Shown here one piece after another: positions 1-58,729 of a stretch of DNA of 58,729 nucleotides. Where the stretch lies: contig CATLTV010000007.1 in assembly GCA_950059285.1 (NCBI GenBank), forward strand, positions 1-58,729, read 5' to 3'. Position numbers and translations under genes: made by a program. Each line of letters opens with the position of its first letter. The stretch's first letter is position 1. The notes beneath the pieces are model-generated. The model was not told the origin of the DNA, made no database searches, and worked only from the letters and a program-made list of their open reading frames with translations. This DNA is from an uncultured Pseudomonadota bacterium. GTDB lineage: Bacteria; Myxococcota_A; Bradymonadia; Bradymonadales; Bradymonadaceae.

Positions 1-35
1 CCGACCCTTTTTTTCGTTCCTATATATATAAGGTG

Positions 36-2078
36 TCAAAGATCAGGCTCAAACGGTTCCAGGACATCAAACAGGGAGTCGTGCTCGTCGTCCTCGCTTC
101 CAAGGCTCTCCTCTTCCAGAGAGGTGCTCTCCTCGGCAAGCGTGGAGCCTTCCAGAGAGGTGTCCGTGGAGGATGAGAGCGCCCCCTTTGGGTAAGGTTC
201 CATCAATAGATCGTGGTCCTCGGGGAGCAAATGCTCAAGCGTTCTGAGGTGTGAATATGAGAAGGTGAGCTTGACCTTACCATCCAGGAAACTCTGAAAA
301 GCCATCGACCTGTCGCTGTCAAACACATCGCTTGACCATGCCGACAACAGGCCAAGATCCACCATCCTGTCGAAGATATCAGCCAGCGTCTTGCGCAGCC
401 GATTGGTGCGCTGATGCTTCCCTTCAAGGCCGCTCCACTTGTAGAACGTATCCACCGAGATCTCGACGCTCCCGCTGCGATCAAGCTTCGAGATATAGCT
501 CCTGTTGATCAGGGTCCAGTACACGTTAAATGGGATGGAGTCCGACTCATCAAGTTCAAAGGCACGCTCATCAAGCGCCATGAAGGATGGCGCGCCCCCT
601 TCAAGTCGTGGCTTGACCATGTTCCACAGCGCGCCAGCGATCTGCCACGATTGCAACGTTGAGTGCGCAGTGATGCCCTCACTTGTCCCGATCTCCACGC
701 TCAGCTCCTCCTTGCGAGGCTCGATCAGCGGTCCTCGCCAGGCGACCTTGCGGTAGCTCTTGCCATCGTCCTTGATCTCGACGATTTCCCTGTGCAGGAT
801 CACGCGCTCCAGGATGGCGCGAGCGTCCTGCACGCGCTTGCGGTGGCGCTTGTTGTCGGGGTTAAAACCGATGATCTGGCACAGTCGCTTGCCACTTTGC
901 GTGTCCCAGAAGGTGCCCTCGGTGCTGAAGTTGTGGGTGCGGTCACGCATGGCAGCGTTGAAGAACCCTGCCGCGATGCGAGGCAAGTGTACGAACGTGC
1001 TCTCCTCAATTTGAAAGTTCTCCATCGCCTGGATGAGCGCATCGAGCACGGTGGGTGCCTGCGCATCAAGCTGGACCTCGATGAACTGATCAGGGCGCTG
1101 GCTCTGACGGCTGACAAGGCTCTTGTCATAGAACAGGAGGCTTTGCTGTTCATGAAGCTTGCTTGATGCGCCGCTCTCGGGGTGGACCATGCGCGTTTCG
1201 GTCGAGTCCACGGGGAGTTTTTCAAGGTCGGGAGCCGAGACAAAGAAGCTCCCGAGGTTACGCATCTCACGAGGCAGGGAGTAGAGGGGTTGGAGGGGCA
1301 CGGGGGTGGAGTGTTCGCGGAGCTCCACGTGGGTGCGGCTAAAGAGGAGTGACTGGAGCTGGCGAGTGCGGTGCGCGATCTCGGAGCGCTCCTGACGGGC
1401 GATGGTGTAGAGGGTAATGAGTGACGCGGGTCCGAGCATGTATTCGGATGAGCTTGTGAGCGTACGGATGATCGAGGTGCGGACGCGGCTCAGGTATTGT
1501 TCACGAGATACCCTGAAAAACCCAGCCTTTTCAATATCTTTGATGCCCTTCTTTAAGAAGTTTTCACGATCGATTTCATTTTGCAAAAACTCACCTGGAC
1601 GCCACCAGGGTTCGGGGTCACCGAGCTGGAAGCGGTCGCCATCGATGAGCAAGCGACGCCAGCCCGAGAAGAGGTCGACCTGTTCAAGCACCTGTTCCAC
1701 GGCCTGCGCGCGGCGGTCGTGGCTTGATCGTGTGGAGACGCTCAGGGTGCGCAAAAGCTCGATGCGTCCCGAGAGGATATCCTTGTGGAGGTTCTGGGCG
1801 TGCCAGAAGTCGAGCTCCTGTGCGAGGTAGCTCCTCAGGATCAGCATATAATGGGTGTGCTCTTCCTCGCCAAGATCACGACGTGAGGAGGAGGTCTTGC
1901 TTGTGATGGGGAGCGGCGCGTTGGAGAGCAGGATCGTGGTGAGGTCGTCGAGCTTGCGCTGGTAGGTCTTGATGAGCTTGCGTGTGAGCATGGTCAGCGA
2001 GCGTGTGCTGTAGCGAGAGGGAAGCTCTTCATTCTGGCAAGCCAGCTTGATGTAATGTGTGTGGTTGAGGTTGGCCAT
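36..2078 (-). CDS. Large hypothetical protein with acidic C-terminal tail
   Basis: I do not recognise this family. The frame is open back to a TTG at 2294, but no convincing ribosome binding site decides the start; the ATG at 2078 (protein begins MANLNHTHYIK, about 680 residues) is a cautious choice, and ATGs at 2090, 2204 and 2225 are alternatives. The protein is mostly soluble and rich in charged helices, with no signal peptide or membrane segment in the confident part. A segment about 130 residues before the end (WTLINRSYISKLDRSG followed by a basic helix) could be a winged-helix fold, but this is only a structural impression. The last 50 residues are Ser/Glu/Asp-rich and probably disordered. 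It is followed on the same strand by nothing inside the window. Confidence 0.6.
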   Translation of the reverse strand: MANLNHTHYIKLACQNEELPSRYSTRSLTMLTRKLIKTYQRKLDDLTTILLSNAPLPITSKTSSSRRDLGEEEHTHYMLILRSYLAQELDFWHAQNLHKDILSGRIELLRTLSVSTRSSHDRRAQAVEQVLEQVDLFSGWRRLLIDGDRFQLGDPEPWWRPGEFLQNEIDRENFLKKGIKDIEKAGFFRVSREQYLSRVRTSIIRTLTSSSEYMLGPASLITLYTIARQERSEIAHRTRQLQSLLFSRTHVELREHSTPVPLQPLYSLPREMRNLGSFFVSAPDLEKLPVDSTETRMVHPESGASSKLHEQQSLLFYDKSLVSRQSQRPDQFIEVQLDAQAPTVLDALIQAMENFQIEESTFVHLPRIAAGFFNAAMRDRTHNFSTEGTFWDTQSGKRLCQIIGFNPDNKRHRKRVQDARAILERVILHREIVEIKDDGKSYRKVAWRGPLIEPRKEELSVEIGTSEGITAHSTLQSWQIAGALWNMVKPRLEGGAPSFMALDERAFELDESDSIPFNVYWTLINRSYISKLDRSGSVEISVDTFYKWSGLEGKHQRTNRLRKTLADIFDRMVDLGLLSAWSSDVFDSDRSMAFQSFLDGKVKLTFSYSHLRTLEHLLPEDHDLLMEPYPKGALSSSTDTSLEGSTLAEESTSLEEESLGSEDDEHDSLFDVLEPFEPDL

Positions 2079-2411
2079 GATAAACGTCATCCGTGATGAG
2101 TGATAAATCCCGAAAGCCACGGCAGTCCAATCACGCGATGTGGCGTTCGGTGTCAGGACGTTCAAATCAACGCCCCTCCAGGTACTCGATCCTACTGATT
2201 TCATGAGCCAATCTTCAGCAGGCATCAGAGCGCGCGCCACGTTAGCACAGGATAGACCTGTAGGTGTAGCGGGAAAGACAACCAGTTTTATCAAGAATGA
2301 ACATAAATTCTGTTTACATAATACATTCTAAGCGTTGTGCGATGAGTATGTATCCTTTTGAAAGCACAACGTAATTTCAAGGCGTGTCTGTGTTCATATG
2401 TGAGGGTTCGA

Positions 2412-2966
2412 TCATGACAGGTCAGCTTCAGGAGCACGAAAAGCTTTGCTGTAGTAGCCCGAGGGATCAAAGCAACAGACCTTCTTCTTGCCCGAGGAGA
2501 GCATGTCGCAGGCGTCACGCACTCTCTTTTGGCGCGTCTTTTCTTGCTTGGCAGAGACCATCCAGTGAATCCAGTCCACACGAGCAAGTGTGGTGGTGGC
2601 ATCCCATGTGGCCCTGGCCTCGGGGAACTCTTTCAAGGCAAGCGCGAACGCTTCGGGGAGCTCGGGCTCAGGCTCCTGTGCAATGGGGCAGAGTTCAAAC
2701 CGTGCGTCCTCACCGATGCTTGCGCCTGACATGTCCAGCATCTCCTGCGTGACTTTGAGCCAGTGGCTCTTCTGTCCATCAGGCTCAAGCAGCGCCTCGA
2801 AGGCGTGGCCATCAAGGGCGCCTGTGATGGTCGTACGACCACGTCGTGGCAGTGTGGCGCTGACATCTCTGGGGAGCACAATAAACGCTGGAAAATCAAC
2901 CGTGCTGGCTTTTTTGGGCCGAAGAAGGGTCGCTGTAAAGTGTGATGGTGCACGTCGATCGCTCAT
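2412..2966 (-). CDS. DUF1905 / YdeI-OmdA family protein
   Basis: This 184-residue cytoplasmic protein combines two domains that often occur together. Residues about 8-90 resemble DUF1905 (FTATLLRPKKASTVDFPAFI, then a GALDGHAFEALLEPDG stretch), and residues about 110-170 resemble the YdeI/OmpD-associated C-terminal domain (LPEAFALALKE, then WIHWMVSAKQEKTRQKRV). Members are described as affecting bacteriocin sensitivity or envelope stress in a few species, but the molecular activity is not established. The start at 2966 is supported by AGGAG about 8 nt upstream. It stands alone, with an unknown gene in the same orientation downstream and a divergent unknown gene upstream. Confidence 0.8.
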   Translation of the reverse strand: MSDRRAPSHFTATLLRPKKASTVDFPAFIVLPRDVSATLPRRGRTTITGALDGHAFEALLEPDGQKSHWLKVTQEMLDMSGASIGEDARFELCPIAQEPEPELPEAFALALKEFPEARATWDATTTLARVDWIHWMVSAKQEKTRQKRVRDACDMLSSGKKKVCCFDPSGYYSKAFRAPEADLS

Positions 2967-3122
2967 GGATAAGCTCCTGATTTAAAACAGCAAGTAGGGC
3001 AGTATATTTGGGTTCAATGTGTGTGTGCGAATTTGGCGTCATGTCCAGGGATGTAAAGCGTGTATTCTCAGGACGCGTGCGAGAATGTACCATGGTTATC
3101 TCTCATGAGAAGGAGCGTTTTT

Positions 3123-3869
3123 ATGTCCACAGGTCATGCGTTGCCAGATGACTTTCGACAGATGTGCCATGTTGAAGATTATTATCAAGCAGCACGATAC
3201 ATCGTATCAAGGAGTATGTGTGACAGTGAGTTAGAACATTTGTATCGCCATGGTGATGCTCACCTCTCATGTTCAAAATCATGGCACAGGTCCATTGCGC
3301 TTGCTCTGCTCGCCAGAGCTGACAGCTCCATCATACAGTACGCACGACCTGATCCTGCGTTGCATGCCGGGCTGCACGAATACCTTCTTGGCCAGGGCCT
3401 CACCGAGGTGGTTCGCTTTTTTCAGAATGTATGTGCTTACGTGGCGTTTAACAGTGCGGTGAGAACCACAATCGCGCTGGCAATTCAGTGTGATGACAGG
3501 TTGATAAACACGGTGTGCGAGCCCATTCTGTTTCACAAAAACCAGTTACACGTGATCTACTCAGCCTTTGACCCGTCGGTGCTCGATGGCGATCTTGTGG
3601 AGGAGTTATACTACTTCCAGCCCTGTACTGGGATGCTCTCCATACAGAGCACGGCGGCGCCTTGTGTTCTCCATTATATGGTCGTCAATGGAGAGCACGC
3701 AGGCAGGATCGTCATGGTGTATGAAGGCGAGCAGCCTGAATGGATAGAACACTCCTTTGATGAACTTGTTGATGGCGAGATCGCGTTAACGCTGGAGTTT
3801 CTATTTGGCTCGATTCAAACCACAACACTGCCAGATGCCACAAAGCTTTATTTTGAACGTGGAAGATGA
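3123..3869 (+). CDS. Hypothetical protein
   Basis: This 248-residue protein is not recognised. The start at 3123 (MSTGHALPDDF) is chosen over upstream in-frame codons because a strong AAGGAG lies 7 nt before it. There is no signal peptide. The middle carries a hydrophobic stretch around AYVAFNSAVRTTIALAIQ that is too polar for a clear membrane helix. Its 3' end overlaps the 3' end of the convergent AIM24-family gene by 22 nt, so no separate terminator fits between them. That contrasts with most convergent pairs in this window, which are separated by long palindromes. Confidence 0.6.
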   Translation: MSTGHALPDDFRQMCHVEDYYQAARYIVSRSMCDSELEHLYRHGDAHLSCSKSWHRSIALALLARADSSIIQYARPDPALHAGLHEYLLGQGLTEVVRFFQNVCAYVAFNSAVRTTIALAIQCDDRLINTVCEPILFHKNQLHVIYSAFDPSVLDGDLVEELYYFQPCTGMLSIQSTAAPCVLHYMVVNGEHAGRIVMVYEGEQPEWIEHSFDELVDGEIALTLEFLFGSIQTTTLPDATKLYFERGR

Positions 3870-4801
3870 CGCTCAATATTGCGGATCTTGCGAGGAACAG
3901 GGTGTGTCTGGAGCCAGACCGTCATCGGTCCTGTGAGTACGGCAAGCTGCATCTCGAAGATGCCTTGCATCTGGATGTGGGTGCTTTCCTGATGCAAGAC
4001 CTGGAATTGATTGGGATGTCCCACGAATGCAAAGAGGCTCTCGGCGTTGATATTCAGGCGTTCGCCTGCCTGGAGCGTCTTCTTGAACAGAGAGCCCGAG
4101 CTGTGCAAAAAGAGCGTGCCTGTACCATGAAAGTATTGCATGTACTTGAGATAAAAGAAGTTGGCAGAGTAATCAATGATGTTCATCTTGATGTGCTGTC
4201 CTGCCGCAAAGAACGCGCCTGCTCCTGCGTACAGGTGCTCAACCTTCCCCTCGCCCATCTCCACCGGGAAAATTTGCCCTGGTTGTGATGGGCTGAGCGC
4301 GATCTTTCTCTGTGCTGTGTCCTGATTGACATAACCTGCAAAGGTGTGGCCTTCACTGACAAATGAGTGTTGGTAAGCTCTTATAATACTGTCTATAAAC
4401 CCATTCTCGTCTTGTGAAGATAAGAGGTTGTTTGCTGTGGAGATCTGTACGCCTGGCTCCATATATAACATGGAGTCACTCTCGGAATAGCACCACTCGC
4501 CCGGGTCAAGCGCAACCTCCACGTACTGGCTCTCCTCTCCATGAATGATGTAATCAAGCTGACCATCTACATGTGATGAAGGTTGTAATGGAGGAGGTTC
4601 AACATGTTGAGGTTGTTGCAGATAAGGTTTGACCTCTGGTACATCAGCCGCAGGTGTCCACTGTCCAAGTCGCTTTGTATAAAGCCTTGCCTGTTCTGTG
4701 ACCTTGCCAAGCTTGATACCTCGAATGACCTCGGACAGTGGCATTGGACCACGCTGATGACTTCCAAGGTTGACGTACCACTGTTCTGGTTGTGTAGACA
4801 T
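3848..4801 (-). CDS. GYF_2 domain plus AIM24 family protein
   Basis: The 317-residue protein has an N-terminal GYF_2-type domain (residues about 6-58, WYVNLGSHQRGPMPLSEV to LGQWTPAADV) joined by a Pro/Gln-rich linker to an AIM24-family domain (about residues 85-310). The second part shows the Gly-rich beta-strand pattern of the family, for example EPGVQISTANNL, GAGAFFAAGQHIKMN and LNINAESLFAFVGH. The family is named after a yeast mitochondrial protein; the bacterial members are of unknown function. The GYF_2 module usually binds proline-rich peptides or membrane partners. AGGGA lies a little upstream of the ATG. The 3' end overlaps the convergent gene by 22 nt. Confidence 0.85.
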   Translation of the reverse strand: MSTQPEQWYVNLGSHQRGPMPLSEVIRGIKLGKVTEQARLYTKRLGQWTPAADVPEVKPYLQQPQHVEPPPLQPSSHVDGQLDYIIHGEESQYVEVALDPGEWCYSESDSMLYMEPGVQISTANNLLSSQDENGFIDSIIRAYQHSFVSEGHTFAGYVNQDTAQRKIALSPSQPGQIFPVEMGEGKVEHLYAGAGAFFAAGQHIKMNIIDYSANFFYLKYMQYFHGTGTLFLHSSGSLFKKTLQAGERLNINAESLFAFVGHPNQFQVLHQESTHIQMQGIFEMQLAVLTGPMTVWLQTHPVPRKIRNIERHLPRSK

Positions 4802-4911
4802 GATGAATGAATCCCTGAAGAGCTGTAAAAATTGTCGGTGTCTGTCATGTTGGAACGTGGTGATGTGAATAGCTGGGATTTTAAGGCCATGTCAACACGT
4901 TCTAACCACGT

Positions 4912-5793
4912 TTATTCGCCATTTTTCATGGCTGCGTACAGTGCTCTGGCACGTGTATAGAGCGCCTGACAGCGAGGATGTTCCTTGTAGTCTGTGAGCT
5001 CATCTATTTCAGGCTTGCTGGAGGCGTCATAGGTCTGCACGTCGAGGATATGGTCGCCAAGCGTGGTCAGATGCATGCGATAGACCTGTGCAGGAATATC
5101 ACGGATGATGAGCGTGCAATGTTCGGGGTCCTGTGGGTTCAGTATCGTGACCTTGTGGCCAGTGAAGAGCTCGTCCCAGCGCTGGGAGCGCCTGATTGCA
5201 CAGCGCTCAAAGAGCGTGGCTTCCTGGGTGCTTACAAGGTTTATTAGCGCCGCGTCGATGTGTACGCGCAGGGTGAAGGAGCGTGCATCCTGATCGAGCC
5301 CGTAAAAGGTGAGCAGCTCGTGGCACAGGGCGTCAAACAGGTGATCATCAAGGAGCTCCCAGCGAGAGCTGCCATGGTCCCAGGTGAGGTCATACGCGCC
5401 GAGCCAGGGGAACGCATCATTCTTGCCGTTCTTGTACACGCAGAGCGCCGGAAGCAGCGTACCTGGAGGCCTCTTGATGAAGGTGCTGAGTCCCACGCGG
5501 GGTTCGTGGATGCTATACACGCTGTAGTCGATGGCGTCGTAATACTGCATGAGGGCGTCGAAGTCGAGCAGTCTGTAGCGGTACTTGCCGTGTTCATCCG
5601 TGGTGGCGTCTCGCCGCTCAATGACGACCCGTCGTGGCGCTGACGTGTCTGTAGAAATCTCCACGATCTTGCCGTAGCGTTTGCCGGCGATGGCGTTGTG
5701 TTTGCCCGTGCGCCTGACGAGCTGTCCCTGCGTGAGCCACGTGGAGAGGGGTACAGCCGCTTCTTTGGGCCAAGTCCAGCGATGTTTGGGCAT
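4912..5793 (-). CDS. Hypothetical protein
   Basis: This 293-residue protein is not recognised. The start at 5793 (MPKHRWTWPKEAAVP) is preceded by AAAAAGGAG, so upstream in-frame codons at 5853 and below are unlikely. The sequence has a short N-terminal segment that could be a small beta domain (LVRRTGKHNAIAGKRYGKIVEI) and a middle rich in aromatic residues. No signal peptide or membrane helix is seen. It is divergent from the phosphotransferase gene, with 75 bp between the two starts. Confidence 0.6.
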   Translation of the reverse strand: MPKHRWTWPKEAAVPLSTWLTQGQLVRRTGKHNAIAGKRYGKIVEISTDTSAPRRVVIERRDATTDEHGKYRYRLLDFDALMQYYDAIDYSVYSIHEPRVGLSTFIKRPPGTLLPALCVYKNGKNDAFPWLGAYDLTWDHGSSRWELLDDHLFDALCHELLTFYGLDQDARSFTLRVHIDAALINLVSTQEATLFERCAIRRSQRWDELFTGHKVTILNPQDPEHCTLIIRDIPAQVYRMHLTTLGDHILDVQTYDASSKPEIDELTDYKEHPRCQALYTRARALYAAMKNGE

Positions 5794-5868
5794 GGTGTAT
5801 ACGCTCCTTTTTGGTGTACACCATGTGTGCACACAGTGTGGGAGTAGGGTCATTGATAGAGGTTATAT

Positions 5869-6834
5869 ATGATTGATTACGAGCGCAAACACACGCCAGC
5901 AAGGAGCGCGAGTGAGGGCCAGCCCTCACTCGCGCTCCTTGCTGGGCTGCTTGATGAGCCTGTGCAACATATAGACTGGATTCAGGGCGGCTTCTCTGCG
6001 ACGACCTGTGAGGTGGTGATGGAATCTGGAGCAGAGGCCGTGCTCAAGTGGCGGCCTCCCGTAGATCGTCACAAGCTTGCGATGGAGCTTGCGTGCGCAG
6101 ATTTTGCCAATGAGCATGGTGTGAGGACGCCCGAAGTTATCGCGCGAGGAGAGCACTGGATGTTGATGCGTCGCGTGAACGGTGTGCGTGTGGACACCTT
6201 GCTTGAGGATGTATCGATGCGCGCTCACTGGGAGTATGTTGGCAGGGCATGTGCAGAGGTTCTCGTGACACTGCATGACGTAAGTCACTACAACGTATCT
6301 GGATTCTTGAACCCTGATATGAGCATCTGTGAGGAGCTCGGCGGAGCGGGCACAGGGATGGTGCCGCACATGTTGGGGTGGCTTGACTCGCCGCTGATGT
6401 CTACGCGCCTTGATCGAGGTGTGGTGTGTGCATGCCGTGCGTTGATCCATGAGCAGGAGGCGGCGTGGCGATGGCTTGATGAGGATGGGGCGAGGCTGGT
6501 GCACTCGGACTTTAACACGAAGAACCTGATGGCAGAGCATGTGGAGGGAGGTGGATGGCGTGTGACGGTGCTGGACTGGGAGTATGCGTTTGCAGGCAGC
6601 AGGTTCATGGATGTGGGTAATTTTATGCGCTTTGGAGAGGAGCGTCCTGGCGTGGCGCAAGCTTTTGCACAGCATTACGGTACTCACGCCAGGGGGGTGC
6701 CAGGAAACTGGCGAGAGCTGGCGTATTTGTGTGACCTGTGCAGCATGCTCTCGATGATGATGAGGCCAGAGCTCTCGGCGCGTTCTCTCGCGACGGTGGA
6801 GGGCGTGGTGAGGATGATCCTGAGCAAATTTTGA
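5869..6834 (+). CDS. Aminoglycoside-phosphotransferase-fold kinase (APH family)
   Basis: The 321-residue protein has the APH/choline-kinase fold. The catalytic loop is VHSDFNTKNLM (His212, Asp214, Asn219), and the metal-binding motif is VLDWEYA (Asp236). A nucleotide-binding N-lobe runs from about residue 35 (IQGGFSATTCEVV, AVLKWRPP). Substrates in this family range from antibiotics to small metabolites and proteins, and nothing here decides between them. The start is supported by AGAGG 6 nt upstream of the ATG at 5869. Codons 10-26 consist of a perfect 24-bp inverted repeat with a 2-nt loop, which adds residues before the conserved fold. Translation might instead begin at TTG codons just after it. 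Confidence 0.8.
   Translation: MIDYERKHTPARSASEGQPSLALLAGLLDEPVQHIDWIQGGFSATTCEVVMESGAEAVLKWRPPVDRHKLAMELACADFANEHGVRTPEVIARGEHWMLMRRVNGVRVDTLLEDVSMRAHWEYVGRACAEVLVTLHDVSHYNVSGFLNPDMSICEELGGAGTGMVPHMLGWLDSPLMSTRLDRGVVCACRALIHEQEAAWRWLDEDGARLVHSDFNTKNLMAEHVEGGGWRVTVLDWEYAFAGSRFMDVGNFMRFGEERPGVAQAFAQHYGTHARGVPGNWRELAYLCDLCSMLSMMMRPELSARSLATVEGVVRMILSKF
5896..5945. repeat. Perfect 24-bp inverted repeat inside a CDS start
   Basis: Two 24-bp arms are separated by CA (left arm begins CCAGCAAGGAGCGCG). The repeat lies within codons 10-26 of the phosphotransferase gene, not after a gene. An mRNA hairpin here would sit about 27 nt after the start codon. The motif AAGGAGCGCG recurs in the palindrome at 28178-28213. 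Confidence 0.95.
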
Positions 6835-6857
6835 TATTTTGATATTTTAATACCAGG
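6832..6857. repeat. AT-rich GATATTTT tandem, possible half-palindrome
   Basis: Directly after the phosphotransferase stop codon there are three tandem units of the type TGATATTTT, matching one arm of the palindrome at 8782-8855 and of other AT-core palindromes in the window. The complementary arm is missing here, so it may be a decayed copy. Confidence 0.4.
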
Positions 6858-6939
6858 ATATCTTGCCTGTACAAGGTGGCTTGAACCTCGAGGCACTATA
6901 CAACAAGATGCCTGTCAGGACAGAACGCCAGGAGAGACA

Positions 6940-8739
6940 ATGTGTGAATTTCAAGAACTGTTTGGGGAGCTTCGCAGCCTCGTGAACGCGAAAGAACTCG
7001 ATGTCGATGCGATCTGGAAGATTCTGAAGGCGATGGCCAGGGAGTCCCCGGACCGATTCAAGGTGGAGGTCGTCGAGGGATACCTCCCTGCCTTCATCGC
7101 CCGTCTTCCTGGACCACTTCATCGGTGCACGTCTCTGGAGGAGCTGGAGAGGGTTGGCTTACGCCTTCCTTTGCCTGTGTTTTCGCTTTACCTCAAAAAC
7201 ACTAGTGTAGGAGAGGAAGGAGTCAGGGCGTTGGTCAGGTCTCCCCATCTGAGTCATGTTACTGAACTGGACCTTTCATCCAATAAGATAGGGACCAAGG
7301 GAATCAGGGCGTTGGCCAAGTCTCCCCATGTGTACAACCTCACCAAACTTCATCTTGGAGAGAATAAAATAGGATCCAGGGGAGTCAAGGCGCTGACGAC
7401 TTCGCCGCATTTGAGCAATCTGACTGAGCTTGGCCTTTCATCTACCAGGACAGGAGCCAGGGGAGCCAAGGCGTTGGCCAGGTCATCGAATCTGCGCGAC
7501 CTCGCCACTCTTGATCTCTCAGCCAACGAGATAAGAGTTAAAGGAGTCAAGGCGCTAGCTGTATCACCGCATTTGCGCAACCTCACCTCGCTTGACCTCT
7601 CAAGGAGCAATTTTGGGTCTCCTGAAGCCGAGGCGCTGGCCAGGTCACCACACCTGAGTAGTCTGACCAGGCTTGATCTTGGCATCAATAAGATAGGTGA
7701 AAGGGGAGCCAGGGCGCTGGCTCATTCGTCCCACCTGAGGAACCTCACCTCGCTTTACCTCGAATACAATGAGATAGAAGACGAAGGAGTCAAAGCCCTG
7801 GCAAATTCACGCCATATGAGCAACCTGACTGAGCTGTACCTTGAATGCAATTGGATAGGGGACGAGGGAGCCAGGGCGCTGGCGAATTCGCCCCATATGA
7901 GGAATCTCACCACTCTTGATCTGGAATACAACGAGATAGGTGAAGAAGGTGCACGCGCTCTGGCTCAGTCACCGAACCTGAGGAGCTTGACCACGCTTAT
8001 CCTCAAGGATACTCAGATAGGAGAAGAGGGAGTCAAGGTACTGGCTCAGTCATCGAATCTGAGCAACCTCACCTATCTTGACCTCGGATGGACATCTACA
8101 AGAGAAGAGGGAGTCAAGGCGCTGGCTCATTCGCCGAATCTGAGCAATCTGACTGAGCTTGGCCTCTCCAGAAATCAGATAGGAGACGAAGGGGCCAGTA
8201 TTCTGGTTCAGTCACCGAATCTGAGGAACCTGACCTATCTTGATCTTTCAAGCAATGAGGTAGGATTCAATGGAGTCAAGGCCTTGGTGAAGTCAATCTA
8301 TATGAGGAACCTCACCACACTTGACCTCTCCAGAAATAAGGTGGGACCCAATGGAATCAAAGCGCTGGTCGAGTCACCGAATCTGAGCAACCTGACTATT
8401 CTTGACCTCGAGGTTAATTCTATAGGAGACGAGGGAGCCAGAGCGCTGGCTAATTCGCCTCATATGAGGAACCTCACAAGGCTTAACCTCTATAGTAGTC
8501 ATATAGGTGAAGAGGGAGCCAGGGCGCTGGCCAGGTCACCGAACCTGATGAACCTCACCTCTCTCAACCTTGGAGACAATAAGATAGGAGATGAGGGAGC
8601 CAGGGCGCTGGCAAGTTCACCCCATCTGATCAATCTGACTGCGCTCGACCTCTCGTACAATGAGATAGGAGAAGAGGGCGTCAAGGCGTTGAGGGAGTCA
8701 CCCCATCTGAGGAACCTCACCACGCTTTATGGTCTGTGA
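6940..8739 (+). CDS. LRR family protein, paralog 1 (19 repeats)
   Basis: The 599 residues divide into an 80-residue N-terminal domain (FQELFGELRSLVN to LRLPLPV), 19 leucine-rich repeats of 27 residues, and a 6-residue tail. The repeat consensus is L-x-x-L-x-L-x-x-N-x-I-G-x-E-G-A-x-A-L-A-x-S-P-x-L, close to the ribonuclease-inhibitor class. No signal peptide or membrane segment is present, so a cytoplasmic protein-binding role is likely, by analogy with such LRRs. Three other intact copies and one fragment lie at 17.6-23.4 kb, and this one is 9 kb from them. AGGAG lies about 6 nt before the ATG. The leader contains CAGGACAGAAC, shared with paralog 2. Confidence 0.85.
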   Translation: MCEFQELFGELRSLVNAKELDVDAIWKILKAMARESPDRFKVEVVEGYLPAFIARLPGPLHRCTSLEELERVGLRLPLPVFSLYLKNTSVGEEGVRALVRSPHLSHVTELDLSSNKIGTKGIRALAKSPHVYNLTKLHLGENKIGSRGVKALTTSPHLSNLTELGLSSTRTGARGAKALARSSNLRDLATLDLSANEIRVKGVKALAVSPHLRNLTSLDLSRSNFGSPEAEALARSPHLSSLTRLDLGINKIGERGARALAHSSHLRNLTSLYLEYNEIEDEGVKALANSRHMSNLTELYLECNWIGDEGARALANSPHMRNLTTLDLEYNEIGEEGARALAQSPNLRSLTTLILKDTQIGEEGVKVLAQSSNLSNLTYLDLGWTSTREEGVKALAHSPNLSNLTELGLSRNQIGDEGASILVQSPNLRNLTYLDLSSNEVGFNGVKALVKSIYMRNLTTLDLSRNKVGPNGIKALVESPNLSNLTILDLEVNSIGDEGARALANSPHMRNLTRLNLYSSHIGEEGARALARSPNLMNLTSLNLGDNKIGDEGARALASSPHLINLTALDLSYNEIGEEGVKALRESPHLRNLTTLYGL

Positions 8740-8781
8740 GAACAGGTGTGTTGGTTTGTGCTCTGGTTTTGAAACCTACTC

Positions 8782-8855
8782 TTGATATTTTGATATTCAG
8801 GTATGGCGATATTTTGATATCAAAATATCGCCATACCTGAATATCAAAATATCAA
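8782..8855. terminator. Perfect 74-bp palindrome after LRR paralog 1
   Basis: The arms are 37 bp with no loop and no mismatch, centred on GATATC between 8818 and 8819. It starts 42 nt after the LRR stop codon. No T-run follows, so a role in termination is inferred from position only. The AT core is shared with several other palindromes in the window. Confidence 0.8.
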
Positions 8856-9002
8856 TGTGAGGACATACATCTGACAGCCAGGGTATTTTGGGTCGACAGG
8901 TGGTGGTGTGCGCCTGTAATGTGGGCCAAAATCTAATAAAACCCGAGCAATGTTCTTATGTTATGGCAGGATTGTTAAATAAAAACAAAGGTTTATCGTA
9001 AA

Positions 9003-11021
9003 GTGTCAAGAGAGTCCGAGATAGACGCCTCGGTGTCTATCAAGGATCACTTCTTCTCGGATGCTCCGACCTCGAAGGTATCTTTTGAGGAGAAGATCGA
9101 GGAGTACAGGGAGAAGCTGCTGGCGTATCCAGAGATGTGTATACGTATATCCCTGCTTAAGAGCAGGCGGTCGTACATGCCAATGGTGATGTTGAGAGAG
9201 CATCGGGTTTGTGGAGGGACGTCCAGGCAAGGAGTTTGCGAGGTGCTGGCTGACGCTGGCGTTTGCGTGTCTGGAGTGTGTGTTGACGACGTCGCGCATG
9301 AGGCAGGAGTTTGTCCATGGCATCAACAAGATCCCGGCCTCGATCAAGTTCGAGCTCCCGTATGTGTCGCCCTATACCTATGCAGATATGGGGAATCCGC
9401 TCACAGGGGATCTTGTCGAGAGGCTCGTGAGCATCCTTGATTCGGGGAGATGTTGAGCGAGGAGGAGATCCTGCGCCGCTTTGACACGACAGATGTGTTT
9501 GAGCTGTACAGGAAGAACGCAGATACCTCTTCAGGGAGCAAGATCTTTAGCTATATGATCAAATGTCTTGATGTGTTGATACCAACCACGAAGCTTGTAC
9601 CCAGACTCATGGATCTGATCGCGTCTTATGTAGAGCTCAAGCCCAATGTATCGTTCATGTACATGATGTTCCCACTGGCACACTTAAACCCACGTGCGTT
9701 TGAAGACCCTGTAACAAAACAGAGGGAGGCGCTGATCTGTGAGCACGCGCTATGGTCAGGACTTGAGCCTCGCCAGCCCCCATCCAGAGACAATATTAAA
9801 CCGCTCCTTGACGCGATCCCATCAGCGAAGGCTGTACAGGATGATCATGTCCCTGCACCTGGACCACAAGTCATGGATCAGGAAGACGCCTTATTATATC
9901 ACGTTGAGCTCTGATAAAAGCCTCGCCGAGGATCTTAGCCCCGAGGTGTTGTCGTTATATGGTGAGGAGAGGAAGCTCCCTGAAGAAGAGTTGAACCTGC
10001 TCGTGGCGCGAACCTATGAGATTGGTAGGTCAATATACAAGGAGTTAACTCAACTCTTTAATACACAAAGGAAAAAATATTACACGGAGCGTGAAGATAC
10101 GACGCTCGCCAATATGTTGGCAAGGATCCATGACCCGGAGATGATCCCTTACATGTATGAGCTTACGCGTAAGGGATATTATGACATGAAGCCCTACCTT
10201 GAGCAGGAGGGCGCCAACGCGATCGAGGGGCTCGTGGCGATGTGTACACGCAAGAGCGCCAAACAGGACTTCGCGGTACATATCCTGTCAGGTTACGTCG
10301 AGCGAGGCTTTGAGAAACAAATCAGGCAGAGCATGCATCAGCTCTCCAGGGCGGCGAGCAAGAGACTTGAGAAGACCCTGTTTGAACAACCCTCTGGAAA
10401 AGATGTGAGCGAGGAGGCTGCTGAAGAGGAGCAGCACTATTCAATGGACGCCAGGGAATTTGAAAAAGCGTTGAAATTGCTTGAAAATTTTCCATTTGAA
10501 GCGTGTCAAAAGATCGAGCTCTCGTATGGAGGACGCTCCTTCAAGATACACCTGGATCGCACGGCGAATGTGAAGGTGCTTGACACGGAGAAGCACAAGG
10601 TCATCAGCACCTTGCCTGCGGCGCGCGCCGATGAGGACGCCTACCACATCAACCTCATCAAGGATCGCATGAAAGTGCAGATGCGAGAGGCGAAGAAGGC
10701 GACCACGGTCTACCTTAAAAAGCTTGAGGATTACTTTCAACAGATGGACTGCTAGGGTCGTAAAGCCTGGGAAGAGGAGATGTCAGGCTGTGCGCTGCAT
10801 TCGGCGATCGCGGCTTCATTTGTCTGGGGCGTGTATGACAGTAAAAACGTGCTGGTGCAGTCATTTTATCGTGACATCGAGGGCAACTACATTGACTCAA
10901 GCTACGAGCCCATTACGCCACCGCCAACAGCGCGCCCTGGGAGAACTACCCTCCGCGTGTGATCTCGGATCTCCTCCTCACGCTACATCATGTGGCCGCC
11001 AAATTTGGTAAGGACTCCTGA
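9003..11021 (+). pseudogene. Decayed DUF4132 (MolR-like) gene
   Basis: Recognisable protein segments run through this stretch but change frame near 9200, 9450 and 9835, meet an in-frame stop at 10753-10755, and change frame again near 10920 before ending at 11019-11021. The C-terminal part matches the DUF4132 pattern: a segment with LSYGGRSFKIHLD, then HINLIKDRMKVQMREAKKA, then FVWGVYD and SFYRDIEGNYIDSSYEPI. DUF4132 proteins are large and often carry WGR domains; their function is poorly known. The first 9003-9200 segment is the first visible coding part, so the gene may also be 5'-truncated. The earlier parts (9450-9830) are assigned by continuity only. Confidence 0.6.
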
Positions 11022-11698
11022 TGCCTGAATTGTGTTAACCGTTGTAAAATTATGTTGTGCGGACTGGTTTTTGAGTCCGCAAAAGGTGGTTAAAACAGGA
11101 TAAGCCGTCAGGAAACCCAGGCATTTGTTGAATCAAAATCATGCTCAACCATTGCTCATCTGATTTGGGAAGATCTTGTCCTGAGCACACAAGGTTGGCT
11201 TGTGCTTGCCACACATCAGAGCATGTCTCAGCGCTTCGTACGTTCGATGCTCCTGTCAAGTATCGCCCCAGGACAAGCAGAGCTATCCTTCTAGAGCGTG
11301 ATGGAGAAGGAGTTGTTGGAAGAAAAGCGAAGTAGAAGGCGTGGAGTTTAAGGAGCAAAAACCAAGAATAGTAGCCGTGTTACATTCTGTTTTTGCGACA
11401 CCAAAATACGCGGTTTCTACGAGCTTTTCCGAACAACTCTTTCTTTATTACGCTCTAAAAGCCTTCAAAAGCGCCACCACTCTTCACCCTGATGTGAAAC
11501 AGTACATTTTAAACCATTTCACCTGACTGTGCATTGTTCGCACGACAATTCGCTGCACCAGCCTCGCTTTTGTATATTGCTTTATGATACGCTAAATTTG
11601 TAACTACGTTGACCCGTATTAACACGCGATGAGCTCGCAGGTGAGCTCAATGCGGATACACGGTCGAACTCACAGAACGTTATTTATGGAAGTGAGAG
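11022..11698. other. Gene-poor stretch with a small possible ORF and repeat copy A
   Basis: No convincing gene is present. A GTG-initiated frame at 11341-11526 (61 residues, MEFKEQKPRIVAVLHSVFAT at the start) is weakly protein-like and has no good ribosome binding site. It matters because dispersed-repeat copy A begins only 17 nt after it, as other copies follow other small genes. The rest looks AT-rich and non-coding. Confidence 0.4.
11544..11655 (+). repeat. Dispersed repeat, copy A
   Basis: This 112-bp element has two conserved ends: TCGCTGCACCAGCCTCGC near its start and GAGCTCGCAGGTGAGCTC near its end. Copies C and D (116 and 113 bp) are in the other orientation near 43-44 kb. The middle is poorly conserved. 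It ends 43 nt before the Kazal-type lipoprotein gene. Confidence 0.75.
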
Positions 11699-12331
11699 AT
11701 GAGATTTTTAATCGTTCAATTGTCAATGTGCATCATACTATCAGGGTGCACAGAATCTATAGATATGGATGATGAGAAGAAAGAAGGCAATCAACTCGAA
11801 GACGCTGGAGCTGATCTTTCAGAAAACAACGTGGACATGTCACTACAAGATGCTGGTGAACCTACTCTGTGTGATGATGACACGCCATGTCCTGATGGCA
11901 GCTTTTGCGCTCATCATTCTGAGCCATGTCAAGGTGCCGGGGTCTGTCAAGCTGTTCCTCTCGACAATTCAGGGCAATATGAACCTGTATGTGGCTGTGA
12001 TGGCTTGACCTACGGAAACTTACACACAGCTCAGAGTCGAGGCGTTTCGGTCCTTAAAAATGGCTCATGTGAACCTAATTCATTTCAATCCTGTGGTGGT
12101 TTGTACGAAGAGTATTATGGGGGCGCATGTGAAACTGGTAGTACCTGCATCCACTCAGAAGATGACATGTGTGGGTGGTACGATGCTTCTGGACGTTGTG
12201 AGCGTCGACCTGATGTGTGTGGAGATGGAGCTCAACCTGTCTGCGGCTGTGACGAGAAAACATATGTCAACGAATGCCAGGCTCGGTTGATAGGAGCTGG
12301 GATTCTTTCAAGAGCTGCTTGTGACGAATGA
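11699..12331 (+). CDS. Secreted lipoprotein with two Kazal-like domains
   Basis: The 210-residue precursor starts with a short lipoprotein signal (lipobox ending SGC, Cys17), then an acidic linker. Two Cys-rich modules follow. The first (about residues 60-128) contains YEPVCGCDGLTYGN and the second (about 165-208) contains AQPVCGCDEKTYVNECQA, both typical of Kazal serine-protease-inhibitor domains. Between them a six-Cys stretch (SCGGLYEEYYGGAC) is unclassified. A role as an outer-surface protease inhibitor is plausible from the family but unproven. GGAAGTGAGAG lies directly before the ATG. The gene is flanked by dispersed-repeat copies A (upstream) and B (14 nt after the stop), in the same orientation. 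Confidence 0.8.
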   Translation: MRFLIVQLSMCIILSGCTESIDMDDEKKEGNQLEDAGADLSENNVDMSLQDAGEPTLCDDDTPCPDGSFCAHHSEPCQGAGVCQAVPLDNSGQYEPVCGCDGLTYGNLHTAQSRGVSVLKNGSCEPNSFQSCGGLYEEYYGGACETGSTCIHSEDDMCGWYDASGRCERRPDVCGDGAQPVCGCDEKTYVNECQARLIGAGILSRAACDE

Positions 12332-12345
12332 ACAGCAGACTGTGT

Positions 12346-12370
12346 CACAACTCGCTGCATCAGCCTCGTC
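12346..12370 (+). repeat. Dispersed repeat, copy B (partial)
   Basis: Only the first end of the repeat is recognisable (AACTCGCTGCATCAGCCTCG). It lies 14 nt after the Kazal lipoprotein stop codon, in the same orientation as copy A. Confidence 0.6.
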
Positions 12371-12504
12371 TTTACATGAACCAGAAAACACTTGAATGTA
12401 CAAGAACTTAAAAACTAAAATTTGTGTATTTTAAAATGTTAAAAAATTAACGGCATATTTTTTGAATATAATTATTGTCAGATGTTTTAATGAAGGAGGA
12501 AGAC

Positions 12505-12996
12505 ATGTTCAATCTTGCAAAATTAATCCCACTGACGTTGCTTACAATTTTGATGACAGGTTGCTTGAATCAAGAAGTCGATCCAATGGAGTGTTTCCAG
12601 CATTCTCCTGAAGATTGCCTGACCAAAAGCGAACCCAAAACCTGCCACAATGTGCCTATCGAAGGGTGGCTAAGAGTATACAACATTGAGCGAGGATGTA
12701 ACGAGTACTATTCAGGTTCGGGTCAAGCATTTGTCTGTGCTCCCCTTGATTATGACACGTTTTTTACTGCAGGGTTTGGAGAGCAGGTTGGTCAGGCAGT
12801 ATCTCCTGATGGTCGTATTTTTGTCTCACCAACCATAGGTAACGCATGGCACGGATGTGACTACGAAGCGCCTTACGTTGCACCAGACCAGTTACAGAGA
12901 TCTGAAGATAAACCGATGTGCAATCCAAATGATGAGCATCCCAATGATAGATGGCAAAGAATTCAGGAACGAGAACTTGCCGAGGCAGATGAATGA
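12505..12996 (+). CDS. Small secreted lipoprotein
   Basis: The 163-residue precursor starts at 12505, where AAGGAGGAA is 6 nt upstream; an upstream frame start at 12475 has no such support. The signal is MFNLAKLIPLTLLTILMTGC with the lipid-modified Cys at residue 20. The mature part has about six cysteines and no domain I recognise. It is AT-richer than the core genes of the window and sits between the Kazal lipoprotein and a further unknown gene, ending 12 nt before a perfect palindrome. Confidence 0.7.
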   Translation: MFNLAKLIPLTLLTILMTGCLNQEVDPMECFQHSPEDCLTKSEPKTCHNVPIEGWLRVYNIERGCNEYYSGSGQAFVCAPLDYDTFFTAGFGEQVGQAVSPDGRIFVSPTIGNAWHGCDYEAPYVAPDQLQRSEDKPMCNPNDEHPNDRWQRIQERELAEADE

Positions 12997-13008
12997 ATCT
13001 GCTTCAAT

Positions 13009-13084
13009 CATGGTGAAACCATCCTGGATGGTTTCACCATGAACGAATATTTTGATATCAAAATATTTTAATATCAGAATATCT
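13009..13084. terminator. Double palindrome after the small lipoprotein gene
   Basis: A perfect 33-bp palindrome (13009-13041, 16-bp arms around one T, reading CATGGTGAAACCATCC) is followed by an AT-rich palindrome of 22 bp at 13046-13067 centred on GATATC, with further AATATC sequence to 13084. An almost identical double unit lies at 13992-14067, on the other side of the next gene. Confidence 0.8.
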
Positions 13085-13143
13085 CATCTCTTTTTATGTG
13101 GTGTCCTGGCTTTTTGGCAGCTATATACTCGCTTTACATTGAC

Positions 13144-13827
13144 ATGAACCATTATCATATTCTTCTCTCACCATCAGCGCCCAACACAGCTCATCTTCAA
13201 GATCATCAAGGTGAGCTTGTTGCATTCATTACTTATGATCCTCAGTCTGAACATTTTGACCTGGTTCAATCCGAAGCTCTTCCTGCTCATTTTGTCGAGC
13301 GTTTTTTAGCTCAAGCCCGCAAACTGCTCACACCTCGCCATGCTACTGCTTGTGGACACACGTGGTTTTTACTCGACCGACGAGAACATTGTGTGACAGA
13401 GCATGGTTATCCTGCGGTCAATGAAGACACGGTTTGGATGGATGAAAACTTCTTCCATGTCCTCTACTCCTGGTTGAAGTGGATTCCTACATGGTGCCCT
13501 CGTTCAGAATGCTCAAGGCAAGGTTTTGAATTTTATAATGCTGTAGAGTTGCGTCACGATGGTGTGTCATCTTCTCTTTCCATGCTGATGGCGTTTCGTC
13601 AGCTGCTTACTCTTGCCCCTGAACACGTTGAAATGTCTGGAGGTTGGAGACTTCCCTGGCAAGAAGATGTACAGGGCAATGCGCTGTCTTATTCTGAGGA
13701 AGGTTATCCTGGAAAACTTTCTTTCAACGCATCACAAGCACTTCAAACGCTGGAACAATTAATTGATTTAAATCAAAGGCTTGAATCCTCTTCAAAGCAT
13801 CATTACATCCTACATATTGGCGTGTGA
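13144..13827 (+). CDS. Hypothetical protein
   Basis: This 227-residue protein is not recognised. The frame is open from an ATG at 13096, but neither it nor the ATG at 13144 (MNHYHILLSPSAPN) has a clear ribosome binding site; the second is preferred because the upstream 16 codons look unlike the rest. The protein is soluble, Trp- and His-rich, without signal peptide. Codon use is AT-richer than the flanking DUF1592 pair. It is enclosed by two copies of the same double palindrome, and an attC-like repeat relative follows its stop by about 21 nt. Confidence 0.55.
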   Translation: MNHYHILLSPSAPNTAHLQDHQGELVAFITYDPQSEHFDLVQSEALPAHFVERFLAQARKLLTPRHATACGHTWFLLDRREHCVTEHGYPAVNEDTVWMDENFFHVLYSWLKWIPTWCPRSECSRQGFEFYNAVELRHDGVSSSLSMLMAFRQLLTLAPEHVEMSGGWRLPWQEDVQGNALSYSEEGYPGKLSFNASQALQTLEQLIDLNQRLESSSKHHYILHIGV

Positions 13828-13848
13828 ACCCTCACGTAATTATACCCC

Positions 13849-13970
13849 CTTCAATACACAACAATTATGCTTTCACACCTTCGGAACCTCGCACTCTCGC
13901 TTGTAAGCATTCAATTGTGAGGCTGTCGACATTCTTGCGAAGTTGACGCTCAAAAGTACGTTGTTACTCC
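13849..13970 (+). repeat. Divergent dispersed-repeat relative (copy E)
   Basis: The start, ACAATTATGCTTTCACACC and then CCTCGC, aligns with gaps to the start of copy A (ACAATTCGCTGCACC, CCTCGC). The end contains GTTGTTACTC, partly complementary to CACAACAAT at the start. It lies 21 nt after the unknown gene, in gene orientation. Relationship to copies A, C and D is tentative. Confidence 0.35.
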
Positions 13971-13991
13971 TGACTTTCCTGAAGCTTCAAC

Positions 13992-14067
13992 CATGGTGAA
14001 ACCATCCAGGATGGTTTCACCATGAACAGATATTTTGATATCAGAATATTAAAATATCTGTTCATGG
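13992..14067. terminator. Overlapping double palindrome after the 13.1-kb gene
   Basis: A perfect 33-bp palindrome (13992-14024) differs from that at 13009-13041 only at its central base. It overlaps a second hairpin, 14020-14067, with 17-bp perfect outer arms (CCATGAACAGATATTTT) and an AT-rich interior. The two stems share CCATG, so they cannot both form fully. Confidence 0.75.
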
Positions 14068-14194
14068 CGCGGGTCTGGTGGCTTGTTAAAATGTCATGTA
14101 TGTGCGACAATCTTCGGGTGCGTTTGAGGTTAAAAATCCTTGGTGATGTTTGGACTTGATGTATCTTCTGGATGTTGTGACAGGGAGAGGTGGT

Positions 14195-15958
14195 GTGAGC
14201 AAGATGAAAGGGTGGTCGCGACATCAGCCATGGTGTGTGGTGTGTGCGATGATGTTTCTTGGGGCCTGTCAGGGTGAGCTTGACCACCAGGTGTTTCAGT
14301 CCGGAGATGTTGAGGTCACAGCACAGGATGAGAGCCCAAAAAATGTGGACTCGGGCGAGGTTTCTCTGGACATGTCGACCATACCAGGAGTTGATTCTGG
14401 TGCCATGAACGATGTGCTTCCCCCCGTTTATGGCAAGAGTACGGTGAGGTTATTGACCCCTGTACAGTATCGAAACGCCATCTCCCAGCTCTCTCCCATG
14501 GAGTTGACCCAGCGCGAGGTGGGCTCTTACAACTCATCACTTGCAGCGGCCAGCGGAGGCCTGAATGGCGGGCTCGTGGATGCTTATTCGGAGGAAGCAT
14601 TTTCCATCGCCTCGCAGTGGTTTTCCACCCCTGAATCCACGCTCGCCCTGATGACATGCCTGCCCGAGCGTGCCGATGACACCTGCACTCAGGACTTTCT
14701 GCGCCGCTTTGGTCGACTCGTCTGGCGACGCCCTCTGACAGACAATGAGGTGGCGCGTTATGTGGCGCTCTCCGTGGATGTCTCAAACCGTTTGCAAAGC
14801 CCCATCAAGGGTGTGGAGTATGCGGTCGCGGGCATGTTGCAGTCACCCTACTTTATCTACCGTGTGGAGCTTGGCACACCATCAGACACACACCGTACAT
14901 TTGACGCCTACGAAATCGCCACGCGTTTGAGCTTCTTGCTCACCAACTCGCCCCCATCATCAGCCCTCCTGGACGCTGCTCGCGATGGAGAACTTGAGGA
15001 TCGTGAAGGTCTTGAGCGCCACGCGCGTGCGCTGCTCAATAGCCCCGCAGGAGAGCGCGGTCTACGCGCGCTCGGTGTGGAACTCTATGGCCTTGATGCA
15101 ATCGTCGAGGTTGAAAAGGACGCATCCCTCTTCCCTGAATTCTCCGAGGAGCTGGCCGAGGCGATGAGAGAGCAGGTCGCGCTCACGTTTGTGGACCATG
15201 TGGTCAGCGGCCGGGATTATCGCGAGCTGTTTAACCGCCGCGAGGTGTTTATGCATCCTGTGCTTGCGGAGCTTTATGGTGTGCATGACCTCGCTGAACA
15301 GGAGCAGGGCTGGCAACTGTATACATTCCCCGAGGAATTAAACCGTCAGGGCATCCTGTCACTGGCTGGCATCATGGCCTCACACTCGGGTATCGCCAAC
15401 ACCTCGCCCACCACACGCGGTTTCTTTGTACGCACCGATGTACTGTGTGATGTGGTGCCTCCTCCTGGACCCAATGTGGACACCACGCTCCCAATTCCCG
15501 AGGAAGGTGAAGTACTTACGAACCGAGAATTGTTAGGTCGTCATGTCACCGAGCCAAGCTGTTCGGGGTGCCATTCATTCATGGATCCGCTCGGGTTCCC
15601 GCTTGAAAACTACGATCCCATCGGTCGTTATCGTACGCATCAGAACATGTTACCCATCGATGCCAGCGGTAGCCTTGATGGCACCGATTTTGAGACAGCA
15701 CAGGGCTTCAGCGAGGCGCTCGCCGCCAATCCAAAGCTCATCCCTTGCCTCAATAAAAAGCTCTTCGCATATAGCTTTGCCCGCCTGATGCAGCCCGAAG
15801 ATGAGGCGCTCATGCAGGATCTTAACGCATCCTTTGAGGGCTCAAGTTATGACCTTCGTGAGGCGCTCGTGACACTCGCTGTCAGTGATGCGATGCGTTT
15901 TGCCGCGCAGGATGACGATGAGGATCACCAGGAAGATTCGGAAGGAGGACAGCCATGA
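14195..15958 (+). CDS. DUF1592/DUF1588/DUF1585-type lipoprotein
   Basis: The protein (about 587 residues) starts best at the GTG at 14195, with GGGAGAGG about 5-7 nt upstream; an ATG at 14204 is an alternative. A lipoprotein signal ends in LGAC. The conserved region has LTPVQYRNAISQL (DUF1587-like), FGRLVWRRPLTDNEVARY (DUF1595), a DUF1592 core (ATRLSFLLTNSPP), a DUF1588 segment with EPSCSGCHSFMDPLGFPLEN, which holds a CxxCH haem-binding motif, and a C-terminal DUF1585. These proteins are common in planctomycetes and myxobacteria, usually paired with a DUF1552 gene, and may act in envelope redox or polymer breakdown; the substrate is unknown. The stop overlaps the next ATG as ATGA. Confidence 0.9.
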   Translation: MSKMKGWSRHQPWCVVCAMMFLGACQGELDHQVFQSGDVEVTAQDESPKNVDSGEVSLDMSTIPGVDSGAMNDVLPPVYGKSTVRLLTPVQYRNAISQLSPMELTQREVGSYNSSLAAASGGLNGGLVDAYSEEAFSIASQWFSTPESTLALMTCLPERADDTCTQDFLRRFGRLVWRRPLTDNEVARYVALSVDVSNRLQSPIKGVEYAVAGMLQSPYFIYRVELGTPSDTHRTFDAYEIATRLSFLLTNSPPSSALLDAARDGELEDREGLERHARALLNSPAGERGLRALGVELYGLDAIVEVEKDASLFPEFSEELAEAMREQVALTFVDHVVSGRDYRELFNRREVFMHPVLAELYGVHDLAEQEQGWQLYTFPEELNRQGILSLAGIMASHSGIANTSPTTRGFFVRTDVLCDVVPPPGPNVDTTLPIPEEGEVLTNRELLGRHVTEPSCSGCHSFMDPLGFPLENYDPIGRYRTHQNMLPIDASGSLDGTDFETAQGFSEALAANPKLIPCLNKKLFAYSFARLMQPEDEALMQDLNASFEGSSYDLREALVTLAVSDAMRFAAQDDDEDHQEDSEGGQP

Positions 15959-17370
15959 AACGTCGTACTTTTTTGAGAGGCAGCCTTGGTGCTGGAATTG
16001 TTGCAAGCCTTGGCCTCCCCGTCTTCGAGGCGATGCTCAACAGCCACGGGACTGCGTTTGCCGATGGCACGCCCTTTCCAAAACGCTTTGTGGTGTGGTT
16101 CTGGGGCAATGGTAATCACCCCGAGGAGTGGGCGCCATCAGCAGCAGGCGAGGGGTGGCAAGCCACGGGAATGCTGGAGGGCCTGAGCGGACTTGAGCCT
16201 TATATTAACATTGTGACAGGCACCACGCTCCCCACCAACACCGACCAGGGGCTGCCCGAAACCAGAAACCCCCACGTCGAGGGCGCCGTCGGCATTTTGA
16301 CGGGGGGTCGTCCCCTGATGCACGAGTCCTTTGATGGCAGCGGCGGAGACTGGAACTTCATGACCGCGCCCGAGCCATCAATCGATGTGCTCGTCGCCAA
16401 TGAGATCGGTGGAGGTACGCAGCACAAGCTCCCGACCACGGCAGTCACACAGCTTCACGGCGTCGCAAGTGGCAAGCCTGGCACTGCCGTACGTTACATC
16501 TCACACAATGGCCCGTACAACATCAACGCCCCGACCAATACACCGCACGAGCTCTTTGACACGCTCTTTGGTGGAGGGATTCCATCCTTTAAACCTGATG
16601 GCCCCACGCCTGAGGCGCTCGCGCGCGCCAGCGTCCTCGACACCGTGCGCGCCGATGCCCACGCCCTCAAGTCCCGTCTTGGCTCCACCGACCGCGCTCG
16701 TCTGGATCAACACCTCACGGGGATTCGCGAGCTGGAGCTCAGGCTGCGCGCCACGCCCATGGCTCCGCCTGTGGGAGGTTCCTGCGCGCAGATGATGCGC
16801 CCAGAAACGGTCGAGTCCTACAGGCAACGTGCGCAGCTCTTTGCGGATGTGGTCAGCATGGCCTTTGCGTGTGACCTGTCACGCGTCGCCACCATCGAGT
16901 TTTCAAGCCCTGCATCGCATGTGGCGTATCCCGATGTGCACGAGGGGCCGCTTGAAATTGGTGGCTCCGCACACTCCTTCCATGAATACCAGCACCTTGC
17001 CGGGAGAGATGAACCTGTCAGAGAGGCTCTCAAGTATTTTGTCTCCACCTATGGTGACTTTGTACGCACCATGCAGGCGATGCCCGAGGGTGATGGCTCA
17101 TTGCTTGATCAGGCGTGCGTGCTTGGTACATCGGAGCTCTCCACAGGCGAGAACCATGGCTTCCGTAATTACCCCGTGTTGATATCGGGAAGAGCTGGAG
17201 GCACGCTCAAATATCCTGGCGTGCATATCCAGAAATCCTCCGATGTCCCCGCCACCCAGATCATCTACACCTGCTTGCGTGCCATGGGCGTCCAGAGCAC
17301 CGAGTGGGGCACGGACCTGTTCAGAGTCACCGAGCCCATCAGCGAGATCACAGGTCCCGAGTTCTCCTGA
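15955..17370 (+). CDS. DUF1552 secreted protein
   Basis: The 471-residue protein has a Tat-type signal (MKRRTFLRGSLGAG, with twin Arg) and matches DUF1552 through segments such as KRFVVWFWGNGNHPEEW, ETRNPHVEGAVGILTG, and near the end VLGTSELSTGENHGF. DUF1552 proteins are distantly related to the DUF1501/alkaline-phosphatase-like fold and are nearly always encoded beside a DUF1592/DUF1588 protein, as here with a 4-nt overlap. The two products are probably exported and work together, but no reaction has been defined for the family. GGAGGA precedes the ATG. A terminator-like palindrome follows 54 nt after the stop. Confidence 0.9.
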   Translation: MKRRTFLRGSLGAGIVASLGLPVFEAMLNSHGTAFADGTPFPKRFVVWFWGNGNHPEEWAPSAAGEGWQATGMLEGLSGLEPYINIVTGTTLPTNTDQGLPETRNPHVEGAVGILTGGRPLMHESFDGSGGDWNFMTAPEPSIDVLVANEIGGGTQHKLPTTAVTQLHGVASGKPGTAVRYISHNGPYNINAPTNTPHELFDTLFGGGIPSFKPDGPTPEALARASVLDTVRADAHALKSRLGSTDRARLDQHLTGIRELELRLRATPMAPPVGGSCAQMMRPETVESYRQRAQLFADVVSMAFACDLSRVATIEFSSPASHVAYPDVHEGPLEIGGSAHSFHEYQHLAGRDEPVREALKYFVSTYGDFVRTMQAMPEGDGSLLDQACVLGTSELSTGENHGFRNYPVLISGRAGGTLKYPGVHIQKSSDVPATQIIYTCLRAMGVQSTEWGTDLFRVTEPISEITGPEFS

Positions 17371-17424
17371 CATGGAGATACCTATCATGTGATAAGTATT
17401 TGTTATGATTGATTAATTTCAACG

Positions 17425-17487
17425 AAAAGAGGGTAGATATATTGATATTAAAATATTTTAATATCAATATATCTACCCTCTTTTTTT
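17425..17487. terminator. Perfect 60-bp palindrome followed by T-run
   Basis: The arms are 30 bp (17425-17484) with no loop, beginning AAAAGAGGGTAGATATATTG. The second arm continues into seven T residues, as in a rho-independent terminator of the DUF1552 gene. The AT core is of the shared GATAT type. Confidence 0.85.
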
Positions 17488-17652
17488 GTGTGGTCCAATA
17501 AGCGAGCGTGAGACAGGCCAACGCTCACCGCCATCTCTTGACGTGAGTTGGCCCGCTGATTATCGTGTCTGGCTTGTACAGGATGGCTTGAATGTGGGGG
17601 GCACAACACCACGCAAGTCTTGCATTCACAGGACAGAACACAAGGAGAGACG

Positions 17653-18951
17653 ATGCGTGGATTTCAAGAGTTGTTTGGCGAGCTTCGCAGCCTCGTGAAT
17701 CAAGAGCAGCCAGATGGCAAAGCCATATGGAAGATCTTGACAACAATGGCCAAAGACTCCCCAGACCGATTCAAGGTGGAGGTTGCAGAGGGATACCTTC
17801 CTGCCTTCATCCCTCGTCTCTCCAGTCCACTTCATGAGTGTCGCTCTTTGGGAGAGTTGGAGGAGGCTTGTGAGATCCTATTGTTACCCGTGTTTATGCT
17901 TTCCCTCTCTGAGCATGAGATCGGAGAAGAGGGCGTTCAGACCCTGGCAGTGTCACCTTATCTGAGTCATCTGACCACGCTTGAACTCAGAAACAATCAG
18001 ATAGGAGATGAGGGAGCCAAAGCGTTGGCTGAATCACCGCATCTGAGCAACCTGACCAAACTTGATCTTGATTCTAATAAGATAGGAGACGAAGGAGCCA
18101 AGGCGTTGGCTCAGTCACCGAATATGAGCAAGCTGACTGCGCTTCTCCTCGATTGTAATGAGATAGGAGAAGAAGGAATCAACGCTTTGGCGAATTCACC
18201 GTATCTCACCAACCTTGCTTACCTTGACTTCTCTGCTCATTTTATAGGAGACGAGGGAGTCAAAGCGTTGGCGGAATCACCGTATCTCACCAACCTGACT
18301 TATCTTGAACTCTCAGAAAATAGAATAGGAGACGAGGGAGCCAAAGCGTTGGCGAATTCACCCTATCTGAGCAACCTGACTTATCTTGAACTCGATTGGA
18401 ATGAGATAGGAAAAGAGGGTGTCATGGTACTGGCTCAGTCACCGAATATGAGCAAGCTGACTGCGCTTTTCCTCTCATACAATGAGATAGGAGAAGAAGG
18501 AGTTAAAGCGCTGGCTGTGTCACCGAATATGAGCAATCTGACCAAGCTTGAACTCTCAGAAAATAGAATAGGAGAAGAAGGAGTTAAAGCGTTGGCGGAA
18601 TCACCCTATCTGAGCAACCTGACTTATCTTGACCTCTCAGATAATAGTATAGGAAAAGAGGGAGTCAAGGCGTTGGTTGATTCACCGTATCTCACCAACC
18701 TGACTGCGCTTCTCCTCGGTTGGAATGAGATAGGGGACGAGGGAGTCAAAGCGTTGGCGAATTCACCGAATATGAGCAAGCTAACGTATCTTAACCTTGA
18801 AGGCAGTAATATAGGAGATGGGGGAGCCAAGGCACTGGCCAATTCGCCTCATCTGACCAGGCTGACTGAGCTTAACCTCTCATACACGAGAATAGGAAAA
18901 GAAGGAATCAAGGCGCTGAATGAGTCACCGTATCTCACCAACCTGGAATAG
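17653..18951 (+). CDS. LRR family protein, paralog 2 (13 repeats)
   Basis: The 432 residues consist of the 80-residue family N-terminal domain (MRGFQELFGELRSLVN onward, containing SPDRFKVEVAEGYLPAFIPRL), 13 repeats of 27 residues and one extra Glu. The repeat pattern is TxLxLxxNxIGxEGxKALAxSPxLSNL. The start at 17653 is set by AAGGAGA 5 nt upstream. The frame also opens at 17620, which is unlikely. It is the first gene of a tandem array of four family members in the same direction. No terminator hairpin is seen between it and paralog 3, only a leader of about 277 bp. Confidence 0.85.
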   Translation: MRGFQELFGELRSLVNQEQPDGKAIWKILTTMAKDSPDRFKVEVAEGYLPAFIPRLSSPLHECRSLGELEEACEILLLPVFMLSLSEHEIGEEGVQTLAVSPYLSHLTTLELRNNQIGDEGAKALAESPHLSNLTKLDLDSNKIGDEGAKALAQSPNMSKLTALLLDCNEIGEEGINALANSPYLTNLAYLDFSAHFIGDEGVKALAESPYLTNLTYLELSENRIGDEGAKALANSPYLSNLTYLELDWNEIGKEGVMVLAQSPNMSKLTALFLSYNEIGEEGVKALAVSPNMSNLTKLELSENRIGEEGVKALAESPYLSNLTYLDLSDNSIGKEGVKALVDSPYLTNLTALLLGWNEIGDEGVKALANSPNMSKLTYLNLEGSNIGDGGAKALANSPHLTRLTELNLSYTRIGKEGIKALNESPYLTNLE

Positions 18952-19228
18952 GCATGCTGTGTGTCCTGTGGTGTAGCTCACCGCACATTATCGTGTTGTG
19001 CGAGAGCCATCCGTTGCTATGCTTCCTTCAGTGAACACACAGGGCTAGAACTCTCCTGACAGGGTGAATTCAGGCGTCGAGTCTTATGAGTACAAGTGAT
19101 TAATTTTGTTGTTTTTTGATGATTGAACTCTGGCGAGATAGTTTGGTTATCACACAAGGTAACTTGAATATTGGTAGCATCACACAATACAATGCAAATC
19201 CTGTAAGTACAGAACATAAGGAGAGACG

Positions 19229-20050
19229 ATGCGTGGATTTCAAGAGTTGTTTGGCGAGCTTCGCAGCCTCGTGAATCAAGAGCAGCCAGATGGCAAAGCG
19301 ATATGGCGCATCCTGGAGGCGATGGCTGAGGAATCACCAGACCGATTCAAGGCGGAGGTCGTCGAGGGATACCTCCCTGCCTTCATCCCTCGCCTCTCCG
19401 GTCCGCTTCATGTGTGTGGGTCTTTGGAAGCGCTGGAGGACGCGTGTGCGATCCTCTCATTGCCTGTGTTTTCTCTCAGGCTTTATGGGCAGAAGCTCAC
19501 ACATAAAGAAGTCCAGGCTCTGGTTCAGTCGCCTCAGCTGAGTTATATTACAAGGCTTGACCTCGAAGGCACTCAGATAGAAGAGGGAGCCAAAGCGTTG
19601 GCGGAATCACCGAACCTGAGCAATCTGACTGAGCTTCACCTCCACGTGAATCAGATAAGAGACGAGGGAGCCAAAGCGTTGGCGAATTCACCTCATCTGA
19701 GCAACCTCACCTCGCTTCACCTCTCTGATAATGAGATAGGAGAAGAGGGAGCCAAGGCGTTGGCGAATTCACCTCATTTGAGTCACCTGACTACGCTTGA
19801 ACTCCATAGTAACGAGATAGGAGAAGAGGGAGCCAAAGCGTTGGCCGCGTCACCGAACCTGAGCAACCTGACCACACTTGACCTCTCAAGTAATGAGATA
19901 AGAAACAAAGGAGCCAAAGCGCTGGCAGAGTCGCCACATTTGAGTCACCTGACCACGCTTGACCTCGACTCCAATGGTATAGGAGACGAAGGAGCCAAGG
20001 CGTTGGTAGAGTCACCCTATCTGAGGGGCCTGACTGAGCTTTATGTATAG
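19229..20050 (+). CDS. LRR family protein, paralog 3 (7 repeats)
   Basis: This is the shortest intact member: 273 residues, with the 80-residue N-terminal domain, seven repeats (the second one residue short, 26 instead of 27), and a final TELYV. The first 30 codons are almost identical to those of paralog 2, showing recent duplication or gene conversion. TAAGGAGAG lies just before the ATG. The leader shares GGTTATCACACAAGGT with paralog 5. Confidence 0.85.
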   Translation: MRGFQELFGELRSLVNQEQPDGKAIWRILEAMAEESPDRFKAEVVEGYLPAFIPRLSGPLHVCGSLEALEDACAILSLPVFSLRLYGQKLTHKEVQALVQSPQLSYITRLDLEGTQIEEGAKALAESPNLSNLTELHLHVNQIRDEGAKALANSPHLSNLTSLHLSDNEIGEEGAKALANSPHLSHLTTLELHSNEIGEEGAKALAASPNLSNLTTLDLSSNEIRNKGAKALAESPHLSHLTTLDLDSNGIGDEGAKALVESPYLRGLTELYV

Positions 20051-20188
20051 TTGAACAGGTGTGCTGTGTGTCTTGTGGTACACCATACAACGCGTCATAG
20101 TACCAGTGAGAGCCTTCCCTTGTAGTTGTTAAAGATACAGGGAGATATGTGCGAGAACATACCTTCTCGTGGTAAGCAAGGAGAGAAG

Positions 20189-20326
20189 ATGAGCGTATTT
20201 CAAGAGATGTTTGGCGACCTTCGCAGCTTGATGAACGAGAAAGAACTCAACGTCGATGCGATCTGGAGCATGTTGAAGGCGATGGCCAAAGAGCACCAGG
20301 CCCTGACCGTGCAAGAAGAAAGTTGA
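20189..20326 (+). pseudogene. LRR family protein, truncated paralog 4
   Basis: Only the first part of the family N-terminal domain remains (MSVFQEMFGDLRSLMNEKEL to MLKAMAKEH), 45 codons in all, with a good AAGGAGAG ribosome binding site. Similarity to the other paralogs stops after AAAGAG, about 28 nt before the IS3-type element. The stop codon TGA coincides with the first bases of the element. The repeats are gone, and the DNA beyond the IS is the leader of paralog 5, so the remainder was deleted rather than only displaced. Confidence 0.75.
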
Positions 20327-20330
20327 TGAA

Positions 20331-21182
20331 TTAAATGGAAAGAATCTCTTGTTGCTCGAGCCAATAAAGTTCTTCGAATTCGAGAGGACTCAAATAGCCC
20401 AGGGACGAGTGGATTCTCTTACGATTGTAGAAGGCCTCAATGTAGTCGATGAGCTCGGCTCGTGTCTCTCTTTTTGATGTGGATGTGCCTCGAGTCCACT
20501 CTTTCTCCACCTTGAGCGAGCCAAACCAGCTCTCCTTGGGCGCGTTGTCGTAGCACTTGCCCACATCTGAAAAGCTTGCCACCAACCCCAGGCCTACGAG
20601 CATCTGCTGGTACTCCTGACTTGTATACACGCTGCCCTGATTCGAGTGATGAATGCACCCTCGATACGACTGCCCCTGACGCCTTGCTTTGGCCATCTGC
20701 AGCGCATCGATTGGCCCTTGCACACTGGCATCCTCACGCACACTCCAGCCCAGTAAAAACCTGCTTTTGAGGTCGAGCACGCTCGAGATATAGAGCTTAC
20801 CTTCGGCAGTCGCCAGTTCGCTCATGTCCGCCAGCCAGACCTGGTTGAGATGCTCCACTTCAAAGTTCATCTCGAGCTTGTTGCCCGCGGCTTCCACGCC
20901 GAGCGCCCGTCTTGATAAGTGACTCTTTTTCTTGAGCTTACTTGATTTGGCGACCAGGCCCATCTCGCTCATCAGACGACCGATCCTGGCCCTGGAGACC
21001 TGATAACCAAGCTTGCCGAGTTCGACCTTGAGCCGGGGTTGGCCATAGGTCTGCTTGGACTCCTGGAACAATCTCTCGATGTGCTCAGAAAGCTCCTGAT
21101 CTTCCTTGTCGTGAGCAGTGAGCGCCGGACGCTTCACATACTTGTAGAATCCCGCCTTGGAGACCTCCAACACGCGGCACAT
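20331..21182 (-). CDS. IS3-type transposase OrfB, catalytic Asp replaced
   Basis: The rve-type integrase core is clear: YGQPRLKVEL (HTH_21 region), WLADMSELATAEGKLY (first Asp), GCIHHSNQGSVYTSQEY, and CYDNAPKESWFGSLKVE (Glu). In active IS3 enzymes the middle motif is HSDxG; here the codon is AAT, giving Asn. This would be expected to abolish DDE chemistry, so the copy is probably inactive unless the Asn was introduced by a sequencing error. In IS3 elements OrfB is normally made as an OrfAB fusion by -1 frameshifting. The frame offset here is -1 and the slippery A6G lies at 21263-21269. Confidence 0.85.
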   Translation of the reverse strand: MCRVLEVSKAGFYKYVKRPALTAHDKEDQELSEHIERLFQESKQTYGQPRLKVELGKLGYQVSRARIGRLMSEMGLVAKSSKLKKKSHLSRRALGVEAAGNKLEMNFEVEHLNQVWLADMSELATAEGKLYISSVLDLKSRFLLGWSVREDASVQGPIDALQMAKARRQGQSYRGCIHHSNQGSVYTSQEYQQMLVGLGLVASFSDVGKCYDNAPKESWFGSLKVEKEWTRGTSTSKRETRAELIDYIEAFYNRKRIHSSLGYLSPLEFEELYWLEQQEILSI

Positions 21183-21229
21183 CAGATGAATGGGAAACTC
21201 GTCGCGATGCGCCTGAATGAATGCAAATC

Positions 21230-21520
21230 TCAGGAATTTGCTTGCGCGAAGAAGGTCAGCGCCTTTTTTAGGATGTCGCGCTCCTGTTGAGCCTGGCGCA
21301 GTTCGCGCTTGAGGCGGGTGAGCTCAGCATCGCGCGGAGTTTGCTTGCCGCTGCCAGGGAAAGCGTGGTCACCAAGCTCTTGATACTGTGAGCGCCACTT
21401 ATCCAGAGAGGACTTACCTACGCCCATATCCTTGGCAAATTGGGCCAGGCTCTTGTCAGTGGTGTAACTGGCCTCAACCACGTCTTTTTTGAACTGTGCT
21501 GTGTAGCGTTTTCGTGCCAT
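21230..21520 (-). CDS. IS3-type transposase OrfA (HTH)
   Basis: The 96-residue protein has the HTH_Tnp_1 pattern (MARKRYTAQFKKDVVEASYT, SLAQFAKDMGVGKSSLDKW) followed by a leucine-zipper-like helix (RLKRELRQAQQERDILKKAL). It binds the IS ends and regulates transposition in the family. The A6G heptamer at 21263-21269 lies in the codons for KKAL and is the expected site of -1 slippage into OrfB. Confidence 0.9.
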   Translation of the reverse strand: MARKRYTAQFKKDVVEASYTTDKSLAQFAKDMGVGKSSLDKWRSQYQELGDHAFPGSGKQTPRDAELTRLKRELRQAQQERDILKKALTFFAQANS

Positions 21521-21784
21521 ATCAAACTCCTATCGATGAGGTAGACTTCGAGTGTAATCACCTTAATTCTCAAAGTCTACTCTAGTTTAGCACGATCATT
21601 TTACGCATATTAGAATGTGTGCACAGTCTACCTTCTCACGCAGCTCATCAACGCTCGCCGCCATCTGTTGACGCAGTTTGACTCGCTGAGTATCGTGCAT
21701 GGTTATCACACAAGGTGTGCTTCATTTTCGGATCACAACGCCACGCAAATCCTGTAAGTACAGGAAAGAGCACAAGGAGAGCAT

Positions 21785-23416
21785 ATGAGTGGATTTCAGG
21801 AGCTGTTTGGTGACCTTCGCAGTCTCGTGAATCAAGAACAGCCCGATAGTGAAGCGATCTGGAATATCTTGAAGACGATGGCCGAGGAATCACCGGACCA
21901 GTTCAAGACGGAGGTTGCAGAGGGATACCTTCCTGGACTCATCGTCCGTCTCACTGAACCACTTCATCAGTGCAACTCTTTGGGCGAGCTGGAGGAGGTT
22001 TGTGAGATCCTCTCGTTGCCCGTGTTTTCTCTCAGGCTTTATAAGAAGATAGGAGACGAAGGAGCCAGGGATTTGGCCAGGTCGCCCCATTTGAGTAACC
22101 TCACCACGTTGGTTCTCCAAGTGAATGAGATCAAAAAAGGAGGAGTCAAGGCGCTGGCGAATTCACCGTATCTGAGCAACCTGATCTCGCTGGACCTTTC
22201 AGGCAATGAGATAGGAGAAGAGGGAGCCAAAGCGTTGGCTCAGACACCGCATCTGAGCAACCTGATGTATCTTCATCTCTCAGGTAATAAGTTAAGAGAC
22301 GAGGGAGTCAGAGAGTTGGCGAACTCACCTCATCTGAGCAACCTGAAAGAGCTTAATCTCTCGGGTAATAAGTTAAGAGACGAAGGAGTCAAGGCATTGG
22401 CGGATTCACCGCATCTGAGGAACCTCACCTCGCTTTGCCTCAAGTACAATTATATAGGAGAAGAAGGAGCCAAAGCGTTGGTGAATTCACCGAATCTGAG
22501 CAATCTCACCTATCTTGACCTTTCACACAATGGGCTCAAAAAAGGAGGAGCCAAAGCGTTGGTAAATTCGCCTCATTTGAGTCACCTCACCACACTTATC
22601 CTCCAGGGGTGTTGGATAACAGGAAAGGGAGTCAAAGCGTTGGTGGAGTTACCACATCTGAGTCACCTCACTACACTTGATCTCTCCGAGAATCATACAA
22701 TGAATGATGGTGCTAAAGTGTTGGCGAATTCACCTTATCTGAACAACCTGAAAGAGCTCAACCTCACACACAACAAGATCAAAGTAAGGGGAATTCAGGC
22801 GTTGGCGAAGTCGCCGAATTTGAGCAACCTGACCTCACTTGACCTCTCACACAATGAGATCAAAAAAGGGGGAGTGAAGGCGCTGGCCAAGTCAACTCAT
22901 CTGAGCAACCTGAAAGAGCTTAACGTCTCATATAATAAGCTAGGGGATGAAGGAGTCAGGGGGCTGAAGGAGTCATCCCATCTGAGCAACCTGACATCTC
23001 TTAACCTCAGAAACAATAAGATAGGAGACGAGGGTGCCCACGCATTGGCGAAATCACCCTACCTGAGCAACCTCACAAAGCTTATCCTCGAAGATAATGA
23101 GATAGAGGACGAGGGCGTCAGAACGTTAGCAGCGTCGCCCTATCTGAGTAACCTGACATCTCTTAACCTCAAAAACAATAAGATAGAGGCGGAAGGATTC
23201 AAGGCCCTGATAGATGCACCTCACTTGAGCAACCTGACTGAGCTAGACCTCAGAGGTAATTATATAGGGGACGAGGGCGCTAAAACGTTGGCAGCGTCAC
23301 CTTTTTTGAGCAACTTGACTGAGCTAGACCTCAGGCTTAATTTGATAGGAGAAGAGGGAGCCAAGGAGTTGAAGAAGTCACCGTATCTCACTAACCTGAC
23401 CACGCTTTATGTATAA
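21785..23416 (+). CDS. LRR family protein, paralog 5 (17 repeats)
   Basis: The 543 residues carry the 80-residue N-terminal domain (MSGFQELFGDLRSLVN), 17 repeats of 27 residues (the first one residue short) and a final TTLYV. Some repeats diverge to a KKGGVKALANS form. AAGGAGAG lies just before the ATG. The region upstream (about 21645-21700) shares an element with the region upstream of paralog 2, including AACGCTC and CCGCCATCT. It ends the LRR array and is followed by a palindrome and a convergent membrane-protein gene. Confidence 0.85.
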   Translation: MSGFQELFGDLRSLVNQEQPDSEAIWNILKTMAEESPDQFKTEVAEGYLPGLIVRLTEPLHQCNSLGELEEVCEILSLPVFSLRLYKKIGDEGARDLARSPHLSNLTTLVLQVNEIKKGGVKALANSPYLSNLISLDLSGNEIGEEGAKALAQTPHLSNLMYLHLSGNKLRDEGVRELANSPHLSNLKELNLSGNKLRDEGVKALADSPHLRNLTSLCLKYNYIGEEGAKALVNSPNLSNLTYLDLSHNGLKKGGAKALVNSPHLSHLTTLILQGCWITGKGVKALVELPHLSHLTTLDLSENHTMNDGAKVLANSPYLNNLKELNLTHNKIKVRGIQALAKSPNLSNLTSLDLSHNEIKKGGVKALAKSTHLSNLKELNVSYNKLGDEGVRGLKESSHLSNLTSLNLRNNKIGDEGAHALAKSPYLSNLTKLILEDNEIEDEGVRTLAASPYLSNLTSLNLKNNKIEAEGFKALIDAPHLSNLTELDLRGNYIGDEGAKTLAASPFLSNLTELDLRLNLIGEEGAKELKKSPYLTNLTTLYV

Positions 23417-23577
23417 TGCCATCAGTCTTCTGGTGCACGACACTGATTTCACAAGGATGAGCAATCATACATAACCTTGCATGTGTGCGTGCTTCTTATA
23501 CGCTTGGACGTCGTGTTACGCCTATCCTATTGAAATAAATAATTAATTTATGTTTGATGGGTGCTGTAACTATCAAC

Positions 23578-23635
23578 AAAGAAGATGGTAGATATTTCGA
23601 TATCAAAATATTGAAATATCTACCATCTTCTTTTT
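23578..23635. terminator. 21-bp inverted repeat, two-way terminator
   Basis: Perfect arms (23578-23598 and 23613-23633, AAAGAAGATGGTAGATATTTC) enclose a 14-nt AT loop containing GATATC. The right arm is followed by T residues. It separates the convergent LRR paralog 5 and membrane-protein genes, 16 nt from the stop of the latter. Confidence 0.85.
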
Positions 23636-23649
23636 GACGACATCACGTG

Positions 23650-25470
23650 CTAATTCTTGATCAGTGTGAGGACTTTGTTCCTTAATATGGGGTTGATGAT
23701 CTGACAGGGGAGTGTGCTGTTAGGATCATCCGCAGGGACATACCTGATATTTTTGGCGGCCATATCGAGTAAGATGCAACTGTTCATGACCTCCTGAACA
23801 GTTGCATCAGGTGAAGAGAGGAGACCCAGGCGAGAGATGTCCAGGCCAGCGCTCTGGTGAAGCTCTTGGAGTGTATGGATAAGCTCGATGGGTGTATTGA
23901 TACTGTGCTTTTTATGATGCGCTCCATCGATGGAGTCCGTGGGGATCTCTTGCCCTGGCTTATTGACGTTGACCAGGAGGAAACCGCCATCTTTTTGTTG
24001 ATCCAACAGTATCCAGTCATACGCATCAAGCTTCTGTGTGGTGGTGTTCCATCTGAGCAGGACACCCTCGAAGGGACGCACCACGAGCTGTCGAAAGATC
24101 GAGGGGACCTCAAGGATATGACCTTCGGGTTGTGTTGATAGATTGATCAAAAACGAGATGGGGTGAGTTGTGTTCCAGGTATAGGTTGCGAGCTTTGAGA
24201 ACTTCATATCACCCTGAATAACAACATGTATCTCTGAATCTTGAGGGGTGCAAAGCTCACCCTGTTTGACAGGACCTGGCTTGAGCTCACAGGAGAGATC
24301 GGCGTTTTTAAAGCAGGAGTCAAGGTGGCCTCTGTATGCGGAGCTCACGTTGCTGATGACCTGCCAGGAGTCCTGATTCTGTTGGTAGTGGAGCGTGCAT
24401 CCTGTGCCATCGCTGGAGCCTCCTCTCATTGGCCTCCAGTCATGCGATACCATGGGAACCTTCATGCTCAGAGGGGCTGTAGTAGGCGTGTTGGTGTGTT
24501 GGTGGAGCGTGAGGAGGGCGTCCGGGAAAGGATGGTCCTTGAAGCTATCTTCAATATAGCTCGGGCTGGCGAGCTGGATGATGAGCACGATCGTCATCAC
24601 GGCTGCGCTGATGGCTGCATGGACACGCACGCGGCGCTCCTTGATGGCATGCTTGATAGTCAGCGCTGATGTGATGACACCAGAGACAAGCAAGGCGACA
24701 AAGCCATACATGACATGCTCAAACTCGGTGTTGCTGAACTCCAGACCACGCTGCACCATGTTGATCAGCATGGCAGGTTCGGTCTTCTCCATGGCGTTGT
24801 ATGTATCGTTCATGCTCATGTAGAAGTGGAGCTGAGCACATCCAAGCAAGGAGAGTAGCAGGAGCACTGTGACGCCCAGTCGGGAGGCTGTAACTCTTGC
24901 CATGTCAGGAGAGTTTTTATCTCTGGGGAGGGCGATGTGAGCGAGGAGCATCGGCACGCTGTATGTTGCAATGAGCATGGGCGCCGCGCTTATGCTGGAG
25001 TTGGGGAGCAGTGAGAACCGCGCAAAGATGACCGCCCCCACAGCGAGCATGGGAGAGATAACACCGAGCAGGGCCGTGAGCCAGGTCCACTGATGTGGTT
25101 TGGGGGTGCTGACGAGCGTGGTCACGCTGAGCATGAACGCCGAGAAGAGTGGCAGGAAGGTCAAGCCAAAGGCTGCAAAGAACTTGATGTTTTGAAGGTT
25201 TGCTATCCATGCTGCCACGATCTTCATACGCAACATGGGGTTGGCTTTTGAGAGGATGGCAAACATGTCAGGGACCGCTGTGATCTGTGCCAGGGTGCCC
25301 ACGATAAGGATGAGCAGAGGAATAATGGACCACAACAGCCAGGGCACATGTTTGCGCTTCCAAGTCATGCCCGCGAGGATGAGCGTGGTGAGAAGTGAGA
25401 GAACGTGAAGGGTAGAGATGACATACATCAATGTGCCACCTCTACGAATCATTTCGACATACATGTTCAT
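23650..25470 (-). CDS. Polytopic membrane protein with C-terminal soluble domain
   Basis: The 606-residue protein begins MNMYVEMIRRGGTLMYVIS, which resembles the start of ExbB/TolQ-type proteins. About seven membrane helices lie in the first 300 residues (for example LLWSIIPLLILIVGTLAQ, LGVTVLLLLSLLGCAQL). From about residue 315 there is a soluble part with several Cys, ending in a possible ExbD-like segment (GLDISRLGLLSS...ATVQEVMNSC). A combined ExbB-ExbD-like energiser is a weak guess. I see no TonB or partner gene nearby. AAGGTG lies upstream of the ATG. Confidence 0.65.
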   Translation of the reverse strand: MNMYVEMIRRGGTLMYVISTLHVLSLLTTLILAGMTWKRKHVPWLLWSIIPLLILIVGTLAQITAVPDMFAILSKANPMLRMKIVAAWIANLQNIKFFAAFGLTFLPLFSAFMLSVTTLVSTPKPHQWTWLTALLGVISPMLAVGAVIFARFSLLPNSSISAAPMLIATYSVPMLLAHIALPRDKNSPDMARVTASRLGVTVLLLLSLLGCAQLHFYMSMNDTYNAMEKTEPAMLINMVQRGLEFSNTEFEHVMYGFVALLVSGVITSALTIKHAIKERRVRVHAAISAAVMTIVLIIQLASPSYIEDSFKDHPFPDALLTLHQHTNTPTTAPLSMKVPMVSHDWRPMRGGSSDGTGCTLHYQQNQDSWQVISNVSSAYRGHLDSCFKNADLSCELKPGPVKQGELCTPQDSEIHVVIQGDMKFSKLATYTWNTTHPISFLINLSTQPEGHILEVPSIFRQLVVRPFEGVLLRWNTTTQKLDAYDWILLDQQKDGGFLLVNVNKPGQEIPTDSIDGAHHKKHSINTPIELIHTLQELHQSAGLDISRLGLLSSPDATVQEVMNSCILLDMAAKNIRYVPADDPNSTLPCQIINPILRNKVLTLIKN

Positions 25471-25544
25471 AAATTAATTGCACCTTGAATTGGGTTATTT
25501 TATGTTGAAAAACAACGCTTTATGTTATATTTTTGATGTATTGA

Positions 25545-25602
25545 AAAAGGGGCAATCAGGCGACCGTAATGAATTATCACGGTCGCTTGACTCCCCCTTT
25601 GT
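25545..25602. terminator. Imperfect hairpin after RCC1 lipoprotein gene
   Basis: GGCGACCGT and ACGGTCGC arms extend to AAAGGGG and CCCCCTTT with a few mismatches, about 30 nt beyond the stop on the minus strand. It is the least perfect member of the set. Confidence 0.6.
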
Positions 25603-25631
25603 CAGCAGCGATGCTGGTCCTGAATACAGGT

Positions 25632-28121
25632 TCAGAAGTTGACCACGCTCACAGCCGAGCTTGAGCTTGAAGCCTGACTGTTATGACCAAGCTGTCCGTG
25701 GCTGTTTGAGCCAAAGCACTGCACGTCTCCCGAGCTCATTGCCATGCATGTGTGCTCGTAACCTCCCGAGACCTGATCGATGCTCCCGGAGACCCCAGAG
25801 ATGACACTCTTTGAGAAGTTGTAGCCAGCTCCCCAGCACGCCAGGTTACCGTTGTTGTACAGGGCGCACGACTGACTTTGGCCGGCTGTGATGGCAGCGA
25901 TCGAGCTGTTGATACCGCTCACTGTGATCGGCGTCGTACTGCTCACATTGCTGTTATCCCCAAGCTGATTACTGCTGTTGTTCCCCCAGCATCTGACCTG
26001 TGAAGATCCTGTCAGCGCGCAGCCGTGACCTTCTCCGAGGGCGAGTGCCGTCACGCCGCTGAGGTTTGAGATAAGGTGCGCATCGCGAGAGTAAGCGAGA
26101 CTACCTGTAAACCCGAGCTGCCCCTCATTGTTTGCTCCCCAACACTCTACCTGACGTGATGAGCCATACACCACGCATGTGTGCGCTCCCCCCGCCTCGA
26201 TGTTCACGATACCAGGGCTTAACCCCTGGACTTCGTTGGAGAAAGCATTTGTGGTAGCACCCTGTCCAAGCTGACCATAAGTATCATTGCCCCAACACAA
26301 CACGCTCTGTGCAGCGTCAAGCACACAGTTATGCCCACCTCCCACAGCAAGCTTGGTGATGTCAAAGCCCGCCATAATGATGCTCTGAGGCGTGTCACCG
26401 TAGCCTGCACCCCAACACACGACCTCGCCGTCATCCTTGAGCGCGCAGGCATGATAGACACCCGCGCCAAGCTGTCGCACGCCACTTGAGAGGCCCATGA
26501 CATCGACCGCTGCACGTTCTTCGCCACCCGTGCTTCCGTTTCCGAGCTGTCCACTGCTGTTGTCCCCCCAGCACTTCACGCCGCCATTTCCTGTCAAGGC
26601 ACATGAGAAGAGACCACCACCGGCGACCACCACGTTGTCATTGCGACACCCTGTCGCGTCAAGTGAGCAGTCCACCTCACAACTCGCGCCTTCCTGCCGG
26701 CGAGGGCAGGTCACGCCATTGAGTTGGGGATCTCCATCGCACTCCTCGCCATCATTCATCTGTACGACACCATCACCACAATAACCTGTCAAATCGCCAG
26801 GCACGAGTTTGCAGTCACGACACGTCTGGCAGCTCATGTCACCATAATCACACGGTTGATCTGGCTCATCGCACTCCTCGCCATCATTCATCTGTACGAC
26901 ACCATCACCACAATACCCTGTTAAATCACCAGTCACGCGCTTACAGTCACGACAGGTTTGACAGCTCTCCTCGCCATAATCACACGGCTGATCCGGTTCA
27001 TCACACACCTCACCGGCATTCACCTGAACCATTCCATCACCACAGTAACCTGTCACCTGACCTTCAACCCACTTGCACGCGCGACACGTGAGACAGCTCT
27101 CCTCACCATAGAAGCAGAGGCGTTCGGCCTCGTCACACTCCTCCCCATCTTCCTGCTGTGTTTCGCCATCTCCACAAAAGCTTGAGCCATCCGTCTGAAT
27201 CCACTCACAGTTGTTCGTACACACCATGCAGGTTCGCTCCCCACCTGGGCATCCCGTGGAGCCATCAGGCTCACACGGTTCATCACCATCGACGACGCTG
27301 TTTCCACATACACCGTCAATGTTGGTGAGCGCGACCTTGAAGGGGCCAATGCCGTTAAACGCTTCATCTTCGCTGTTTGCAGGTCCAAAGGTGACATTGA
27401 ACATGGTGTCACCATCTTTTTTCATGTCATCCGTGCCCGTCACGATGACCTGTTGAGGCACGTTCCACGTGAGCGTGTCGAATGCAAGTGAGCTCGTTTC
27501 AAGGCTCGCTTCCTCCATATCGCTCACAGCCACAGGAACAAGAACCTCGCCTTGTGGCTGTCGTGAGAGCTGCACGGAGATCGCTGCGCTCCCTCCCTGC
27601 TCCGTGACAATCGCCTCACCCATCACCAGCGTGATGAGTGTGGGTGGCACATCATTGTCAATCGTGGTGAGCTTGTAATCCTGGATCTCGACCTTATGAA
27701 AGGTCTCATCCTCGCTCTCAAGCGCAAAGGAGATAAACCAGGTGGTGTCACCGCTTGCCACGTCGTCATCGCCAGGCTCAATGGCGATTTCCTGAGAGGT
27801 GTTCCAGTCTTCGGGCGTGAACTCGAGTGTGGTGGGTGAGAGCGTGCCGGCTGACTCGTCGGATGAGCCGAGCACGATTGTGACGGGCGCTGTGGGTTTG
27901 CGCTTGAGCGTGACGGAGATACTTATGGGAGCGCCTCCCTCAAGTAACGGACCAGAGGGTTGTCCCACGTCAAGTTCATCACTCATGAAGACAAACATCA
28001 TCTCCTCATCTTTGATGATGATCGTCTCGTCTTTTGGTGGTACGTAGCTGTCGCTGCATGAGAGCGCAGTGATACAAATCATGAGCGACAATGATGCCCT
28101 CAAGTGCTTGATAGTATTCAT
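25632..28121 (-). CDS. RCC1-repeat lipoprotein with Calx-beta-like and DUF4215-type modules
   Basis: The 829-residue precursor has a lipoprotein signal (ITALSC, Cys22). Residues about 45-270 hold two Calx-beta-like segments (ISVTLKRKPTAPVTIVLGSS; AISVQLSRQPQGEVLVPV). Next come five Cys-rich repeats of the CGDGVVQMNDGEECDE type, as in DUF4215-like modules (about 275-490). The C-terminal 330 residues are RCC1-like repeats (GGVKCWGDNSSGQLGNGST), about seven blades, giving a beta-propeller. It is probably anchored at the outer membrane with the propeller outside, perhaps for binding or adhesion; this is inferred from the domains. AAGGT lies 10 nt before the ATG. Confidence 0.85.
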   Translation of the reverse strand: MNTIKHLRASLSLMICITALSCSDSYVPPKDETIIIKDEEMMFVFMSDELDVGQPSGPLLEGGAPISISVTLKRKPTAPVTIVLGSSDESAGTLSPTTLEFTPEDWNTSQEIAIEPGDDDVASGDTTWFISFALESEDETFHKVEIQDYKLTTIDNDVPPTLITLVMGEAIVTEQGGSAAISVQLSRQPQGEVLVPVAVSDMEEASLETSSLAFDTLTWNVPQQVIVTGTDDMKKDGDTMFNVTFGPANSEDEAFNGIGPFKVALTNIDGVCGNSVVDGDEPCEPDGSTGCPGGERTCMVCTNNCEWIQTDGSSFCGDGETQQEDGEECDEAERLCFYGEESCLTCRACKWVEGQVTGYCGDGMVQVNAGEVCDEPDQPCDYGEESCQTCRDCKRVTGDLTGYCGDGVVQMNDGEECDEPDQPCDYGDMSCQTCRDCKLVPGDLTGYCGDGVVQMNDGEECDGDPQLNGVTCPRRQEGASCEVDCSLDATGCRNDNVVVAGGGLFSCALTGNGGVKCWGDNSSGQLGNGSTGGEERAAVDVMGLSSGVRQLGAGVYHACALKDDGEVVCWGAGYGDTPQSIIMAGFDITKLAVGGGHNCVLDAAQSVLCWGNDTYGQLGQGATTNAFSNEVQGLSPGIVNIEAGGAHTCVVYGSSRQVECWGANNEGQLGFTGSLAYSRDAHLISNLSGVTALALGEGHGCALTGSSQVRCWGNNSSNQLGDNSNVSSTTPITVSGINSSIAAITAGQSQSCALYNNGNLACWGAGYNFSKSVISGVSGSIDQVSGGYEHTCMAMSSGDVQCFGSNSHGQLGHNSQASSSSSAVSVVNF

Positions 28122-28177
28122 TTTATTTGACCTTGTATTAAAACGTTATGAAGAGTTGCGTCTATGTGTGTTCAGCC

Positions 28178-28213
28178 AGAAGGAGCGCGCCCTCTTGAGG
28201 GCGCGCTCCTTCT
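28178..28213. terminator. Perfect 17-bp hairpin after the outer-membrane gene
   Basis: Arms AGAAGGAGCGCGCCCTC enclose TT. It lies 10 nt beyond the stop of the minus-strand barrel gene. No T-run follows on the minus strand. Confidence 0.75.
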
Positions 28214-28223
28214 TTATGACGCT

Positions 28224-29570
28224 CTAGAATGAGGACTCATCAGCGTCGTCGCTGCGGCTCTCCATCGGGTCAGTCGTCGTGGCAGGTGTAATCGCGCGAG
28301 CAGGAGCTGTCGCTGGTGTCACGCGGGTTGTGGTCACGGGTGCTACTGAAGGCTCAGTGGCTGGCTCAAGTGGGGTAAGGTCACCAAAGCGATAGGATGC
28401 CGAGAGCATCACAAACAGGGGACCGTCGCCGCCGATAAAGTCGGGGCCCTGCGTCAGGAATGAGGGGTTGAGCGTGCCGTCGAGGGTGAAGTTCTTGTGC
28501 GCAAGCCCCACGCCTGCGTTCCACTGGAAGCCCGTGAAGTTGGCGCTCATCTTGTCAGTGCCATCGTCCGTGAGCTGGGAGTTAAGCGCGATGGCGTGGT
28601 TGTATTCCATACCTGCACGCACGCGTAGCCATGGCTTGAGGAGGACCTCCATGGCCACGTTTGCGCCAGGCAACAGGAGCATCTTTGTAGAGTTCGAGTC
28701 GTTGTCCTCGGACTTGTCAGGATCAACATTCTGCGAGGTGAATCCGAGCGTGGCATAGCCTGCGATGTGAGCACGCTCGGCGAGCGTGATGGAGGGTCCT
28801 GCGCCGAGCACCACATCGAGCTGACTGGCCGAGCTGTCGATCGTCTCGTCGCCAGAGAGCTCATCACTCCCCTGATGGATATAACCTGCGCGACCGAGCA
28901 CGCCGAGACGCACGGAGTCATCCATGGGGAAGTAGGCACGTGACGTGAGCGCGGCGCGAATTTGATTGCCACCCGAGGTGCGCTCATCACCCGTGGTGTT
29001 CTTGGCGTTGATGAAGCCAAGGTGAAGCGCAAGATCGATGTCCTCTAACCCATAACCCACCACGAGGTTAGCAAACCTGGAGGATGCCCTGGTGTCATCT
29101 CCCATGGCGGGTGTGGTGGAGTTGATGCCTGTGCCAAGGCTCAGGCGCACGCCGAGATCGCCAAAGCCAAGCAGGACATCGGCTGCGGTGAAGGGCTCGG
29201 TCGCCATGGGGTAGCCTGGCAAGCTTGGGACAGTGAGCGCTTCAAGCGCGTTGAGTTCGTTGAGACGCGAGATCGAGGAGGCGTCAAAGACATTGCCACG
29301 ATGCAGCGCCACGCCCCAGGTCAGAGTCTCATCTCCCATAAGGAACAGCCCATTGCCCTGTGTGGCATCGGCACCAAAATCAAAGCTCAGACGGTCAGTG
29401 TAGCGTGTGGTGAGGTGAGGATAGGTAAACACATCATCGGCGTCTTCGATGAGGCGGTTGCCCTGAAGAGATGTGCTACGGTCTGCCCACGCGGTGGATG
29501 GCAGTGCGATGATTCCGGTGAGCGTAAGCAGGGCGATGAAGTAGGTTGGGGACATGCGAACTGTGGACAT
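28224..29570 (-). CDS. Outer-membrane beta-barrel protein
   Basis: The 448-residue precursor has a Sec signal peptide (MSTVRMSPTYFIALLTLTGI to STAWA). The mature part shows alternating hydrophobic and polar residues with frequent aromatic girdle residues, and ends the barrel with GPLFVMLSASYRFG. It resembles FadL/OmpW-scale porin-like proteins in length and pattern, but no specific family is recognised. The C-terminal 50 residues are a Thr/Ala/Pro-rich tail, unusual because barrels normally end at the last strand. AAAGGA precedes the ATG. The leader contains two hairpins. Confidence 0.75.
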   Translation of the reverse strand: MSTVRMSPTYFIALLTLTGIIALPSTAWADRSTSLQGNRLIEDADDVFTYPHLTTRYTDRLSFDFGADATQGNGLFLMGDETLTWGVALHRGNVFDASSISRLNELNALEALTVPSLPGYPMATEPFTAADVLLGFGDLGVRLSLGTGINSTTPAMGDDTRASSRFANLVVGYGLEDIDLALHLGFINAKNTTGDERTSGGNQIRAALTSRAYFPMDDSVRLGVLGRAGYIHQGSDELSGDETIDSSASQLDVVLGAGPSITLAERAHIAGYATLGFTSQNVDPDKSEDNDSNSTKMLLLPGANVAMEVLLKPWLRVRAGMEYNHAIALNSQLTDDGTDKMSANFTGFQWNAGVGLAHKNFTLDGTLNPSFLTQGPDFIGGDGPLFVMLSASYRFGDLTPLEPATEPSVAPVTTTRVTPATAPARAITPATTTDPMESRSDDADESSF

Positions 29571-29603
29571 GGTAAAATCCTTTGGGTTAAAAATGCCAAA
29601 ATC

Positions 29604-29635
29604 AGGAGCTGTTTGATAGAAATCAAACAGCTCCT
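29604..29635. promoter_or_regulatory. 14-bp hairpin in the leader of the barrel gene
   Basis: AGGAGCTGTTTGAT and its complement enclose AGAA, 34-65 nt before the barrel start codon on the minus strand. It may act in leader RNA folding. Confidence 0.6.
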
Positions 29636-29654
29636 AAAGACTTGAAAAGAAAAA

Positions 29655-29700
29655 GGATTACGTGTGGTGAAGTGTGAATACACCTCGCCACGCGCAATCC
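29655..29700 (-). terminator. Minus-strand rho-independent terminator within a leader
   Basis: A 21-bp stem has four transition differences that all become G-U pairs in minus-strand RNA, so the structure is intact as RNA. The loop is ATTC, and the stem is followed on the minus strand by TTTTTCTTTT. It lies upstream of the barrel gene and downstream of the palindrome at 29799-29866, so it may end a short leader or small RNA. Confidence 0.7.
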
Positions 29701-29798
29701 TCCTGTTGATCCATTTAACCTACTACGCCGAGTAACCTACTGTAGTGATCCTCGAAGATCAAGCCACGCGAGCATGAATTTAAAGGTGAATTTGATCG

Positions 29799-29866
29799 TC
29801 ATGCAGGGAAAACAAAGGGGCGACGGCTGCTTAAGCAGCCGTCGCCCCTTTGTTTTCCCTGCATGA
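29799..29866. terminator. Perfect 68-bp palindrome after propeller lipoprotein gene
   Basis: The 34-bp arms have no loop or mismatch and are centred at 29832/29833. It lies 50 nt beyond the minus-strand stop at 29917. It is not AT-cored; the centre is GCTTAAGC. Confidence 0.8.
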
Positions 29867-29916
29867 ACATATGTTTAGCTCAACCCTACCTGCTCTGCTT
29901 CTTCTTCAACATACTC

Positions 29917-31467
29917 TTATGGAAGGGTTACGCTCACGAGAGCAAAGTCTTTTTTGCCATATCGAGGTAGCTGCTCATCAAGGACCACATTGTCAACGTC
30001 ATCTGGGCGGTACACCATGTCGATAAAGATCCGATCTCCCGAGACCGAGAGCTCATCAAAGCGCCCATCAAGCACATCTTGAAGCAGCGTGTGCGTGACC
30101 AGCACACCCTCATCATCAAACTGGAGGAGGAGGGGCTGAATCACAGCACCAACCGTTGTGGTGAATGTGGCATCTTGCTCCACGACCTGCGTTTCAGCAA
30201 AGATACTGCATCCAAAGACAGCGCCGCCCTTGTAGGGTTCCAGTTCGGCTCCCATGACGTCTTCCTCACTTTTGATGTGTCGTACCCAAAGGAACAGCCC
30301 ATCTGGTGATAGCTTCGCCAGAAAAATATCCTGAGAGTTCGTCGCCGTGAGCTGCATATCATCAAACTGTACGGTGTCTTCAAATGTACCCACGATGAAG
30401 GCTCCATTGCTCGAATCATGAGCGGCACCCTTGGCGATATCGTTACCAGCGCCACCCCATGTCTTGTGCCAGAGATACTCACCCTGTGCGCTCCATCGGC
30501 TCGTCCATGCGTCAAACTGCCCCTTGCTAGAGAGCTTTCGCGCCTCCATGTCACCCCCCTCAAGAACGGGCTCACCACGAAAATCACCGCCAAACATGAT
30601 GTCGTCATTTTCAAGCACTGCAATGGACTTGGCGCGCTCCGTCCTTGCACCTGCTAGCCGTCGAGCCCAGAGCAGTTCCCCAAGAGGATCAAGCTTGAAG
30701 AGATAAGCGTCCTGATCGCCAGCAGCGGTGAAGCTCAACGGGCTTGTAAGGTGTACAGAGCTCAGGCTCAGGTCACTGTTACTCCCCACACCGAGCACGA
30801 TGTTATCCTGACTGTCGATGGACACCTCGTTGCCTCCATCCGACTGTGTGCCACCAAATTTTTTGGCCCATAACACACGCTTATCACGGTCCATCGACAG
30901 GACGACGGCGTCAAGCCCTCCATGGGAGGTGAGGGTGGTGTCCTGAAAGTCCACCGTGCCTTCAAAGTAACCACTCAGGATGAGTCGATCTTGTGAGTCG
31001 CACACCGCGTCAAAGATATTGTCCTCCCCTGTACCTCCAAACTGCTCCACCCATTGCAACGTGCCGTTGATGTCATAAAGCGCCACAAAGATATCCGCCT
31101 TACCTCGACTTGTGAGCGTAACGTCACCTATCGTGATAGCGCCCTCAAACTTGCCGCTGGTGTAGACGTTACCCTGGCTATCGCTGGCCACGGCGTCAAT
31201 CTCATCCTCGTTGCCAGTGCCTCCTCCCGTGTGTACCCATTCTATCGTGGTTGATGGAGGTGAGGATGTATTCATGTCCTCGCTTCCATCAAAGGCAAGG
31301 TCCACGTCGCTGTCCTGTGCAGTGTCCAGATCCATGACACTGTATAAATCCATGGATGTCTGATTCGACATCATATCTTGAGCATCATCCTGGTCAGGTG
31401 AGCTTACCTCACATCCAGCGCTTAAAAATCCACAGAGCAAAAGAGAAAGAGTCTTACCTGGTTTCAT
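29917..31467 (-). CDS. SBBP-type beta-propeller lipoprotein
   Basis: The 516-residue precursor starts best at 31467 (MKPGKTLSLLLCGFLSAGC), with GAAAGGA upstream; the open frame extends to 31548 without support. After a lipobox Cys and an Asp/Met-rich linker come about seven repeats of the type GGTGEDNIFDAVCDSQDR, each with a WVEQFGG-like start, the pattern of SBBP/delta-60 beta-propellers. It is likely an outer-membrane lipoprotein with an exposed propeller. The substrate or partner is unknown. Confidence 0.85.
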   Translation of the reverse strand: MKPGKTLSLLLCGFLSAGCEVSSPDQDDAQDMMSNQTSMDLYSVMDLDTAQDSDVDLAFDGSEDMNTSSPPSTTIEWVHTGGGTGNEDEIDAVASDSQGNVYTSGKFEGAITIGDVTLTSRGKADIFVALYDINGTLQWVEQFGGTGEDNIFDAVCDSQDRLILSGYFEGTVDFQDTTLTSHGGLDAVVLSMDRDKRVLWAKKFGGTQSDGGNEVSIDSQDNIVLGVGSNSDLSLSSVHLTSPLSFTAAGDQDAYLFKLDPLGELLWARRLAGARTERAKSIAVLENDDIMFGGDFRGEPVLEGGDMEARKLSSKGQFDAWTSRWSAQGEYLWHKTWGGAGNDIAKGAAHDSSNGAFIVGTFEDTVQFDDMQLTATNSQDIFLAKLSPDGLFLWVRHIKSEEDVMGAELEPYKGGAVFGCSIFAETQVVEQDATFTTTVGAVIQPLLLQFDDEGVLVTHTLLQDVLDGRFDELSVSGDRIFIDMVYRPDDVDNVVLDEQLPRYGKKDFALVSVTLP

Positions 31468-31549
31468 GACGGGTCCTTTCGTGAAGACATATGAAGTGAG
31501 CTCAATGAGACATAAGAAAATACCATATAACATCAAGACCTTAAGCATA

Positions 31550-31720
31550 TCTTAAGAGCTGATTTTAAAACCATCCCGTCGGATGATTGTGAGGGACTTG
31601 CAATCTCAGCGTCGACAAGCCACTTGTGGTGACGCTGTCACAACTTCGGGCTTGTCTCCTTGAGCTTGCAAGCCCCTCACTTCTCCTCCTCGGTCCTGGT
31701 TTTGAAACCAGCTCTAAGAG
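31550..31720. repeat. Long imperfect inverted repeat (about 170 bp)
   Basis: The outer arms are AGAGCTGATTTTAAAACCA and the near-complement ending CCAGCTCT, and inner arms include GTGAGGGACTTGCAATCTCA against TTGCAAGCCCCTCAC and GACAAGCC against GGCTTGTC. The element could fold over nearly its whole length. It lies between two minus-strand genes. It may be a MITE-like element or an encoded structured RNA. Confidence 0.55.
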
Positions 31721-31839
31721 GATGTTAACATTCTCTTAAAACGCGCGACATGCTTTTGAATGGAACCTGTTTAATATATAAGTGATTGATTTTAAATAGT
31801 AATACTCCTTGCATGTGTGCCAATAGCAAGAGGTTACGT

Positions 31840-32718
31840 TTATAGCCAGGTCTCCCGACATCGTGAGAAATAATCAATCAAAGGTGTGCCTTTGCGACCG
31901 ATTAAACGCTCAAGAGTTGGGTCCACAGTAGCTGCTGAACCTCGTCGTAAATCGGTGTGCAAGACGGTCTGTACCATCGCTTGCGCAAGACTCATGCCCT
32001 GGCGTTGCAGCCGAAGAAGGTAAGACACAGGGTTGATGGGACGATAGCTGACATCCTCCTGAATGACCTCGCTTAACATCTGCACGGCTTCCTGAAATGT
32101 GACCGATTCGGGTCCAGTCAGTGTGTATGCCTTGCCCTGATGAGGTCCAGGGTCAACGAGGATCTTTGCACACACCTCACCCATGTCCTGTACATCAAGA
32201 AAGGCAACGCGCGCGGATGCAGCAGGCAGAGACACACGTCGATCTGAGCGCAGCTCTTCACGGTAGGCGTCCTGAAAATTCTGGGCAAAAAATCCAGGCC
32301 TCAACATGGTGCTCTGACAGGGGAGTGTCTTCAGGTGTGCCTCGATCCTTGCGTGCGGTATAAAGGGCATGTTGTCAGCGCCCATCACAGAGATAAAGAT
32401 GATATGTGTGACGCCAAGCTCACAGGCACGCGTGCAAAATGCATTGAGGGTATGTTCCACCTTTGAAATCGCTGGCGGTCGTAGCAACACCACGCTGCTA
32501 CATCCCTCAAGCGCTTCGTCCCAGGTCTTCGGGTCTTCAAAGTCAAGCGCACACACGCCGTTTTCGGAGTGACCATCACGGTAAAACTCTTCTGGTAACG
32601 AGGCCCGCTCTGGATTGCGGCAGGCTGCTCGTGTAACACGTTCTGTACGTGTCAGCGCCCGTACAACCTCTCGCCCGACATTGCCCGTCGAGCCTGTAAT
32701 GAGTATGTGTTGTGCCAT
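31840..32718 (-). CDS. NmrA-like NAD(P)-binding protein
   Basis: The 292-residue protein begins MAQHILITGSTGNVGREVV, with the TGxxGxxG nucleotide-binding motif of atypical short-chain dehydrogenases. The body matches the NmrA/SDR-a5 group (SVVLLRPPAISKVEHTLNAF, HIIFISVMGADNMPFIPHARIE, TMLRPGFFAQNF). These proteins reduce quinones or sense redox state in some bacteria; the catalytic Tyr-Lys pair is not obvious here. The start at 32718 is preceded by GAGGAGA. The open frame extends to 32763, which is unlikely to be used. Confidence 0.85.
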   Translation of the reverse strand: MAQHILITGSTGNVGREVVRALTRTERVTRAACRNPERASLPEEFYRDGHSENGVCALDFEDPKTWDEALEGCSSVVLLRPPAISKVEHTLNAFCTRACELGVTHIIFISVMGADNMPFIPHARIEAHLKTLPCQSTMLRPGFFAQNFQDAYREELRSDRRVSLPAASARVAFLDVQDMGEVCAKILVDPGPHQGKAYTLTGPESVTFQEAVQMLSEVIQEDVSYRPINPVSYLLRLQRQGMSLAQAMVQTVLHTDLRRGSAATVDPTLERLIGRKGTPLIDYFSRCRETWL

Positions 32719-32779
32719 GCATCTCCTCGTTATGCTGATGTGATACGCTCGGAGTATACGCACAAATTTGTATAAAAGA

Positions 32780-32848
32780 AGACGAGAGCGCGGGAGGTGG
32801 GGGCCAAAAATCGAAGATTTTTGGCCCCCACCTCCCGCGCTCTCGTCT
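32780..32848. terminator. Perfect 33-bp hairpin with 3-nt loop
   Basis: Arms AGACGAGAGCGCGGG and onward enclose GAA, with a GC-rich stem. It lies 21 nt after the minus-strand stop at 32870. A second short hairpin, CTGAAGTTC with a 5-nt loop, follows at 32847-32869. Confidence 0.8.
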
Positions 32849-32869
32849 GAAGTTCAAAATGAACTTCAG

Positions 32870-33358
32870 TCAGGTATTTTGAGTCATCTCCTTCATCAGA
32901 GTGGCGTCCTGCTCCACGGCAGCGCGCATGCACTCAAGTAAGATGGCAGCATGGTCCTCGGAGTAGTCACCGCCATCAAGGAGCAATGCGCCGCGTCGTT
33001 CCACCTCCTGTGAGAGTGCCTGGGCAAAGCGGTCATGGTGAGCTGCGCCAATGCCAGACATCGCGGCGAGGTCGTGGATGGCGTCGCCTTGCTGAATGAT
33101 AAGACCTTCCTCGAGAGAGGCGCGGTTCTCGTTCATGTAATGCAGGAGCGCTCTCTCGGCCTTCTTCTTTGGCATCACCAACCAGACCACACCCACCGTG
33201 GTCAATACGCCCGCAGAGGTGGTCAGGCCCATCGTGGTTGTGGAGAAAAACCCACTGCCATCCTGAGCCATCGCGGTGGAGAGCGGCGCTGCGGTCATAC
33301 ACATGGTCAGGCTCAAGGTCAGTGTGGCAATCGGTCGTGTGAACATCGTTCTTTTCAT
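32870..33358 (-). CDS. Secreted or periplasmic hypothetical protein
   Basis: The 162-residue precursor has a Sec signal peptide ending near STAMAQ. A second hydrophobic segment follows (TMGLTTSAGVLTTVGVVWLVM), so it may be anchored in the membrane. The rest is a helical domain with LLHYMNENRASLEEGLIIQQGDAIHDLA. It could be a relative of a poorly characterised group of short myxobacterial proteins, but I cannot name the family. GAGAGA lies before the ATG. Confidence 0.65.
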   Translation of the reverse strand: MKRTMFTRPIATLTLSLTMCMTAAPLSTAMAQDGSGFFSTTTMGLTTSAGVLTTVGVVWLVMPKKKAERALLHYMNENRASLEEGLIIQQGDAIHDLAAMSGIGAAHHDRFAQALSQEVERRGALLLDGGDYSEDHAAILLECMRAAVEQDATLMKEMTQNT

Positions 33359-33504
33359 GAAAATCTCTCGTCATAAGGATCAAAAGCGTTCAGCGCTGCT
33401 CCCTCAGGTTTCACGTCACTGTGCATCACCTGGTCAGGTACGAGGGCCTGCTCTGAACAGGTACGCCAGGGTTCTCGACGACCAGGCGAGAGATGTTGTG
33501 TGGG

Positions 33505-33587
33505 GCATTCAGGTAAACCCCAAAAAAGTATGGGCGAGCGCTTTTAAAAAGCGCTCGCCCATACTTTTTTGGGGTTTACCTGAATGC
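33505..33587. terminator. Perfect 83-bp palindrome, longest in the window
   Basis: The 41-bp arms are perfect with a 1-nt loop (A at 33546). It ends only 3 bp from the minus-strand CAP stop codon at 33591. It begins at GCATTCAGGTAAACC and includes an A-run and T-run inside the arms. Confidence 0.85.
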
Positions 33588-33590
33588 GTT

Positions 33591-34325
33591 TTATTGGCGC
33601 CCAAAGACCTGGGTCCAGTAAGCGCCCGATTTGCCGATACCGATGACGTTGGCATTGGCCTTCATGATGTTTTTGCAGTGGCCCTCGGAGGTCATCCAGA
33701 GGGTCATCGCCACCATTGTATTGGTCGCTCCAGCGGCGATGTTTTCACCCATGGGAGTGCCCATGAAGTCTGTACGCCGCGCACGCTCCGAGAAGCTTGA
33801 GCCATCACTACCCGTGTGGGAGATATCCTTGGTGGTGTCCATATCAAGGCTGTGGCAGCGTGCCGCCTTGCGTAGCTCGGGGTCCATGGTGAGCGGAGGC
33901 ACGGGAGGCATCTCTGTACTGCCGCAGGTTGCTCCCGCAGTGCGCTCCTCATTGACGAGACGGAGGATCTCTTCTTCTGTGGCAGCGTCGCGCTCATCCC
34001 AGTTCTCAATACTTCCAATATTACAGGCAGATGAGGATGAGCCACCGCCCATGTCACCCTGTGTGTTCATGTCAGCTCCATTCATGCTGGCCATATCCTG
34101 AACAACTTCCTCCTGCGAGCCCATATCATCCGTGACAGGTCCTGTCGTGGTCATGTCTGCAGTGGTGTCAGATGAGCTGTCAGAGTCCGTTGTGCTCATG
34201 TCCTCGGAAGAGCTGGTTGGCTCGTCTGTCTCCGAAGCTCCCGAACATGCCACAAGACCGAGGCTTAAGCCGAGGCAGAGAGCGAGTATGCGTGTGCGTG
34301 ATGACTGCGTAGTATGAACATGCAT
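33591..34325 (-). CDS. CAP-domain (SCP/PR1) lipoprotein
   Basis: The 244-residue precursor has a signal ending LVAC, followed by about 80 residues rich in Ser, Asp, Thr and Met (SSEDMSTTDSDSSSDTT). The CAP domain covers about residues 115-243: ILRLVNEERTAGATCGS, MDPELRKAARCHSLDM, DISHTGSDGSS, MGENIAAGA, and a final CKNIMKANANVIGIG. His residues in HTGSDG and at HC are the usual CAP cavity ligands. The family binds lipids or ions and has no agreed bacterial role. AGGAAGGA lies just before the ATG. Confidence 0.9.
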   Translation of the reverse strand: MHVHTTQSSRTRILALCLGLSLGLVACSGASETDEPTSSSEDMSTTDSDSSSDTTADMTTTGPVTDDMGSQEEVVQDMASMNGADMNTQGDMGGGSSSSACNIGSIENWDERDAATEEEILRLVNEERTAGATCGSTEMPPVPPLTMDPELRKAARCHSLDMDTTKDISHTGSDGSSFSERARRTDFMGTPMGENIAAGATNTMVAMTLWMTSEGHCKNIMKANANVIGIGKSGAYWTQVFGRQ

Positions 34326-34609
34326 GGTGTGGTCCTTCCTGATGTGTGCGATGAACCATCCTCTTCAGGATGATAGCGTGGACGTTTACGATAGGCATTG
34401 TTCTGAAAAATAAAAAGTAGAATGTTTTTCATGGGCATAGAACCGAACTGTTTTATTCCATGCGGTCACCTATTTTCACAAAGAGATCTTGCTGCATCAC
34501 TGGAGGGGAGAATCTTTGGCACATGGTTACCTGATGTGGATTTACCCACAGTACGTTTTATTCGTTATCGTTTTTTATATGTTTATTCATTCACTTAGAG
34601 ATTTTGATT

Positions 34610-35482
34610 ATGTCAGTTATAGCAGATGCAAAAGCAGGTTTACATTCAATCAAGACAGATCCATCCAAGGAGGACGTCCTTGAGAAGCTGGCCCAGGCAG
34701 GCTATCTGACCAAGGGAGCCCTTTATATTGTGATTGGGTTCCTGACCGTACGTGCCGCGATAGGTTTTGGCGGTGAGATTGCGGGTTCAAAGGATGCTAT
34801 CAAGTTTATTGCGGGTCAGCCCATGGGTCGTATCTTGCTAATTTTAATGGCATTTGGCCTGTTTAGCTACGGCGCGTGGCGCTACGCCAAGGCCTATCTC
34901 GCCAGGGTCAAGAACAAGAGCTCCAAGGACAAGGTTAAGAGCGTGATGAAGAAGGTAGGTTTCGCCATCAGCGCAACCTCGTACACTTCACTGGGGGTGT
35001 TTGTGGTGCTGTTACTTTCCGGCAGCTCCTCGGGAGGTTCTGGCGGAGGATCTTCCGTCACAGGATTCTTGAACGATGCCATGTCCACGGCATGGGGACC
35101 GATCCTCATGGGTTTGATTGGCTTTGGTGTGTTGATCGCCGCTCTCATGCAGTTCAAACATGCGTTTAAACCAGAACTAAAAGAACAGATTGATACGACC
35201 GAGCTTGATGCAAAGACACAACGTGTGGTGACCTACTTCTACCAGGCAGGCTCACTTGCTCGTGGCGTCATCTTTGGTCTGATCTCCTATTATCTGATGC
35301 ACTCGGCTTACCAGGCCACGGGTACATCCGTGGATAGCTCCAAGGACGCATTGCGTCAGATCTTCTCAATGTCTTATGGTAGCACCTTGCTTGCCATTGT
35401 CGCCTCTGGGCTGTTTGTGTACGGCGTGGCGTGCATGGTAAAAGGCCGATACCGCAGCGTATCCGCGCTTGATCTCAGGTAA
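34610..35482 (+). CDS. DUF1206 membrane protein
   Basis: The 290-residue protein has six hydrophobic segments in three pairs, typical of DUF1206. Repeated motifs are YLTKGALYIVIGFLTVRAAIGFG near the start, YTSLGVFVVLLLS in the middle and AGSLARGVIFGLISYYLMHSAY in the third pair. The loops between pairs are basic or Gly/Ser-rich (SGSSSGGSGGGSS). The family is of unknown function and inner-membrane. No clear ribosome binding site is seen, so the ATG at 34604 is an alternative. Confidence 0.85.
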   Translation: MSVIADAKAGLHSIKTDPSKEDVLEKLAQAGYLTKGALYIVIGFLTVRAAIGFGGEIAGSKDAIKFIAGQPMGRILLILMAFGLFSYGAWRYAKAYLARVKNKSSKDKVKSVMKKVGFAISATSYTSLGVFVVLLLSGSSSGGSGGGSSVTGFLNDAMSTAWGPILMGLIGFGVLIAALMQFKHAFKPELKEQIDTTELDAKTQRVVTYFYQAGSLARGVIFGLISYYLMHSAYQATGTSVDSSKDALRQIFSMSYGSTLLAIVASGLFVYGVACMVKGRYRSVSALDLR

Positions 35483-35511
35483 TATCCTGGACATTCACAT
35501 CCTGTGAATAC

Positions 35512-35573
35512 GACAAAAGCGGGGCGTAATATTTCGATATCGAAATATTCAAATATCACGCCCCGCTTTTGTC
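35512..35573. terminator. 16-bp hairpin with nested AT-core palindrome
   Basis: Outer arms GACAAAAGCGGGGCGT are perfect. Inside is a perfect 22-bp palindrome centred on GATATC, followed by CAAATATC without its left partner, as though part of the left arm had been lost. It lies 29 nt after the DUF1206 stop. GACAAAAGCGG recurs at 57804-57839. Confidence 0.8.
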
Positions 35574-35731
35574 ATGTACAAGGAACACTCCGCATATCAT
35601 GTCATTTTAATATGAGATAAAAAGACTTTGATATCGGTCATGTGTGAACATAATAGACGCCGTGTTTTACGACAGGTCGTCGATATCATGTTCTGGTAGT
35701 CAATTATATCCATGTGTTCATAAGGATTTAC

Positions 35732-36715
35732 ATGTCTCTCTTCAATACAAAAAACATAGCAATTTTAATAACTTGCGTTGCATTCTTGGCGAGTTGTTCA
35801 TCGACCAAGACAACCGCAGGAGAGCAACCGACAGAGGAGGTTGTTGAGGCTTCTGTGGAAGCGCCATCCTCTCAACCTGCTTCTGATATCCCCGAGTCAC
35901 AACCTGGCGCAGCAGTGGAAAAAACCGCGCTCCCATCATCACAATGGATTGCAGAGCGTGTGAAGTCATCACAGGAGAGGCTTTCTGCAACCAGGGCAGG
36001 GCAGACCATCTGGAAGGCCATCGAGGCACATGGTGGACTTGAGCAATGGTACAGCCGTGGTCCTCTGAAGTTCAGGTTTACATACACACCTGTTGATCCC
36101 GAGAAGACCGTGCGCGATAGCGTCCAGGTCATTGATACGTGGTCTGCGCGCGCACGTCACTCGATGCCAGGGAATGAGGCTGCTCAATTTGGTTGGGATG
36201 GTTCACAGGCGTGGTCAACGCAGGACGAGGCGATCAACGTGAACGTCAGGTTCTGGTCACTCACGCCCTTTTATTTTGTGGGTGTTCCGTTTGTGATGGC
36301 TGATGAAGGGATTAACCTTGAGGAAGCGGGTGAGATTGAGTTTGAGGGTCGCACCTATGATCTCGTCAAGGCGACCTTTGCTCAGGGGACAGGAGATGCT
36401 CCTGATGACTTTTATGTGGTGTATGTGGACAGAGAAACAGGTCGCGTTGGCGGTGTACGCTACATTGTCTCCTATCCTGGATTTTTCCCTGATGGTGGTC
36501 ATTCACCCGAGAAGTTCATGGCTTATGATGGAGAGCAGCGCGTTGATGGCGTGCTCTTCCCACAAACATTCCGCACCTTCATGTGGGATGCCGACAAGAA
36601 CACCACGCTTGACCTCGCGACAAACTCATCGATGACGGATGTTGCCTTTGATGCAACCCTGACAGATTCCTACTTCTCTGTCCCAGAAGGTGCGAGCATC
36701 GTGGACAAGATGTAG
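35732..36715 (+). CDS. Lipoprotein, possibly DUF6503-like
   Basis: The 327-residue precursor starts at 35732, preceded by AAGGA. A lipobox is present (LASC), followed by a Pro/Glu/Ser linker of about 50 residues. The main domain, from GQTIWKAIEAHGGLEQWYSRG onward, resembles DUF6503/LolA-like beta-sheet lipoproteins that start with a short helix and a Trp (AIEAHGGLEQW). Later features include GWDGSQAWSTQDEAI and DPKKT-like strands. A role in lipoprotein or lipid handling is possible by analogy, but not shown. Confidence 0.7.
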   Translation: MSLFNTKNIAILITCVAFLASCSSTKTTAGEQPTEEVVEASVEAPSSQPASDIPESQPGAAVEKTALPSSQWIAERVKSSQERLSATRAGQTIWKAIEAHGGLEQWYSRGPLKFRFTYTPVDPEKTVRDSVQVIDTWSARARHSMPGNEAAQFGWDGSQAWSTQDEAINVNVRFWSLTPFYFVGVPFVMADEGINLEEAGEIEFEGRTYDLVKATFAQGTGDAPDDFYVVYVDRETGRVGGVRYIVSYPGFFPDGGHSPEKFMAYDGEQRVDGVLFPQTFRTFMWDADKNTTLDLATNSSMTDVAFDATLTDSYFSVPEGASIVDKM

Positions 36716-36750
36716 TGTAGTCCAGATTACATAGTTTGATTTTATAGATT

Positions 36751-36788
36751 AAAAGGTTAGAAATAATTTTATTATTTCTAACCTTTTT
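36751..36788 (+). terminator. 17-bp hairpin terminator
   Basis: Perfect arms AAAAGGTTAGAAATAAT (36751-36767 and 36771-36787) enclose a 3-nt loop. The second arm ends in TTTTT. It lies 35 nt after the lipoprotein stop and is a typical rho-independent terminator. Confidence 0.8.
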
Positions 36789-36875
36789 GCGTTTAAGTTG
36801 TTGATTAACCAACATACAGAAGAACTCCATGGTGGAGTCTTTATGCGTCGGTCAACCTGTTATAAGGATTTATGC

Positions 36876-37472
36876 ATGAATACACACCCCCTCTCATTCA
36901 GGACCTCCATTGCACTGGCCAGTACCCTTGTGATGCTTCTGAGCGCATCAAGTTGCCCGAAGCAGCAGGTGAAGAAACATACAGACGCATGGGTTGCAAA
37001 CGAGGCAAGTAGTGTGACGTTCATGCAGTTCGAGGGTAATGGTGAGACCGTGATGGCACAGGAGATTTATAGCTCAAATGGGTTTCTGGATGGGATCAAG
37101 TTTGAGATGCACATGACATGCACACCTCAGGAGGAGAGTCTTACGCAGGAAGGTGAGTACACCGTGACGTGTAAGGACCTCAAACTCGTCAGATCCACGC
37201 ATGGTGTCAGCGCAATGGTCGAGCTACTTCAGGTCACGGCACACCTTCTTGGTGGTACATCTGGTGATTCCAACGCCACGATGACCATGCAGGTCAAGGT
37301 CAAGGGAGATGCCATGGAAGTGAGCACGACCAACAAGAAAGGACGTGTACGCACCACGGAGTTTACACGCGTGAGCGCCTCCAAGGTCAAGCCCTTCCTG
37401 AAGCGTTTTCGTGAGGATACAGTGGAGGTCAGAGAACCCGTGGTCAACCAGAGGGAGCGTGACCTTCCATAA
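36876..37472 (+). CDS. Small secreted lipoprotein
   Basis: The 198-residue precursor starts at 36876, with AAGGA upstream; ATGs at 36798 and 36843 have no such support. The signal is LASTLVMLLSASSC. The mature part is a beta-rich domain (VTFMQFEGNGETVMAQEIYSS, CTPQEESLTQEGEYTVTC with two Cys) that I cannot assign. It follows another lipoprotein gene on the same strand and ends just before a palindrome shared with a convergent gene. Confidence 0.65.
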   Translation: MNTHPLSFRTSIALASTLVMLLSASSCPKQQVKKHTDAWVANEASSVTFMQFEGNGETVMAQEIYSSNGFLDGIKFEMHMTCTPQEESLTQEGEYTVTCKDLKLVRSTHGVSAMVELLQVTAHLLGGTSGDSNATMTMQVKVKGDAMEVSTTNKKGRVRTTEFTRVSASKVKPFLKRFREDTVEVREPVVNQRERDLP

Positions 37473-37495
37473 TTAAATTTTAAACACATGAACAC

Positions 37496-37557
37496 AAATA
37501 ATGCGATAATTTGAGCCAATATGTTTCAACATATTGACTCAAATTATCGCATTATTT
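37496..37557. terminator. 30-bp hairpin between convergent genes
   Basis: The arms (AAATAATGCGATAATTTGAG and onward) carry a single mismatch and a 2-nt loop. It lies 23 nt after the lipoprotein stop and 19 nt from the stop of the convergent gene, so it may serve both. Confidence 0.8.
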
Positions 37558-37576
37558 CGGTCTCCCTCTGAAGAAC

Positions 37577-37921
37577 CTAGCCCACACGCTCATGAGGATG
37601 ATGTGTATATTGGCAATCCTGACAGAGGTGAATCAGGACCTCATGAGGTTCGAGTCCAAAGTGTTCCTCGATGTAGAGGAGCACAACGTTCATCATCTGG
37701 ACGCGTTTACGAGCGCCACCAAGAAGCTCGTAGCGTGCGACAAGATCGCGCATCTCCACGGTGAGGTCCTGCACAGGATGGCTCTGGTGCTGATGGTCAC
37801 GCAGGTAGTGCTCCATACTACGGTCATGGATGCTGAAGGTATAAAACATACGCCGATGACGGATGACGTGATGCTGGACAAGTTCAACAGGTCGTGGGTT
37901 GTGTGGCAATACGATGGACAT
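37577..37921 (-). CDS. Hypothetical protein
   Basis: The 114-residue protein starts at 37921 (MSIVLPHNPRPVELVQHH), preceded by AAAGGAG. It is rich in His and Arg, without signal or membrane segments, and ends DCQYTHHPHERVG. I do not recognise it. Confidence 0.55.
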   Translation of the reverse strand: MSIVLPHNPRPVELVQHHVIRHRRMFYTFSIHDRSMEHYLRDHQHQSHPVQDLTVEMRDLVARYELLGGARKRVQMMNVVLLYIEEHFGLEPHEVLIHLCQDCQYTHHPHERVG

Positions 37922-38073
37922 TAAAGTCTCCTTTGAGGTGGTACAAATCAGCAACTCTTTCCCCTCAAATTTACCACATGTCCACGCACGAACCAGCGTT
38001 TTGTAACTCGTGATACGATCACTTTATGGGTTTGTATTGGACCTCATCTGGTGCGACGCTCTGGATTTCACAG

Positions 38074-38424
38074 CTACTCCAGCGCCTTTTGAATCTTGTC
38101 ATAAAACTCAGTGTCAGGCTCCTGCACGATTTGAAGGGCGCGATGATAGTCCCTGTGCCACTTGATCGGCAGCATGAGGATGAACGGAGTGGCCACAAAG
38201 GCAAGCAGCGCTGAAGGGAGAAGGAGCATGAGTCCTGTACTAAACTCCTCGGTGAGCAATGAGTATAATACAGCGACCCAGAGGGCGATGCAGCTCACGC
38301 CTCCCAGCACGCAGTAGATCACCTTCAGGCCATATTGTGCCATGTATTCAGGCACATACACGATCTCATCTTGCGCATACTCTGCCGATACAGCGCTCAG
38401 CTCCCTCTTGTGGACACGCTCCAC
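38074..38424 (-). CDS. Small two-helix membrane protein, possibly frameshifted
   Basis: The 116-residue frame has two membrane helices (LKVIYCVLGGVSCIALWVAVLY and LMLLLPSALLAFVATPFILML) and charged ends. A strong GAAGGAGG plus ATG at 38473 begins a short frame (MTIDRWIKPVQEV) that stops early, while in the adjoining frame KKYDDGVERVHKREL leads directly into this protein. A one-base change near 38440 would join them. The gene may be broken or contain a sequencing error. Function is unknown. Confidence 0.5.
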   Translation of the reverse strand: MERVHKRELSAVSAEYAQDEIVYVPEYMAQYGLKVIYCVLGGVSCIALWVAVLYSLLTEEFSTGLMLLLPSALLAFVATPFILMLPIKWHRDYHRALQIVQEPDTEFYDKIQKALE

Positions 38425-38665
38425 GCCGTCGTCATACTTCTTGAACTGGCTTGATCCAACGATCGATTGTCATGATGCCTCCTTCATGCAAGGCCCGCTC
38501 TGGCAGGCTCGTGGGCGTCAGTGAATGACTCAACATGAATCAAGTTAGATACAAGAACACTTCTATTCCATGTCAAAATTCGAACAAAATCGTTCGTTTT
38601 AAACAAATGTTTTGGGTTATATTCTGGTGATCACCATCAGATTTTCGTTTTTCTACACAAGCACT

Positions 38666-39031
38666 TCAACCGCTGTAAGAGCAAAGCAAATTAGTGAACA
38701 TCCTCTGATCTCGATAGGGTTTGACGACATGAATCATCCAGTATGTCAAACCTACCACGCCAAATGAGGAAAGGATGATGCCTGCACCTCCCAAAAACAT
38801 CCCAGCAAACCCTTCAAGCAACAACATCAGGACCCATAAGGCCTTGATCAAGATGCTTATATCCTGATGTCTGCCCACATGAAGAAGCCATCCCAGGTTG
38901 ATGAGCAAGCGGGTTGTGTATACACCAAGAATAAGCACCATACCTGAATCTTTGTCACCGCTACAAAAAGCAAACATGCCCACCAGAGGTATACATGTCA
39001 ACACGCCAGAAATAATAACTTTTTTCTTCAA
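38666..39031 (-). CDS. Small hypothetical membrane protein
   Basis: The frame of 121 residues begins at a TTG (MKKKVIISGVLTCIPLVG) with no clear ribosome binding site. Three or four hydrophobic segments follow (LILGVYTTRLLINLGWLL, LWVLMLLLEGFAGMFLGG, ILSSFGVVGLTYWMIHVV). The family is not recognised. It lies downstream of the ABC operon in the same direction. Confidence 0.5.
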   Translation of the reverse strand: MKKKVIISGVLTCIPLVGMFAFCSGDKDSGMVLILGVYTTRLLINLGWLLHVGRHQDISILIKALWVLMLLLEGFAGMFLGGAGIILSSFGVVGLTYWMIHVVKPYRDQRMFTNLLCSYSG

Positions 39032-39202
39032 AATTAACCCATTTTTGATGATTGTATAACCTATTTTTGAATATACCTCTTAATAGGATACTATGTCTAT
39101 AATGAATCCCCGCGTGAGTATCAGATGAAGGAGGAGGATAAAGATTCTTGACGTGTTCAATACAGGGGCATGTTGATAGTCCTACGCTATACATATAGGA
39201 GC

Positions 39203-40345
39203 TTACGTCCCGAATAAAATCTTCTCGCTTCGCAACACTCGACACCCCGCCCAGAACATGAGCGCGGCGGTGGCGAGCGTTGCAAGCGAACTCACCAGAA
39301 GTTCAGGGAGCCCAATACCGTTCCCCTTGGCAACCTCCATGAGCGCATATTGATATCCTGTTACAGGCAACCAGGGGAGCAGCCATTTGGCGATGTCGAA
39401 TGTGTCGAGCAGCGTCGGTACGAAGGCTATGCTTGTCAAGAAGCTCATGTACATTTGGGCTTCCTTTAGAGACTTGGTAAGCAGGGCGACGAACGATAGC
39501 ATCGACGCCGACATTGCTACTAGCGGTACACCCAGGAAGAAACCAAAAAGTACGAATGTTGGACCAAGATCGATGGTGAAGCCGATCTCCTCCCATGGAA
39601 CAAGGCTGTAAACTACAGCAAATGAAACAAGAGAGATGAACAGGCATGATAACGAGAATGAGGCGATGGCCGTGACCTTCGCCAGCAGGATCTCGGCCGT
39701 GGTCATGGGATGTGTCAGAAGGAGTGTGAGTGACTTGCGCTCACGCTCACCAACCGTCAGGTCAGTCACCACGCTGGCCGAACTAGCGAAGAGTGTGAGC
39801 AAGAGTATCATCACCATGGTCCTCAGGACGAATCCTCCTTTGGACCTCGGTGTGGCGCTCGATTCTTTTTGAATATCCAATGGCGAGATCACCGTAGGGT
39901 CGATCCCTCGGGCGATCAGTCGGAGTCTGCCTTGTTGTTGAGAATAGTAATTCAGGACAGCATCCAATCTGTACAGTTTGCTTCTGATCGCATCGTTTGA
40001 CTGATCGCCAGCGACTGTCACCATCGCCTGCTCTCCCCGGGCCATTTTCTCCACAAACTTTGGGTCCAGGCGCAGCGTGATCTCTGCCACTTTCTCCGGG
40101 TCATGGCTGTTCTTGATATTTCGCTGTTCAAGGTAAGACACAAGATCAGGGGCGCGCTCCGGCGATTCGATCGTCAGGTACAGTGTCTCTCTTGGTGAGC
40201 TTACATCCGAGACGATCTGGATCAGTGGAAGTGCCGTCAGCACCGGGAGCAGAAGAAAAATGAAAAAACTTCCAAAGATCGTTCGTCGATCGCGACTCAT
40301 GTCGCGCATTTCTTTCCTGTACAGGACTCTGAACTGAGATGTCAT
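39203..40345 (-). CDS. ABC-2 type transporter permease
   Basis: The 380-residue inner-membrane protein has one helix near the start (SFFIFLLLPVLTALPL), a periplasmic domain of about 130 residues (VSYLEQRNIKNSH to SPLDIQK), and five or six helices in the C-terminal half, with the family motif GERERKSLTLLLTHPMTT. This is the layout of NatB/ABC-2 exporters. The first codons overlap the ATPase gene by 4 nt, so the two are translationally coupled. The substrate is unknown; such pairs move drugs, sodium or polymers. Confidence 0.9.
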   Translation of the reverse strand: MTSQFRVLYRKEMRDMSRDRRTIFGSFFIFLLLPVLTALPLIQIVSDVSSPRETLYLTIESPERAPDLVSYLEQRNIKNSHDPEKVAEITLRLDPKFVEKMARGEQAMVTVAGDQSNDAIRSKLYRLDAVLNYYSQQQGRLRLIARGIDPTVISPLDIQKESSATPRSKGGFVLRTMVMILLLTLFASSASVVTDLTVGERERKSLTLLLTHPMTTAEILLAKVTAIASFSLSCLFISLVSFAVVYSLVPWEEIGFTIDLGPTFVLFGFFLGVPLVAMSASMLSFVALLTKSLKEAQMYMSFLTSIAFVPTLLDTFDIAKWLLPWLPVTGYQYALMEVAKGNGIGLPELLVSSLATLATAALMFWAGCRVLRSEKILFGT

Positions 40346-41076
40346 GGTTTCACCTCTTCACGCTCTTGAACTAACGTCAAAAATGCCTCCTCCAGAGAAT
40401 TCTGCTCTGTCATCTCGCATAATTCTTTGGGTGATCCTCTGCCCACGATATCCCCACTGGCCAGGACCAAGGTGTGGTCACACAGCTCTGAAACTTCGTG
40501 CATCACGTGGCTCAGAAACAGGATGCAGTGACCCTCCTGGCTTAATCGACGAAGCAACTTTCGCAATGTTCGAGTGCTCTTGACATCGAGCCCTCGCGTT
40601 GGTTCATCAAGTACGATGTTTTGTGGTCGATGCACGATAGCTTGTCCCAATACCGTCTTCATGCGTTGTCCCTGTGAGAACCCCTTACAACGGCGGTCCG
40701 CGATGTCTTGCATATCGAGTAAGCTGATAATCTCTTTTGTGTTTGCACAAGCCTCCTGTGGGGATAGGCCACTCATCTGACCGAAAAACTCGATGTACTC
40801 TCGGGCGGTGAGCCGTTCGTAGAGACCGCTGCTATCTGGCATCAGTCCGAGGCGCTTGCGCCCTTCATGGAGGTTCTCGCTCATCGAGAGACCATCGACC
40901 AGGACCTTGCCGTGATCGGGGACCATGAGCCCGAGAATGATGCGTAGGCACGTGGTCTTTCCAGCTCCGTTTGGCCCGAGGAGGCCTGTAATCTGGCCAT
41001 CCTGTGCCTGAAAGCTGCATCCGTTCAGGGCTTGCACATCGCGAAACCTCTTCTTGAGTTCATAAACTTCGATCAT
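40342..41076 (-). CDS. ABC transporter ATP-binding protein
   Basis: The 244-residue protein shows Walker A LLGPNGAGKTT, signature FSQGQRMK, Walker B NIVLDEPTRGLD, and the switch His (LSHVMHE). A start at 41076 (MIEVYELKKRF) overlaps the stop of the upstream hydrolase gene. The enzyme powers the permease encoded next. The signature FSQGQ is typical of the NatA/CcmA-type exporters. Confidence 0.92.
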   Translation of the reverse strand: MIEVYELKKRFRDVQALNGCSFQAQDGQITGLLGPNGAGKTTCLRIILGLMVPDHGKVLVDGLSMSENLHEGRKRLGLMPDSSGLYERLTAREYIEFFGQMSGLSPQEACANTKEIISLLDMQDIADRRCKGFSQGQRMKTVLGQAIVHRPQNIVLDEPTRGLDVKSTRTLRKLLRRLSQEGHCILFLSHVMHEVSELCDHTLVLASGDIVGRGSPKELCEMTEQNSLEEAFLTLVQEREEVKP

Positions 41077-42566
41077 GGCGTACCTGGAGTGGGAAGGGAG
41101 GTGGCATTCGAATTCAGGAGGAATCGGTAGCGTCGCTCTGTGGATAAGCATTCGGTCTGGAGCTTCGAACCGTCTGGTTCATCCAAAAACTCTGCCAGAA
41201 TTCTTCCTGCGCAAGTTTGGTATGCCACTCCATGATTGGCTGTTTTGGCGACAAGGTGCGTCGCGTTCTTCATCTCTTTCATCCCAAGTTCGGCCCAGGA
41301 TGGTGGCGTTGCTGGATCAATCTCCCCGGAGAGCAAGAGCGTCGGGATGTCATGATCAGGCGCCTGATAGAACGATTCTGGCACAGGGCGAACCTTCCAG
41401 ATTGGGCAGACCGCATCAAGTGTCTCGATCAGCAGCGCTCCTGACTTCGACTGCTTGTAGCGCTCTCTGGAAGCTGTCGTGAGCCTTGGCCAGTCCTCGG
41501 CGCAGACAACCGCGAAGTACATTCCTGTGGCCAGCGACATGGACGTAAATTGCGTACTTATCATGGTTGCGATCATAGCAAAGTCGCCTTGATTCGCCTT
41601 GTGGATGGCCAGTGGGATCATGGAGCGCGCGATGTTCGTGTACAGTGCCGAGCGCACCACGCTGTCGACTTTTCCCTCAGTGACGACGAATGTCACATCC
41701 TCACCATGGACCGGATGGCGAATGGTCGTGCTCACAGGCTCCTTACGAAGTTTCTCAAGGAGTGTCTCGAGCTCCTGACCGAACTCGGGGAATACATTCT
41801 GACATTTGGTATCCTCGGCACATTCTTTGACCAACTCCTCCAGCGCTATTTGACTTGCGAGCCCTATGGCCACAAGGCTTTGCTGTCGTGGCACAACCCC
41901 ATCGAGCACCATGGTGCGAACGTGTTCGGGGAATTGGCGTGTATACTCCTGAGCGATACGGGTGCCATATGAGGAACCGTAGAGATGAAGAGCACTGTAT
42001 CCCGTGGCCTGACGAATAGCATCGTAGTCAGCTGCCGCCTGTATTGTTCCAAAATGCGAGAGGTCAACAGAGAGTGTCTTCTTGCACTCCTCGGTATCGG
42101 CGATCGCTTTGGCGATCACGTCCAACGTGGGGTCAGAGAGCGTCTGTTCGAGCGTCTCAACCTTGCAGGAGAGCTTGTGTGACCTGCCCGTGCCCCGTTG
42201 ATCCACGAGAATGATGTCCCGGGTTCTGTTTGCTTCCATCAAGGCGGCCACAAAAACCTTCCCCACATCGAGGCCAGATTGGCCTGGCCCACCAGCAAAT
42301 GTCATAATCGCCTCGTCAGGATGGCGGGCTTTGGCAGCTGGAAGGATCGCAAAGTGTACATCGATCGTACCGTCTTGTGGATCTGAAGATATCGGGCGAG
42401 TCACATATCCACATTGGGCTTCATCGCTTAATCCCTCGAGAAAACAAGTCTTCAACTCGATTGTCGTCTCGCGCTTGGAACTTATCTTTCTGGAACAGCC
42501 CATCGCCTGAGTGAGCACAATGATAAAAAGTAGACATGCCAACGCGCTACATTTCATCCTACTCAC
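41073..42566 (-). CDS. Secreted TAP-like alpha/beta hydrolase
   Basis: The 497-residue precursor starts at a GTG at 42566, with AAGGAAG upstream. It has a probable lipoprotein signal (ending AMGC). The fold shows the TAP family pattern: FAGGPGQSG (oxyanion region), DQRGTGRS, the nucleophile elbow LYGSSYGTR, an Asp in SGEIDPATPPS, and a His in ANHGVAYQ. Such enzymes cleave N-terminal residues of peptides or small esters. It is the first gene of a three-gene operon with an ABC exporter, so the peptidase and transporter may act on one substrate. Confidence 0.88.
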   Translation of the reverse strand: MSRMKCSALACLLFIIVLTQAMGCSRKISSKRETTIELKTCFLEGLSDEAQCGYVTRPISSDPQDGTIDVHFAILPAAKARHPDEAIMTFAGGPGQSGLDVGKVFVAALMEANRTRDIILVDQRGTGRSHKLSCKVETLEQTLSDPTLDVIAKAIADTEECKKTLSVDLSHFGTIQAAADYDAIRQATGYSALHLYGSSYGTRIAQEYTRQFPEHVRTMVLDGVVPRQQSLVAIGLASQIALEELVKECAEDTKCQNVFPEFGQELETLLEKLRKEPVSTTIRHPVHGEDVTFVVTEGKVDSVVRSALYTNIARSMIPLAIHKANQGDFAMIATMISTQFTSMSLATGMYFAVVCAEDWPRLTTASRERYKQSKSGALLIETLDAVCPIWKVRPVPESFYQAPDHDIPTLLLSGEIDPATPPSWAELGMKEMKNATHLVAKTANHGVAYQTCAGRILAEFLDEPDGSKLQTECLSTERRYRFLLNSNATSLPTPGTP

Positions 42567-42732
42567 ATCACTTCCTTTTTCTGCATGCTCTCATTCCTCG
42601 TTTCTTTCCCAAACAGCAATTCGACATGAGTGCTGGCTCGTCGTTGAGCCAGTCTCGCCACCTACAGTGGCGTGTTATGATAAAGTACCCACATCATCTT
42701 GTTTTACGCTTCGCACGGGCTTTGATCGGATG

Positions 42733-42924
42733 CTACTCCTGCTCGATGATTGCCGCCGCCTCACCCCTCATTTCATGTGTATAGCACTCGTTTGGATCAC
42801 TGGTCAAATCATCGATCGTGCACGAGACCGCCACGATGTCGAGAGTATGATCGAGAACCACGTCGCCACCGAAAAGACTTGAGTTCGCCGTGAGAGTTGA
42901 TAATTGGAGTTGCCATGGTTTCAT
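42733..42924 (-). CDS. Possible small protein
   Basis: A 63-residue frame (MKPWQLQLSTLTANSSLFGG, then VVLDHTLDIVAVSCTIDDL) reads like coding sequence but lacks a good ribosome binding site. A second frame upstream at 42809-43129 contains MARIAFGLDETMATPI in an overlapping register, so a frameshifted longer gene is possible. Low certainty. Confidence 0.3.
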   Translation of the reverse strand: MKPWQLQLSTLTANSSLFGGDVVLDHTLDIVAVSCTIDDLTSDPNECYTHEMRGEAAAIIEQE

Positions 42925-42994
42925 CTAAACCGAATGCAATGCGAGCCATATTCTCTTCTTGTTTTTTGTGAATATTTCGATTCGGGTGGCGGAA

Positions 42995-43110
42995 CCATTC
43001 TAAGTTCACCTGCGAGCCCCTGTGTCGCGCAAGTCCATATATCGAAGGCACTTTATCCGAGTGTACCACAGCAGCGAGAGGATCGGCGAGGCTGGTGCAG
43101 CGAGTTGTTG
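42995..43110 (-). repeat. Dispersed repeat, copy C
   Basis: This 116-bp element is the reverse orientation of copy A: GTTCACCTGCGAGCCC near 43003 and GGCTGGTGCAGCGAGTTGTT near 43090. It precedes the lipoprotein gene at 43237. Confidence 0.75.
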
Positions 43111-43236
43111 TTCGCCCGCTTCGCTGCACGACGGTGGGTAGGGCAGCTATCTACGCGACTTGTGCGAACCTTGGAAGGTATGTATCTTCTTGATGTGTAT
43201 ATGTTCTTACTTCTCTTTAAATTAAGGAAATATTTG

Positions 43237-44088
43237 ATGTGGGCAACGTCTAATTTGGTAACAAAGATGATAGGTTACAGCGTTCTGGGTGTGTGTGTGC
43301 TGGTGTGGGGCGCGTGTTCCAGTGATTACATTGAGAACGAAGAGGCATCCTCTTGGAGGGTGAGGGAAAATGTTGAGCAAGAACCTTCCATGATGTTCGA
43401 AGAGCAGCCCAAAGAAATGGAGAAAGAGCCCGTCCTCCAGCCTGTGGAGTTGGAAACCTGCGCCGAGCCTTTTTACGTTGGTCCGATTTGGCAACAAGTG
43501 AATCAGGCCAAAGCTCTTCAAGAATCAGAGTGGATCGTGCAACTTGAGACGACCAAACTTCAGTTGCTTACCTCAGCATCCTATAATGAAGAGACGCGAA
43601 GCTATGAGGTAGAAGATTATAGCCAAGAATTCCAAGAGATTGAAGCGCAGTTGCAAGACTATCAATTGCAACTTATTGCGAATAGACCGTATGAAACATA
43701 CGCTCCTGAAGAAACAAAAGACATCATTCTCATTGTCAAGGGGAAGCCTCAGAAGATATTGGAAATGTTGAAGAACTCATGTCATATCGAGGCATTTGAT
43801 TTGACAGGATTTCACTGTGATTGTGCTCCTCAGATGTGCCAGCAAGCTGAATCGTGTCAGCTAGCTTATATGTTCAACAGCTCTGACAATCATATGGCTT
43901 GGCCTCATTTTGAGAGGTCTGCCATCAGTTGTCAGGATGATATATACATGGGGGCAAATCATGCGCTGAGCTATGATAATGATTTAAGAGGAATCACTTG
44001 GACGTTTGGAAGTTCTCCAAGCTATGTCACATCTTGGAATGAAAGCCCCTGCCAGGAAGAGCGTCAACTCGAACACATCAAATACTGA
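43237..44088 (+). CDS. Secreted lipoprotein
   Basis: The 283-residue precursor starts best at 43237 (MWATSNLVTK), with AAGGAAA about 6 nt upstream; an ATG at 43267 is also possible. The signal ends VWGAC. A long Glu-rich linker follows, then a globular part with about eight Cys (CHIEAFDLTGFHCDCAPQMC). Not recognised. Its base composition is lower in GC than the core genes, and it lies between repeat copies C and D. Confidence 0.65.
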   Translation: MWATSNLVTKMIGYSVLGVCVLVWGACSSDYIENEEASSWRVRENVEQEPSMMFEEQPKEMEKEPVLQPVELETCAEPFYVGPIWQQVNQAKALQESEWIVQLETTKLQLLTSASYNEETRSYEVEDYSQEFQEIEAQLQDYQLQLIANRPYETYAPEETKDIILIVKGKPQKILEMLKNSCHIEAFDLTGFHCDCAPQMCQQAESCQLAYMFNSSDNHMAWPHFERSAISCQDDIYMGANHALSYDNDLRGITWTFGSSPSYVTSWNESPCQEERQLEHIKY

Positions 44089-44125
44089 GCTGGTTTTGAG
44101 TGGATGTTCCGATCGATTGGGTGAA

Positions 44126-44238
44126 CCGTATTGAGCTCACCTGCGAGCCCATCGCGTGTTCGCTCGTTTCACCGAAGTTATAGACTTTAGCATACCATAG
44201 ACTTGGAGATCGTGGCGAGTCTGGTGCAGCGAGTTGTT
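44126..44238 (-). repeat. Dispersed repeat, copy D
   Basis: This 113-bp element has the same orientation as copy C: TTGAGCTCACCTGCGAGCCC near 44131 and GAGTCTGGTGCAGCGAGTTG near 44217. In minus-strand sense it begins 65 nt after the stop of the gene at 44304-45017. Confidence 0.75.
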
Positions 44239-44303
44239 CTGCCGCCTTGGGTGAAGTACAAGTTTACAACCTCTTTTTTATGTTGTTTGTAAATGTTTGA
44301 TTT

Positions 44304-45017
44304 TTAGTTGTTATTTCGTTTTGTTTCCTGCTCCATTTCATAGTTGAGGAGGAATGGCGATGGAGGAAGTTCGCAGAGTTCCATGAGCACGGAAAGTTTT
44401 GAGTCGTATTGCCTGTAGATTTCCCATGGGTCATCAAAGCGTTTCATTGATTCACGTTCAAGGACGTCAATCATGCGAACGACTCTTGGATGTTCATTTA
44501 CATTCAACCATTGCTGGCCTTTCTGGAAACCTTCCAGGAAGGCTTGAAATGCACAACCTGAGAAGCCAGGGAGCCACATGCTAGGACGGCTGGCGAAAAC
44601 TTGCCAAAACTGTTCATCAGCATCTTCATAAGACTTACCGTAATGAATATAAAGATTGAGGTGTGAACTCATATCAAGTGGTTTAAGAAGTTCAGGATCG
44701 ATCTCTTTTGAAAAGTCCATTTCTAAACATGCTTTGAACTTTGGGAAGCATGTGCGCTCACGCTCTTCTTTCTCTTCTGGTGTCTCGCTTCTGTCACTCA
44801 TGTTGATGAACCTGTGATACCAGATTTTATTTTTTCTCAGATAACAAAGAGAGCCAAAGATCCTCCAATAAGGAGTTTGGCCATTCTCATCGGTGACAGC
44901 CATCAACGCTGTCTGCAAAAAAACATTGAAATTCTTGGGTGTGGGTTTGACTAGCCACTTTTCAGGTTCACAGAGCACCTGATAGGCCAGACATTCTTCA
45001 AGACTTGGCTTTTCCAT
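44304..45017 (-). CDS. Hypothetical protein
   Basis: The 237-residue protein is not recognised. A strong GGAGGCAAC lies before the ATG at 45017 (MEKPSLEECLAYQVLCEPEK). The sequence is soluble, aromatic-rich (WLVKPTPKNFNVFLQTAL) and has a Cys-containing middle, with no signal. It is AT-rich, like its neighbour, and is divergent from the helicase gene across a 74-bp palindrome. It might be an immunity-type protein, but nothing in the sequence shows this. Confidence 0.55.
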   Translation of the reverse strand: MEKPSLEECLAYQVLCEPEKWLVKPTPKNFNVFLQTALMAVTDENGQTPYWRIFGSLCYLRKNKIWYHRFINMSDRSETPEEKEERERTCFPKFKACLEMDFSKEIDPELLKPLDMSSHLNLYIHYGKSYEDADEQFWQVFASRPSMWLPGFSGCAFQAFLEGFQKGQQWLNVNEHPRVVRMIDVLERESMKRFDDPWEIYRQYDSKLSVLMELCELPPSPFLLNYEMEQETKRNNN

Positions 45018-45128
45018 ATGTTGCCTCCATTTTCAGCGGCAGAACACGTTCTTGAATTGTCAGGAGCTTGTGGCCACCGTATAAAAGATCCATCTTTTTT
45101 GGGCTCCGTTCCCCATAGAGAACTCACA

Positions 45129-45202
45129 GTTATAAACGAGGCAGATGATATTCAAATATTTTGATATCAAAATATTTGAATATCATCTGCCTCGTTTATA
45201 AC
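45129..45202. repeat. Perfect 74-bp palindrome between divergent genes
   Basis: The 37-bp arms (45129-45165, 45166-45202) have no loop or mismatch and are centred on GATATC. Unlike most others it lies between two divergently transcribed genes, 47 bp from the helicase start and 111 bp from the other start, where a terminator has no obvious use. A role as operator or boundary is possible. Confidence 0.9.
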
Positions 45203-45249
45203 AAATATCGATTAAACAATAATTAAATTATTGATATAAAAGTGTTTTT

Positions 45250-48090
45250 ATGAATATTTCAAATCAGATTGTGACCAATATCTCGGGACATTCCAGGATG
45301 TTGGATGTGCTTCGTGAGGGTTTGACGCGCTCGTTTCAGGTGGATATCGCGGTCTCTTATGTGCGTCACAGCGGTGTCTCCCTGTTACTCCGCGAGCTCA
45401 AGAAGTTTTCTCAACGTGGAGGTTCGGCGCGTATACTCGCCACGACAAGTATGCACATCACACAGCCCGAGGCGCTCAAGACGCTCCAGGGACTTCCCGG
45501 GATAGAGTGCCGACTTCATGCCTCCAATATGCTTCGCAACGCGACCTCCGAGGGGTTTCATGCCAAGCTCTATGTGTTCAAATCCACAACCGATGATGAG
45601 ATGAGCTTTGGCAGCGTGGGGTCATCCAACTTCTCAAGTGGTGGCCTCGTCTCAAATATTGAGTCCAACGTACTCCTGACCAGAGCACATAACCTGCTGG
45701 ATATCGAGACGCTCTTTGAGACGCTCTGGACCCACCCCGATGTCGTATCGCTCAGTCATATACTCACGCCTTATAATGAGGCGTATTTGCAGGCGATGGC
45801 CCTCCAGAAGGTACGCCAGACCTTTCTCAATGCTCAACACACACTGCTGGATACACAACACATCGCCGTTTCACCGAATGAAGCCCAGAAAGAGGCGCTC
45901 GCTTCGCTTCAGGCGCTTCGTGATGAGGGTGAAAAGCGTGCGCTCGTCGTTGCCGCTACAGGTGTGGGAAAGACGTTTCTGGCCGCGTTTGATGCAAAGC
46001 AGTGCAAGGCCAGTCGTGTGCTCTTTTTGTCGCATCGACTTGAGCATTTGCTTCAGGCAAAGGCCAGCTTTGAGAAAGTATTTGGCAAGAGCAGAACACA
46101 GGGGCTCGTGTATGGTTCAAGCAAGGAGTATGACCGTGACCATATCTTTGCCACGATTCAATCCATGGGGAGCGCGTCAGCGGCGAGGCTTGATGAATCA
46201 TTTGATTATGTGGTGATTGATGAGTTTCATCACGCCGATGCCCCCTCGTACAGAAAGGTTATCAACAGGCTAAAATACAAGTTTTTACTTGGTCTTACGG
46301 CGACTCCTGAACGTGCAGATGGAAATGACATCCTCAGGTTGTGTGATTACAACGTCGCCTATGAGGTGCGTCTTGTCGAGGCGATTGAGCGTCAGTGGTT
46401 GATTCCGTTTCATTACTTCGGCATCGCAGATGAGACGGTTGATTATGATAAAATCCCATGGAAAAACAGTCGCTTTGACCCCACGGAGCTTGAAAATGCG
46501 TTGATGTTGGAGGCGCGCGTGGAGCATATCTTGAAGCACGCCACGGAGCATGGTTATGATGGTGTATCGCGTATGACAGCAGGCTTTTGTGCAGGTGTGA
46601 GGCATGCGCGATTTATGGCCCGCAGCTTCACTGCCTTGCTTGGTGAGGGGAGCGCCCAGGCCCTCACAGGGGAGGACTCGCTTGAGGAGAGGCAGCGCGT
46701 GTATGCCAACCTCCAGAACCCCGAACACCCCTTGCAGTGGCTGTTTGTGGCAGACCTCCTGAATGAGGGTGTGGACTTACCCCATCTTAATAGCCTGCTG
46801 TGTTTACGACCTACACAGAGCCCCACGGTGTTTTTGCAACAGCTTGGCAGGGGTCTTCGAAAGAGCCCCACCTGTGATGTCCTCACCGTGCTTGACTTCG
46901 TGGGTCATCACAGGCTCGCATGGGCCACGATTCAGACGCTCAATGACAGCAAGGCAGCGCAAAGGAATCCTTCCAAAATCAATGAGTTGGATCTTACGCC
47001 TCCACGGTTTTGTGAGGTTGTCCTTGATGAAAAAACGCTCGAGATGTTGCAGACCATCAGGAATCAACGTCGCACCAAGCGAGACATGTGTGATGAGGCC
47101 TACCTGAGGTTACGAGAGGAGCTTGGCAGACCACCCATGCCCATTGACCTGTATGGCATGGAGAACTTGCCTGATTATCCTGCCGACTGGCGGTCTGCGC
47201 GCGGTAGCTTCATGGCCTTTCGTGTGGAGCATGGCGACGCGGCCTCGTGGGAGCAGAGCATCTCGCAGGATCATCCGTGCGCAAAGCTGCTCAGGAGCCT
47301 TGAGAAGAACTGGCAGCAACAACGTGTACAGCTTTACGCGTTGATCTGGGCACTGGTTTACCATCATTACAACCAGTCGCTTGAGCTTGAGGACGCGTAC
47401 GAGGCGTTCTTTATGAAGTTTTCAAGGTGGAGCGTGGAGCACAGACCTTTTGCAGAGCTCTCCGGCAAGTTCAAGGCGTTGCAGAAGAAGGCCGATGTCA
47501 TGGTGCAAAATCAAAGCCTTGATGTGCGCGTATTTGAACACTTCGAGGATGAAGATGAGGCGCTCTTTCATGTGGAGGGGAGGGTGCTGTACTGGCTCCA
47601 GCAAGACTTTGTACAACGCCACCTCGGCGTGCTCAGGATGCCCTCACAGCTGGTATTACACCGACGCTACGCACGCCACGAGATTATTAATCACTTTGGC
47701 ATTCAGTTTGATCCTGCGCGTCATAACGCAGGGGTCATCACCTTCAAGGATGATGAGCCGTGTCCAGATGATTACGTGCTCATATCAAAGGTGGATACAT
47801 CAAACGCCCAGGAGAGTTATCAGTACGACAACGGCTTTCTCAACGCGGCGAAGTTTGCATGGCAGAGTCAGAACAAGCACCGCCAGGACAGGTCCACGGG
47901 CCAGTCGATCTGTGAACATCAGGAGCGTGGCATCACGTTGCATTTGTTTGTGCAGGCGTCCAAACAGGACCTCCCATTGTACTGTGGTCCTGTGCGCGTG
48001 TTGGAGGCCAGAGGCAATGCGCCAATTAACTTCAAGCTCCAGCTTGAGACCCCCTTGCCCCAGGAGCTTTTCGAGTTCTTTACCTCCTGA
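45250..48090 (+). CDS. PLD nuclease-helicase-DUF3427 protein
   Basis: The 946-residue protein has three parts. Residues about 15-140 form a PLD-type domain with HAKLYVF (His104, Lys106) and GSVGSSNFS. Residues about 205-560 form a superfamily-2 helicase: Walker A AATGVGKT (Lys241), Walker B DEFHHAD (324-330), LTATPERADG, and motif VI QQLGRGLRKS. The remainder resembles DUF3427. Proteins of this kind are widespread and often encoded in defence or mobile regions. With a nuclease-like domain joined to a helicase, nucleic-acid processing or defence is a reasonable guess. No clear ribosome binding site precedes the ATG. Confidence 0.85.
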   Translation: MNISNQIVTNISGHSRMLDVLREGLTRSFQVDIAVSYVRHSGVSLLLRELKKFSQRGGSARILATTSMHITQPEALKTLQGLPGIECRLHASNMLRNATSEGFHAKLYVFKSTTDDEMSFGSVGSSNFSSGGLVSNIESNVLLTRAHNLLDIETLFETLWTHPDVVSLSHILTPYNEAYLQAMALQKVRQTFLNAQHTLLDTQHIAVSPNEAQKEALASLQALRDEGEKRALVVAATGVGKTFLAAFDAKQCKASRVLFLSHRLEHLLQAKASFEKVFGKSRTQGLVYGSSKEYDRDHIFATIQSMGSASAARLDESFDYVVIDEFHHADAPSYRKVINRLKYKFLLGLTATPERADGNDILRLCDYNVAYEVRLVEAIERQWLIPFHYFGIADETVDYDKIPWKNSRFDPTELENALMLEARVEHILKHATEHGYDGVSRMTAGFCAGVRHARFMARSFTALLGEGSAQALTGEDSLEERQRVYANLQNPEHPLQWLFVADLLNEGVDLPHLNSLLCLRPTQSPTVFLQQLGRGLRKSPTCDVLTVLDFVGHHRLAWATIQTLNDSKAAQRNPSKINELDLTPPRFCEVVLDEKTLEMLQTIRNQRRTKRDMCDEAYLRLREELGRPPMPIDLYGMENLPDYPADWRSARGSFMAFRVEHGDAASWEQSISQDHPCAKLLRSLEKNWQQQRVQLYALIWALVYHHYNQSLELEDAYEAFFMKFSRWSVEHRPFAELSGKFKALQKKADVMVQNQSLDVRVFEHFEDEDEALFHVEGRVLYWLQQDFVQRHLGVLRMPSQLVLHRRYARHEIINHFGIQFDPARHNAGVITFKDDEPCPDDYVLISKVDTSNAQESYQYDNGFLNAAKFAWQSQNKHRQDRSTGQSICEHQERGITLHLFVQASKQDLPLYCGPVRVLEARGNAPINFKLQLETPLPQELFEFFTS

Positions 48091-48262
48091 TGTGCGGTCA
48101 TCATGGGCTGATACAAATAGGCTTATGTGTGACAGGACTGTGTATGGTCGAATTACTCAGGCCCCTTAAATTACATGCAGAACGAAGCAAAACGGCGAAT
48201 GCTCGCCTGATTGGCTTCGTCCATTATGATTAAAGAATACCATGTATATTGAGGAGTAAACG

Positions 48263-49399
48263 ATGAACCATACCCATATGAAAACACATAGTTTGCAATT
48301 ATCCATGAGCATGGTGGCAGCGTTGATTTCGTTGATTGTGCTCCCTGCTTGCTCGCACCAGCGCGGCGAGCAGAGCACAAGCGAACAACAACAACTGTCA
48401 CAAACAACCGTAGAAAAACAGGAGGCTCCCTTGAAATTGACACAAGAATGGGACAAGACATTCCCCAAAAGCGACAAAGTAACACATAGAAAAGTCACAT
48501 TTCCAAACCGTTATGGCATTACACTGGCAGCAGACCTGTACATGCCCAAGGAGAAGTCTGCCGAGCTTCTTCCAGCGCTGGTTGTGAGCGGACCTTTTGG
48601 TGCCGTGAAGGAGCAAGCTTCAGGTCTGTACGCACAGACGATGGCAGAGAAAGGCTTCGTGACCATCGCGGTTGATCCTTCCTACACGGGGGAAAGCGGT
48701 GGTGAGCCACGCAACCTCGCGTCTCCAGAGATTAACACGGATGATGTGAGCGCGATGGTGGACTTTGTGGGTACGCTCCCCGAGGTGGATCGTGAGCGCA
48801 TCGGTGCCATTGGTATCTGTGGTTTTGGTGGCATGACACTCAACGCAGCTGCTGTGGACAAGCGCATCAAGGCAGTGGTGACAACCAGCATGTATGACAT
48901 GTCACGTGTCATGGCCAAGGGTTATTATGACAAGATGACACCCGAGCAACGTAGCGAATCATTGGCTCAGATGAGCGAGCAGCGCTGGAAAGATATAGAG
49001 AGCGGAAGTCCTGCATCAGGATCAAGAAACCTGCCCAAGGAACTTGATGAGGATGCTGATCCTGTGACTTCAATGTACTTTGATTACTATCGCACACCAC
49101 GTGGTTTTCATGAGCGTTCAGTGAACTCAAACGGTGCATGGAACACAACCAACCCCCTCTCGTTCATGAACATGCCTTTGCTGACGTACATTGATGAGAT
49201 CTCACCTCGCCCGATTCTCCTTATCGCAGGTGACAATGCGCACTCTCGTTACTTCAGCGAAGATGCGTACAAGGACGCCGCCGAGCCAAAAGAACTCCTG
49301 ATTATTGAAGATGCGGTTCACACTGATCTCTATGACAAGCTTGATAAGATTCCATTTGAAAAGATTGAATCCTTCTTCAACACCAACCTGAACAAATAA
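48263..49399 (+). CDS. Secreted alpha/beta hydrolase with Cys nucleophile
   Basis: The 378-residue precursor has a lipoprotein signal (LIVLPAC). It matches the YcjY-like/dienelactone-hydrolase group: strand and loop VVSGPFGAVKEQASG, YTGESGGEPRN, and the nucleophile elbow IGICGFGGM, where Cys takes the place of Ser. The acid may be in LIAGDNAHSR and the His in EDAVHTDLYD. The substrate is unknown. GAGGAG lies before the ATG. The preceding gene is the PLD-helicase, on the same strand but with a gap of 172 bp. Confidence 0.85.
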   Translation: MNHTHMKTHSLQLSMSMVAALISLIVLPACSHQRGEQSTSEQQQLSQTTVEKQEAPLKLTQEWDKTFPKSDKVTHRKVTFPNRYGITLAADLYMPKEKSAELLPALVVSGPFGAVKEQASGLYAQTMAEKGFVTIAVDPSYTGESGGEPRNLASPEINTDDVSAMVDFVGTLPEVDRERIGAIGICGFGGMTLNAAAVDKRIKAVVTTSMYDMSRVMAKGYYDKMTPEQRSESLAQMSEQRWKDIESGSPASGSRNLPKELDEDADPVTSMYFDYYRTPRGFHERSVNSNGAWNTTNPLSFMNMPLLTYIDEISPRPILLIAGDNAHSRYFSEDAYKDAAEPKELLIIEDAVHTDLYDKLDKIPFEKIESFFNTNLNK

Positions 49400-49424
49400 C
49401 AGATTTTCGTATCTGGAAATATTG

Positions 49425-49505
49425 TCAAATAAAGACAGCCTACAACATCAGGTTGAAAATTATTCAATAATTTTCAACCTGATGTTGTAGGCTGTCTTTA
49501 TTTGA
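49425..49505. terminator. Perfect 81-bp palindrome between convergent genes
   Basis: The 40-bp arms with a 1-nt loop (C at 49465) are perfect. It lies 25 nt after the hydrolase stop and 41 nt from the stop of the convergent gene. The ends read TCAAATAAAGACAGCC, so T-runs lie at the second arm for either direction. Confidence 0.85.
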
Positions 49506-49546
49506 AGGGATGCTTTGATGGCGCTATTTTGGTGTGACTTTGCTTT

Positions 49547-51475
49547 TTAAACACTGTCCTGTGTGTCATCTGATGTGTCTTCATAGGCGTTGAATGTGGA
49601 GAGTGCGCCGCGAGCATCGCCTGGATCGTAACTCAGGGAGAGCTGGCCTGCCTGATTGATGGACTCTTTGGCCTGTTCTTGTTCGCGAAGGATGACGGCT
49701 TTTTTGCGGTCGAGAGCGGAGAGTGATTCGCGGTAAGCGGTGAGGTCTTGCATGAGCTCCGGGTCGCGGAGTTCGGAGAGCAATGTATCGAGTTTGGAGA
49801 GCTCCTTGTGGGGGAGTTTTCTGACGGCATGACGCAGGATACGTATGACAAAGTCACGAGACTCAAGGCGTATTTCGGGCGAGGCGATCATGATACGCGT
49901 GTAGATGTTCTGGACGCCCCGTGCACCAAGAGCGTTGAGCATGGGGTTTGTGAGGCCAGTGAGGTGAGCGATGTCTCGTGGGTCTGTGTCTGTGACGCGG
50001 GGGAACATGTTGATAAGGTGGAATGCGCTGTGTGGGTTATGTTGTGCGCTCTTGCGCAGGATGTTGTAGGCGTTGGGGTGGAGGTAACAGAGCGCAGGTG
50101 CGACGGGGTCTTGCTTGAACAATCTGTGTTCAATCACCTCAAGCAGCTCATCAGAGAGCATGTTGTTGGGCCAATCATGAACGGAGAGCGTCTTGTGGAG
50201 AGCCTGACAGAAGCGGTCATCGCTTTTGAGAGCACCTAGCAGGTTATCAGGGTGATGTAGGGCGAGTAGGCCGTTGGGGGTGACCTTGACACAGACATCA
50301 TGACCAAGCAGGCGAAGTTGTCGTGCGAGTGTGTACAGGAAGTAGTTTATAATGACAGGATCGGACTTGAGCACATCGTAAGCGAGGCTGAGATAATAGG
50401 GCTCACGACTGCTGTGGAACAGTGGGCCAGAGGCTTTGAACCATGTATATGAAGCCTGAGAGGGTGATGCGTTTTGCAAGAGGTAGAGCACAACAAGTGC
50501 CTTTTTGGGGCCTTGATTAAAATAGAAAGATTGTTCTTCACCACGTCGTACAGGGAGCATTTGATTCAGGGCGGCGTTACGCACGTTGGTCCAGACGTCC
50601 TTGCTCAGGTTACGCACGACAGTATCGATCAGGATCATGTGTTTTGACTCCATGACATTGATGACATAGCCAGGGATGGAGTCATCGGGAGTGTCGAGGG
50701 GTTCGAGGGACTGGTCGGGGATTTTTCGCCACAGGGAGTGGATGTGTTCTGCCTTGAGCCAACCCATCAGGAGTTTAAAGCCATAATGCCAGTAGAGTTT
50801 GTGGATATCGCTCCCTGGAGCGCCAGGATAGTTTTCGGGGTGGAGGAAGCGTTGCTCAAGCCACATGAACGCATCTTGAATGGTGCGAGGGATGTGTAGG
50901 GGGGTCTTGAGGGTGGTGTCACACAGCAACGCGAGGCGTTTGAGGCGTCGTTTAAGGGCCTCAAGTTCATTGGGTTCAAGCTCGTGGTCAAGGAGGCGCT
51001 TGCGTGTAGGCGAGCATTCAAGCTGGAAGACGATGTGTGTACCGTGCAGGCTCCAGTAGCTCTTGAAGGATGTGTCCTTGAGCGTATCTGAAGAGCTTCT
51101 TGCATAACAGGTTTGCCTGATGGCGAGTACGTCGAGCAGCGCTGTGTCAGTGAAGAGAGCCTCGGGAGGGAGGTCGAGGAAGATGCCGCAGTGTTCGATG
51201 AAGAGATGAACCTTGCCTGGTTTGGTGAGGTGTCGTGTGGAGGCAAACTGTTCGAGGAAGGTTGCACCAGGCCAGAGGGTGCTGGTCTTGACGAGGGCAA
51301 AGAGGGAGAGCGTACCGCGCTTTTGAAAGCATCCAAGCATGGCATTATCATTGAGTTCAACAAGACGCATGTCTTTGAATTCAGGGACTAAACTTGCGGC
51401 ATCTTTGACGTTTGAGGTGTCGGGTACAGTCCCTTCCAGCAGGCTTGACCAGTCATGAATATGTGCCGAGAACAT
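49547..51475 (-). CDS. Large hypothetical protein
   Basis: The 642-residue protein starts best at 51475 (MFSAHIHDWSSLLEG) with AGGAG a little upstream. It is all-soluble and mostly helical, with repeats of hydrophobic residues that could be HEAT-like (ALVVLYLLQNASPSQASY, NYFLYTLARQLRLLGHDV). The last 90 residues are a charged coiled-coil candidate (KLDTLLSELRDPELMQDL, then REQEQAKESINQ). No catalytic motif is seen. It is not recognised, and is divergent from the FG-GAP lipoprotein. Confidence 0.6.
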   Translation of the reverse strand: MFSAHIHDWSSLLEGTVPDTSNVKDAASLVPEFKDMRLVELNDNAMLGCFQKRGTLSLFALVKTSTLWPGATFLEQFASTRHLTKPGKVHLFIEHCGIFLDLPPEALFTDTALLDVLAIRQTCYARSSSDTLKDTSFKSYWSLHGTHIVFQLECSPTRKRLLDHELEPNELEALKRRLKRLALLCDTTLKTPLHIPRTIQDAFMWLEQRFLHPENYPGAPGSDIHKLYWHYGFKLLMGWLKAEHIHSLWRKIPDQSLEPLDTPDDSIPGYVINVMESKHMILIDTVVRNLSKDVWTNVRNAALNQMLPVRRGEEQSFYFNQGPKKALVVLYLLQNASPSQASYTWFKASGPLFHSSREPYYLSLAYDVLKSDPVIINYFLYTLARQLRLLGHDVCVKVTPNGLLALHHPDNLLGALKSDDRFCQALHKTLSVHDWPNNMLSDELLEVIEHRLFKQDPVAPALCYLHPNAYNILRKSAQHNPHSAFHLINMFPRVTDTDPRDIAHLTGLTNPMLNALGARGVQNIYTRIMIASPEIRLESRDFVIRILRHAVRKLPHKELSKLDTLLSELRDPELMQDLTAYRESLSALDRKKAVILREQEQAKESINQAGQLSLSYDPGDARGALSTFNAYEDTSDDTQDSV

Positions 51476-51825
51476 GGTATGAAAACTCCTGAAAAAACAT
51501 GGATATGGAGCAAACACAACAGGGAAAAGTGTGGTGTGAACCCGAATGATGCCCCCATCACGTAAGCTTGAACAGAAAGGAGTTTACAGGATGTCAGGTC
51601 AGGGAGCAACTGTGAGTACAGATTCCTTTTTTAAATCAAAAAATTAAAATTATGTTATGATTTGTTCTTAAGGGTTTCTATTGGCGTCAATAAAAAGCTG
51701 ACTTTTACGCAGTAGTGATGTGTGTGGTTTGTGTTCACAGGTCTTGACCTGAGCGTGTAATATTGCGAAAATGATGGCGTGTCGTCGATATCATTTACCA
51801 TACTGAACAAACACTGGATAAGACT
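51476..51825. promoter_or_regulatory. Divergent promoter region
   Basis: The 350-bp gap lies between two divergent starts. Its middle (about 51625-51685) is very AT-rich, with runs such as AAATCAAAAAATTAAAATTA, compatible with promoters in either direction. No gene, palindrome or operator is clear. Confidence 0.4.
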
Positions 51826-54561
51826 ATGCTCAAGCGCAAGACGCTACTTCTCTGTTTACTGGCCATGCCGATCACCTATGGATGTAATGGGTGTGACGGT
51901 GAGCTTGGTAGCACAGGTCCTGATGATATGGGTTCATCGGGGACCTCTGATATGATGGTCGTCAATGACATGGATGGTACACAGGTGGACGCTGGAGGTA
52001 AGGACTCCGGCACTCAAGATATGACGCCACGTCCTGACATGGGTGCTGACAGCGGCGCAGATGAGGACATGTTCGTGTGTGAGACCACGCTGTGTGATGG
52101 TGTGTGTTGTGCGGAAGGCCAGGAGTGTTTTGAGGACATGTGCCTTGATGCCTGTGAGGGTACACGCTGTGGTGAGGATTTTGGTCTTTGCTGTGAAGGC
52201 GAGGATCTGTGTCTTGGTGATGCGTGTGTGACACCAGGCGGGACATGTCAGGTGACAGAAGAGTGTGATGTCGATGAGATTTGTGAGCCCACGGCGGGAC
52301 GCTGTGTGCCGCGCTCCTCGGTGGAGGTGTGTGAGTTCATTCCTCCCGTGGTTGATTTTGCGCCCGAGGTCGGATGTACATGGCCAAACGGTGACCTTGC
52401 TGTGAACCCGACGAGTAATCGTGTGGTGGTGGCTCCAATTGTGGGCAACCTGACAGACGACAACGGTGATGGTGTGACCGACGAGAACGACTCGCCCGAG
52501 ATCATCTTCCTGTCCCGTACACCAGGATGTTGTAACAAGCGTGGTACGCTGCGCATCGTGGATGGTCAGTGTAACGAGGATGGTACGATGAACACGATCG
52601 CCTCGCTGGATGGCGTGTTGATGGCCAATGATACGGCTCCTGCGCTGGGTGACCTTGATGGTGATGGTGTGGCCGAGATCGTGGCGGTGAAGGGCCAGAA
52701 CCTGAACACCGCCAGTGACAAGGTTCAGGTGCAAGGTCTGGTCGCGTGGAAGCGCACCAGCGATGATGGCACCTCATGGGAGCCGATGTGGGAGAACGAT
52801 ACATATCCCACTCGAGGCGTGCACACCAATGGTGGTGCCACGGTGGCGATCGCGGATCTTGACGCGGATGGTAACCCCGAGGTGATCGTGGGTAACGTGG
52901 TCATCAATGGCCAGGATGGCACGCTCAAATGGGATGGTGTGGAGACAAGCGGTGGCACAGGTGGCATCGGGAACAATGCATTCCTCGGACCAGCCTCGGC
53001 CGTGGCAGATATTGATCTTGATGGCAACCAGGAGATCGCGGCAGGAAACTCACTCTACGATCATGATGGCACCGTGCTGTGGACCTATGAGTACACCACC
53101 TCGAACTCGAGCTGTCAGGGCTCACTGCCATGTGATGGCTACACGGGCTTTGCCGAGTTTGATGGTGATCCCGAGGGTGAGATCGCGATCATTCGTGAAG
53201 GTGAGCTGTTTATCCTGAACCATGATGGCACGTTGTTCTGGCAGCAGCAGATTATCAAGGATAACTGTGCGCGTAACGAGTCAGGTCCACCCACCATCGC
53301 CGACTTTGATGGTGATGGCCGCCCCGAGGTGGGCACTGCTGCGGCAGATTTTTATACCGTGATGGACCTTGACTGTGATGTGGACAACTGGGAGCAGCAG
53401 GGTTGCTTTGCGCGTGGTGTGTTGTGGGCCACTCCCAACCAGGATTGTTCCAGTCGTGCGACGGCATCCTCGGTGTTTGACTTCGAGGGTGATGGCAAGG
53501 CCGAGATGGTGTATGCCGATGAGACCACGTTCCGTATTCTTGATGGTACAGATGGTACGATCCTGTATGAGGACGCGACGCACAGCTCAAACACACGCAT
53601 CGAGATGCCACTTGTGGCCGATGTGGACAACGATGGCAACTCCGAGATTGTGATTCCAAGTGATACGGGAGCGGCGATCAAGGTGCTTCAGGATCCAGGT
53701 GATAACTGGGTGCGTACCCGTCGTATCTGGAACCAGCACGCGTACTCGGTGACCAACATCAACGAGGATGGCACCGTGCCCGCGACCCCCGAGATCAACT
53801 GGGCCAATGGTCGCCTGAATAACTTCCGTCAGAACACGCAGCCAGGCGGTCTGTTTGATGCGCCTAACCTTGTCGTCGAGTCTGTCGAGGCGCAGGGTCT
53901 TGGCTGTGGTGACTCCCGCGAGGCCGCAATTCGCGTGGAGGTGTCAAACGCAGGCGCGCTTGGTATGCCTGCTGGAACACCCGTGCGCATCTACGGTCGT
54001 AGTGCTGGTAATACTACAACAATTCAGGATGTGGCGCTGACACAGCGTTTGCTCCCTGGCCAGTCCGAGATCATTCGATTCGTGACCACAATCCCCGAGG
54101 AGTGGATTGCAGCAGGGTATGAAATTGGTGCGATTGTCGATCCTGACAGCGCTGTCAATGAGTGCATTGAGGATGATAACGAGGCGACGGTGACGGGTGA
54201 TTTGATTCCGTTTAACACACCAGACCTCACCATCACCATGATGAGCGCCGAGGGTAATCTGTGTGGCTCCACACTGCTTATGCCCGTGGAGCTGACCTTG
54301 CGTAATGATGGTACTCAGGTGGCACAGGCAAACATCCCTGTGGTCTTTACCATTGATGGTATTGTCGCAGGTCAGGTCGCGACTCCTGTTGAGCTTCAGC
54401 CAGGTGAAGAGGTCATGTTGAGCACAGACCTTGGTGTGAGCGCGCTTGATGCAGGTCAGACTTTGAATATCACGGCGACAGTTGATCCTGACAAGACCGT
54501 GTATGACTGTGAAGAGCAGGTCACACGCTCCATCGACGAGACCTGTGATTCCGCAGGCTAA
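51826..54561 (+). CDS. FG-GAP/VCBS-repeat lipoprotein with CARDB domains
   Basis: The 911-residue precursor has a lipoprotein signal (PITYGC) and an Asp/Met/Gly linker (about residues 25-80). A Cys-rich part follows (CETTLCDGVCCAEGQEC, about 82-165). The middle, about 180-620, holds FG-GAP/VCBS-type repeats with Ca-binding patterns such as GDLDGDGVAEIVAVKG, ADLDADGNPEVIVG and ADFDGDGRPEVGTA, forming a beta-propeller. The end has two CARDB-like domains (about 685-790 and 800-905). It is likely anchored at the surface, perhaps for adhesion. GGATAAG precedes the ATG weakly. Confidence 0.88.
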   Translation: MLKRKTLLLCLLAMPITYGCNGCDGELGSTGPDDMGSSGTSDMMVVNDMDGTQVDAGGKDSGTQDMTPRPDMGADSGADEDMFVCETTLCDGVCCAEGQECFEDMCLDACEGTRCGEDFGLCCEGEDLCLGDACVTPGGTCQVTEECDVDEICEPTAGRCVPRSSVEVCEFIPPVVDFAPEVGCTWPNGDLAVNPTSNRVVVAPIVGNLTDDNGDGVTDENDSPEIIFLSRTPGCCNKRGTLRIVDGQCNEDGTMNTIASLDGVLMANDTAPALGDLDGDGVAEIVAVKGQNLNTASDKVQVQGLVAWKRTSDDGTSWEPMWENDTYPTRGVHTNGGATVAIADLDADGNPEVIVGNVVINGQDGTLKWDGVETSGGTGGIGNNAFLGPASAVADIDLDGNQEIAAGNSLYDHDGTVLWTYEYTTSNSSCQGSLPCDGYTGFAEFDGDPEGEIAIIREGELFILNHDGTLFWQQQIIKDNCARNESGPPTIADFDGDGRPEVGTAAADFYTVMDLDCDVDNWEQQGCFARGVLWATPNQDCSSRATASSVFDFEGDGKAEMVYADETTFRILDGTDGTILYEDATHSSNTRIEMPLVADVDNDGNSEIVIPSDTGAAIKVLQDPGDNWVRTRRIWNQHAYSVTNINEDGTVPATPEINWANGRLNNFRQNTQPGGLFDAPNLVVESVEAQGLGCGDSREAAIRVEVSNAGALGMPAGTPVRIYGRSAGNTTTIQDVALTQRLLPGQSEIIRFVTTIPEEWIAAGYEIGAIVDPDSAVNECIEDDNEATVTGDLIPFNTPDLTITMMSAEGNLCGSTLLMPVELTLRNDGTQVAQANIPVVFTIDGIVAGQVATPVELQPGEEVMLSTDLGVSALDAGQTLNITATVDPDKTVYDCEEQVTRSIDETCDSAG

Positions 54562-54591
54562 GTTGCTCGGTACAGTATACAAATAGATGTT

Positions 54592-54634
54592 CAAAAAATG
54601 AGCGCGTGGCCACAGGCCACGCGCTCATTTTTTG
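54592..54634. terminator. 20-bp hairpin, two-way terminator
   Basis: Perfect arms with a run of A at one end and T at the other (AAAAAATGAGCGCGTGGCC) enclose ACA. It lies 30 nt after the FG-GAP lipoprotein stop and 40 nt from the stop of the convergent His-rich lipoprotein, an ideal bidirectional rho-independent terminator. Confidence 0.9.
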
Positions 54635-54674
54635 TTTTATAATCAACAGGATATGTTGATGTGCAAAAATGGAC

Positions 54675-55634
54675 CTACAGTGGGATGCACTGTGAGGAGT
54701 CATCTGGATCGACCTGATAACCTGTATCACAGTGGCAGGTTGTGCCGTGCAAGTGACCATGACCACTGCATTCTGCGTCCTCACCAAAGGATGTAAGCTC
54801 TGCATCAAAGGTCCAGGAGGAGAGCCTGAGGCGTTGGCCCTGTGCGACAGGTGTGGTGACGTAATCACTTCCGATGGTGACCTCCTGGAAGATGATATCG
54901 CTTAGCTCACCGCTGAGGTGTCCGCCAGCTTCGGCGTCAATGGTATCGATAGCCACGGTGCCGCCTGTGACGGGCATGAAGGTCTTTGCACAGTGTGCAT
55001 GGTCGTCATGTTGTTCGCAGCCTGTTTTGAGCACCACACATGTGCCACAGGATGCGTAGTCGGTGGCGTCATCGCCGAGCGTAATGGTGCCTGGTGATGT
55101 GGGGGCTCCGTAGGCTTCATAAAGCTCCATCTCAAGCATGACATCGTTATCTGTTGCGCCAAGGAGCCAGACGAGTGAGCCATGTGAGAGGCCCACGGCC
55201 GCCTCTGCGTCTGTGGCAGCAAAGGCGATATCCTCGGGTTCATCGACAGGTGTATCCATATCATCATCAGACATGTCCATGTCGTTGCCCATGTCTTCCC
55301 CGGTCATGTCCTCATCTGGTGAGTGCATGTCCGAGGTGTCAGGCATGTCTTCGCCCATGTCCATGTGTGGTTTGAGGTCATCGTCGTGAGCGTGCATGTC
55401 CTCATCATGGTCATGATGATCGTCAGTGCTGGCGATGCATGACATGCCATCGTCCGAGGCGGCGAAGCCATCATCACAGTGGCAGGATGTGTCGTGCAGG
55501 TGGCCATGGCCACTACATTCGTTCTCGTTGCTCATGTCTGCAACGGTGTGTTCATGGTCATCTGATTCGGATCCGCCGCAGCTAACGCCAGTGATAAAGC
55601 CGAGACACATGATGGAGAGTATCGTTTTTTTCAT
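54675..55634 (-). CDS. His/Asp/Met-rich lipoprotein with Cys-rich motifs
   Basis: The 319-residue precursor has a lipoprotein signal (ITGVSC). The mature part opens with an EGF-like motif (ECSGHGHLHDTSCHCDDGF), then a His/Asp region (DDHHDHDEDMHAHDDD), then an acidic Met-rich linker of about 60 residues. A domain of about 150 residues follows, with CGTCVVLKTGC, and another EGF-like motif (ECSGHGHLHGTTCHCDTGY) ends it. The His/Met richness suggests metal binding at the cell surface, perhaps copper or zinc. No family is recognised for the central domain. Confidence 0.75.
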   Translation of the reverse strand: MKKTILSIMCLGFITGVSCGGSESDDHEHTVADMSNENECSGHGHLHDTSCHCDDGFAASDDGMSCIASTDDHHDHDEDMHAHDDDLKPHMDMGEDMPDTSDMHSPDEDMTGEDMGNDMDMSDDDMDTPVDEPEDIAFAATDAEAAVGLSHGSLVWLLGATDNDVMLEMELYEAYGAPTSPGTITLGDDATDYASCGTCVVLKTGCEQHDDHAHCAKTFMPVTGGTVAIDTIDAEAGGHLSGELSDIIFQEVTIGSDYVTTPVAQGQRLRLSSWTFDAELTSFGEDAECSGHGHLHGTTCHCDTGYQVDPDDSSQCIPL

Positions 55635-55696
55635 GAGGTTTATTCTCTTTTGAGGAGTGATTCAGGGCTGGTGTGGGGGCCAGCGCGTGATAAAGT

Positions 55697-55761
55697 TTGC
55701 AAGTGACTTGCGTTAATGAGTTGCAAGTCACTTGCAACTCATTAACGCAAGTCACTTGCAA
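55697..55761. terminator. 65-bp palindrome with nested palindromes
   Basis: Arms of 32 bp are perfect with a 1-nt loop (C at 55729). Within them the 13-bp unit GCAAGTSACTTGC occurs three times, each itself palindromic. It lies 111 nt beyond the stop of the minus-strand WYL regulator and 62 nt upstream of the start of the His-rich lipoprotein, so either termination or control of the latter is possible. Confidence 0.8.
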
Positions 55762-55872
55762 GATCAACACTCGATTCTTCTTTGATGTGTGATGGCCATG
55801 AGGCTCAAAAGAGAGGAGGGGGTTTTCAGGGCACTTTGAGTTGGAGATCATCCAGTCAAAGTCGCTCTTCTG

Positions 55873-56640
55873 TCACGTGTGTGGTGGTGATTGACCAAGA
55901 GGGGTTCTTGTCCATCCCCGACGTATTGATTCAGCGGTTTGCTCTGGAGAGAGTGTTTCCATGACTGCTTCAAGTTCATGTCGTGCCTTGAGGAGTTCGC
56001 CACACATGGGCGATGCGATCCTGTCCATGCGAAAGATGCGTGAGGCGTCCTGATCGAGATCCCAGGCCAGGATGTACCAGACGGGTGTGTGGAGGGCGAT
56101 TGCGATGCATTCGATGCAACGCGATGAGATGACACCATCTCTGTTTGTGTAGGTGAAGGTCATCATCAGCCCGCTGGTAAAGCACTGTTCGAACACATCA
56201 AGCAGGGTGTCATCCATGTGGCCAAGCGAGCTTGAGACTTGATCGCTCACGGGTCCACCCACGAGGATGCGTCGTTGGAGTTGTTGCATGGCGCGCTGAC
56301 GCTCCATCGAGAGTGCTCGACAGGCGCGATCGAGCGCAGCCTCGGCACTTCGCGCAAAAGGCATATGAGGTGTGGCCTTGAGGATCGCCACGGAGAGCGC
56401 GAGCCCTATGATCTCGGAGACCTCAAAGTGTACAGCGCGTGGTCTGCTGTCTCGCAGGATGCGTAGCCCACCTCCTGGCCCTGGCGTGGCCTGCACATCA
56501 TGGCCCTCTGTGCGCAAGTAATCCACATCTCGGTAGATCGTACGCTCCGATACCCCGAAGTGTTGGGCCAGGGCGAGCACTGTGGTTGGTCCACGATGCA
56601 GGATATTTAGCAGGCGCTCTCGACGAGTGTTTGTGCGCAT
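55873..56640 (-). CDS. WYL-domain transcriptional regulator
   Basis: The 255-residue protein begins with an HTH_11-type winged helix (RRERLLNILHRGPTTVLALAQHFGVSE region, residues 5-55) and a GGLR hairpin. The C-terminal WYL domain (about 140-235) carries WYILAWDLDQDASRIFRMDRI, the family signature. Such regulators bind ligands or nucleic acid and control divergent genes. The neighbour on the opposite strand is the epoxide-hydrolase-like gene, 170 bp away, so this is a likely target. GGAGGA lies just before the ATG. Confidence 0.9.
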   Translation of the reverse strand: MRTNTRRERLLNILHRGPTTVLALAQHFGVSERTIYRDVDYLRTEGHDVQATPGPGGGLRILRDSRPRAVHFEVSEIIGLALSVAILKATPHMPFARSAEAALDRACRALSMERQRAMQQLQRRILVGGPVSDQVSSSLGHMDDTLLDVFEQCFTSGLMMTFTYTNRDGVISSRCIECIAIALHTPVWYILAWDLDQDASRIFRMDRIASPMCGELLKARHELEAVMETLSPEQTAESIRRGWTRTPLGQSPPHT

Positions 56641-56810
56641 ATGTCCTCCGAAATGAAGCGATGGATGATGAGATTTATCATGGCGAGCTGTTTACCCTGA
56701 CAAAAAATGTCAGGGTTTTGTGTCACAGTGTATGCGATGCTTCACTCAAATCAAGCATTGCTTCCTATTCACGATAGTTTAGAACTTGTTATTCACACGG
56801 AGTCTTTTTG
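56641..56810. promoter_or_regulatory. Divergent promoter between regulator and hydrolase
   Basis: The 170-bp gap between divergent starts contains a 15-bp inverted repeat candidate around CCCTGACAAAAAATGTCAGGG (56695-56715; arms CCCTGACA and TGTCAGGG), which would be a plausible operator for the WYL regulator. This is inferred from position and symmetry. Confidence 0.55.
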
Positions 56811-57755
56811 ATGTACGATCACACCCCTTTTAGTACCCCTTCATATATCCATGTCAACGGTATCACCCTTGAGGTCTTCGAGGCGGGCAAGGAGCACGCG
56901 GGTAACCCCATTGTTCTATGTCATGGATGGCCCGATCACGCGTTTACGTGGCGGCACCTGATGACCGCGCTCGCCAGGTCAGGTTACCACGTCATCGCAC
57001 CCAACCAGAGAGGGTATGGTGGGTCCTCGTGTCCTTCAGCAGTGACAGATTATGATATTGCACATTTGACTGCCGATCTTGTGGCGTTGCTAGATCACTA
57101 TGGGTATGAGCGCGCTACCTTTGTGGGCCATGACTGGGGTTCCTTTGTGGTCTGGAGCCTGGCTCAGCTGTGTCCTGACCGTGTTCATCAACTCATCAAC
57201 CTGAGCGTCCCCTACCTTGCACGTGGTGAGGAGCCCTGGATCAAGGTGATGTCAGAGATGCTTGGCCCTGACTTCTATATGGTTCATTTCAATCAGCAAC
57301 CTGGTGTTGCGGATGCCGTCTTTGATGCTCATACGGCTCAGTTCCTTCGAAATTTGTACCGAAAAAACGTGCCTCCCACACCGCCTGCTCCTGGCATGGC
57401 CTTCATCGAGCTCGCCAAGCAGCCCCAGCCTCAGGGAGAGCCTCTCATGAGCGAGGAGGAGCTCGACGTGTTGATCTCTGCATTCTCATCTTCGGGGTTC
57501 ACGGGTGGGATCAACTGGTACAGAAATCTTGATCGCAACTGGCACTTGCTCGGGCATACAGAGCCACTTATCGAGAAGCCCGCGTTAATGATCTATGGTG
57601 AGCGTGACATTGTGGCCAGGGCCCCTGATCTCGAACGGTTTGTACCTGAAGTTGACATCGTCACGCTCGATTGTGGTCACTGGATACATCTGGAAATGCC
57701 CGAGCAGACAAATCAGCTTATCCTCGATTGGTTGGTTCGACACAACGAAGTATAA
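56811..57755 (+). CDS. Epoxide-hydrolase-like alpha/beta hydrolase
   Basis: The 314-residue cytoplasmic protein (MYDHTPFSTPSYIHVNGITL) shows the HGWPDHAFTWRH oxyanion segment, GHDWGSFVVW with Asp as nucleophile, the acid in YGERDIV, and His in CGHWIHLEMPEQ. Asp in the nucleophile position is characteristic of soluble epoxide hydrolases and dehalogenases. GGAG lies about 8 nt before the ATG. The divergent WYL regulator probably controls it. A hairpin terminator follows 48 nt after the stop. Confidence 0.88.
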   Translation: MYDHTPFSTPSYIHVNGITLEVFEAGKEHAGNPIVLCHGWPDHAFTWRHLMTALARSGYHVIAPNQRGYGGSSCPSAVTDYDIAHLTADLVALLDHYGYERATFVGHDWGSFVVWSLAQLCPDRVHQLINLSVPYLARGEEPWIKVMSEMLGPDFYMVHFNQQPGVADAVFDAHTAQFLRNLYRKNVPPTPPAPGMAFIELAKQPQPQGEPLMSEEELDVLISAFSSSGFTGGINWYRNLDRNWHLLGHTEPLIEKPALMIYGERDIVARAPDLERFVPEVDIVTLDCGHWIHLEMPEQTNQLILDWLVRHNEV

Positions 57756-57803
57756 GGTGCACTCCCAAAAAGGGGAGGGGATGTGTGAGCGCGACACAAG
57801 GAT

Positions 57804-57839
57804 AGACAAAAGCGGTATGATTCGAGACCGCTTTTGTCT
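57804..57839 (+). terminator. 13-bp hairpin terminator
   Basis: Perfect arms AGACAAAAGCGGT enclose a 10-nt loop. The right arm ends CTTTTGTCT. It shares GACAAAAGCGG with the hairpin at 35512-35573. Confidence 0.8.
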
Positions 57840-58072
57840 TGAATCCTAAATGATTTATATAATTTACAGGAATATAAGTTTCCAATTTTCTTAATATATT
57901 CTGACGATACAGTATTGCACCAAAATCATCCCCAGGTTTATTGTTGCGAAAACGCATCATGCTGAACGTGAGACTTTAAAAGCTGATAAAGCAAACAAAA
58001 TTGAAACTATTCGTTCAGGGTAGACGGTCCAGGAAAATATTCAACCAATGCAGACGGAGCAACACCAAGAAA

Positions 58073-58669
58073 ATGTCTGTAATACCCAATAAAAACCAGT
58101 TATGGGGAGATTTGAGAGCATCATTAGAAAAGAATGATGCTCAAGCGCTCTTTCAAACTTTGGATATCTTGATTTCTCATGTCGATTTGGATGTCATTAC
58201 ATCTTATTTGGAACGTTCATGTATTACTATCGACCAAGATTTGAACCTGGAAAATACTCTGTTTGTGAGTGCTTTGATTCACCAGAGAGGCCTTTTCGAT
58301 GCTTCTGATTTTCTGAATGGTCTCATTGTTGATTGGCCGTTCTTTAGATATATTAAAATGTATCAATACGATATGGATGTTTTTGGTAAAGCAACTCAAT
58401 GGCTTACTGCATTGGAGTTGATATCAAAATCAACTGATGCTATTAATACAGAATATGTGCGCTCTTTTAGAGTTATGAGTTTTTTAGATTCAGAGTGGAG
58501 TGATTATGAATCACTCAATGCTATTCAAGCATTTTTACAGAGTTTTATTATACATGACTGTGGTTCTGAATGTGAAGCACTTCTTCCCTTGTGTCTTAGG
58601 TTAGTTGACATAGTTAAGAATAGTTTACGTGATGATGTGAAAATAATGATCATACTGCGGTTTAAATAA
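58073..58669 (+). CDS. Hypothetical protein
   Basis: The 198-residue protein is not recognised. The start at 58073 (MSVIPNKNQLWGDLR) has a GGAG about 15 nt upstream and is favoured over the frame's non-ATG start at 58001. It is soluble and helical (LFQTLDILISHVDLDVITSY). It is one of the most AT-rich genes of the window, suggesting transfer. Confidence 0.55.
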   Translation: MSVIPNKNQLWGDLRASLEKNDAQALFQTLDILISHVDLDVITSYLERSCITIDQDLNLENTLFVSALIHQRGLFDASDFLNGLIVDWPFFRYIKMYQYDMDVFGKATQWLTALELISKSTDAINTEYVRSFRVMSFLDSEWSDYESLNAIQAFLQSFIIHDCGSECEALLPLCLRLVDIVKNSLRDDVKIMIILRFK

Positions 58670-58729
58670 TCACATGCGAAAAAGAAAGAATTGAGGTAGA
58701 CTGAGTGAAGACTGACTCAGGAGGACCCT

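Follow-up and report, generated by a model that had tools for sequence, protein, structure and literature searches.

An attC site has its boxes in the order R''-L''-L'-R'; L'' contains a conserved extrahelical G, which is followed after about 7 nt by a second unpaired base (PMC2727003). Clusters of attC without a neighbouring integron integrase are known as CALIN (PMC9024848, PMC8618304). Secondary integration sites for the integrase have also been described (PMC10127599) and, as reported in the citing articles PMC12901181 and PMC11023631, the attG sites of Loot et al. 2024 are secondary integration sites of the GTT type. The stretch of DNA analysed here (58,729 nt, referred to as the window) is contig C7 of a 6.65 Mb genome assembled in 441 contigs.

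In a preliminary description of the window, five copies of a repeat (A to E) were guessed to be attC sites of integron cassettes, and searches with covariance models and for an integrase were proposed. Both searches were positive and the guess proved right. Copies A, C and D lie where they had been placed and have both ends in common. Allowing up to 6 mismatches, the motif ACAACTCGCTGCACCAG[ACT]CTCGC is confined to A, B, C and D within the window. A covariance model was built without the window copies, from 16 copies of other contigs that were aligned and whose structure was obtained with RNAalifold; in the window it matched exactly A, C and D (E-values of 1e-19 to 1e-27, from a shortened calibration), with 121 bits for D, 93 for A and 86 for C. 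As for the two supposed partial relatives, B was retained in its 5' half only (12342..12369, plus strand; 2 mismatches in the 23-nt motif, 7.5 bits), the 3' half not being recognisable, and E was rejected as an attC, since it shares neither end and unfiltered scoring yielded nothing above 0.5 bits at 13849. The reported spacing behind genes holds for A (13 nt), for B (behind the Kazal gene) and for D (about 61-66 nt). AT-richness was confirmed, with a G+C content of 0.43-0.47 in the cassette stretches versus 0.51 in the window. An Rfam search of the window returned nothing, and no similar DNA was found in plasmids. A 16-nt motif of the 5' end recurs, exact or nearly so, on other contigs, with clusters on C232, C221, C141, C242, C247, C330 and C9.

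Genome-wide, the covariance model gave 41 matches. The complementary inner box that had been thought missing is present: GCT-G-CACC pairs with GGTG-AGC, leaving one extrahelical base, and the pairing shows compensatory changes. The general forms of the paired boxes are GCT-G-(C/A)ACC (L'') and GGT(G/T)-AGC (L'), and in 6 of the 16 sequences one C-G pair of the L stem has become A-T, both sides switching jointly. L'' has an unpaired G and, 7 nt on, another base is left unpaired; these correspond to the extrahelical bases of attC as given in PMC2727003. Complementary L''/L' boxes with extrahelical bases on the R''-L'' arm are present in D, C and A, with one unpaired stem position in C. The L boxes reach 27/27 in D and A and 25/27 in C, and agreement with the R consensus of the genome (RYYYAAC / GTTRRRY type) is 12/12 in D, 11/12 in C and 8/12 in A, where the boxes are degenerate. 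The folding energy of the whole structure in attC strands was no better than that of shuffles. A local 3' hairpin (GGGCTC-GCAGGT-GAGCTC) was also considered as a conserved fold and discarded, as its covariation did not go beyond shuffles. The attC of arrays have middle sequences of two types (e.g. L037:71-193 and L037:991-1115), both with a TGRTACACT-like stretch.

The earlier remark that no integrase was evident does not extend to the genome, which encodes an integron integrase on contig C232, outside the window contig (C232:3264-4199; 405 bits versus a TIGR02249 cut-off of 265). This protein is full-length, its alignment with V. cholerae IntI (2A3V, E 2e-74) running from one end to the other, and is the one strong integron integrase of the genome. 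Its best matches share about 50% identity with it and are spread over many phyla. Past an attI-like junction, three attC follow divergently from the integrase gene, which is the usual layout, and integrase gene, attI and cassettes adjoin one another as in an integron. The attI junction reads AAGAATGTG↓TT (the arrow marks the junction), and within the C232 array each attC 3' end matches the next R'' over 11-12 bases; the C230-odd array stops at the edge of a contig. Among the relatives compared, which belong to other genera, an integrase above the cut-off was found in 0 of 20 members of the same family and in seven other genomes of the order, class and phylum.

The complete attC D (R''-L''-L'-R'; 44120..44242, minus strand) closes cassette D, which extends over 44126..45044 on the minus strand, starting with TTCTGCCGC and ending at the crossover G of its attC, and contains a gene for a protein of 237 aa with no family match (44304..45017, minus strand). 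A cassette opens with a sequence that is reverse-complementary to the R'' box of the same cassette. In cassette D, the start G↓TTCTGCCGC at 45045, 28 nt ahead of the start codon of the gene, agrees with the reverse complement of D's own R'' in 10/10 bases; the agreement is partial in C and A-B. Directly behind it lies cassette C (42995..44125, minus strand), with a complete attC of the second middle-sequence type (42989..43113, minus strand) and a gene for a lipoprotein-like protein of 273 aa (43267..44088, plus strand), opposite to the attC orientation. The 3' end of D, GTTCACCC, fits the R'' of C (GTTCGCCC) given an assumed duplication of AAC in C, the adjacency consisting of 7-8 matching bases plus this duplication. 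By these end matches, the minus-strand stretch 45044..42995 consists of two neighbouring cassettes, bounded by D and C. CALIN comprise at least two close attC with no nearby integrase; D and C are 1.1 kb apart, and the 58.7 kb contig contains no integrase gene. The pair is adjoined by a gene (45250-48090) whose 946-aa product is a helicase containing DUF3427 and, at the N-terminus, a PLD-like domain.

On the plus strand, attC A (11540..11661), with intact L boxes, follows a 61-aa ORF that is a possible cassette gene (11341..11526); no start was located for the cassette that A itself closes. The 3' end of A agrees in register with the R'' of B in 8/11 positions and, therefore, A and B most likely bound an older, decayed cassette (11656..12369, plus strand) carrying the gene for a Kazal-domain lipoprotein of 210 aa (11699..12331, plus strand; PF00050, E 1.4e-7). 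What stands of the cassette array first proposed is the attC-bounded cassettes; instead of a single array there are two small off-platform groups, D-C and A-B, in opposite orientations.

Repeats of other kinds are also found in the window. Ten long perfect palindromes, with arms of 20-41 nt, a loop of 0-3 nt and no mismatch, lie at 5896-5945, 8782-8855, 17425-17484, 29799-29866, 32780-32848, 33505-33587, 45129-45202, 49425-49505, 54592-54634 and 55697-55761, several of them at gene ends. Another 16 were counted over 135 kb of the genome's other contigs, and neither a shuffled sequence nor 51 kb taken from five unrelated genomes contained any; these palindromes may be unusually perfect intrinsic terminators. 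A 75-nt repeat, 91% identical between its copies at 13001-13075 and 13984-14058, flanks a gene for 243 aa (13096-13827), and each copy holds the 34-nt palindrome CATGGTGAAACCATCCWGGATGGTTTCACCATG. A palindromic motif of the type GATATTTTGATATC recurs between genes, at 6825-6863, 8792-8854, 13046-13092, 14029-14059, 17436-17466, 23591-23621, 35528-35558 and 45139-45185. Finally, tandem coding repeats of 81 nt (27 codons) are located at 7211-8725, 17843-18957 and 19578-20039, with further copies, in several paralogous genes whose upstream regions are alike too.

The left half of the insertion site of cassette D, AAGAACGTG (45045..45053, minus strand), resembles the attI sequence AAGAATGTG. The left junctions located off the integron platform read AAGAACGTG↓TT for D in the window, TATATGTG↓TT on C330, CATCGCGTG↓TT on C9 and AATAATATG↓TT on C247, and the flanks beyond them are mutually unrelated. 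Insertion by IntI at a secondary, attG-type site is the best reading of the D junction, and the set of junctions is what would be expected of independent IntI insertions at secondary sites resembling attI. Because the assembly is fragmented, the off-platform status of such groups rests on long contigs such as C7, C9 and C26; on C26 the junction, TAACGG↓TT, is attC-end-like, and no attC was seen ahead of the TT. A fragmented assembly would also fit a genome rearrangement that split the window copies from the main array, in place of one-by-one insertion at secondary sites, and both rearrangement and off-target insertion can give rise to CALIN (PMC8618304). Against this explanation, which we consider improbable, off-platform groups with a found start open at attI-like YGTG↓TT (ATATG↓TT on C247) and not at GG↓TT, the junctions inside the array being of the (C/T)GG↓TT kind, and a common origin is also at odds with the unrelated left flanks. 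By sequence, A, C and D are attC with the order R''-L''-L'-R', a complementary L stem and two extrahelical positions (the R boxes of A being worn), and the genome encodes a full-length IntI beside the attI-like junction and cassettes of C232. As the junctions suggest, this IntI would have recombined the attC of circular cassettes, in folded form, into secondary sites resembling attI. In this way, the D-C pair would have come to lie in the gap between two divergent genes, and the A-B cassette would have arrived earlier. Taking these steps jointly, the window very probably represents attC-bounded cassettes of CALIN type that were inserted off the platform by IntI.

When the genome copies were scored separately for R and L boxes (n=39), 19 had R scores of 11-12/12 and nine of 4-6/12, compared with a random mean of 5.9, and the rest lay in between. 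These nine R-less copies had L scores of 23-27/27 (random mean 11.2); as copies were grouped by R, the low R scores are so by construction, and the undiminished L scores are not. In all, 9-12 of the about 40 copies of the genome are L-only, that is, they have the L boxes and extrahelical bases with R boxes at or near random level. Since their R boxes are at random level, we do not class them as attC. Their middles have diverged, and the TGRTACACT-like stretch is mostly absent from them. One explanation is that they are old attC in neutral decay in which the L boxes survived by chance. The R scores do form a series from 12 down to random, and in three copies (C335:5089, C247:3188 and C242:7215) L and R fade together, as neutral decay predicts. 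However, nine copies with R at random level keep L at 23-27/27. Furthermore, in ten L-only copies (the nine R-less ones minus that of C54, plus the borderline ones of C85 and C358) 70/70 pairs of the L stem are standard, compared with 195/217 in the other 31 copies; three pair positions vary by compensatory change, and the extrahelical base is present in 10/10. A control genome of the same phylum (G057) likewise encodes an integrase and contains, on contig C754 (L258-L260), a canonical chromosomal integron array of at least 19 attC in tandem. When an R-less model was made from the attC of G057, it matched 34 copies, almost all of them on four contigs; among the weak copies that were examined in this one control genome, no class with intact L and lost R was seen. 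For these reasons, we regard neutral decay of the L-only copies as unlikely.

The L-only copies sit between ordinary chromosomal genes, 8/11 of them in sense behind a stop codon, a proportion that is unremarkable given intergenic placement alone. The pair on C8 is notable: one copy lies behind each of two convergent genes, a HAD-type gene and, on the opposite strand, prs, at 22 and 12 nt. Other copies are found behind gmk and beside relA/spoT (C54), behind the genes of an FHA-domain regulator (C35) and a protein kinase (C37), behind two long genes (C9, C31) and behind a gene for 162 aa at a contig end (C358); those of C352 and C85 are antisense, between tandem genes, and that of C47 is upstream of a gene (gene names were read from translations, not from family searches). 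Frequent copies away from small genes had been proposed as evidence against the cassette reading, and this is in part what was found, because the 9-12 R-less copies elsewhere in the genome adjoin ordinary, often large, genes. The mostly sense position behind ordinary genes, one copy per convergent gene on C8, might mean that the L hairpin came first, as a chromosomal 3'-end element from which attC arose by addition of R boxes, and the origin of cassettes is unsolved (PMC12901181). This order of events is quite unlikely, given that the element is absent from integron-less relatives. Three family members that keep the gmk-relA/spoT order have a gap of 70-115 nt with no element, versus about 240 nt here, and in 36 relatives a model of the R-less core gave weak matches only (up to 26.5 bits), which were judged by eye to be chance, mostly in coding sequence. 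Moreover, the canonical attC of G057 have L boxes of this type too, so that attC looks older, and none of the cassette genes was matched to a chromosomal gene that has an L-only copy. Dispersed bulged hairpins in intergenic regions and the inverted pair on C8 would also suit a REP/RAYT or similar hairpin element that merely resembles attC. We give this very little credence, as there is no Y1 transposase (PF01797) in the genome, while control genomes do match, and as cassette-end complementarity and an integron integrase are present. Mobilisation by RAYT/REP was likewise rejected, with 0 PF01797 matches in the genome.

Our best guess is that the L-only copies are attC-derived hairpins that were kept for another reason. 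Off-platform attC age: some lose both box types together, and in about a dozen the L hairpin has stayed and the R crossover boxes have gone, so that recombination is no longer expected. This pattern is seen, and its cause is conjectural. The retained hairpin would serve some other purpose, perhaps at the 3' ends of genes or as a site to which the integrase binds. When the RNA fold of L-only copies was compared with shuffles, most z-scores were near zero, with the exceptions of C54, the C8 pair and C85. Accordingly, stable RNA structure was rejected as the reason for their persistence; that most of them fold no better than shuffles argues against a simple terminator and leaves recognition by a protein, possibly IntI, as a candidate reason. 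Tentatively, and at somewhat less than even confidence, we propose a domestication of attC, in which sites inserted beside chromosomal genes lost their R boxes, the L stem and extrahelical bases came under selection, and a fixed element resulted. Most copies of this element would lie at the 3' ends of genes, and IntI may still bind them. Window copy A, with L at 27/27 and R at 8/12, looks like an intermediate toward the R-less state, and would be a stage of this process. In a small open-access search, we found no literature on attC in which the integrase-recognition half is kept and the crossover half lost. To our knowledge, the L-only copies would be the first case of an attC L half kept without the crossover half, by housekeeping genes. 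If the domestication is true, a recombination site has been turned into a fixed chromosomal element. The L-only class bears on the fate of cassettes after off-target insertion and also on the origin of cassettes and attC, which is a gap in knowledge according to PMC12901181.

Compared with the attC of PMC2727003, the copies described here have in common the box order, both extrahelical positions and the variable terminal structure; the L-only copies differ in having lost the R boxes, without which recombination does not occur, and in keeping only the L stem with both extrahelical positions. As in CALIN, for which off-target insertion is one proposed origin, the cassettes form small attC-bounded groups with no integrase gene near. 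Unlike CALIN, the junctions are readable, with an attI-like site and a start matching its own R'', and a seemingly active integrase is encoded elsewhere in the same genome. As with attG sites, in the form in which the citing articles present them, cassettes appear to have been placed in the genome at GTT-type sites outside attI and attC; the cases here differ in being natural and worn, from an unstudied lineage and read from sequence only, and they are likened to attG by description and not by motif. The window offers a readable natural case of cassettes that would have settled at attI-like secondary sites, in a host family with no other integrase among 20 relatives.
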